A stretch of DNA of 32,025 nucleotides from an uncultured Selenomonadales bacterium (GTDB lineage: Bacteria > Bacillota > Negativicutes > Selenomonadales > Selenomonadaceae). A program made the position numbers and the translations under genes. Shown one piece after another: positions 1 to 32,025 of the stretch (within the stretch, counting starts at the first letter, position 1; each line of letters opens with the position of its first letter). The notes beneath the pieces were generated by a model, which had not been told where the DNA came from, made no database searches, and was given only the letters and a program-made list of their open reading frames with translations. The DNA is taken from the NCBI GenBank assembly GCA_947165295.1, contig CAMUZU010000025.1:1-32025 (forward strand), read 5' to 3'.

Positions 1-1524
1 GCGGCGAATTTAATCGGCGGCAAGGTCGGCGACAACGTTTCGCCTTCGGGCAACAAGCTCAACGTCAACACCTGGAACGTCACGGCTCAATCCGTCGACG
101 GCTTTGAATTTATCAACTTCAATAACCCGCTGACCGTCGGCACGGGCTTGACGCTCACCGACTCGGCGAATCTTTACGGCGGACTTAACAACATCGGCAT
201 TCGTTTGCGCGGCGACTCGACAATCGGGACGGGCGACGCGCTTAATTTGATTTACAGCGAAAACGGCATTAACGTCAACGACATGTCGGGCTTGGCTTCA
301 AGTGCCGACATGATCACGGGCAACAACACATATCTGACAACCCTGAGCAAGGGCGCGACTTTCGAGTACGCTCTTGCTCTTTCTTTGTCTGAAGACGGCA
401 AAAGCTTGACAGGCGTTGTCGGAGAAAACCTCGGTGCCAAAGCCGAAACCGCCACGACAAGCAAAGCTCAACTTGCCAACGTCATTCCGATTAATGAAGG
501 CACGAACGTTTTGATTGACGGCTTCAACGACTTTGTCGGCAGCAACATCGCCGAAGACGACGAAGGTTATTTCGTCGACAGGTCGCAGAACGCCGACGAC
601 TCCGACAGAGGACAAAACGTCGACGACAATGCCGAAGACGCCGAAGGTTACATCACCGACAAAGCGCAGGCGGCAGAAGAAGTTCGCGAACAACACGGCT
701 TCGAGATTTTCGGCAATGTCGGTTACGGCAAGTTGCGCACGAAGACGGGCGACGGCGGACATTTGAATACCGAAACCGCAAACTTCGACTTGGGACTTGC
801 GCGCACGTATGACAGCCCGTCGGGTCGCTGGACGATTGCCCCGGTTTTCGAGCACGGCAAAGGCAATTACGACGCGGTCTTGTCGAACGGCATTCGCGGC
901 TTCGGTGACACGAAATATTACGCGGGCGGACTTATCGGGCGCAGGATGACTGATTCGGGCTTTTACGTCGAGGCAAGTGCACGTTTCGGGCGCACGAAAA
1001 ACGATTTCGCCTCCGACGATTTCATTTACCGCAACGAGCCGATTCGTGCGACGTATCACACTTCCGCGCCGATTTTCGCGGGACACCTTCGACTTGGCAA
1101 AGCTTTGCGCCTCAACCGCAGCAACCTGCTGGACGTTTACGGCATTTACGCTTACACCCGTCAAGGCGGCACGAGCGCGACGTTGTCCACGGGCGAGCCG
1201 TACAAGTTCAGTTCCGTCACGTCGAGCCGTTTCCGCGCAGGTTACCGCTTGACGACGCGCACAAGCCGGATCAGCCGCATTTACACCGGGCTTGCTTACC
1301 AATACGAAAACACTTCCGATTCGGAGACGCGGGCTTTCGACGGCGACGGAAATTATTGGTCACTGCCGAGCGCGGGCTCCAAAGGTTCAAGCGGCATGAT
1401 CGAAATCGGTTGGCTTATCAAGCCGAAGCAAAACAATCCCTGGTTCGTCGACGTGAACGCAACCGCTTGGTTCGGACATCAAAAAGGCGTCACGGCAATG
1501 GCGAAGATCAAGAAGTCGTTCTGA
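1..1524 (+). CDS. Autotransporter-like outer-membrane beta-barrel protein, C-terminal part (5' end outside window)
   Basis: The reading frame is open from the first base, so the gene starts upstream and only its last 507 residues are visible. The first ~170 residues are Gly/Asn/Thr-rich and read like the end of a beta-helix passenger. An acidic linker follows, with a loosely repeated element (DEGYFVD, then AEGYITD). From about residue 235 onward alternating aromatic/polar strands with Gly-rich turns (for example GNVGYGKLRT, GGLIGRRM) run to a terminal KKSF. A final Phe on the last strand is the usual BAM-recognised signal of outer-membrane barrels, so I infer an autotransporter barrel of about 270 residues. 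It is direct evidence for an outer membrane. The passenger's function cannot be judged. The fragment could also be a non-autotransporter barrel protein with a long N-terminal region. Confidence 0.75.
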   Translation, partial: AANLIGGKVGDNVSPSGNKLNVNTWNVTAQSVDGFEFINFNNPLTVGTGLTLTDSANLYGGLNNIGIRLRGDSTIGTGDALNLIYSENGINVNDMSGLASSADMITGNNTYLTTLSKGATFEYALALSLSEDGKSLTGVVGENLGAKAETATTSKAQLANVIPINEGTNVLIDGFNDFVGSNIAEDDEGYFVDRSQNADDSDRGQNVDDNAEDAEGYITDKAQAAEEVREQHGFEIFGNVGYGKLRTKTGDGGHLNTETANFDLGLARTYDSPSGRWTIAPVFEHGKGNYDAVLSNGIRGFGDTKYYAGGLIGRRMTDSGFYVEASARFGRTKNDFASDDFIYRNEPIRATYHTSAPIFAGHLRLGKALRLNRSNLLDVYGIYAYTRQGGTSATLSTGEPYKFSSVTSSRFRAGYRLTTRTSRISRIYTGLAYQYENTSDSETRAFDGDGNYWSLPSAGSKGSSGMIEIGWLIKPKQNNPWFVDVNATAWFGHQKGVTAMAKIKKSF

Positions 1525-1561
1525 CGGCGCGAAAACTTTTCGTTTGAACGGAGGCGATAAC

Positions 1562-1582
1562 ATGCTTTTCGATTCGAGCTGA
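1562..1582 (+). other. Six-codon mini-ORF with a strong ribosome binding site
   Basis: A GGAGG at 1550-1554 sits seven bases before an ATG that opens MLFDSS and then stops. It lies in the 103-bp gap between the autotransporter and the RTX/VWA gene. The 12-bp sequence GAAAACTTTTCG occurs on both sides of it (about 1531 and 1583). It could be a leader peptide, a decayed gene start, or chance; no rho-independent terminator is visible after it. Confidence 0.3.
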
Positions 1583-1627
1583 AAACTTTTCGACACGCGG
1601 ACATTTCTTGAAGGGAGGATTTTTCAC

Positions 1628-4189
1628 ATGGCGGACATCAGCAATTCAACCAACAACACGCTCATCGTCGGCACGGCGGAAGCGGATTCAATCGAAAACC
1701 AGGGAGGCTCGTACGTCACAATCGACGCTGCTGCAGGTAACGACACAATCAACAATAAATACAGAAACTACGACAACAACATCTACAGAAACAACAGCGG
1801 TGATTCGATAACAATCAACGCGGGCGACGGCGACGATTTAATTTACAACTTGAATTTCGACGTAGCAATCAACGCGGGCGACGGCAATGATTCAATCGAC
1901 AACGCTAAAGAATCTGCAACCGTCACAATCGACGAGGGCGACGGCAACGATTCAATCACCAACTATGGTGATTCGGTAACAATCGACGCGGGCGACGGCA
2001 ATGATTCAATCGACAACATTTGGGGGGGCTCTAATGTTACAATCAACGCTGGCACGGGTGCCGATTTTATCTCCAACTCGTACGGCTCAAACATCATAAT
2101 CAACGCTGGCACGGGCGATGATTACATTAATAATTATGGCGGCTCAAACGTAACAATCGACGCGGGCGACGGCAACGATTCAATCAACAACCAACACGAC
2201 AACTCAGTGACAATCATCGGCGGAACGGGTGACGACCGAATTACGTTATACTCTTCTTCAGAGGAGAACTTAATTCAATACACCGAAGGTGATGGGCACG
2301 ACACGGTTTGGGGTTATTCCGACGATACTAATTCGCTCCAGATAAATTCTTCGGTCGGTTGGTCGTCGGTGGTCAGCGGCAACAACATCGTCGTCACGGT
2401 CGGCGACGGCTCAATCACGCTCGTGGACGCGGCAACTTCGACAACGACGACGCCCGCAGACACTTCGACGGCAACAACACCTGCGGACACTTCGACGGCA
2501 ACGACACCTGCGGACACTTCGACCGCGACGACGCCCGCAGACACTTCGACGGCAACGACGCCTGCAGACACTTCGACGGCAACGACACCGGTCGTTGACC
2601 CGACAACCACAACTGCCGTGGGACAAGCTGTTCCGACGGACGTCATCTTTTTGATCGACAAAAGTAGTAGCATGAGTTCCTACATACAAAGGGTCAAAGA
2701 TGCCATAACATCGTTCGCAAACAGTTTGGGCTCGACGAATTCGGATTTTCGCTTCGGCATAGTCGAATTCGGACAAAGCCAAAACAGCGGTCTGCCCGTT
2801 GCGAAAACTTTTACTTTGTTCAACGGGGTTACGCCTTACTTCACAAGCAATGTTGAGGAATTCACCGGAACACTTGACACCAACTCAAGCGGCAGCATGG
2901 AGTACGGTTTGACTGCAATTCAAACGGCATTGCTCATGTTCGAATTGGATCCTCGTTTGGCGCAAAAAAGAATTGTTGTGCTTACCGACGCCGGTTGTGA
3001 AGGTGACGGCTCCGAAGCCGAAGATCCTTCCGGGCTCACTTCGACGGACATTGAAACCGCATTGAACGCGGCGAACGTGAAAATGGACGTCGTCGGCAAA
3101 GTGGGTTACGAATGTCAAGACGAATACGAGCCGCTTGCAAATTCCACGGGCGGGAAATTCTACGACATAAACAGCCTCAGCTACTACAATTACTTTGAAG
3201 ACATTGCCGACGACATCTTGGGGCGCGCTCACGTCAACATCAACCTCGACATTGACAGTGTCCCCGAAGGCACGACAAGCGGCGTCTTCGTCGTTACACC
3301 GACATTGAACGCGGCGGGCGCGATTGTTCCCGCGTCTTCAGATGCGACTTTCAAAGCGGCGGCCGAAGAAGGCGATTACGTCGTCGGTTACGTCATTGCG
3401 AATAAAGCTTACATGGCGGATCCCAATTCGCCGTGGCGACAGATTGTCACAATCCCCGACAACTGGATTGTTTCGGGCACTTATCAAGACGACGCATTGA
3501 ACGTCACGGGCAGCAACGCCGTCATTTCGGGCAGCTTGGGCAAGGACAACATTTCAATCAACGAAGACGCCGTCAACACGACGCTCGTCGACGTGAGCGA
3601 ACTTCAAAACGGCTCGGACACGCTTTCTTTCTCGAAACGGGTTACGCCGGGCACTTTGCAACAAAATTTCACGGGCGGAGGAACTGCTCTTTACACGACC
3701 GACTCGGACGGCGAACTTGACTTCGTGATTAACTTGCAGGGCATTGCCGCTTTGGACGAAAGTCTTTTGAACTGCGAAGTGAGCAACGCGGGCAAGCCGA
3801 ACACAATCCGCGAATTGATTTACGGCGAAGTTGCCGACACGGTCATTCCGGACGTCACCCCGCCGCAACCGCCGATTGTCAACGACACGCTTATGGGACG
3901 AATCATGTTCGCGCAGTGGGGCTACGGTTTCACGCCGCCGCCGACCAATCCGCTTTACGACGCGACGACAGATGCGACAATGGAAACAACGGCGTCGACG
4001 ATAGCAACGGATTCGCTTGCGACATCCGCCGACCTTGCTGTCGATTTCGGATCGCCGTCGCTCGACGAAATTGCGCCCGTGAATTTCGCCGTCACGCAAG
4101 ACAACTTCGCCGCACAAGATTTCAACGCAGAATTTTCCGTCAAGCAAGCATACAAACTTTCGTCGGCAAGCAAGCCGAAGTTCAGCTGA
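1628..4189 (+). CDS. Large RTX-like repeat and von Willebrand factor A domain protein, putative surface adhesin
   Basis: 853 residues; ATG preceded by AAGGGAGGA. No signal peptide is visible; the N-terminus is polar and Asn/Thr-rich, as in proteins exported by type I secretion, so export by that route is inferred. Residues ~5-240 hold about ten glycine/aspartate units of the type TIDAGDGNDSIDN, spaced roughly 18-20 residues apart. They resemble hemolysin-type calcium-binding repeats but are less dense than the classical nonapeptide array. Residues ~270-325 are a Thr/Pro/Ala linker of repeated TATTPADTS. A VWA domain starts near residue 338 with DVIFLID and the MIDAS motif DKSSS (about 344-348), and a VVLTDAG strand follows. 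The remaining ~300 residues are beta-rich and unassigned. The gene ends nine bases before the exported-protein cluster, so the two may be linked. No type I secretion genes are in the window. Confidence 0.75.
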   Translation: MADISNSTNNTLIVGTAEADSIENQGGSYVTIDAAAGNDTINNKYRNYDNNIYRNNSGDSITINAGDGDDLIYNLNFDVAINAGDGNDSIDNAKESATVTIDEGDGNDSITNYGDSVTIDAGDGNDSIDNIWGGSNVTINAGTGADFISNSYGSNIIINAGTGDDYINNYGGSNVTIDAGDGNDSINNQHDNSVTIIGGTGDDRITLYSSSEENLIQYTEGDGHDTVWGYSDDTNSLQINSSVGWSSVVSGNNIVVTVGDGSITLVDAATSTTTTPADTSTATTPADTSTATTPADTSTATTPADTSTATTPADTSTATTPVVDPTTTTAVGQAVPTDVIFLIDKSSSMSSYIQRVKDAITSFANSLGSTNSDFRFGIVEFGQSQNSGLPVAKTFTLFNGVTPYFTSNVEEFTGTLDTNSSGSMEYGLTAIQTALLMFELDPRLAQKRIVVLTDAGCEGDGSEAEDPSGLTSTDIETALNAANVKMDVVGKVGYECQDEYEPLANSTGGKFYDINSLSYYNYFEDIADDILGRAHVNINLDIDSVPEGTTSGVFVVTPTLNAAGAIVPASSDATFKAAAEEGDYVVGYVIANKAYMADPNSPWRQIVTIPDNWIVSGTYQDDALNVTGSNAVISGSLGKDNISINEDAVNTTLVDVSELQNGSDTLSFSKRVTPGTLQQNFTGGGTALYTTDSDGELDFVINLQGIAALDESLLNCEVSNAGKPNTIRELIYGEVADTVIPDVTPPQPPIVNDTLMGRIMFAQWGYGFTPPPTNPLYDATTDATMETTASTIATDSLATSADLAVDFGSPSLDEIAPVNFAVTQDNFAAQDFNAEFSVKQAYKLSSASKPKFS
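1700..2260 (+). repeat. Degenerate RTX-like coding repeats
   Basis: Within the VWA gene, DNA units such as GCGGGCGACGGCAACGATTC recur about every 54-60 bp and encode GDGND-type loops separated by short beta strands rich in Asn. Both protein and DNA are repeated, suggesting recent unit duplication or recombination. Confidence 0.7.
2435..2590 (+). repeat. 27-bp tandem repeat encoding a Thr/Pro/Ala linker
   Basis: Five near-identical 27-bp units (starting 2435, 2462, 2489, 2516 and 2543) and a partial sixth encode the nonapeptide TSTATTPAD. They differ only by silent or single-base changes. The unit joins the RTX-like part to the VWA domain and probably forms an extended, possibly glycosylated spacer. 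Copy number could vary between strains. Confidence 0.9.
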
Positions 4190-4198
4190 AGTCTTCAA

Positions 4199-4834
4199 AT
4201 GTACAAAAAATTTTTCGCAACCGTGCTGATTGTCGTCGGCTTGTGTTCGACGGTTTTTGCCGCGCAGATTGAAGAGAACGCCTCCATTGCGATTATGGAC
4301 TTGGGCACGCACGAAGGCGCAGTTCCGCACGAACTCAGCATTATCAACGCGGGCAAGGCGTCAAGCGAATATCTGATTCAGCGCATGTTTCAAGTCGGCA
4401 AGTTCAACTTGATGGACAGGACGCTCGTCGAAGAAAAAATTCAAGCGTCCAACCTGAACACGACCGGCTTGATTGACCCCGACACGGCGAAGAAAATCGG
4501 TGACTTGCTCGGCGCGGATTATCTGGTTTACGGCAATGTCAACGACGTGACTTTAAGCGAAACGGGCGCGGAAACTTTCGGCGTCGGCGTGGACTTTTCG
4601 ACCGTCACCGTCAAAGCGCATTTAATCGTTCGCGTCATGGACATTTCGACGGGGCAGATTATCGGCGCGGCAAAAGGCGAAGGCGTCTCGAAAGGCTCGT
4701 TCGTGCGAATCAAAGGCGGGCAAGTTGCAACCGTGTCAATCGGGCGCACGAAGGTCACTCAAGACAGCGTTCACAATGCACTGCAGAAGGCGGCGTTCGC
4801 AACTGTCGACAAGCTCATCAACCAACTTTATTGA
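4199..4834 (+). CDS. Exported CsgG/LpoB-like protein (copy A1)
   Basis: 211 residues. An N-terminal signal peptide (MYKKFF, hydrophobic core, VFAA) is followed by a CsgG-type domain: a first strand ASIAIMDLG, a helix with SSEYLIQRM, LMDRTLVEEK, the segment TAKKIGDLLGADYLVYGNV, and a strand HLIVRVMDISTGQIIG. The C-terminal helix (ALQKAAFATVDKLINQLY) is typical of the family's last helix. Family members include the curli secretion pore CsgG and the penicillin-binding-protein activator LpoB. Both are lipoproteins, whereas no lipobox Cys is present here, so a soluble periplasmic protein is more likely. The ribosome binding site is weak and the start lies nine bases after the VWA gene's stop, suggesting translational coupling. 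Closest relative in the window is the gene at 8607 (shared ALQKAAF and LVYGNV blocks). Confidence 0.72.
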   Translation: MYKKFFATVLIVVGLCSTVFAAQIEENASIAIMDLGTHEGAVPHELSIINAGKASSEYLIQRMFQVGKFNLMDRTLVEEKIQASNLNTTGLIDPDTAKKIGDLLGADYLVYGNVNDVTLSETGAETFGVGVDFSTVTVKAHLIVRVMDISTGQIIGAAKGEGVSKGSFVRIKGGQVATVSIGRTKVTQDSVHNALQKAAFATVDKLINQLY

Positions 4835-4857
4835 CGGCGGCGGCAACGGTGGTAAAC

Positions 4858-4934
4858 CGGCCGTCATGGAGTGAATGTGCGCTGGTAAGCATTCACGGCC
4901 GCCGCGATTGACTTTCCACGCGGAAAGAAAGTAG
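4858..4934 (+). repeat. Three-hairpin intergenic element, decayed copy R1
   Basis: Starts 23 bases after the stop of gene A1. The outer CGGCCG arms (4858 and 4896) are kept, but the inside is replaced by another inverted repeat: GTGAATG at 4871-4877 pairs with CATTCAC at 4890-4896. The TACA/TGTA hairpin is missing. Only five base pairs of the third hairpin remain (CTTTC, loop CACGCG, GAAAG), although its right arm continues as GAAAGAAAGTAG. Confidence 0.6.
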
Positions 4935-5148
4935 ATCAACACGAATCAGCCGACTCGAAGCGACGACGCAACGTCAACCGAAGCGACGGTAAACCGGCCG
5001 TCATGGATGACGGCCGCAACCGCTTGCGCGTGATACAGGATGTATCACAGCAAGCGCGTCTTTCTTTGCTACTTTCTTTCCACGCGGAAAGAAAGTAGAT
5101 TCAACACGAATCAGCCGACTCGAAGCGACGACGCAACGTCAACCGAAG
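4912..5148 (+). repeat. 72-bp direct repeat with an intervening element
   Basis: Positions 4912-4983 and 5076-5148 are identical except for one extra T in the second copy. The unit begins in the third hairpin (CTTTCCACGCGG) and runs through the non-hairpin flank ending ACCGAAG. The element plus about 49 bp of its downstream flank therefore appears to have been duplicated in tandem. Confidence 0.88.
4994..5098 (+). repeat. Three-hairpin intergenic element, copy R2 (forward)
   Basis: Hairpin 1 has arms CGGCCGTCAT and ATGACGGCCG around GG (to 5016). Hairpin 2 is 5021-5056: outer arms CGCTTGC and GCAAGCG enclose TGATACA-GGA-TGTATCA. Hairpin 3 is 5069-5098: a perfect 12-bp stem CTACTTTCTTTC and its complement around CACGCG. 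No gene overlaps it. Confidence 0.88.
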
Positions 5149-5199
5149 AAGCGGCCGTCGACAAGCTCATCAACCAACTTTACCGAAGGAGTGTTTATC

Positions 5200-6027
5200 A
5201 TGAAGTTCACAAAGAAATTCGCGGCGTGTTTGACTGCATTGCTGTTCGTGCTTGCGACGGCGGCGGTCTTTGCGGCGGAAGGCACGACCGACTGGGGCAC
5301 CGGCGTCATTCGCGTCACCGGCAACGGCGTCGGCAAGGCGAAGTACAAAAACAATCCCGGTCAATATCGCTTGACGGCGCAACAGGCGGCGCGCATGGAC
5401 GCTCAACGCAAGCTTGCCGAATATGTCAGCGGTGTGCAAGTGACCGCCAATTCCTCAATGCACGACCTTGCTTTGGAAGACGACAGAGTCAATACAATGC
5501 TTAAATCCGTCGTGCTCAAAAATGCCATTGACGTCGGCGCACCGCAATTCTTCGACGACGGTGTCTGCACGATTACCATGGAACTGCACATGTACGGCGG
5601 CAACAACTCCGTGGCGGCGGCGGCGTTCATACCGTTCAAAGACGATCTGAAAGTTGACTTCCCGAAACCCGTCAACGCGACCGTCGTCAATCAAACTTAC
5701 ACGGGACTTGTCATCGATTGCCGCGGCATGAACATCAATCCCGTCATGAGCCCGGTCATCAAAAACGCGGACGGCACGAAGATTTACGGTCACCAAAACC
5801 TTGACATCGACAAAATTATCGCCAAAGGCATGGCGGCTTACTCTTCCGACGCTTACGATCAAATCAGTCAACAACGCGCCGGCTCCAATCCGCTGGTTAT
5901 CAAAGCCGTGCGCCTCGACGACATCAACGCGAACCCCGTCATTTCCGTTGCCGACGCGGACAAAGTTCTTGCCGCAAACAGCCAAAGCAAATTCCTCGAC
6001 AACTGCGCGGTCGTCTTCCTTAAGTAA
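5200..6027 (+). CDS. Exported LPP20-like protein (gene B)
   Basis: 275 residues. The ATG at 5200 is chosen over a GTG at 5191 because AAGGAG (5186-5191) then lies eight bases upstream. A signal peptide (KFTKKFAACLTALLF to VFAA) precedes a segment VIRVTGNGVGKA, then QQAARMDAQRKLAEYVSGV. This combination is typical of the LPP20/Tpn50-like domain of the family named after a Helicobacter outer-membrane lipoprotein. A second block, GLVIDCRGMNINPVMSP followed by KIYG, is the C-terminal half seen in longer members. As in its neighbours there is no lipobox. It starts a tightly packed run reaching 13452 and is the only copy of its family here. The molecular role of the family is not established; an envelope-assembly role is inferred from the context. 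Confidence 0.65.
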   Translation: MKFTKKFAACLTALLFVLATAAVFAAEGTTDWGTGVIRVTGNGVGKAKYKNNPGQYRLTAQQAARMDAQRKLAEYVSGVQVTANSSMHDLALEDDRVNTMLKSVVLKNAIDVGAPQFFDDGVCTITMELHMYGGNNSVAAAAFIPFKDDLKVDFPKPVNATVVNQTYTGLVIDCRGMNINPVMSPVIKNADGTKIYGHQNLDIDKIIAKGMAAYSSDAYDQISQQRAGSNPLVIKAVRLDDINANPVISVADADKVLAANSQSKFLDNCAVVFLK

Positions 6028-6042
6028 AGCGGAGGTCTCGGC

Positions 6043-7017
6043 ATGAAGAAATTTCTGTTGCTTGTGCTGATTTTGACGGCGGTGACGTTGCCCGTTCGTG
6101 CCGAACAGAGTGCCGCCGAAGAGTATCGGCAAATGTTTCGTTCGGGTAACTTTTACGTCGAATATCGATTCATCGTTCCGAACAAGCTCACGAACGCATT
6201 TGTCGGCAGCAAAATCAGTTCGCCGAAATTCACGTTGGCGGGTCAAAACGGCAACCGTATGCAACGAATCACCGTCGACAAACAGACAAGCGACTTTTGG
6301 AAATATTACGGCGACCAAGTAAAAATTTCGTCGATATATCTTGCCGCGCAGTCGAACATCAACCGCACGAATATTCAATACGCCAATCACAGTCGAGGCT
6401 TTTTCGGCACATCGGAAAAGAAACATCCCGACGCGCTTTTCCGTGACGGCAAGTATTACCGCTTCCGCAAAGTGAACGAAATCGTTGACAAGTCGACAAT
6501 TTACGGCTCCGACGGCACGGTCTACGGCAAAGTTTTGGCGCAGGAAAATTTGAATTCGCCGACGCTCAATCAAGACGACGAGTGGAATTACATCCGCGAA
6601 GATTTAAGCTTGCCCGACGAGCTGGCGGTTTTCTGTTGGGACGAACCTTTTCGCAACAACTTCACCGCCGCGCCCGTATATGTCGAAAGTTCCAAGCTCA
6701 CAATCGACAAAAAGGAATACGACTGCGACCGATACGTTGCCGACATAAAAAGTTTGGCGGGCACGGTCATTGCGCAGGAAGCGTATAACATGCTTTACGA
6801 CGGCGGCAAACTCGTTCGCGTGCAAAAATATCTTCTGCGCGACGGCAAGGAATTTCTCAACAGCGATTTAATCGTGCACACGATTTCCGCGCAAGCTCCC
6901 GACGAAGCTTTTGCCGTCAAAAGGAAGTTCAAACTCTACGAAGCGCGCAAAGGCGACATGAACGACTTAATCAATCAGCTTGAACAAATCGGCGAGATCG
7001 GAGGCGCGGCGCAATGA
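6043..7017 (+). CDS. Exported protein of unknown function, family C (copy C1)
   Basis: 324 residues, GGAGG upstream of ATG. It has a cleavable signal peptide (MKKFLLLVLILTAV to VRAE). I recognise no known family. The mature start EEYRQMFRSGNFYVEY matches the start of the other C and D proteins (general form YrxxLxxGxFxxxY), so all four are probably one superfamily. Its partner at 11079 shares LSLPDELAVF, EYDCDRY and GDMNDL. The aromatic-rich beta pattern would suit a LolA-like or lipocalin-like periplasmic carrier, but that is only a guess. It overlaps the next gene by four bases (ATGA), indicating coupled translation. It is about 55 residues longer than its paralogue, the extra length being in the N-terminal half. 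Confidence 0.7.
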   Translation: MKKFLLLVLILTAVTLPVRAEQSAAEEYRQMFRSGNFYVEYRFIVPNKLTNAFVGSKISSPKFTLAGQNGNRMQRITVDKQTSDFWKYYGDQVKISSIYLAAQSNINRTNIQYANHSRGFFGTSEKKHPDALFRDGKYYRFRKVNEIVDKSTIYGSDGTVYGKVLAQENLNSPTLNQDDEWNYIREDLSLPDELAVFCWDEPFRNNFTAAPVYVESSKLTIDKKEYDCDRYVADIKSLAGTVIAQEAYNMLYDGGKLVRVQKYLLRDGKEFLNSDLIVHTISAQAPDEAFAVKRKFKLYEARKGDMNDLINQLEQIGEIGGAAQ

Positions 7018-7838
7018 AACTGAAACTCTTAACGATGCTTGCCGTTGTCGTCTTGCTCTTTGCCGAAGCCGAAGCCGCAAAGTCCGACGTGTACCGCGAC
7101 ATGCTTTCAAACGGGCACTTCACCTTGAAATACACGATAACCGAGCCGCCCGTTCGTGTGACGAACAAGGAAGCGACGCTCACCGAAACAAGCATGTTCG
7201 GCAGATTCGACATGACGGACACAAGTGCCGCCAAAACCCGCGCCATGACCAATTACCGAGGCATTGTCGTCTGTGACGGCGCAAACAAATACACTGAATA
7301 TCTCGACCCGATTAACGAAGGTTGGATTTGTTGCGTCCTGCGAAAGAACAATCTGACTTACCGCTACCGTTACGCAACCGACGGCAAGAAGACAATTTAC
7401 ATGTCCCGCTACGGCAAGAACGCGGTCATTGCCAACCTTGAAGAAGGTTTGGGCGAGTTGTCGCCGCGTTTCCTGCTCAACGAAGAATATTCTTACGGCA
7501 CGTCGTCGATAACCAAAGCTTTGATGCCGCTTACGCCGCCCGAAAAAATTATCGCCACGCCGTTCACGCCGGAATTTAAATTAATCGGCTCCGGCACGCT
7601 CGACGGCGGTTTGACTTACGATGATTTCTTCGGCAGCAAAAACGATTTCAACTGCGCGGTGCGTTATTACTTCAACGGCGACGCTTTGGTCAAGATTGCG
7701 CTGTTCGATTACGTCATGAGTGAAGGCAGCGTTCAATCTTACGAAAAGTGCGTGATAACCGTCGACGAATTTTCCGCGACGCCCGACCAAAATTATCTGC
7801 AGTTGCCCGCCGAACTCAAAGACAATACAAAGCGTTGA
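7014..7838 (+). CDS. Exported protein of unknown function, family D (copy D1)
   Basis: 274 residues; GGAGG at 7000-7004 inside the previous gene serves the ATG. Signal peptide MKLKLLTMLAVVVLLFAEAEA, then the family start VYRDMLSNGHFTLKY. The C-terminal third carries LDGGLTYDDFF, AVRYYFNGDALVKI and EFSATPDQNYLQLPAEL, all recognisable in the paralogue at 11878. No catalytic motif is evident. The alternating strand pattern suggests an all-beta domain. Position between C1 and E1 is mirrored exactly in the second block (C2-D2-E2), so the three products probably work together. Function unknown. Confidence 0.7.
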   Translation: MKLKLLTMLAVVVLLFAEAEAAKSDVYRDMLSNGHFTLKYTITEPPVRVTNKEATLTETSMFGRFDMTDTSAAKTRAMTNYRGIVVCDGANKYTEYLDPINEGWICCVLRKNNLTYRYRYATDGKKTIYMSRYGKNAVIANLEEGLGELSPRFLLNEEYSYGTSSITKALMPLTPPEKIIATPFTPEFKLIGSGTLDGGLTYDDFFGSKNDFNCAVRYYFNGDALVKIALFDYVMSEGSVQSYEKCVITVDEFSATPDQNYLQLPAELKDNTKR

Positions 7839-7848
7839 GGTGACCGAC

Positions 7849-8610
7849 ATGAAAACTTTTTTCGCGATTGTGGTGACGTTGATAATATGCGCGACTTCGA
7901 CGGCTTTTGCCGAAGAGTCAACTTGTATCATGCTCAAGTTCTCCAACGACACGCGTTACAAAAACGTCGATTCGGCCGCCGTGCTCTCCGAACTTGTCTT
8001 CGAGAAACTTTTGGCGACGGGCAAAGTCAACTTCAACGAAACCAAGCCGATTGACCAAGACATGGAAATTTTGCTTTACGACGAGAAGATGCGCGACGTA
8101 AACAATCTGCAAAAATCAATCGCGCAAGGAAACTTCAACGCTCTGTTTGAAAGCGGCAACTTCGATTCCAAACACGCTCAATCCGTCGCCACCGCTCAAG
8201 TCGGGCAAATCGTTTCGCCGTCGATAACGTCGGCAATAGGAAACGCTCACGGTGCGCAATATCTGATTCAAGGCACGGTGATAAATCTCGGTCAAGGCAA
8301 CTTTTCGGGCAACTTCGACACGACAACATCCGGCAGCAGAGGCGGCTTTTATTTCTATCGCAAGGAAGCGGCCGTCGGCGTTACGGTTGCCCTGCGCATA
8401 ATCCGCGCCGAAACGGGCGAAGTCGTTTGGGCAAAGGACGTCAGCGCGCAGAAAAAAACCGCCTTGACACAAGTCGGCATGTTCATGGTCGGCACGGCAA
8501 AAATTTCGACGGACATGTATTCCGAAATGATGGACACCGCCGCGACGAAAATCGTTGATGCGCTCGTTTCCGACCCGGACGCCCACCGACTGATTATGAC
8601 AGCCCGATGA
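7849..8610 (+). CDS. Exported CsgG-like protein (copy E1)
   Basis: 253 residues. The ATG at 7849 is preferred over a GTG at 7840 because GAGGTGA (7837-7843) then acts as the ribosome binding site, exactly as in the paralogue at 12664. The signal peptide ends TAFA-EE. The domain resembles CsgG/LpoB: a first strand CIMLKFSNDTR, a helix with SELVFEKLLATGKVNF, then AHGAQYLIQGTVINLG, LRIIRAETGEVVWAKDV and a C-terminal helix AATKIVDALV. Compared with the A-type genes it carries an insert of about 50 residues (around residues 70-125) containing SVATAQVGQIVSPSITSAIG, which is well conserved in E2. There is no lipobox. It overlaps the next gene by four bases (ATGA). Confidence 0.68.
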   Translation: MKTFFAIVVTLIICATSTAFAEESTCIMLKFSNDTRYKNVDSAAVLSELVFEKLLATGKVNFNETKPIDQDMEILLYDEKMRDVNNLQKSIAQGNFNALFESGNFDSKHAQSVATAQVGQIVSPSITSAIGNAHGAQYLIQGTVINLGQGNFSGNFDTTTSGSRGGFYFYRKEAAVGVTVALRIIRAETGEVVWAKDVSAQKKTALTQVGMFMVGTAKISTDMYSEMMDTAATKIVDALVSDPDAHRLIMTAR

Positions 8611-9206
8611 AAACTTTGTTGACAATCTGCGCGGTGATTTTGTTGACGGCTCAAGTTGCCTTCGCCGCGACGATTGAAAGAGGCGCGACCGTTGCCGTGA
8701 CTGATTTGGGCGTTCACAGCGGCACAAGCGACCCCGACGTCAACTTACTCAACGCCGAAGCCGCCTCAAGCGAATACGTCATTGCCCGCCTTGTCGCCAC
8801 GAATAATTTCGACGTCAAAGATCGCAGTCTTGTTTACGAAGCGTTGAAAAGTTTGAACATGCTCGGCTTGATTGACCCCGACGGCGCGAAAAAAATCGGC
8901 GAAGTTCTGAACGTGCGGTATCTGGTTTACGGCAATGTCACGGACGTTTCAATCGCCGTCGAAAAAGCTTTGGTCAACGTCACGACCGTCAAAGCGCATA
9001 TCGTCCTGCGGATAATGGACGTCGACACGGGCAAGATTTTAACGGCGGCTCGCGGTGAAGGCTCTTCGGCAAGTTCGCTTGTCGGCGACGAAAATTTTTT
9101 CTACATCGGCACGGCGAAGGTCACGCAAACGGCGGTTCACAACGCACTGCAGAAAGCGGCCTTTCAAGCGGTCGACATCTTAAACGAACGGCTTTTTAAG
9201 AGGTGA
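8607..9206 (+). CDS. Exported CsgG/LpoB-like protein (copy A2)
   Basis: 199 residues; translation is probably coupled to E1 through the ATGA overlap. It has a signal peptide MKTLLTICAVILLTAQVAFAA, then ATVAVTDLG, ASSEYVIARLV, KDRSLVYEALKSL, AKKIGEVLNVRYLVYGNVTD, HIVLRIMDVDTGKILTA and ALQKAAFQAVDILNERL. It is clearly paralogous to the gene at 4199, including at DNA level near the 3' end (GCACTGCAGAA shared). It lacks the N-terminal Cys of true CsgG. It ends within the ribosome binding site of the next gene. It could serve as an envelope adaptor or assembly factor; this is inference from family membership only. Confidence 0.7.
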   Translation: MKTLLTICAVILLTAQVAFAATIERGATVAVTDLGVHSGTSDPDVNLLNAEAASSEYVIARLVATNNFDVKDRSLVYEALKSLNMLGLIDPDGAKKIGEVLNVRYLVYGNVTDVSIAVEKALVNVTTVKAHIVLRIMDVDTGKILTAARGEGSSASSLVGDENFFYIGTAKVTQTAVHNALQKAAFQAVDILNERLFKR

Positions 9207-9211
9207 GAATT

Positions 9212-10273
9212 TTGTTCTCGGCAAAAAATTTTTTCGCGACTTTGGCCGCGATTTTTTTCTTGACGACATCGGCCAATGCGCAGGTCGTCACGGTTCAAGG
9301 CAGCGGGCTCAACGAAGACGCCGCGATTAAAGCCGCCAAACGCGCAGCAGTCGAAGCGGTCGTCGGCACGCTGATTCAATCGCGGGCAATGTCGCTTGAT
9401 TCGGAATTGGTCTTCGACGCGGTTCAATCGCGCACACAAGGTTACGTGACAAGTTGCGAAGTCGTCGACAAAACTTCGAGCGGCGGACTGATTTTCGTCA
9501 CTGCGCGAATTGACGTTGCCGACACGCCAGACTCCGCGCTCATGAAGGACGTCGAACTTGTCATGACGCTCAACGATCCGCGACTCGGCGTTGTTGTCGA
9601 ACATTACGGCGACGACGGCGGCGAAACTTTCAAGAAACATTCCGTGCAAGTCGAGGCGGTCATTCGCGAAGAATTAATCAAGCGCGGCTTCACTCACGTT
9701 GTCGACGCACGCGGCGAAGTCGATTTCGTCATCGTCGGACAAATTTCCGTCGGCAAGGCGCAGGAAGTTCGTCTGCCCGATTGGCGAAACATTTCCGGCG
9801 GCGACTTCAAGACGCTTGACACGGGTCTTTCGCGTTCGACGGCAACGCTTGATTGCAAGCTCAAGAAATTCGACACGGACGAAGTCATCGGCGAATTCCG
9901 CAGTCAAAGCGACTCAACCGACGCGACGGGCAACGAAGTCACCGCGCAAACCGTCACGCAACTTGCCGCCGACGCCGCGACACAAGTTCGTTCGATTTTG
10001 AGCCGCGAGGCGTCGAAAGCTTTTTCAAGCGTGAAAATTATCGTGCACAGCTCCGACGGCGAAAAAATTCTTGCGCTTGAAGAAATTCTTCGCCAAACGC
10101 CGGGCGTTACAAGCGTTCACATGCGCACTTTCCGCAACAGTCAATGTATCGTCGACACGGGCACGGACTTGACGCCGCAGAATCTTTACCGCGCTTTGAT
10201 TCAAACGGCGGGCGACAAGTTTCCCGTGAAGCTGTCGGGCTTTTCGAGCGTCACGCTTGAAATTTCACTTTGA
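9212..10273 (+). CDS. Exported FlgT-N-like protein (gene F)
   Basis: 353 residues from a TTG at 9212, which lies five bases after GAGGTGA (9200-9206). A GTG at 9203 would fall inside that binding site. Signal peptide to SANA-Q. The mature start VVTVQGSGLNEDAAIKAAKRAAVEAVVGTLI is the signature of the N-terminal domain of FlgT-like proteins (flagellar H-ring component in Vibrio), which also occurs in non-flagellar envelope proteins. A middle region (VELVMTLNDPRLGVVVEHYGDDG, then EAVIREELIKRGFTHVVDA) has the look of a second FlgT/CsgG-like alpha/beta domain. No flagellar genes are in the window, so a flagellar role is unsupported. Single copy, at the centre of the cluster between A2 and G. Confidence 0.65.
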   Translation: MFSAKNFFATLAAIFFLTTSANAQVVTVQGSGLNEDAAIKAAKRAAVEAVVGTLIQSRAMSLDSELVFDAVQSRTQGYVTSCEVVDKTSSGGLIFVTARIDVADTPDSALMKDVELVMTLNDPRLGVVVEHYGDDGGETFKKHSVQVEAVIREELIKRGFTHVVDARGEVDFVIVGQISVGKAQEVRLPDWRNISGGDFKTLDTGLSRSTATLDCKLKKFDTDEVIGEFRSQSDSTDATGNEVTAQTVTQLAADAATQVRSILSREASKAFSSVKIIVHSSDGEKILALEEILRQTPGVTSVHMRTFRNSQCIVDTGTDLTPQNLYRALIQTAGDKFPVKLSGFSSVTLEISL

Positions 10274-10285
10274 CGAGGTGGCAAT

Positions 10286-11074
10286 ATGAAAAAAGTTTTT
10301 CTGCTTGCGACGGCAATAATTTTCTTCGCGACGAATCTTGTTTACGCGGCGACACCGATTAAGAATCACCCGCGAATTGCCGTGTGCGAGTTCGCGAACA
10401 AGGCGATAACCAGCGAAGGTTTCCGCGACCAAGATTATTCGAGCGCGACCGAATACGCGATTTATCAGCTGTCCGCCGCCGATTGGTTCGACTTGATTGA
10501 TTACGAGCAGATGGTCACCGTCGCACGAATGCACAGCATCAATCGTTCGGGTTTGTTTGACCCGTCGACCGTCCCGCAACTGGGCAAGTTTCTTGCGGCG
10601 GAATATATTCTTGTCGGCGCGCTCACCGGCATGACCGTCAAAGAAAGCGGCCTTAGCGTCGGCGGCGCGGGCGTTAAAGCGGGCGGCACGAAGTACACCG
10701 TCACCGCGAACGTTACGGTTCGTTTCGTCGACGTTGAAACGCTGAAAATTGTCGGCGTCGGCATGGGCACGGGAACTTCATCGTCAACGGCGGCGGAGAT
10801 TTCGTTTTCGCCCTTCCGCAACGCCGCGAACTGGATTATTCCGCGACAGACGAACATAATTATCGGCGACGGCAACACGGTCAACAACGGCGTCATTTCC
10901 ACGGGCGACACCTCCGGCGGCGAATACTTCGTCAAAATCGGCGCGGCTGAAGTTTCAATGGTTCAGGCACGCAACGCTTTAAGCAAGGCAATTCGCGACG
11001 CGGTTTACGGCGACATGGGCATTATCACCACGTTGAACGGCGGCAAGAAACTCAAAATCAAGACGGGGTTCTGA
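10286..11074 (+). CDS. Exported CsgG-like protein (gene G)
   Basis: 262 residues; GAGGTGG precedes ATG. Signal peptide to VYAA. The CsgG-type core is clear: PRIAVCEFANKAI, a helix with ATEYAIYQLSAADWFDLID, YEQMVTVARMHSINRSGLFDPSTVPQLGKFLAAEYILVGALTGMT, and VTVRFVDVETLKIVGVG. An insert with a Gly/Asn-rich stretch (about residues 170-215) interrupts the usual fold before the last helix (AEVSMVQARNALSKAIRDAVYG). Of the five CsgG-like proteins here it is closest in layout to a typical CsgG, including the long loop after the central strand where CsgG places its membrane segment. It nevertheless lacks a lipobox. Only five bases separate its stop from the next start. Confidence 0.68.
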   Translation: MKKVFLLATAIIFFATNLVYAATPIKNHPRIAVCEFANKAITSEGFRDQDYSSATEYAIYQLSAADWFDLIDYEQMVTVARMHSINRSGLFDPSTVPQLGKFLAAEYILVGALTGMTVKESGLSVGGAGVKAGGTKYTVTANVTVRFVDVETLKIVGVGMGTGTSSSTAAEISFSPFRNAANWIIPRQTNIIIGDGNTVNNGVISTGDTSGGEYFVKIGAAEVSMVQARNALSKAIRDAVYGDMGIITTLNGGKKLKIKTGF

Positions 11075-11078
11075 AGTC

Positions 11079-11888
11079 ATGAAGACACTTTTGTTGACGC
11101 TGATAATTTTGTTGACGAGTTCAATCGTTCACGCCGAACAGCCTCAAGCGCAGGTTTATCGACAAATTCTTTCGTCGGAAACTTTTTACGTCGAGTACGA
11201 CGACAACAACGTCAAGCGAATCGTCGCGCAGGAAAACAACCGTCGCATGGCGCGCACGAATTTGGGCGGCACGTATCGGGCGATTGTCTCCGTGTTGAAT
11301 CCGCTGGGAAATTTTTTGGCGAGCGAAAACGAGAAGTTCCCCGAATTCATGTACGCGAACGGCAAATATTTTAAGTTCATCGAAAAAGATTTCGCGTTGA
11401 TGTTGCGCGCTGAACAGCTTGCCGACGAGAATTTGAATCCCGCCGAAGGTTGGGGCACGATTTACGAATCGCTGTCCTTGCCGAACGAGCTTGCGGTTTT
11501 CAACTGGCACGACAGATTTCACAAAGTACCCGACGCGTTAAGTGAGCCGGTCTTCGTCGCGAGCATGAAAAAATCCGTCGGCGGCACCGAGTACGACTGC
11601 GACCGTTACGAATCCAAAATCACCAACGCGGACGGCACTCAAGCGGCGACGGTTGTTTTCGACATGTGTTACGCGGGCGGTAACCTTGCGCTTGCTCAAT
11701 CGGCACTTTTGGCGGGCGGGCGCGAATACGAGATCAATCGCCTTGTCGTCAAGAAAATTCTTCCGAGCGTGCCGAGCGGCGGCTTCAAGCTCAACGGCAA
11801 CGAAAAAGTTCACGCGGCGGGCACGGGCGACATGAACGACCTGCTTGAAGACCCGCCCTTTGTCGGGAGGCTGAGCGATGTCTTGTAA
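11079..11888 (+). CDS. Exported protein of unknown function, family C (copy C2)
   Basis: 269 residues. Signal peptide MKTLLLTLIILLTSSIVHA, mature start AQVYRQILSSETFYVEY. It matches C1 in ESLSLPNELAVFNWHDRF (C1: DLSLPDELAVFCWDEPF), TEYDCDRYESKI and GTGDMNDLL, with a shorter N-terminal half. Overall similarity to C1 is modest, so the block duplication is old. It overlaps the next gene by 11 bases. No known function; inferred to act with D2 and E2 in the periplasm or at the outer membrane. Confidence 0.68.
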   Translation: MKTLLLTLIILLTSSIVHAEQPQAQVYRQILSSETFYVEYDDNNVKRIVAQENNRRMARTNLGGTYRAIVSVLNPLGNFLASENEKFPEFMYANGKYFKFIEKDFALMLRAEQLADENLNPAEGWGTIYESLSLPNELAVFNWHDRFHKVPDALSEPVFVASMKKSVGGTEYDCDRYESKITNADGTQAATVVFDMCYAGGNLALAQSALLAGGREYEINRLVVKKILPSVPSGGFKLNGNEKVHAAGTGDMNDLLEDPPFVGRLSDVL

Positions 11889-12654
11889 AAAAATCTTTCT
11901 GCTTGTGTTGATGATTCTGTCGGTGAGCGCGCAGGTTCACGCGGCGAAGATTGACGCTTACCAAAAAATTCTTGACGGCGGCCGATACACAATTCGCTAC
12001 GAAAACTTCACGCCCGCCGAACGCGTCACCAACCGCAATGTCGTCGAACTTTACGGCAAGAACGGTTTGGCGGTCGAGACTAATGACTTCTTTCGCAACA
12101 GGCCGTTGAGCGGCGTGGTTGTCGGCGACGGCGAAAATCGTTACGAGGAAGTCGGTTACAAAGATTTCTTTCAATGTCGACTGGTCACGGGCGGCGAAAA
12201 CTTCATCTTCACGAAGTACGCGGGCAAGCGCGGCTTTGAATATTTCGGCGACAAGAAAGGCAAAGTCACCGCCAACCCGCGCAATTACATGATCGAGATG
12301 TTGAGCGGCGTGACGTTCGGCGACGTGAACTTTACCGAAATGATGACAGCCATTGTTTCCGACGCGAAGAAAACTTCCGCGCAGAAAAAATACAAACTCA
12401 TGGCGAGCGGCACGACGTCCGACGGTTTGACTTACGAGGACTTCGCTTCGCGTGACGGAGCGGTTGTAAGCGCGATTCGATATCTGTTCGACGGCGACAC
12501 TTTGACGAAAATTTCTTTCGCGGCTTACGGGCGAAACGAATTCGGCGAACTGAAAGCCCGCCGTTGTATTGTGAAGATTGTCGAGTTCAGCGCGTCGCCC
12601 GACCAAAATCTTTTGCGCCTGCCCGCCGGTCTTGTCGACGTTACGAAACGTTGA
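11878..12654 (+). CDS. Exported protein of unknown function, family D (copy D2)
   Basis: 258 residues starting inside the end of C2; GGGAGG about ten bases upstream. Signal peptide MSCKKIFLLVLMILSVSAQVHA; the Cys at position 3 precedes the hydrophobic core and is not a lipobox. Mature start AYQKILDGGRYTIRYEN follows the C/D family pattern. The C-terminal third (TSDGLTYEDFASRDG, AIRYLFDGDTLTKI, EFSASPDQNLLRLPAGLVD) aligns closely with D1, making this the best conserved part and perhaps the functional one. Family unknown. Confidence 0.68.
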   Translation: MSCKKIFLLVLMILSVSAQVHAAKIDAYQKILDGGRYTIRYENFTPAERVTNRNVVELYGKNGLAVETNDFFRNRPLSGVVVGDGENRYEEVGYKDFFQCRLVTGGENFIFTKYAGKRGFEYFGDKKGKVTANPRNYMIEMLSGVTFGDVNFTEMMTAIVSDAKKTSAQKKYKLMASGTTSDGLTYEDFASRDGAVVSAIRYLFDGDTLTKISFAAYGRNEFGELKARRCIVKIVEFSASPDQNLLRLPAGLVDVTKR

Positions 12655-12663
12655 GGTGACGAC

Positions 12664-13452
12664 ATGAAAAAATTTTTCGCGACGTTGCTTGCGTGCATGT
12701 TGACGGCGTCAATCTGCGCGGCGAACCCGACATGCGTGTTGATGAAGTTCACCGACGACACGCGCTTTGACAAAATCGATTCGGCGGCGAGCCTGTCCGA
12801 TTTGGTCATGGAGAAACTTATCGCGTGCAAGAAGTTCAACCTAATGGAGACGCGCCCGCTTGACGAGGACATCGAGACGAAACTTTACAACGAAAATCTG
12901 CGCGAGCTGAATTATTTGCTTACGGCCATTGACACGGGCGACTTTAATCCGCTGTTTGACGGCTTCGACGAAAGTAAGGCGCAGTCAATCGCCGCGTCGC
13001 AGGTCGGTCAAACAATTTCGCCCGAAATTACGTCGGCTATCGGTCAAGCGCACGGAGCCGAATACCTGATTCAAGGCACGATTATCAACCTTGGCACGGG
13101 TGCTTGGTGGACGGAAGACTACGAGGCGTTAAGCGGTGCCACTAACTTCGCGACGGCGGCTTTGGCTTCGGCGATACCGCTTGGCGATTTCGTCGGCGGC
13201 GTCGACATCGGCAAGACCGGTATCGGCGTGCAATGCGACATCCGAATCATCAAGGCGGCGACGGGCGAAGTCGTTTGGTCGCGGCGCGTCGTCGGCGTCA
13301 ACGAACAAGTCAGCTTGGATATCGGATTGATTTCAATCGGCAACCGCAAACTCAACGGCAACTTGTACGCCAAAGCAATGAACACCGCCGCGCAAAAAAT
13401 CGTCGACGCTCTGCTTGCGGACATGTCGGCGGGCAAACTGTTCACGCGTTAA
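12664..13452 (+). CDS. Exported CsgG-like protein (copy E2)
   Basis: 262 residues; GAGGTGA nine bases before ATG overlaps the stop of D2. Signal peptide MKKFFATLLACMLTASICAAN, then CVLMKFTDDTRFDKIDSAASLSDLVMEKLIACKKFNLMETRP, the conserved insert IAASQVGQTISPEITSAIGQAHGAEYLIQGTIINLG, IRIIKAATGEVVWSRRV, and a last helix AAQKIVDALLADM. A hydrophobic Ala/Gly-rich stretch (AALASAIPLGDFVGG) replaces the Phe/Tyr-rich loop of E1. Last gene of the cluster; an extended -10 promoter for the next gene follows within 40 bases, so the transcript probably ends or is re-initiated here. Confidence 0.68.
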   Translation: MKKFFATLLACMLTASICAANPTCVLMKFTDDTRFDKIDSAASLSDLVMEKLIACKKFNLMETRPLDEDIETKLYNENLRELNYLLTAIDTGDFNPLFDGFDESKAQSIAASQVGQTISPEITSAIGQAHGAEYLIQGTIINLGTGAWWTEDYEALSGATNFATAALASAIPLGDFVGGVDIGKTGIGVQCDIRIIKAATGEVVWSRRVVGVNEQVSLDIGLISIGNRKLNGNLYAKAMNTAAQKIVDALLADMSAGKLFTR

Positions 13453-13490
13453 ACTGCTCCCAAAAAATTTTCAAATACGCCTTGTGCACG

Positions 13491-13499
13491 TGGTATAAT
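13491..13499 (+). promoter_or_regulatory. Extended -10 promoter for the SGNH hydrolase gene
   Basis: TGGTATAAT is a perfect extended -10 element 35 bases before the gene's ATG. No good -35 box is found at 17 bases upstream, which is common for extended -10 promoters. The same TGGTATAAT occurs before the gene at 25320. Confidence 0.6.
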
Positions 13500-13533
13500 C
13501 GCCGCGTGCAAATTTTTTTTGGAGGCTCAAACG

Positions 13534-14484
13534 ATGTTCAAGAAAATCTTTACGTTGCCGGTGTTAATGTGTCTGTTTTTATTCGGCGGACATGTCGACG
13601 CAAAAAAATTTCCTGCGCCTTACCCGACGGGCGAACAGGAACTCATGGACTTTGCGCAACTGTATCCGACGTATTCTTGGTTGCCCATGCCGCACACGGA
13701 ATTTTATCAAGTGCAGGTCGTCAAAGTTGAAGACGTGCGCGACAAGATTGTCCGCGAACTTTACAACGACGAAGCTTTCGATCGTGCGACGGATTGGACG
13801 CCCATGACCGAAGTCGGCAAGTATTATTGGCAAGTGCGCGTCGTCGACAAGAAGCACAAGCCGCTGAGCGATTGGTCGCAGAAAAAATTTTTCGAGGTGA
13901 CTGCGCCCGTCACGTTCGCCGTTTTGGGTGACAGCATTTCTCACGGCGGCGCATCATATGTTCCGGCGGGGCAGTTGTCGTGTCAGTGGCAAACGTATTG
14001 CTCCGTGCCCGTGAAAAATCTTGCGCGAAGCGGCGACACAACGCAGATGATGCTTGACCGATTCGACAATGACATTCTGCCGTTCAAGCCGCAAGTTCTG
14101 CTGATTATGGGCGGAGTCAACGACATTCGACTCGGCAGCAAAAGCGACGCCGTCATAAAAAATCTTGAAGCGATTCGCGACAAATGTCTTGCCAACGACA
14201 TAACGCCCGTTTTCTGCACGTTGACTTCAATGGTGCCCGACATCATGAAACCGCTTGGCATTCACTTGACCGACGGCGACTGGCGCGAGGAACGCGAAGA
14301 AATCAACGGCTGGATAATGCGCACGCCGTACTTTGTCGACACCGCCGAACCGCTCACCGACGCGCAAGGTTATCTTCGCGCCGAATTGACGCCCGACGGA
14401 CTTCACCCGGCACTTCGCGGCAAAATGATTATCGGCGAGACAATCGGCAATTATCTGCGCAAAAATTTCGCGGACAAGCTTTGA
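13534..14484 (+). CDS. Exported SGNH/GDSL-family hydrolase
   Basis: 316 residues; ATG at 13534 with GGAGG at 13521-13525. An N-terminal signal peptide (FKKIFTLPVLMCLFLFGGHVDA) leads to an Ig-like beta region (about residues 20-125: YSWLPMPHTEFYQVQVV, YYWQVRVVDKKHKPLSDWS). The catalytic SGNH domain follows: block I VLGDSISHGG with the nucleophile Ser, a Gly region in LARSGDTTQM, block III GGVNDIR with the Asn, and block V DGLHP with the catalytic Asp and His. Such enzymes are esterases or acylhydrolases acting on lipids or on acetyl groups of polysaccharides. Export suggests a cell-wall or extracellular substrate. The substrate cannot be predicted. It has its own promoter and is followed by hairpin element R3. 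Confidence 0.85.
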   Translation: MFKKIFTLPVLMCLFLFGGHVDAKKFPAPYPTGEQELMDFAQLYPTYSWLPMPHTEFYQVQVVKVEDVRDKIVRELYNDEAFDRATDWTPMTEVGKYYWQVRVVDKKHKPLSDWSQKKFFEVTAPVTFAVLGDSISHGGASYVPAGQLSCQWQTYCSVPVKNLARSGDTTQMMLDRFDNDILPFKPQVLLIMGGVNDIRLGSKSDAVIKNLEAIRDKCLANDITPVFCTLTSMVPDIMKPLGIHLTDGDWREEREEINGWIMRTPYFVDTAEPLTDAQGYLRAELTPDGLHPALRGKMIIGETIGNYLRKNFADKL

Positions 14485-14497
14485 CGCGAACGAAAAT

Positions 14498-14605
14498 CCG
14501 GCCGTCATGGATGACGGCCGCCGTCGCCCGTCGCACGATACAGGATGTATCGTAGCGGGCGCAGCTTTCTTTGGTTACTTTCTTTCGCTGCCGAAAGAAA
14601 GTAAC
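14498..14605 (+). repeat. Three-hairpin intergenic element, copy R3 (forward)
   Basis: Begins 14 bases after the hydrolase stop. Hairpin 1: 14498-14520 (CGGCCGTCAT/ATGACGGCCG). Hairpin 2: outer arms CGCCCG (14525) and CGGGCG (14556) around CGATACA-GGA-TGTATCG; the T:A pair closing this stem in other copies is C:G here. Hairpin 3: 14574-14605, a perfect 14-bp stem GTTACTTTCTTTCG with loop CTGC. It may also end the upstream transcript, although no U-tract follows. Confidence 0.88.
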
Positions 14606-14702
14606 GTTCAACACGGCAGGATTTGCGAAACGTTTGGCGAAAACCTGTTGCCGATAACGCATGTGATGTTGCGCAATTCGTGTTAAGATTTTTTACGGCA
14701 TT

Positions 14703-14732
14703 ATTCATTACGCATTTCGCATTACGCATTGC
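14703..14732 (+). repeat. TTACGCATT-type short repeat
   Basis: Three near-copies of CATTACGCATT/CGCATTACGCATT lie between R3 and hyaA. A very similar array is found at 31756-31799 beside rny. A possible extended -10 element (TGTTAAGAT, 14681-14689) lies just upstream and might serve the hydrogenase operon; no -35 box is convincing. Confidence 0.55.
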
Positions 14733-14751
14733 AATTGAGGAGGGTCGAACT

Positions 14752-15834
14752 TTGGAAACACGGGAGAGTTTATGGGAGGCATATCTCAAACGCGGATTCA
14801 GTCGTCGCAGCTTCTTGAAAGGTTGCGTCGCTTTGACTTCGCTCATGGGTTTGAGCACGGATATGTTCTCGAAAGTCGTTGAGGCGGCGGAGACCAAACC
14901 GTTGCCCGTCGTCGTCTGGATTCACGGTCACGAGTGCACGGGCTGTGACGAGTCGTTTATTCGTTCGGGCGCGCCGCTTGCTTCGGACGTCGTTTTGTCG
15001 TCAATCGCGCTGGAATATGACCACTTGTTGAGCGCGGCCTGCGGTGCCCCGTTCGAGGCGCATCTTGACGAAGTCATCAACAAGTACAACGGCAGTTACA
15101 TTCTTTGCGTCGAAGGTGCCATTGCGACCAAAGACAGCGGCGTTTACTGCATGTCGGGCGGACACACCTTCACACACCTGCTTGAAAAGGCGGCAAAAGG
15201 TGCGGCGGCGATTATCGCTTACGGAAGTTGTTCGGCTTACGGCGGCATTCAGGCGGCAAAACCCAATCCGACGGGCTCGGCGGGCATTGAACGTTTCGTC
15301 GGCGGAAAACCCGTCGTCAAAGTGCCCGGCTGTCCGCCGATTCCCGAAGTCATGACGGGCGTTGTCATGCACGTCGCGCTGTTCGGAACTTTGCCTCCGC
15401 TTGACGGCGACGGGCGTCCGAAACAATTCTACGGCAACAGAATTCACGACACGTGCTATCGCCGTCCGTTCTTTGATGCGGGCATGTTCGCGGAAACTTT
15501 CGACGACCAGGGCGCAAAAGCCGGTTGGTGCTTGTACAAGCTCGGTTGTCGCGGACCCGAAACGTACAATTCCTGCGGCAACCTTCGTTGGTGGCAGGGC
15601 ATGAGTTATCCTATTCAGTCGGGCGCGCCGTGTATCGGTTGCTCGAACTCGAATTTCTGGGACGAAGACCCGTTCACGAACCGTCTGCCCAAATACGGCA
15701 AGCTCGGCGACGCGGACAAAATCGGCACGGCTCTGGGCGTGTTGACTGCGGCGGGCGTCGTCGGTCACGCGGTGGCAAGCATCGTTCAACGCAACAGCCG
15801 CGACAATCTTATCGACGAAGAACACAAAGAGTAA
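14752..15834 (+). CDS. hyaA: Membrane-bound [NiFe] hydrogenase small subunit, Tat-exported
   Basis: 360 residues from TTG at 14752, with GAGGAGGG at 14737-14744 seven bases upstream. The frame is open further upstream, but that part is non-coding in character. The start places a twin-arginine signal (FSRRSFLKGC) at residues ~16-25, followed by a hydrophobic stretch. Iron-sulfur ligands visible in order: HECTGCDES, AYGSCSAYGG and PGCPPIP (proximal cluster), then IHDTCYRR, AGWCLYKLGCRGP, YNSCGN and APCIGCSNSNFWD (distal and medial clusters). The first motif is CTGC rather than the CTCC of oxygen-tolerant enzymes, so a standard oxygen-sensitive uptake hydrogenase is expected. A C-terminal hydrophobic helix (VLTAAGVVGHAVASIV) would anchor it in the membrane beside HyaC. 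It passes electrons from the Ni-Fe site of HyaB to cytochrome b. Confidence 0.93.
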   Translation: METRESLWEAYLKRGFSRRSFLKGCVALTSLMGLSTDMFSKVVEAAETKPLPVVVWIHGHECTGCDESFIRSGAPLASDVVLSSIALEYDHLLSAACGAPFEAHLDEVINKYNGSYILCVEGAIATKDSGVYCMSGGHTFTHLLEKAAKGAAAIIAYGSCSAYGGIQAAKPNPTGSAGIERFVGGKPVVKVPGCPPIPEVMTGVVMHVALFGTLPPLDGDGRPKQFYGNRIHDTCYRRPFFDAGMFAETFDDQGAKAGWCLYKLGCRGPETYNSCGNLRWWQGMSYPIQSGAPCIGCSNSNFWDEDPFTNRLPKYGKLGDADKIGTALGVLTAAGVVGHAVASIVQRNSRDNLIDEEHKE

Positions 15835-15848
15835 CGAGGTGACATTTC

Positions 15849-17747
15849 ATGCAACACGTTGTTGTTGACCCGATAACCCGAATCGAAGGGCACTTGCGCG
15901 TTGAAATTTCCGTCGACGAAACAAGCGGCACGGTTACCGACGCAATTTCCAGCGGCACGGCTTGGCGCGGACTGGAACTGGTTTTGCGTGACCGTGACCC
16001 CCGCGACGCTTGGGCTTACATCCAACGCATTTGCGGCGTCTGCACGACGGCTCACGCGCTTGCCTCCGTTCGTGCGGTTGAAGACGCGCTCGGCATTTCA
16101 ATCCCGAACAACGCAAACTACATCCGCAACATCATGGCGGCGACTTTGACCGTGCAAGATCATATCGTGCATTTCTATCACCTGCACGCGCTCGATTGGG
16201 TAAGCCCCGTCGAAGCGTTGAGTGCCGACCCCGTCAAGACCGCCGAACTTCAAACCGCGATTTTGAACGCGTATCGCCTCGACCTGAAAGTTCCCGAAGA
16301 AGTCAACACGGAAGCTTATCCGCACGACTTCCCCGCCGCCACGCCGCAATATTTCGCCGCGATTAAAAGCCGCGTTCAAGCCATCGTCGCAAGCGGACAG
16401 TTGGGAATTTTCGCCGCGCAATGGTGGGATCATCCCGACTACAAACTTTTGCCGCCCGAAGTGCATCTGTTGGCGGTGGCGCATTATCTGGAAATGCTCG
16501 ACAAGCAACGCGAAATTGTCACGCCGCACGTCATCTTCGGCGGGAAAAATCCGCATCCACATTACGCGGTTGGCGGAATGCCCTGCGCAATTTCAATGAA
16601 CGACGGCAACGCTCCGATTAACACGGCGCGACTTGCCATTGTCGACCGTGCGATTAACATGGCTCGCGACCTCGTCAACAATTATTATCTGCCCGACCTC
16701 GTCGCGATTGGTGTCATTTACGCGAAGGCGGGACGCGTCGACGGCGGCGGCTTGGCGAAAACCCGCGTGCTTGCGTTCGGCGATTATCCGCTCACGGGCT
16801 ACAAAGGCACGTCAAGCGGCGGCTACTTCGACAACCTGTTGATTCGCTCAAACGGCGTTGTCGAAGATTTCGGCATGGGCGTCGCGAAAGCTCGTTTCAC
16901 CGAAGTCACCGCCGAAGACCTCAAAGCTCCCGAAAACTTCACCGAAGGCGTCGAACATGCCTGGTACGAATATCCCGACAACGTTCCCAAAGACTTGCAC
17001 CCGTGGCAGGGCGTCACCAAAGACAAGTACACGGGGCCGAAGACGGGCACGCCGACAATGTGGGAAACGCTCAACGAAGCCGGCAAATATTCTTGGTTGA
17101 AAACGCCGAAGTGGAAAGGCAAACTCTGCGAAGTCGGGCCGCTCGCGCATTACATCATCATTTACACCAAAGCCGCCAAAGGTTTGCTCCCCGAACCGAC
17201 GTGGGCTGAACAAATGATGCTCAAGCAGATTGAAGCCGTGTCGGGCGTGCTCGGCGTGCCTGCGGAAGTTTGGATGCCGACAATGCTCGGACGAACCGCC
17301 TGCCGTTGTTTGGACGCGCAACTCGCCGCCGAAGTCAACAAATTCTTCTTCGACAAACTCATCGCCAACATCAAAGCCGGCGATACCACGACCATGAACG
17401 AAGAGAAATGGTACCCCGAAACGTGGGCGACCGAATGCATGGGCGTCGGTTTGTACGAAGCTCCCCGCGGCGGTCTGAGTCACTGGGTTTGCATTAAAGA
17501 CGGCAAAATCTCGAATTATCAATGCATTGTCCCGACGACGTGGAATGCTTGTCCGCGTGACGACCAGGCAGGTCACGGCGCATACGAACTTGCAATGATG
17601 ACCACGCACGTCGCAGTTCCCGACAAGCCGCTTGAAATCGCGAAGGTTATCCGCTCGTTCGACCCGTGCATGGCCTGCGCGACGCACATTTACAACGCCA
17701 AAGGGGAGAAGCTCAACATCATCTCGACCGACCCTTACAGGAGGTGA
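15849..17747 (+). CDS. hyaB: [NiFe] hydrogenase large (catalytic) subunit precursor
   Basis: 632 residues, GAGGTGA seven bases before ATG. It oxidises H2 at a Ni-Fe(CN)2CO centre. The N-terminal signature VDPITRIEGHLRVE and the first ligand pair RICGVC (L1), and the second pair DPCMAC (L2) near the C-terminus, provide the four Cys ligands. After the conserved His (CMACATH) there are 19 further residues, the peptide normally removed by a HyaD/HybD-type protease after nickel insertion. The protein is therefore a precursor. No signal peptide: it is co-exported with the Tat-bearing small subunit. No maturation protease or hyp gene lies in the window, so these must be encoded elsewhere. Length and motifs are normal for group 1 enzymes. 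Confidence 0.95.
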   Translation: MQHVVVDPITRIEGHLRVEISVDETSGTVTDAISSGTAWRGLELVLRDRDPRDAWAYIQRICGVCTTAHALASVRAVEDALGISIPNNANYIRNIMAATLTVQDHIVHFYHLHALDWVSPVEALSADPVKTAELQTAILNAYRLDLKVPEEVNTEAYPHDFPAATPQYFAAIKSRVQAIVASGQLGIFAAQWWDHPDYKLLPPEVHLLAVAHYLEMLDKQREIVTPHVIFGGKNPHPHYAVGGMPCAISMNDGNAPINTARLAIVDRAINMARDLVNNYYLPDLVAIGVIYAKAGRVDGGGLAKTRVLAFGDYPLTGYKGTSSGGYFDNLLIRSNGVVEDFGMGVAKARFTEVTAEDLKAPENFTEGVEHAWYEYPDNVPKDLHPWQGVTKDKYTGPKTGTPTMWETLNEAGKYSWLKTPKWKGKLCEVGPLAHYIIIYTKAAKGLLPEPTWAEQMMLKQIEAVSGVLGVPAEVWMPTMLGRTACRCLDAQLAAEVNKFFFDKLIANIKAGDTTTMNEEKWYPETWATECMGVGLYEAPRGGLSHWVCIKDGKISNYQCIVPTTWNACPRDDQAGHGAYELAMMTTHVAVPDKPLEIAKVIRSFDPCMACATHIYNAKGEKLNIISTDPYRR

Positions 17748-17753
17748 GCCGCC

Positions 17754-18452
17754 GTGGCGATTAAATCAGTCAAGGAAGTCAACCGCAAAGAGTATTACAT
17801 CTTCAGCCCGTTCCTGCGAATCTTCCACTGGATTATGGCGTCGCAAATCGTGATTCTGTTCGCGACGGGGCTGTTAATCACCAAACCGATGGACGTTGCC
17901 GCCGTCGAACCTGTGTTCTCGGTGACGTCAATGGACTTGGTGCGCGACATCCACTTCACAAGCGCGTTTATCCTGTGCGCGTCGCTGATTCTGCGCGTGT
18001 ACGGCTTCATTATCAACAAGGGCGACAGACTGTTTCCGCGTGTTTGGGAAGGACACTTTTACGAAGAGACAGTTGACGTTGCGTTACATTACATGCTGTT
18101 GAGACCGCATCACGCGTCGTTCCTGCGCAACCCGTTGGCTCGCGGCTCGTACGCAATGTTGTACGTGTTGCTGTTGATTGAAATTCTGACGGGCTTTGCA
18201 ATGTACTTCATGACCGACCCGACTTCGACCGGCGGAATGCTCTTCGGCTGGGTCAACGTGCTTGTCGGCAGCGAAATGATGAGCCATTACATCCACCATT
18301 ACGTTGCGTGGTTCATAATTCTGTTCGCGATTGGGCATTTGTACATGGTTATCCGCGCAGAATTCATGGAAGGCGAAAGCGAAATTTCCAGCATGTTCAG
18401 CGGCAAGAAAATCCTCGCTCACACGCCCAAAGACGCCAACGAACTCGACTGA
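17754..18452 (+). CDS. hyaC: Hydrogenase cytochrome b subunit (HyaC type)
   Basis: 232 residues from GTG, with AGGAGGTGA (overlapping the hyaB stop) upstream. About four transmembrane helices are visible: IFHWIMASQIVILFATGLLI, DIHFTSAFILCASLILRVYGF, MLYVLLLIEILTGFAMYF and YVAWFIILFAIGHLYMV. Histidines suited to bind two b-type hemes lie in or beside them (FHW, DIHF, SHYIHHY, GHLY). It would anchor the HyaAB dimer and pass electrons to the quinone pool. It ends the operon: hairpin element R4 begins seven bases after the stop and a rho-independent terminator follows at 18598. Confidence 0.92.
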   Translation: MAIKSVKEVNRKEYYIFSPFLRIFHWIMASQIVILFATGLLITKPMDVAAVEPVFSVTSMDLVRDIHFTSAFILCASLILRVYGFIINKGDRLFPRVWEGHFYEETVDVALHYMLLRPHHASFLRNPLARGSYAMLYVLLLIEILTGFAMYFMTDPTSTGGMLFGWVNVLVGSEMMSHYIHHYVAWFIILFAIGHLYMVIRAEFMEGESEISSMFSGKKILAHTPKDANELD

Positions 18453-18458
18453 GCACTT

Positions 18459-18563
18459 GTTACTTTTCTTTGGCGGCAAAGAAAAGTAACCAAAAGAAAC
18501 CGCGCTTGCTGTGATACATCCTGTATCACGCGCAAGCGTTGCGGCCGTCATCCATGACGGCCG
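18459..18563 (-). repeat. Three-hairpin intergenic element, copy R4 (reverse)
   Basis: Reverse orientation relative to R2. Hairpin 3: 18459-18490, stem GTTACTTTTCTTTG with loop GCGG. Hairpin 2: arms CGCTTGC (18503) and GCAAGCG (18532) around TGATACA-TCC-TGTATCA. Hairpin 1: 18542-18563. It lies directly after hyaC. Confidence 0.88.
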
Positions 18564-18597
18564 GTTGTGACGCGACACGTTGCTTGAAAAAAATTTT

Positions 18598-18624
18598 CCC
18601 CGTCGACGACTCGGCGGGGTTTTT
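18598..18624 (+). terminator. Rho-independent terminator after the hydrogenase operon
   Basis: A stem CCCCG-T-C pairs with G-G-CGGGG across an eight-base loop and is followed by TTTTT. It lies 145 bases after hyaC and just before the next gene, so element R4 is inside the hydrogenase transcript's 3' UTR. Confidence 0.75.
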
Positions 18625-18646
18625 GCTTGACGGAGGCGGTGACGTT

Positions 18647-19405
18647 TTGGACATCTTGCAAACTCTTGCGGACATTGAAGCGCGTGAAAACGTGCGAATT
18701 ATTTACGCCGTCGAATCGGGCAGTCGCGCTTGGGGCTTTGCGTCGCCCGACAGCGATTTTGACATTCGGTTTATTTACGTGCGCCCGATTGAAGATTATC
18801 TGCGGCTTGAAGGCATTGAAGATTTCATCGATTGGCCGCACGACAAAATTTTGGACGCGAACGGCTGGGATCTCAAGAAAACTTTACGGCAGTTCTTCAA
18901 GAGCAACGCTACGCTTTTTGAGTGGACGAATTCGCCGATTGTTTACAAGACAACGCCCGATTGGGACAGCATTTACGCCGTCGGACAAAAATTTTTTTCG
19001 CCGCAGGCAACTTTCGACGCTTATTCGGGCTTTGCAAAAAAAATGGGCTCGGCACTTTTGAAGCGCGATTCAGTCAGCCCGAAGAAATATTTGTATGCGT
19101 TGCGAACGATCTTTTGCCGAAATTACGTCGCGGAAAAACTTTGTTCGCCGCCCGTCGCCTTTGAAAAGTTGTCGCTCGAAATGTCGCCCGAACATCTTCG
19201 CGAAGAAATTTTCACGTTGATTGCGCGCAAGACATCTTCGGCAGAAAAAACGTCGACGGAGAAAATCCCCGCGCTTGACGAATACATTTCGGCGGAACTC
19301 AAACGCGAAGGTCGCCTCAAAAAAATTTTGCCGCCGACAACGCCGCGTTCAATCAAAGAGCTTGAAAAAATTTTTGTGCGTTGCCTGCGGGGTGAACTGC
19401 GATGA
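18647..19405 (+). CDS. RlaP/YcgL-like nucleotidyltransferase, first of a pair
   Basis: 252 residues from TTG at 18647, ten bases after GGAGG (18632-18636). The open frame extends upstream through the terminator, but that part is not believable coding sequence. The polymerase-beta nucleotidyltransferase motif is VESGSRAWGFASPDSDFDIRF: the GS, and DFD with two metal-binding Asp, followed by IYVRPIEDYL. This wording is typical of the RlaP/YcgL group (COG3541), for which an RNA-repair role has been proposed. A helical C-terminal half has LRTIFCRNYV and ELEKIFVRCL. The next gene overlaps by four bases and belongs to the same superfamily. Substrate unknown. Confidence 0.78.
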   Translation: MDILQTLADIEARENVRIIYAVESGSRAWGFASPDSDFDIRFIYVRPIEDYLRLEGIEDFIDWPHDKILDANGWDLKKTLRQFFKSNATLFEWTNSPIVYKTTPDWDSIYAVGQKFFSPQATFDAYSGFAKKMGSALLKRDSVSPKKYLYALRTIFCRNYVAEKLCSPPVAFEKLSLEMSPEHLREEIFTLIARKTSSAEKTSTEKIPALDEYISAELKREGRLKKILPPTTPRSIKELEKIFVRCLRGELR

Positions 19406-20367
19406 TGAAAAATCTTTTGCGCCGCGACGAATACAACTTCCTGCGCGAAGACGAACGGCTCGGCAACCGCGTCGCTTATCTGACGTTGGCGGGCTCAATC
19501 GCTTACGGCACGGACAACGAAAATTCCGACGTCGACGTTCGCGGCTTTGCGGTCGAGTCGATTGATTCGCTGTTGACGGGCAAGGCTTTTGAACAGGTCG
19601 AAGACGCGTCAACCGACACCGTGATTTACGGCCTGCGGAAATATTTCAAACTCTGCGCGGAATGCAACCCCAACGTCCTGGAACTTTTGGGCACGAAGCC
19701 CGAACACGTCCTGCACATGAACGCGGCGGGCAAGAAAGTTCGCGACAACGCGGAAATTTTTCTGTCGAAGCTGGCGTATCAAAAGTTTGTCGGTTACGCG
19801 ACGGCTCAACTGCGACGGCTGCAGAACGCTTTGGCGCACGACAGTTATCCCGAACGCGAAAAGAATCGGCACGTCCTCAAGTCGATAAACTCGATGATGC
19901 TTGCTTGTCGGCGCGAATACGGCTTGAATCGTGCGGCGATTGATTTTGACTTGCACGGCGACAAGATTTTAATTTCGGTCGACGCGAAGGACTTGCCGCT
20001 GAAAAATTTTTTGGCGATGAATTCGGGCTTGCAAACCTTGCTGAACAATTACGCGAAACTCAACCACCGCAACCGCAAGAAAGATTCCGACCACCTGTAC
20101 AAGCACGCAATGCATTTGATTCGCCTGTACCTGACGGGCATTGACATTTTGGACGGGCGCGGCGTCGTGACTTATCGCGAACGGGACTTGCCGTTACTCA
20201 AAAAGATTCGTGCGGGCGAAATGCCGCTTGCCGACGTGTTCAAGTTGGCGGACGAATTCGAGTCGAAGATTTTTTCGGCGTACAAGAATTCCAAGTTGCC
20301 CGACGTGCCCGACGCCGCGAAGATTGACAAATTGTTGCTTGAAATTTATCGCGAACACGGCCGGTAA
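19402..20367 (+). CDS. RlaP/YcgL-like nucleotidyltransferase, second of a pair
   Basis: 321 residues. Two consecutive ATGs (19402 and 19405) overlap the stop of the previous gene (ATGATG), and either could start translation. The nucleotidyltransferase signature is LAGSIAYGTDNENSDVDVRGF, with GS and DVD metal ligands. Helical segments follow, including NPNVLELLGTKPE and HLYKHAMHLIRLYLTGIDIL, the latter typical of this family's C-terminal domain. It is about 70 residues longer than its neighbour, and the two differ greatly in sequence. They may form a heterodimer or have different RNA or nucleotide targets. Coupled translation suggests fixed stoichiometry. Confidence 0.78.
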   Translation: MMKNLLRRDEYNFLREDERLGNRVAYLTLAGSIAYGTDNENSDVDVRGFAVESIDSLLTGKAFEQVEDASTDTVIYGLRKYFKLCAECNPNVLELLGTKPEHVLHMNAAGKKVRDNAEIFLSKLAYQKFVGYATAQLRRLQNALAHDSYPEREKNRHVLKSINSMMLACRREYGLNRAAIDFDLHGDKILISVDAKDLPLKNFLAMNSGLQTLLNNYAKLNHRNRKKDSDHLYKHAMHLIRLYLTGIDILDGRGVVTYRERDLPLLKKIRAGEMPLADVFKLADEFESKIFSAYKNSKLPDVPDAAKIDKLLLEIYREHGR

Positions 20368-20729
20368 GGTGTCAGCAAAATTGTTCAACCGTCGCCGAAT
20401 TGCTGTCCGAAAATTGGCGGCTCAATCAGTTCACGCGAAAGTTGGCGTCACACGTCACCGACGCAAATTTTCGGACTTGACGTCGTTGACTTCACGGGCG
20501 ACCGCTTTAAAAGCGACGGAACAGCAGGTGTGACCCGCAACGTTTTCGCAAGCCAAACGTTGTCGCTTCGACGAAGTTTGACGACAAAAACTTGACCGCT
20601 CGGCAAACGTTGGGTGGATTTTTTTGGACGCGTCACGAAATTTTTCTGCAACGTCAGCACGCGGCGAACGCGCTTGAACTGTGGTAACGTTACGGCTCGA
20701 AAATTGTTCCCCGCTTTTAAAGCGGGCGC
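20368..20729 (+). other. Gap without a convincing gene; possible gene remnant
   Basis: Short open stretches exist in several frames, for example 20369-20533 from GTG (a basic 54-residue ORF) and an ELLSENWRLNQFTRKLASHV segment in another frame, but none has a known motif. Base composition resembles coding sequence. There are two related palindromes: CGCTTTAAAAGCG near 20502, and CCCGCTTT-T-AAAGCGGG at 20710-20726 just before the next gene. It may be debris of the N-terminal part of the following Hsp70-like gene, but no ATPase motif is detectable. Confidence 0.35.
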
Positions 20730-21323
20730 ATGCGCGACATCGGCCGTGCCGTCGACGACGACGATTACGAAAAACTTCAACAGGCGGGCGACATTGCAAG
20801 CGAGGCGATAAGCGCGGACAATTCCACGCACGACGCCGAAGAACTCAAGCACCTCGAAGAACAACTTGCCGCCGCACGCAAAACTTTGGCGGACATTCGC
20901 GAACGAAACAAGTTTGCCATTCGCCGCAATGATTTGGACGCTTGGCGCGACTATTACAAACGCGACCTTAAAAATTTCGCCGAGCCGTCGGAGGCGGAGC
21001 AGATGGAAACTCTCTTCACGCGGGCGGAAAGTTTGATTGAACGCGACGATACCGCCTTCGATGACGCGCTTAACGAAATTTGCGATTTGGGTTATACCCT
21101 GCTTTTCCGCAACGACGAATATATCGCGTACATGTTCAACAGAGTGTCCAAAAATCCCGAAGACGCCATCGACCGCGAAAGTTTTTATCGGCTTGTGCAG
21201 GCGGGCAACGCGGCTTTGGCGCGCAAAGATTTCGTCGAACTGCGGCGGATTATCGGCGGGCTGTTGAGTTTGAGCAGACACACGCAGGACGAATTCCTTA
21301 AGGTCAATCTCTTCAAAGCGTGA
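20730..21323 (+). CDS. Helical protein resembling the C-terminal region of Hsp70-like proteins (possibly truncated)
   Basis: 197 residues. There is no signal peptide or membrane segment, the content is acidic, and almost all of it is helical with an Ala/Glu/Lys coiled-coil-like stretch (EELKHLEEQLAAARKTLADIRERN). The end (FYRLVQAGNAALARKDFVELRRIIGGLLSL) resembles the helical tail of atypical Hsp70 proteins. The following J-like gene supports this, because such genes are often paired. The ATPase domain is absent: no DxGTT-type phosphate motif precedes it, and only 360 poorly coding bases separate it from the previous gene. The ATG has only a weak AAAGCGGG upstream. It may be a remnant or a stand-alone helical partner of the next gene. 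Assignment is tentative. Confidence 0.45.
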   Translation: MRDIGRAVDDDDYEKLQQAGDIASEAISADNSTHDAEELKHLEEQLAAARKTLADIRERNKFAIRRNDLDAWRDYYKRDLKNFAEPSEAEQMETLFTRAESLIERDDTAFDDALNEICDLGYTLLFRNDEYIAYMFNRVSKNPEDAIDRESFYRLVQAGNAALARKDFVELRRIIGGLLSLSRHTQDEFLKVNLFKA

Positions 21324-21338
21324 GGCGGTGACGCGGCT

Positions 21339-22651
21339 TTGACTTTTGAAGAAAATCCGTTCCGCGTGCTGAACGTTTCGATTCACGACACGAAGGCGAC
21401 AATCGTCGACGCGGCGGAAGATTTGACCTTCATGAACCCCGACGACGAAGAAATTATCGAACGGGCGCGAGACATTCTGCTCAATCCGCGCAAACGAATT
21501 GCCGCCGAAGTGAACTTGCTTGTCGGTGAAAACATTGACGTTGCGAACTTTTCGGAAGACATCTTGCGCGTCGACAAAAAGTTTTCCGCATTAAACGCTG
21601 AAACTCTCCGCGAACAAATTAATGGGCGCGTGCGAAGTCGAAGTTCCCCGCCGTCAACGACACGAAGGCGATTGCCGACGAGTTGAAAAATCTGCGCGAC
21701 GAAATTCGCTCGAAGATTCAAAACAAGTTGCAGAACGCCAATCACAAAATGCGCGTGAGTTTCGCAAACTTCCTTGTCGACAAGCTTGCGGCGGGCAACT
21801 TCGGCGTCGTCGTTGAAGATTTTTTCGACAGCTACAAGCTCGAAATGACGGCGTTTATCGACGAGACGACCGAAAAAATTCTTGCGCTGTCAAACAAATT
21901 TGAATTCAAGTTTAAGGCGGAGTTCTCCCAATATCTTTATGAATTGGAGCCGCAACTTACTGCATTCGTCGAAGCAAAACGACCGCTCGACGAATTTTCA
22001 AGCTTACTCGGCACGAACAAATTTGACGCGTCCGAAGAAATTTTCTACTCCGTGCGGGCGACGGCGATTGATCTATACAACGAAAAAGATCTTGTCGATT
22101 ATCCACTGAAAATCACGCGCCTGCTTGCGGAAAAATTTTCGTACCTGCCCAAGCTTGCCGACGTGATTCGCAAAGACGTGGCGTTTCTTGAAAAGGCGCA
22201 GGCGAATCTGCCGTCGCGAGCTTTCCTTGACGCAAAAGACGCGTTTGAGGCGATTAAGCGGTCAATCGAACGCGGCGTGCGCTTCGATAAGTATGCCGAA
22301 CAACAAAATTTAAAGTTCTATCACACGCAATTCAAGGCGCAACACGAATCAATTCTGCGCGAATTCATGAACAGCAAAGTTTACAAACCCGACGAGTTGA
22401 AACTGTTGAACTTTATGGCAGCGTCGATTTACCTTCAAGTCGGCGCGGCAATGACGTGGACGTCGTATCCCGATTTGGCGTTTGAACTGTTCCAAAAAGC
22501 TTTGCCGTATGCCGAGGCTTCGGGCGACGCAGAATTAATCGTGCTCGCCCGAAAACGTGTCGACGAATTTCGCGAACTTGCCAACCGCAATTCGTCGAAT
22601 TGGCTTTGGTGGACAATCGGCGCAATCGTCGTGCTGTATCTGTTGAGCTGA
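21339..22651 (+). pseudogene. J-like, tail-anchored protein interrupted by a frameshift
   Basis: Two frames together make one protein. The first (TTG at 21339) reads TFEENPFRVLNVSIHDTKATIVDAA, EIIERARDILLNPRKRIAAEVNLL, which resembles a divergent J-like module lacking the HPD tripeptide, and then goes out of frame near ETLREQIN. Shifting by one base at about 21620-21625 restores WARAKSKFPAVNDTKAIADELKNLRDEI, continuous with a long helical protein. That protein ends in a C-terminal membrane helix ([17 protein letters not shown]) of the tail-anchor type. Loss of one base in AATTAATGGG would explain it. The downstream part remains open for over 1000 bases with no other damage. The change is therefore recent, a sequencing error, or a site where the ribosome slips. 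If intact, the product is about 436 residues and probably works with the upstream helical protein. Confidence 0.6.
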
Positions 22652-22658
22652 AAAACCT

Positions 22659-22687
22659 TTGCCGCCGCGAAACATTTCTGCTACAAT
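22659..22687 (+). promoter_or_regulatory. Sigma-70-type promoter for hisIE
   Basis: A -35-like TTGCCG (22659-22664) and -10 TACAAT (22682-22687) are separated by exactly 17 bases, with TG one base before the -10 (extended -10). The distance to the ATG of hisIE is 25 bases. Confidence 0.7.
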
Positions 22688-22712
22688 GTTTGCGTCAAAG
22701 GAGGCCTTTTAT

Positions 22713-23414
22713 ATGGAAATTGACATCAGCAAGATCAAGTTTGACGCAAGCGGGCTCGTCCCCGCGATTGTGCAGGCCGACGACAGCGGGCAAGTCCTCA
22801 TGCTCGCTTACATGAACGCCGAATCGCTCCAAAAGACAATCGAGACGGGCTTCACGTGGTTTTACAGCCGCAGCCGCCAAAAACTCTGGCACAAAGGCGA
22901 AGAAAGCGGCAACGTCCAGCAAGTCAAAGCGATTTATTACGACTGCGACGGCGACGCGTTGCTGATTCGCGTGCACCAAACGGGCGTGGCGTGCCACACG
23001 GGAACTTATTCGTGCTTCAGCGGGCGTCGACTCGACGAAAACAAAAATCTGCCCGCCGTTGTCGACCAGCCGCCCGAAAATCTGTCGCTCGTGCTGTACG
23101 AACTTTATTCGGTCATCAAAGACCGCCAACGTCACCCCGTCGAAGGCTCGTACACGAATTACCTGTTTAACATGGGGCACGACAAAATTCTCAAGAAAGT
23201 CGGCGAAGAGGCCGTCGAAACCGTCATCGCGTCGAAGAACAACGACGTCGACCAGATTTTGTACGAGATGGGTGACTTGTGGTATCACTGCTTGGTTTTG
23301 CTCGCGTGGCACGGCATTCAGCCCGAAAAACTTTTCGCCGAACTGTTGAATCGTCGCAAGGGCGGCAAGTATCACAAGTTCACGGGCAAGACCGGCGAAC
23401 GTCCCGCTGATTGA
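22713..23414 (+). CDS. hisIE: Bifunctional phosphoribosyl-AMP cyclohydrolase / phosphoribosyl-ATP pyrophosphatase
   Basis: 233 residues; ATG at 22713 has AAAGGAGG eight bases upstream. It catalyses the second and third steps of histidine synthesis: removal of pyrophosphate from PR-ATP, then ring opening of PR-AMP. The N-terminal HisI domain (to about residue 115) has [35 protein letters not shown], the Asp cluster YDCDGDALL and zinc/substrate Cys in [11 protein letters not shown]. The C-terminal HisE domain has [12 protein letters not shown], the [13 protein letters not shown] motif (acidic metal-binding residues) and [12 protein letters not shown]. Length is normal for the fused enzyme. It stands alone with its own promoter rather than within a his operon. 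The next gene follows after one base. Confidence 0.95.
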
Positions 23415-23415
23415 C

Positions 23416-24216
23416 ATGAAGAAAATTTTTCTTGCGCTGATTTTGTTCGCGGCGATTGTCACGACGGGAATTTTCACACGGGCACAAAAAATCGACGACA
23501 TCGCCGACATCGTCGAAGGCTCAAAAATTTTGGTGCTCAATTATCACCAGGTCGACAACAAGAATAATCCGCTTGCCGTTCACGTCGCCGACTTCGAGGC
23601 TCAGATGAAATATCTTGCGGACAGCGGTTGCGTGACGATAACGCCCGACGAACTTTACGCGGGGCTCAACGGCGAAATTGACTTGCCCGAAAAGCCCGTG
23701 CTGATAACGTTCGACGACGGCTATATCGACAATTACACGAACGCGTTCCCGATTTTGAAGAAGTACGGACTGCGCGCAACGATTTTCATAATTCCCGCGT
23801 TCACGAGCAACAATCCCGCGTACATGACGTGGGATCAGCTCAAGGAAATGGAGTCGGCCGGCATTACCGTCGAATCGCACACGATGACGCACCCGAAGCT
23901 TGAAGAGTTGCCCGACGACGAAATTCGCAGCGAACTTTTGAACTCGAAGACGTTGCTTGAAGAAAATCTCGGTCACCCGATTGAATTTCTCGCTTACCCG
24001 ACGGGAACTTACAACCTGCATATTGCGGGCATTGCGCAGGATGTCGGCTACAAAGGCGCGTTCACGATTAAATACGGCATTGTCGACCGCGGCAGTAATT
24101 TCTTCGCGTTGGAGCGCGTGCCGATTTTCAACACGGCTCAAAAGACCATGCGCGATTTTTACGAACGCACGGCTTGGCGACAAAGTTTCGAGGAATTCGG
24201 CTGGACAAAGCGCTGA
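23416..24216 (+). CDS. Exported polysaccharide deacetylase (NodB homology, carbohydrate esterase family 4)
   Basis: 266 residues. An N-terminal signal peptide or membrane anchor (MKKIFLALILFAAIVTTGIF) is followed by LNYHQVDNKNNPL. The NodB domain follows: motif 1 ITFDDGY (catalytic base and metal Asp), motif 2 SHTMTHP (two metal-binding His) and AYPTGTYN (motif 3 region). It resembles PgaB/PdaA-like deacetylases that remove N-acetyl groups from peptidoglycan or surface polysaccharide. The stop of hisIE is one base upstream and no good ribosome binding site is present, so translation is probably coupled. Nothing suggests a metabolic link to histidine. Element R5 follows immediately. Confidence 0.9.
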   Translation: MKKIFLALILFAAIVTTGIFTRAQKIDDIADIVEGSKILVLNYHQVDNKNNPLAVHVADFEAQMKYLADSGCVTITPDELYAGLNGEIDLPEKPVLITFDDGYIDNYTNAFPILKKYGLRATIFIIPAFTSNNPAYMTWDQLKEMESAGITVESHTMTHPKLEELPDDEIRSELLNSKTLLEENLGHPIEFLAYPTGTYNLHIAGIAQDVGYKGAFTIKYGIVDRGSNFFALERVPIFNTAQKTMRDFYERTAWRQSFEEFGWTKR

Positions 24217-24218
24217 AC

Positions 24219-24322
24219 GTTACTTTTCTTTTGGCGCAAAAGAAAAGTAACCAAAAGAAAACAGCCCGCGTTAATGCATCCTGCATTAAGGCGCGGGCGG
24301 CGGCCGTCATCCATGACGGCCG
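24219..24322 (-). repeat. Three-hairpin intergenic element, copy R5 (reverse)
   Basis: Hairpin 3: 24219-24251, a perfect 15-bp stem with loop GCG. Hairpin 2: arms GCCCGCG (24264) and CGCGGGC (24292) around TTAATGCA-TCC-TGCATTAA. Here the core TGATACA/TGTATCA of other copies has changed on both sides with pairing kept. Hairpin 1: 24301-24322. It lies between two convergent genes. Confidence 0.88.
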
Positions 24323-24336
24323 GTGTTACGTCGCGG

Positions 24337-25200
24337 TTATGATTTCAGCCGACCAATTCTGTAACCGAAAAATTTCGCGACATCCCTGAAGATTGCACCG
24401 AAGCATTCGACGGGATTTTTTTTTGCCAACGCGGTCAACTTCATGACGACGAACTTTTTGCCCGCGCCTTCAGCCGAACCGAAAGTTTCGCGAATCCACG
24501 GCTCTTGCGCGTGAAATTTGCCGATTTCGACGTAACGACGAAATTCCTGCGCGGCGGTGTAATTGTGCGAGTGAAAGACTTGCGCGTCGGCGGCGTAAAA
24601 AATTTTCCAACCGTTCAGCAACATTTTCGCGGCGACGAACATGTCTTCGCAAAGCGGCACGTGCGACGGGAAGCCTCCGACATCTTGCAACGCGGAAATT
24701 CTGTAAGCCGCAAACGAATTCGACGCGAACGCCGTCTTGATTCCGAAAATTTTTCTGTCGTCGAACGAACGCAGTTGACTTTCGGGCGGGTAATTGAACG
24801 CACGCAGAAATTTCGCCTCGTTCGTCGCGTTGACGTGCGGAAGTTGTCGCCCGTAAGAAAGCCCGACCGTCGAATTCGCGTCGAAGATTTTTACCAGCGT
24901 CGACAGCGAATTTTCGTCGCGGAGCAAAACGTCCTGCGTCAAAAAAATTGCCACGTCGAGCGGCGAAGTTTTCAGCAACTGTTCAAGCGCGAATTGTCGC
25001 GTCGCCCCGTGATTGAAAGTTCGTCGCGGGATTGTCAGCACGTCGAGCCCGAAACTTTTCGCCGTCGCAACCGTGTCGTCCGTCGATTCGGAGTCGACGA
25101 TTAATTTTCGCGTCGGCAACTTTTGCGCGCAAATTTGTTCGAGCAACGTTCGGAATTGTTCGCCCGCGTTCAATGTCGGGATTATCAAGCCGCAGTTCAT
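24337..25200 (-). CDS. Family 2 glycosyltransferase, rhamnosyltransferase-like
   Basis: 287 residues from the ATG at 25200, with GAGGTGA four bases upstream; an in-frame TTG one codon earlier is less well placed. It has a GT-A fold: start CGLIIPTLNAGEQFRTLLEQI, IVDSESTDDTV (nucleotide-binding loop), a HGATRQFAL motif and FLTQDVLL, where the metal-binding DXD position is read as QD, as in rhamnosyltransferases. Later come SNSFAAYR and DVGGFP, then CEDMFVAAKML with the catalytic ED. It would transfer a sugar from a nucleotide-sugar donor to a surface glycan. It is a single minus-strand gene convergent with the deacetylase, not part of an O-antigen cluster in this window. Confidence 0.88.
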   Translation of the reverse strand: MNCGLIIPTLNAGEQFRTLLEQICAQKLPTRKLIVDSESTDDTVATAKSFGLDVLTIPRRTFNHGATRQFALEQLLKTSPLDVAIFLTQDVLLRDENSLSTLVKIFDANSTVGLSYGRQLPHVNATNEAKFLRAFNYPPESQLRSFDDRKIFGIKTAFASNSFAAYRISALQDVGGFPSHVPLCEDMFVAAKMLLNGWKIFYAADAQVFHSHNYTAAQEFRRYVEIGKFHAQEPWIRETFGSAEGAGKKFVVMKLTALAKKNPVECFGAIFRDVAKFFGYRIGRLKS

Positions 25201-25274
25201 CAACTCACCTCAGAAAAAATTTTCGTCAAGTCTACAGGAATTGCCCGCCGTCGACAACAAAAAATTTTTCGACG

Positions 25275-25283
25275 TGGTATAAT
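25275..25283 (+). promoter_or_regulatory. Extended -10 promoter for the TVP38/TMEM64 gene
   Basis: TGGTATAAT lies 36 bases before the ATG at 25320, identical to the element at 13491. A -35 box is not obvious at the normal distance. Confidence 0.6.
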
Positions 25284-25319
25284 GTCGCCGCTTGATTTTT
25301 TCACGAGGAATGATTTTCT

Positions 25320-25985
25320 ATGTTCAAAGTCAAAATCGTCGCCGCCCTGTTAATCGTCGCGCTGTTCGGGACGATTCACCTTGTCGCGCCCGAATTCTTG
25401 CCGGAAGTTTGTGCGCTTTTGGCACGCGGTGACATCGTCGAGACGGCAAATTACATCGCGAGCTACGGTTCGTTGGCGGTCGTGTTCAGCTTCCTGTTGA
25501 CGCTGTTTGTGAACGCAATCGGCTTCCCGCCCGCGATAATCTTTTCGACGGCGAACACGCTGATTTTCGGTATCGTGCCGGGAATTGTCCTGTCGGTCGT
25601 GGCGGAGACCGTCGGCGTGACGATCAGTTTCCAGCTGCTGCGATTTTTTTTCCGCGACAGCGCACGCAAGATTATCGCCAAAAGTCAAAAGCTAAGCTCA
25701 ATCGACAAGTACAGCTCCAAAAACGGCTTCAAGGTCATGTTAATTGCGCGAATGGTGCCGTACATCCCCAGCGGAATTTTGAACGCGGCGGGCGCGTTGA
25801 GTTCGTTGAGTTTGCGCGACTATTTTCTGGCGTCGCTTGTCGGAAAGTTCCCGTCGACGAGCATTGAGGCGATAATCGGTCACGACGCGATTTTGCACGA
25901 AGAAGGTTATTGGCGAATCGTCATTTCGGTGATTTTGGCGATTGTGCTGATTGTTTGGGCGTGGAAGTTCGGCGACAAACATTGA
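25320..25985 (+). CDS. TVP38/TMEM64 (VTT/DedA-type) inner-membrane protein
   Basis: 221 residues with about five to six hydrophobic segments: the N-terminal KIVAALLIVALFGTIHLV, GSLAVVFSFLLTLFVNAIG, the following Ala/Ile-rich re-entrant region FPPAIIFSTANTLIFG, IVLSVVAETVGVTISF, and a final VISVILAIVLIVWAW. The diagnostic VTT-domain block is MLIARMVPYIPSGILNAAGALSSLSLRDYFLASLVGKFPS, with the conserved R, P and N/G residues. Family members are lipid-related membrane transporters or scramblases; the substrate here is unknown. GAGGAAT precedes the ATG. The lipoprotein gene starts 11 bases after its stop, so the two are probably cotranscribed from the promoter at 25275. Confidence 0.88.
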   Translation: MFKVKIVAALLIVALFGTIHLVAPEFLPEVCALLARGDIVETANYIASYGSLAVVFSFLLTLFVNAIGFPPAIIFSTANTLIFGIVPGIVLSVVAETVGVTISFQLLRFFFRDSARKIIAKSQKLSSIDKYSSKNGFKVMLIARMVPYIPSGILNAAGALSSLSLRDYFLASLVGKFPSTSIEAIIGHDAILHEEGYWRIVISVILAIVLIVWAWKFGDKH

Positions 25986-25996
25986 CGGAGGTTGCC

Positions 25997-26671
25997 ATGA
26001 AAAAATTTTTTGTCGGCACGGTGACGGCGTGTCTTTTGCTGACGGGTTGCGGTGACGACGAATCCAAAGTTGTCGACAAGCCGACCGTCGACAAGCCGCC
26101 CGAAGTCGTTCAGCATGAACCGTCGCATGTCCGCCGCGAAGTTTCCGACCAAAGTTCCGACACGCCGACGAACGTTTACATGAATCGCTTGACCGCCAAC
26201 TACGACAAACGAAACTACCGCGAGGCCGTTTCTGACGCCGACGAAGTCATACGCACCGAGCCGACGAACATTGACGCGCACATTTATCGCGGCTACGCTT
26301 ACAGCACGTTGGGCAATTATCGCGCCGCCGTCGCCGACTTCACCAAAGTTCTTGAACTTGACCCGAAAAATCTTGACGCGTACTTCGGGCGCGGTGTTGC
26401 GCTTGCCAACTTGGGCGATTATAATAACGCCGTCGCGGACTTCGACAAGTTAATCGCGCTCAATCCGCTTGACGTCGACAATTACGAAAGCCGCGGGATG
26501 ATTTACGGCAACATGGGCGAATTCGACAAAGCTCTTGCGGACTTCGACACGGTCATTGAACTGCGCCCGACCGTCGAGGCGTATCAGCAGCGCGCAAAAT
26601 GTCACGAAGCTCTCGGCGACAACGACAAAGCTCAAGCGGACTTGGCAAAAGCCCGCGAGCTGTCTCAATGA
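25997..26671 (+). CDS. TPR-repeat lipoprotein
   Basis: 224 residues; ATG at 25997 with GGAGG at 25987-25991. The signal sequence ends in a lipobox LLTGC (Cys about residue 18), so the protein is predicted to be lipid-anchored. A Lys/Pro/Val linker (about 25-60) contains a doubled KVVDKPTVDKPPEVV segment. About four tetratricopeptide repeats follow (for example DAHIYRGYAYSTLGNYRAAVADFTKVLELDP and DNYESRGMIYGNMGEFDKALADFDTVIELRP), each with the usual Tyr/Gly/Ala/Pro pattern. Such repeats hold protein partners, here presumably periplasmic. This is the only true lipobox protein seen on the plus strand, in contrast to the CsgG-like cluster. Confidence 0.88.
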   Translation: MKKFFVGTVTACLLLTGCGDDESKVVDKPTVDKPPEVVQHEPSHVRREVSDQSSDTPTNVYMNRLTANYDKRNYREAVSDADEVIRTEPTNIDAHIYRGYAYSTLGNYRAAVADFTKVLELDPKNLDAYFGRGVALANLGDYNNAVADFDKLIALNPLDVDNYESRGMIYGNMGEFDKALADFDTVIELRPTVEAYQQRAKCHEALGDNDKAQADLAKARELSQ

Positions 26672-26689
26672 AGTTTGGAGGTTTGTATC

Positions 26690-26890
26690 ATGAAGAAATT
26701 TCTGTTCGGCTTTTTGACCGCCGTGATGATGTTCGGTTTCGGCAACTTTGCTCAAGCGAGCGACGTTGACTTTGAAAACATGTGCTGCCGCGGCGGCTAC
26801 TACTGCGCGTCGGACAACAGCGGCGAATACTGCTACAACAGCGGCGAATACTGCGGACGCTACGGTTGCGGCAACGGTTATCGTCGCTGA
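26690..26890 (+). CDS. Small exported cysteine-rich peptide
   Basis: 66 residues; ATG at 26690 after TTTGGAGG. The signal peptide MKKFLFGFLTAVMMFGFG to AQA is about 23 residues. The predicted mature peptide is about 43 residues with six Cys (CC, then four single Cys), many Tyr and Gly, and a repeated SGEYC element. Six Cys in a short secreted peptide suggests three disulfides or metal binding. No family is recognised. It follows the TPR lipoprotein by 18 bases and is probably in the same transcript. Its length and composition would let it be missed by routine gene calling. Element R6 and a terminator follow. Confidence 0.7.
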   Translation: MKKFLFGFLTAVMMFGFGNFAQASDVDFENMCCRGGYYCASDNSGEYCYNSGEYCGRYGCGNGYRR

Positions 26891-26910
26891 CGAAAAATCG
26901 CCGTGCGTAA

Positions 26911-27016
26911 CCGGCCGTCATGGATGACGGCCGCGCCGCCTGCGCGTGATACACGATGTATCACAGCAGGCGCAGTTTCTTTTGGTTACTTTTCTTTGCT
27001 GCCAAAGAAAAGTAAC
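26911..27016 (+). repeat. Three-hairpin intergenic element, copy R6 (forward)
   Basis: Hairpin 1: 26911-26933. Hairpin 2: arms GCCTGC (26938) and GCAGGC (26966) around TGATACA-CGA-TGTATCA; this is the only copy with CGA in the loop. Hairpin 3: 26985-27016, stem GTTACTTTTCTTTG, loop CTGC. It begins 20 bases after the Cys-rich gene. Confidence 0.88.
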
Positions 27017-27042
27017 ACAACGCGCAACGACAAAAAAAATTT

Positions 27043-27069
27043 CCCGCCGAATGTTCGACGGGATTTTTT
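27043..27069. terminator. Bidirectional rho-independent terminator between convergent genes
   Basis: Stem CCCG...CGGG with an inner CGA/TCG pairing and loop ATGT, followed by ATTTTTT on the plus strand and preceded by AAAAAAAATTT (a T-run on the minus strand). It can end both the plus-strand lipoprotein/peptide transcript and the minus-strand PHP transcript. Confidence 0.75.
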
Positions 27070-27085
27070 GTGTTCAACTGTGCCG

Positions 27086-27919
27086 TTAATCGAATCTAAG
27101 GTTCAGACTTGACGAAAATTTCGCGGCAAGTTCGTCGCTAATCGTGAACTCTCCGAGCGACTTGACGAATCGTGAGGACGTGCCGTGAAAATCGCTGCCG
27201 CCGGTTATCATCAGATTGTGCTCTTCGGCGAGTGAAGAATAATACGCGACGTCTTCGGGACTGTGACACGGATAATAAACTTCAAGCCCGTCGACCTTGT
27301 TGCAAAGCGTCTCGACCAAGGCGTTGTCGCCGACAAGTTTCGGGTGAGCCAAAACCACTTTGCCGCCCGCACGGTGAATCACGTCGATAATTTCGTCGAC
27401 TTCGGGCAGGTAGCGTTCCACGTAAGCGGGTTGACCTTTGGCAAGCATCTTGTCGAAGGCCTCGCGAACGCTTTTGAACGCGCCGATTTTGACCAAAGCC
27501 CGCGCAATGTGCGCACGACCGATTGAACGACTTGTATCGGCGGTTTTGAGGATGTCCGTTTCGCGAATGGCGAATTTTTTGTCCTGCAAGGTTTTGACGA
27601 TTTGGCTGAAGCGTTCCCAGCGCGCCTCTTGAATCTTGTCAAGCATTTCAATCAGTGCGGCGTTGTACATGTCGATGTTGTAGCCGACCAGATGAACTTC
27701 CGAAGCGGGGTGGTTCGCGCTCAGCTCCACGCCGGGGATGATGTGTATGTTTCTGTCCGGCAGGTGGCCGTTTTCGTACAGGTGACGGACGCCGTCAACC
27801 GTGTCGTGATCGGTTATGCCCAAATAGTTCAGACCGATTTTTTTGGCCGCCGCAACGAGTTCTTCGGGCGCAAACGAGCCGTCGGAAAAACTTGTGTGCG
27901 TGTGCAAATCGCCGGCCAT
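27086..27919 (-). CDS. PHP-domain phosphoesterase (TrpH/YciV-like)
   Basis: 277 residues; GGAGG upstream of ATG. Metal-binding motifs of the PHP fold are seen in order: DLHTHTSFSDG (motif 1), LGITDHDTVDG (motif 2), PGVELSA, the central IDVIHRAGGKVVLAHP with a His ligand, and GGSDFHG near the C-terminus. An inserted helical segment (about residues 85-160) is typical of the family that includes the 3',5'-nucleotide bisphosphatase / 5'-3' exonuclease RNase AM. The substrate is probably a nucleotide phosphate or short RNA, inferred from the family. It lies downstream of spoVS by 66 bases on the same strand and may share its transcript. Confidence 0.88.
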   Translation of the reverse strand: MAGDLHTHTSFSDGSFAPEELVAAAKKIGLNYLGITDHDTVDGVRHLYENGHLPDRNIHIIPGVELSANHPASEVHLVGYNIDMYNAALIEMLDKIQEARWERFSQIVKTLQDKKFAIRETDILKTADTSRSIGRAHIARALVKIGAFKSVREAFDKMLAKGQPAYVERYLPEVDEIIDVIHRAGGKVVLAHPKLVGDNALVETLCNKVDGLEVYYPCHSPEDVAYYSSLAEEHNLMITGGSDFHGTSSRFVKSLGEFTISDELAAKFSSSLNLRFD

Positions 27920-27985
27920 TAACTTTACCTCCGTACCACGAGATTTTGTGATTGCTTTTAATTCAGGGTGAGTTTTGCCACGGAA

Positions 27986-28246
27986 TTAACGCGGTTCGAC
28001 AATAAGCTTGATTGCAGTGCGTTCGCTCCCGTCGATTTCGATGTCCGTGAAAGCGGGAATGCAGATGAGGTCTACGCCGTGCGGTGCCACGAAGCCGCGT
28101 GCAATGGCAACCGCTTTAACCGCTTGGTTCAGCGCTCCGGCACCTATCGCCTGCATCTCGGCACTTCCGGTTTCGCGGATGACTCCCGCGAGTGCGCCGG
28201 CGACGGAATTGGGGTTAGATTTGGCTGATACCTTTAGAATTTCCAT
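27986..28246 (-). CDS. spoVS: Stage V sporulation protein S (Alba-like)
   Basis: 86 residues, the normal family length, with GGAGGA before ATG. Start MEILKVSAKSNPNSVAGALAGVIRE and the central AIGAGALNQAVKAVAIARGFV are almost diagnostic. SpoVS is a small Alba-fold protein that affects septation and coat assembly in Bacillus spores, but it is also kept in many non-sporulating bacteria, so its presence does not prove sporulation. In many Firmicutes it follows rny and ymdB directly; here a transporter and a hairpin element lie in between. Confidence 0.97.
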   Translation of the reverse strand: MEILKVSAKSNPNSVAGALAGVIRETGSAEMQAIGAGALNQAVKAVAIARGFVAPHGVDLICIPAFTDIEIDGSERTAIKLIVEPR

Positions 28247-28797
28247 AACTGGTCCTCCTCCCTTGTTGCATTTTGGTGTTGTAGTGGTTTTCTACCTGCT
28301 GCGGCTCCTTCTGCGTCTAAAATATTTTCCTTGTTAATTCTTCACGCGCAGATTAAATCCTTCACTTTCTGCGACGGTTTGGACATATAATTTATTGTTG
28401 ACCCTGCGCTTGCATTGTCGGTCGACGATTGCGGCGTTGTCGCGTTGATTCGGCTTGTTCGTGAGTCTTGTTTAGTTGAACTACTTTTTCTTTGCTTGCC
28501 CAAAGAAAAAGTAGCAAAAAGAAAGGGCACCTCGCGGGGGCGTTGGTCGTTCGTCACCGAAATGTTGTCGGTACCGCGTGTCGCTCGTGCCCGCAGGTGA
28601 TACATCCTGTATCAACTGCGGGCGCGGCCGTCATCCATGACGGCCGGTTACCGTTGTGATTGACAATTAGTAATCTCCGCGGCAACATTTTACCTGTTCG
28701 TTGCTTTTTCTTCAATAGCGTGAATCCGCTGCGTTATCATGCGCTCATTTAAATTTGTTGGAGTTGATTTTTCCGAAGACGGCAGAATTCGTTGCTG
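28247..28797 (-). other. 551-bp intergenic region with hairpin element R7 and spoVS leader
   Basis: The part next to spoVS (28247-28480) must hold the spoVS promoter. On the minus strand it has AAGGAAAATATTTTA, but no unambiguous -10/-35 pair. Element R7 occupies 28481-28646. Positions 28650-28797 are AT-richer and hold no gene that I can support. An 87-codon minus-strand open frame at 28342-28605 runs through the hairpins and is judged spurious. Confidence 0.6.
28481..28646 (-). repeat. Three-hairpin intergenic element, copy R7 (reverse, with a 74-bp insert)
   Basis: Hairpin 3: 28481-28514, stem CTACTTTTTCTTTG with loop CTTGCC. Hairpin 2: arms GCCCGCAG (28589) and CTGCGGGC (28616) around TGATACA-TCC-TGTATCA. 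Hairpin 1: 28625-28646. About 74 bp separate hairpins 3 and 2, where other copies have only 12-20 bp. Confidence 0.85.
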
Positions 28798-30327
28798 TTA
28801 AAATTCAGCGCGTTGCTTGCATTTCTCGTCCCAAACGGGCAGTTGCTCACCGAGTGTTTCGGAATTGAAATTTCCACTGCCGTCCGTGAAATGTTTGTAA
28901 GCTTTTTGCACCTTGCCGAAACCCAAATGCAACAGAGGCAAATTAACGCAGACCATAATTACATTTGCCAAATCGCTGATGTTCCACAGCGCGCTGAGGT
29001 CGAAGCCCGCGATATTTGTTGCCATGCCAAAAGTCAGCACCAGCAAATTCAAAAATCGAATCGTCATGAGGAAAATTTTGCTTTGAGAAATTTCCTTGAC
29101 CGATATTTCGGCAAATGACAGAAAGCCCAGCAACGAGGTAAATGCGAAAATGCCGAAACAAATGCTCAGTATGATTGCAACAATTTCGTAAGCAATTACG
29201 CCGTCGGTGAGCACGCCGCACGAGGCAAGAAATTTTTGCAGTCGTCCCATCGCAAACCAGTCAGCGGAGGCGTCCGTCAACCAAATGCGACTCATGACAA
29301 GTACAAAGCCCGTCATTGTGCAGATAATCATCGTGTCCAGAAAAACGCCGATTGATTGTATTAAACCTTGTTCGCAAGGGTGATTGGCGTCAGCGACGGC
29401 GGCCGGCATGGAAAGCGTGCCTTGTCCGGCTTCATTGCTCATCAAGCCGCGCCGTATTCCCTGCGAAAGTGCAATGCCCAAAGCTCCGCCGAAAATTGAT
29501 TCGGGACGAAAAGCTTCCGTTACGACGGCATAAAAGAACCACGGGAGCCGATCAAGATTTATCAAAATCATGACCAGAACAGTGCCGACATAAATTATCG
29601 CCATTATCGGAACCAGCACATCGGTAATTTTTATGACACGCTTGAGACCGCCGAATATCGAAAAAATTACCAAACACGTAAGCAACAGGAAAAATATCCA
29701 ACTGATCGTCGTTGAAGGCACGCTGCCCGTCACATGTTGCACGACGGCAACCATTGCGGACAACACATTAAATCCCTGCGCGGGCAGGCAGAGCATTGCA
29801 TAAACGATATAAAGAAAACTCAATGCGACGCCGAAAAAAGTTGCGCCGCCGAGTAATTTTCGCCCGTAGCAGGGCAGTCCGCCGACGTAGTCATTGCCTT
29901 GCCGGTCTTTGTAAATTTGCGACAGCGTTGATTCGACAAAAGCCGTAGCCATGCCGAAAAAAGCGGATATCCACATCCAAAACAGTGCACCGGGGCCGCC
30001 CGTTGATACTGCGCCCGTTACTCCCAAAATGTTGCCGGGACCGACGCGCATGGCAGTCGACAGCAGAAACGACGCCAAAGGACTGATGCCACGCTTGGAA
30101 CTTTTGCCGCGCAGCAAGTTTTTTATTCCGCGCAGAAAATATTTAATCTGCACAAAGCTCAGCTTGAGCGAAAAATAAATTCCCGTCCCAACCAGAAAAA
30201 TTATAATCAAAGGCAATTCGCCGATAATCGGTATACTGTGATACCAATCCAAATTCGTCGGGAAATCCCATATCAGATCAGAAATTTTCTGAAACACATT
30301 GCAGATTTCGCCTATCCATTCGTTCAA
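28798..30327 (-). CDS. AGCS-family sodium/amino-acid (alanine/glycine) symporter
   Basis: 509 residues from a TTG at 30327, which has AAAGGTGG eight bases upstream; a GTG at 30339 lies inside that binding site and is less likely. There are about 11 membrane helices. Family signatures include IKYFLRGIKNLLRG, SPLASFLLSTAMRVGPGNILGVTGAVSTGGPGALFWMWISAFFGMATAFVES, GALGIALSQGIRRGLMSNEAGQG and PCEQGLIQSIGVFLDTMIICT. It would import a small neutral amino acid with Na+. The gene is somewhat richer in AT codons than its neighbours. It sits between ymdB and spoVS, which are usually adjacent, suggesting later insertion. It lies about 50 bases after ymdB, so it could be read from the same transcript. Confidence 0.93.
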   Translation of the reverse strand: MNEWIGEICNVFQKISDLIWDFPTNLDWYHSIPIIGELPLIIIFLVGTGIYFSLKLSFVQIKYFLRGIKNLLRGKSSKRGISPLASFLLSTAMRVGPGNILGVTGAVSTGGPGALFWMWISAFFGMATAFVESTLSQIYKDRQGNDYVGGLPCYGRKLLGGATFFGVALSFLYIVYAMLCLPAQGFNVLSAMVAVVQHVTGSVPSTTISWIFFLLLTCLVIFSIFGGLKRVIKITDVLVPIMAIIYVGTVLVMILINLDRLPWFFYAVVTEAFRPESIFGGALGIALSQGIRRGLMSNEAGQGTLSMPAAVADANHPCEQGLIQSIGVFLDTMIICTMTGFVLVMSRIWLTDASADWFAMGRLQKFLASCGVLTDGVIAYEIVAIILSICFGIFAFTSLLGFLSFAEISVKEISQSKIFLMTIRFLNLLVLTFGMATNIAGFDLSALWNISDLANVIMVCVNLPLLHLGFGKVQKAYKHFTDGSGNFNSETLGEQLPVWDEKCKQRAEF

Positions 30328-30377
30328 ATTACCGACCACCTTTGTTCAGTTTGGAACGGCGCAAGTTTCAATTTTCG

Positions 30378-31157
30378 TCACGGCTTGATTAAAATGCGTT
30401 CGACTTTGACGGGCTTGTTCGTCTTGTCGTTGAGGTCAATCAAAAGCGCGCAGTAAATGCAGGCTCCTTCGGCAACTTCAAAGCGACTCGGACGCGCCGT
30501 CAAAAATTTTTTAATCACGGGGTCAATCGACACGCCAAGGATTGAGTTGTCGACGCCGACCATGCCAAGATCGCTGATGTAAGCCGTTCCTTGCGGCAAA
30601 ATTTTTTCGTCCGCCGTTTGAACGTGCGTGTGTGTGCCGACGACAGCCGCAACCCGCCCGTCGACGTAATGCGCGAAGGCAAGCTTTTCACTCGTCGCCT
30701 CGGCGTGGAAGTCGACAAAAATCGCGTCGCATTGGTGGCTCATGAAGTTCAAAATTTTGTCCGCCAAACGAAACGGGTCGTCCATCGGCGGTTGCATGAA
30801 AGTTCGTCCGGACAAGTTGACGACGCCGATTTTCTTCCTGCCGACGGGACAAATGCAAAAACCTTTGCCGGGCGTGTCTTCGGGATAATTTGCGGGTCGA
30901 AGCAGAAACGGTTCCGTGTCGATAATTTGCAGGACGTTTGAATTGTCCCAGATGTGGTTGCCGCTTGTGACGACGTCCGCGCCGCCGCGAATCAGCTCGT
31001 CGAAAATTTGCGGGGTCAAACCTTTGCCGTGCGCCGCGTTTTCGCCGTTGACGATAACCATGTCGATATTTTTGCTCAGCTTAAGTTCGGGCGTCTGTTC
31101 CATGAAAAAATATCTGCCCGGCCTGCCGACCACGTCGCCGACCATCAAAATTCGCAA
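30378..31157 (-). CDS. ymdB: YmdB-family metallophosphoesterase
   Basis: 259 residues from TTG, with AAAGGGTGA eight bases upstream. The dinuclear-metal phosphoesterase motifs are MVGDVVGRPGR (Asp), IVNGENAAHGKG (Asn/Glu/Asn), VTSGNHIWDN (GNH), FVDFHAEATSEK, and VVGTHTHVQTAD (GTHTH). The family hydrolyses 2',3'-cAMP in Bacillus, where YmdB affects biofilm and motility decisions and binds near RNase Y. Its position downstream of rny is the conserved arrangement. It starts 15 bases after the unknown gene at 31173. Confidence 0.95.
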   Translation of the reverse strand: MRILMVGDVVGRPGRYFFMEQTPELKLSKNIDMVIVNGENAAHGKGLTPQIFDELIRGGADVVTSGNHIWDNSNVLQIIDTEPFLLRPANYPEDTPGKGFCICPVGRKKIGVVNLSGRTFMQPPMDDPFRLADKILNFMSHQCDAIFVDFHAEATSEKLAFAHYVDGRVAAVVGTHTHVQTADEKILPQGTAYISDLGMVGVDNSILGVSIDPVIKKFLTARPSRFEVAEGACIYCALLIDLNDKTNKPVKVERILIKP

Positions 31158-31172
31158 AAAAAATTCACCCTT

Positions 31173-31697
31173 TCAGCGCGCATAAACGACGACGCGTTCA
31201 CGTTCGCGCACGCCGACAAGCCGACCTTCCACGCGCAGTTGACGCATGTTGTTGAGGCACTGCTCCAGATAATCTTCCTGCGCGATTAAATATTCTTCGT
31301 CGGGAATGTTGCCGTCGTACTCTTCAATCAGCCTGTCGCCGAAGTAATTAAAAGCAAGCTCCGTCAAAAGCGACAGTTCACGACACGTCAAAGTTGCCAC
31401 GTCGCGGCGCACGTTCAAAAAGCAGGTACCGTAGACGCCTTCGACGTTGAGTTCGATTTTCGCGCCGCCGAGACCTTCCAGGTGATGAAACGTTTCGACG
31501 GACTCCGCCACGTATGACAGAAATTTTTCGATGTCATCTTGTGAAAACTTTCCGTTCAACGCAAAGGAGAATTCAAGCGTCTCGTCTTTGGAATCGTAAG
31601 TCACCGACTGGACGGCGGGAAACACCACGAGAATCGATGCCAACAACCGGCTGGCGTCGGGATTGGGTTTCTTCGTCTTTTTCAGAAAATCAAACAC
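31173..31697 (-). CDS. Conserved-looking cytosolic protein of unknown function between rny and ymdB
   Basis: 174 residues from GTG, with AAGGGGGG about nine bases upstream. There is no signal peptide or membrane segment. The N-terminus MFDFLKKTKKPNPD is basic, followed by an alpha/beta pattern (LLASILVVFPAVQSVTYDSKDETLEFSFAL; FLSYVAESVETFHHLEG; KIELNVEGVYGTCFLNVRRD) and a C-terminal helical part ending in a basic RLVGVRERERVVVYAR. I recognise no family. Its position within the rny-ymdB group suggests a link to RNA turnover or nucleotide signalling, which is inference only. Confidence 0.75.
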   Translation of the reverse strand: MFDFLKKTKKPNPDASRLLASILVVFPAVQSVTYDSKDETLEFSFALNGKFSQDDIEKFLSYVAESVETFHHLEGLGGAKIELNVEGVYGTCFLNVRRDVATLTCRELSLLTELAFNYFGDRLIEEYDGNIPDEEYLIAQEDYLEQCLNNMRQLRVEGRLVGVRERERVVVYAR

Positions 31698-31728
31698 CGC
31701 TTTAACCCCCCTTAGTCAAACGAAAATT

Positions 31729-31799
31729 ATTAATGCGCAATGCGTAACTTCCGAAATTCATTACGCATTACGCATTGTTGTTCACGAATTACGCATTGA
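31729..31799. repeat. TTACGCATT repeat array with inverted copy, between rny and the unknown gene
   Basis: Direct copies of ATTACGCATT occur at 31760-31776 and 31789-31797, and an inverted copy (AATGCGCAATGCGTAA) at 31732-31747, so the region can fold back on itself. The block ATTCATTACGCATT (31756) is shared with 14703. It may be an mRNA processing or termination signal, or an unrelated small repeat family. Confidence 0.55.
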
Positions 31800-31800
31800 A

Positions 31801-32025
31801 TTATTTCGCGTAGTCGACAACGCGGACTTCGCGAATGATCGTCGCACGAATTTGACCGGGATAATCCAAGTCTTTTTCGATTTTTTTAACGATGTCGTGA
31901 GCGAGGATAACCGCCTGCGCGTCGTCGATTTTGTCGGGCTTGACCATTACGCGGACTTCGCGGCCGGCTTGAATGGCGAAACAGCGTTCGACGCCGTCGA
32001 AACCTTCGGCAATTTCTTCGAGCAT
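31801..32025 (-). CDS. rny: Ribonuclease Y, C-terminal end (5' part outside window)
   Basis: Only the last 74 residues are visible; the gene continues past the window edge. The ending [64 protein letters not shown] is the highly conserved end of RNase Y, the membrane-anchored endoribonuclease that starts mRNA decay in Firmicutes. The KH and HD domains lie outside. The Met codon at the window edge is internal, not the true start. It is followed on the same strand by the unknown gene, ymdB and the symporter. Confidence 0.96.

Follow-up and report, generated by a model that had tools for sequence, protein, structure and literature searches.

H-type pseudoknots in which loop 1 occupies the major groove of stem 2 are found in telomerase RNA, in SAM-II and in similar riboswitches. 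Natural triple-helix pseudoknots are, to our knowledge, few and mostly single-copy. Among dispersed repeats, the BOX elements of Streptococcus pneumoniae are modular and intergenic, and we know of no pseudoknot in them. REPs are high-copy, palindromic and positioned at gene 3' ends (PMC3733652), the TwoAYGGAY RNA is predicted to be a CsrA binder (PMC4333381), the intrastrand triplex motif (ITxF) studied by Holder et al. 2015 (PMC4666352) is a purine-type, G/C-rich one, and the BRE repeat of Betaproteobacteria is described without sequence letters that could be compared (PMC3110155). Open-licence papers, screened by title and opening of the abstract, include none on a bacterial repeat containing a pseudoknot of this kind, and we found no earlier description of a GGA hairpin combined with what looks like a triple-helix pseudoknot.

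Copies of the element and their surroundings

The genome is probably that of a Quinella, a rumen Selenomonadaceae MAG, and the window is the 32,025-nt stretch of it that was analysed. The first-pass annotation had reported seven copies of three hairpins in constant order, with arms that change and remain complementary. All seven places are present, six of them intact and one (4857-4934) partial, and the order and the changing arms are as described. The features are as follows.

4857..4934, + strand: partial, rearranged copy, paired with the 4994 copy in a tandem duplication
4994..5099, + strand: intact element (hairpin 1, hairpin 2, predicted pseudoknot)
14498..14605, + strand: intact element, 13 nt past the stop of the 13534-14484 gene
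18459..18565, - strand: intact element between the stop of a hydrogenase cytochrome b gene (18452) and that gene's terminator
24219..24323, - strand: intact element between two convergent genes
26911..27016, + strand: intact element
26912..26933, + strand: hairpin 1 of the 26911 copy, loop CA-TGGA-TG (CsrA-like)
26937..26972, + strand: hairpin 2 of the 26911 copy
26973..26975, + strand: 5' strand (CAG) of predicted pseudoknot stem 1 in the 26911 copy, partner CTG at 26999-27001 in the stem-2 loop
26976..26984, + strand: predicted third strand TTTCTTTTG of the 26911 copy, parallel to the purine arm 27004-27012
26985..27016, + strand: pseudoknot stem 2 of the 26911 copy, 26985-26997 paired with 27004-27016
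28481..28646, - strand: long-form element, with an additional segment separating hairpin 2 from the predicted pseudoknot

The copy at 4858 had been called decayed. It is partial, and because its hairpin 1 has a different 3' part (by eye) it is better described as rearranged; with the 4994 copy it forms, flank included, a tandem duplication of period 137 (by eye).

The unit is about 106 bp long and nearly 200 copies occur in the genome, so that the family extends well beyond the window. The exact hairpin-1 core GTCATGGATGAC occurs at 97+81 = 178 genome sites against 0 for the reversed control and the hairpin-2 core at 76 sites against 0 for its control, which excludes a chance origin. Placement was studied in 95 copies in context, selected by exact hairpin 1 and drawn from the first 100 of the 178 places listed (contigs C1 to C23, C23 in part, and the window), with genes predicted around them by a codon-score script. 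None of the 95 lay inside a predicted gene, in agreement with the earlier view of a dispersed intergenic family, and a stop codon was found within 25 nt, in either orientation, in 66/95. Within the window, the statement that copies mostly lie that close to a stop holds for four of the six intact ones (14498, 18459, 24219 and 26911) and fails for those at 4994 and 28481. As far as structure and dispersal can be read from sequence, a dispersed intergenic family with covariation, located beside stop codons in part of the genus, is supported.

The loop of hairpin 1 displays GGA in the manner of CsrA/RsmA sites, and the hairpin may be a CsrA binding site. It had been described as near-invariant, which is true of copies chosen by hairpin 1 itself; it varied among 20 copies picked by hairpin 2 (20 of the 21 places without the exact core, among 50 sites listed of 76). 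All 20 kept a GGA loop by eye (TGGA, CGGA, GGGA, AGGAC or GGA), with the stem altered on both sides. A GGA hairpin also lay upstream in 28/30 loci from nine genomes that were picked by the pseudoknot alone. Hairpin 2 carries GGA in some copies and GTGAT (often) or CGA in others; alignment A2 retains one misplaced row with hairpin 2 of type B (L016:2375). Hairpin 1 was found in 27/65 congeners, at 0 to about 150 sites each, indicating that this form is dispensable for the host. The csrA gene was present in 59/66 genus genomes, including 14/14 near-complete ones, and an intact csrA adjoins fliW in the element's own genome; being near-universal in the genus, csrA allows no correlation with copy number.

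Hairpin 3 as a predicted triple-helix pseudoknot

Hairpin 3 had been taken for a simple stem. The T-run that precedes it varies together with its purine arm, in parallel orientation, and is itself preceded by bases complementary to the hairpin loop. Hairpin and T-run together fit an H-type pseudoknot in which a triple helix forms in the major groove; this, the most unusual part of the element, had been missed. The putative third strand matches the purine tract of the duplex base by base, as in an intrastrand triplex, and covariation pairs the strand 5' of loop 1 with the stem-2 loop, as in an H-type fold. In the long form at 28481-28646, the third strand TTTCTTTTT matches the purine arm AAAGAAAAA of the same copy. 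Run lengths of the third strand equalled those of the purine arm in 82/104 distinct sequences against 22.7 +- 4.0 when permuted (max 38 in 5000), and stem 1 reached at least 4 bp in 35/57 combinations against 10.6 +- 2.8 (max 20 in 2000), both permutations taking no account of kinship among copies. Stem 1 comprised 31 stem types of at least 3 bp, and in 9/57 combinations it had only 1-2 bp. Among asymmetric stems (n=53), 41 were matched in exact parallel order, 12 with one extra T and 0 in direct order. T.A/C.G triples numbered 472/502 versus 417 +- 5.

In an alignment of 65 copies from the same genome, from which the structure had also been derived, 97.2% of cells were paired and both sides were changed in 214 cells compared with 62 after shuffling. 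Two of the five measures were not above shuffles: pairs changed on both sides (14 vs 12.3) and further pair types (22 vs 28.7) gave no excess. Some of the compensatory stem change noted in the first-pass annotation looks as if entire modules had been exchanged among copies. Thirty copy pairs had at most one difference, with identity stopping 0-6 nt beyond the unit, and at about six orthologous sites common to this genome and a congener the element was kept in place with different inner modules. At the 18459 site, the element was absent from six congener loci compared (L191-L196); at the 26911 site, three congeners (L221, L223 and L224) had no element and a fourth (L222) had a different, longer one.

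Outside the genus, the pairing scheme recurs by eye in plasmid records of Aeromonas, Pasteurella, Pseudoalteromonas and Paraburkholderia, and with a shorter third strand in those of Ilyobacter and Parabacteroides; these matches were taken at an E-value limit of 1, and several (Ilyobacter, Pseudoalteromonas, Aeromonas) are weak alone. The pseudoknot is without an evident GGA hairpin in Paraburkholderia and in viral contig L256. No match was found in phages.

Level of function and means of spread

We infer both the level of function, RNA or DNA, and the means of spread. The reading we prefer, with moderate confidence, is a non-autonomous dispersed repeat of about 106 bp that would act as an mRNA 3' module. 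Its single strand would fold into a GGA-loop hairpin, then a second hairpin and then a pseudoknot of H type; in the last of these the pyrimidine loop 1 would form a triple helix by lying in the 13-bp stem's major groove. The element would be transcribed within mRNA 3' regions, CsrA would bind the GGA hairpin, and the pseudoknot would serve as a compact, stable 3' domain. Some enzyme would spread the copies; afterwards, gene conversion or template switching would let one copy overwrite another, which would account for whole hairpin modules changing at once. A broader version, in which cross-phylum mobile elements combining the triplex pseudoknot with GGA hairpins equip hundreds of genes with downstream modules that bind CsrA and resist exonucleases, and are homogenised by module swapping, we regard as unlikely.

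The orientation of the copies bears on this RNA-level reading. Both neighbouring genes were sense to the element in 35 copies and antisense in 35, with 18 convergent and 3 divergent arrangements; given this absence of orientation bias, their placement is not determined by a 3' RNA role restricted to the sense strand. An intrinsic terminator was rejected for the element itself, no T-run following stem 2. A terminator scan gave 0/35 in the sense-sense class, with a positive control of 30/44 that called the wrong strand in 23/44, and an earlier version gave 7/41 vs 6/41 in the control; the scan being uninformative, the order stop-element-terminator is shown only at two sites (by eye). Integron attC sites were also considered; copies occur in both orientations amid ordinary genes.

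A selfish element acting at the DNA level is a tentative possibility. The folded single-stranded DNA would be the substrate of a single-strand transposase or recombinase, and sites next to stops would merely tolerate insertions. The lack of orientation bias agrees with this, as do a copy number of 0 to about 150 among congeners and flanks with little T on the strand of the element (12-15% for the two main classes, 23.5% overall), irrespective of how the genes are oriented. So does the rarity of G.U pairs (14/2581 cells in the 65-copy alignment, nine of which fall at a single misaligned pair), which selection on RNA only does not predict. Single-strand transposition is expected to leave no target-site duplication, and none was found in 115 elements of this genome when 462 pairings of offset with length (2-8) were tried; the largest excess, at length 2, was 15 vs 8.4 permuted. 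However, PF01797 (RAYT/Y1) had 0 matches in this genome (80% complete) and none in the copy-rich congeners G062 (98% complete, the richest) and G060 (94%), so that a DNA-level route has no known enzyme of that type in its own genome or G062. Moreover, the conserved GGA loop looks like an RNA-protein site, and module change at kept sites requires an extra process.

Distinctly unlikely, in our estimate, is a genome-wide CsrA sponge, in which transcribed copies titrate CsrA and tune a CsrA-FliW circuit while the host favours their spread. GGA loops closed by CA..TG, the intact csrA beside fliW, and an above-threshold match in locus L293 to TwoAYGGAY, itself a predicted CsrA binder (PMC4333381), are consistent with it, but antisense copies would present UCC instead of GGA, hairpin 2 is often GTGAT, and 38/65 congeners had no match to this particular hairpin-1 sequence although nearly all have csrA. 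Very improbable is a reading as ordinary REPs that a RAYT transposase mobilises, or as a MITE derived from a classical insertion sequence. High copy number, palindromes and 3' position are shared with REPs (PMC3733652), and Y1 proteins do exist in 7/66 genus genomes (6 over cut-off), but the reading is largely refuted: RAYT mobilisation by the missing PF01797 match, a MITE with duplications by their absence, and REPs further by base profiles of both ends, in which no GTAG/CGTC tag stands unpaired and the terminal GTAAC (72%) or GTAG (27%) is paired inside stem 2.

A repeat of this kind would be an orphan mobile element, and it may connect intergenic repeats to the CsrA network. A triplex pseudoknot present in many copies, with natural variants numerous enough to reveal triplex covariation, would also be a ready-made test of triplex rules in the cell.

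Comparison with known systems

TwoAYGGAY (Rfam RF01731) has neighbouring hairpins with GGA loops, which the element resembles in hairpin 1 and, in part of the copies, in hairpin 2, and it is multi-copy in another Negativicutes family, whereas the element has no visible enclosing outer stem and its hairpin 2 is often without GGA. The earlier statement that no named family matches is true of the window copies, which fall below the Rfam gathering threshold of the RF01731 covariance model, and too broad for related elements, whose hairpins 1-2 resemble TwoAYGGAY. None of the 66 genus genomes exceeded the threshold, and weaker matches occurred in 6/66 (stricter filters, no more than 35 candidates per genome being scored). 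A Pseudoalteromonas relative passed it (51.3 bits vs threshold 43), its pseudoknot lying some 20 nt 3' of that match; E. coli genomes gave no match to this Pseudoalteromonas element, and 0/30 TwoAYGGAY loci picked by the covariance model had the pseudoknot.

The ITxF motifs (PMC4666352) likewise consist of three consecutive triplex-capable tracts dispersed between genes, but in the element a parallel pyrimidine tract forms the putative third strand, and the loop is knotted by a second stem that covaries. REP/BIME elements are also short, palindromic, intergenic, high-copy and biased to gene 3' ends; unlike them with their RAYT, the element has a three-part fold with a pseudoknot, no unpaired tag and no RAYT in its own genome. 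BOX elements, compared by description, share the character of a modular intergenic repeat. With the pseudoknots of telomerase RNA, SAM-II and similar riboswitches the element, whose fold is predicted from sequence, appears to share the same H-type layout, but its version is repeated many times and dispersed.

Copies in the window and their genomic placement

The seven places proposed in the first-pass annotation for the ~106-bp intergenic repeat were all real, and are listed here by start position together with other repeats of the window.

4858, forward strand: element
4994, forward strand: element
14498, forward strand: element
18459, reverse strand: element
24219, reverse strand: element
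26911, forward strand: element
28481, reverse strand: element
4849-5122: tandem duplication, period 137, spanning the 4858 and 4994 copies plus flank
4199-13452: clustered paralogous genes for short secreted proteins, carrying duplicated segments (repeats D9, D13, D18)
2402-2616: 27-nt tandem repeat, six copies, within the 1628-4189 reading frame

The genome-wide count proposed there showed copies beyond the window. In the source ("own") assembly, which is 80% complete and comprises 2.49 Mb in 110 contigs, the 12-base hairpin-1 core was found 97 times forward and 81 times reverse, compared to 0 for the reversed control, and the hairpin-2 core at 76 sites compared to 0. With up to two mismatches, the 20-base hairpin 1 gave 193 + 199 strand matches; since this near-palindrome hits both strands, we infer ~196 sites by halving. 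The hydrogenase protein resembled its counterpart in a roe-deer rumen Selenomonadaceae MAG at 97% and those in Quinella sp. 1Q7, 2Q5 and 1Q5 at 90-91%, which makes the source genome probably a Quinella.

None of 95 own copies was located inside a predicted gene. Neighbouring genes were sense-sense at 35 elements, antisense-antisense at 35, convergent at 18 and divergent at 3, with one neighbour unknown at 4. Since any genome has roughly as many convergent as divergent junctions, the excess of convergent ones is a real bias. The claim that copies mostly follow a stop codon within 25 bases held for distance (66/95 copies; 39/54 sense genes upstream and 31/53 antisense genes downstream, 4 copies being counted twice), but no strand preference was found (35 vs 35). 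In seven entries the gene seemingly ended on TGA within hairpin 1. The ~20 nt preceding the element and the ~12 nt following it were T-poor on its strand (12-15% T in the two main classes vs 23.5% overall), independent of gene orientation.

The third domain as a putative triplex pseudoknot

The hairpin-3 stem described in the first-pass annotation is present, but the preceding T-run and the pairing of the loop fit a pseudoknot beyond a simple stem. The T-run 5' of hairpin 3 (third strand) parallels the purine arm of its own copy in every intact copy of the window.

Third strand and purine arm in window copies (examples)
CTTTCTTTG with GAAAGAAAG
TTTTCTTTTG with AAAAGAAAAG
TTTCTTTTTG with AAAGAAAAAG

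This relation could be parsed in 85 of 95 own copies, 77 exactly and the remaining 8 with one extra T. Among all fetched loci, 82 of 104 distinct sequences matched exactly, compared to 22.7 ± 4.0 when permuted (kinship ignored), although 41 of the 82 have symmetric arms in which parallel and direct are indistinguishable. The 53 asymmetric stems comprised 41 exact parallel matches, 12 with an extra T and 0 direct, and the relation is therefore a mirror one, unlike the outcome of simple duplication. In an alignment of 65 own copies, T.A or C.G triples were formed along the third strand in 472/502 cases vs 417 ± 5 in shuffles; the antiparallel reading gave 348/511.

The bases directly 5' of the T-run paired with the hairpin loop (stem 1) in 31 types, for example CAG/CTG, CGG/CCG, CGAG/CTCG, CGCGT/ACGCG and TGCC/GGCA. 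Stem 1 reached at least 4 bp in 35 of 57 combinations vs 10.6 ± 2.8 permuted (kinship ignored); it is no constant feature, since 9/57 had 1-2 bp only. Inspection by eye extended the pairing outside the family to Aeromonas (GTGGCC/GGCCAC), Pasteurella (TCGCC/GGCGA), Pseudoalteromonas (TGCC/GGCA), Paraburkholderia (GCCGC/GCGGC), Ilyobacter (TCTTGAA/TTCAAGA) and Parabacteroides; by eye it was slight or absent in Burkholderia cepacia and a viral contig. Shared descent alone is an unlikely source of the third-strand and stem-1 signals because five run-length states and many stem types occur. All three relations would be explained together if loop 1 of a pseudoknot lay in the major groove.

Covariation and proposed module exchange

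On the 65-copy alignment, 97.2% of 2581 cells were paired. Both sides were changed in 214 cells vs 62 in shuffles, and the covariation score was 0.228 vs 0.105. Pairing fell to 31-58% with partners slid, a control that favours the structure, which was drawn on this same alignment. Two of the five measures did not exceed the shuffles: pairs changed on both sides (14 vs 12.3; 81/500 shuffles equally high) and further pair types (22 vs 28.7). G.U pairs were scarce, at 14 cells, of which nine belong to a single pair misaligned by MAFFT. Part of the compensatory stem changes noted at first pass would reflect module exchange, in which stems would swap as whole units without G.U intermediates, rather than stepwise repair within one genome.

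Thirty own-copy pairs differed by at most one base, with identity stopping 0-6 bases beyond the unit; no target-site duplication stood out among own copies. The element was absent at the counterpart of site 18459 in all six congener loci compared (L191-L196). At site 26911, L221, L223 and L224 had no element and L222 (genome G061) a different, longer one. By contrast, more distant relatives, Selenomonas ruminantium (L143) among them, carry elements with the same three-part plan but other sequence 3' of the same hydrogenase cytochrome b gene (L103, L118, L143), so the end of this gene may be a preferred location. When 30 elements with flanks (28 loci) from the copy-rich congener G062 were compared with 94 own elements, 5/30 mapped no more than 10 nt from an own element (L333/L013, L334/L012, L342/L066, L347/L011 and L358/L054, the last with a single homologous flank). 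A sixth pair, L344/L045, was 110 nt apart by script, its 3' flank common by eye; two more, with L354, were ambiguous. In the six pairs orientation was identical, and hairpin 2 and pseudoknot were of other types. Sites are thus retained although what they contain differs, a pattern that gene conversion would leave; kept sites may also reflect repeated insertion at the same place.

In composite copies (own L010, L025, L026, L033, L049 and L077; L222), a common ~95-nt segment replaces most of the stem-2 5' arm. In 5/6 own composites (not L033), it contributes a further inverted repeat, short and built around GTGGAC, GTGGAT or the like.

Distribution and comparison with CsrA-type hairpins

In a search of 119 genomes allowing two mismatches, hairpin 1 was found in the own genome and 27/65 congeners (at most ~150 sites, G062), in 0/6 genomes of other genera in the family, and in 1/47 other class genomes (one site, two mismatches). 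One exact third-domain variant occurred in 9/300 class genomes including the own (3/97 genera). At an E-value limit of 1, with some matches weak, similar DNA was found in 21 plasmid records (Burkholderia, Paraburkholderia, Pasteurella, Aeromonas, Pseudoalteromonas, Ilyobacter, Parabacteroides). L287, L329 and Paraburkholderia plasmid records had 38 to at least 40 pseudoknot-like places per replicon, with no GGA hairpin evident upstream in the two that were read. The third-domain pattern was also seen in one IMG/VR viral contig (L256, 324-365).

Hairpin 1 had been called near-invariant. In 20 copies picked by hairpin 2 without the exact hairpin-1 core and counted by eye, its stem varied on both sides but GGA was constant (20/20 loops: TGGA 5, CGGA 6, GGGA 1, AGGAC 7, GGA 1). 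Among 30 loci from 9 genomes picked by the third domain alone, 28 had GGA in or at the loop of the upstream hairpin, the second-commonest triplet being GAT (23).

Taken together, the sequences support an element that is mobile and modular and includes a triplex pseudoknot. Selection may act at the RNA level, on single-stranded DNA or at both levels: GGA loops and gene-3' position favour RNA, whereas indifference to strand and the scarcity of G.U pairs favour DNA.

CsrA/RsmA sites consist of hairpins that present GGA in the loop (PMC4333381). The csrA gene was present in 59/66 genus genomes including the own, where it adjoins a FliW gene, and in 14/14 near-complete ones. The Pseudoalteromonas plasmid element scored 51.3 bits against TwoAYGGAY (RF01731), a predicted CsrA binder, over the threshold of 43, the match lying ~20 nt upstream of the pseudoknot; the Aeromonas one reached 41.5 bits, under threshold, ~55 nt upstream of it. 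TwoAYGGAY was itself multi-copy in five genomes of one genus in another Negativicutes family (L299-L328; 137-180 first-look candidates each, with 8-10 of 10 scored matching). Because 0/30 of these proper TwoAYGGAY loci carry the pseudoknot, GGA hairpins and pseudoknot are, judging from these loci, separable modules.
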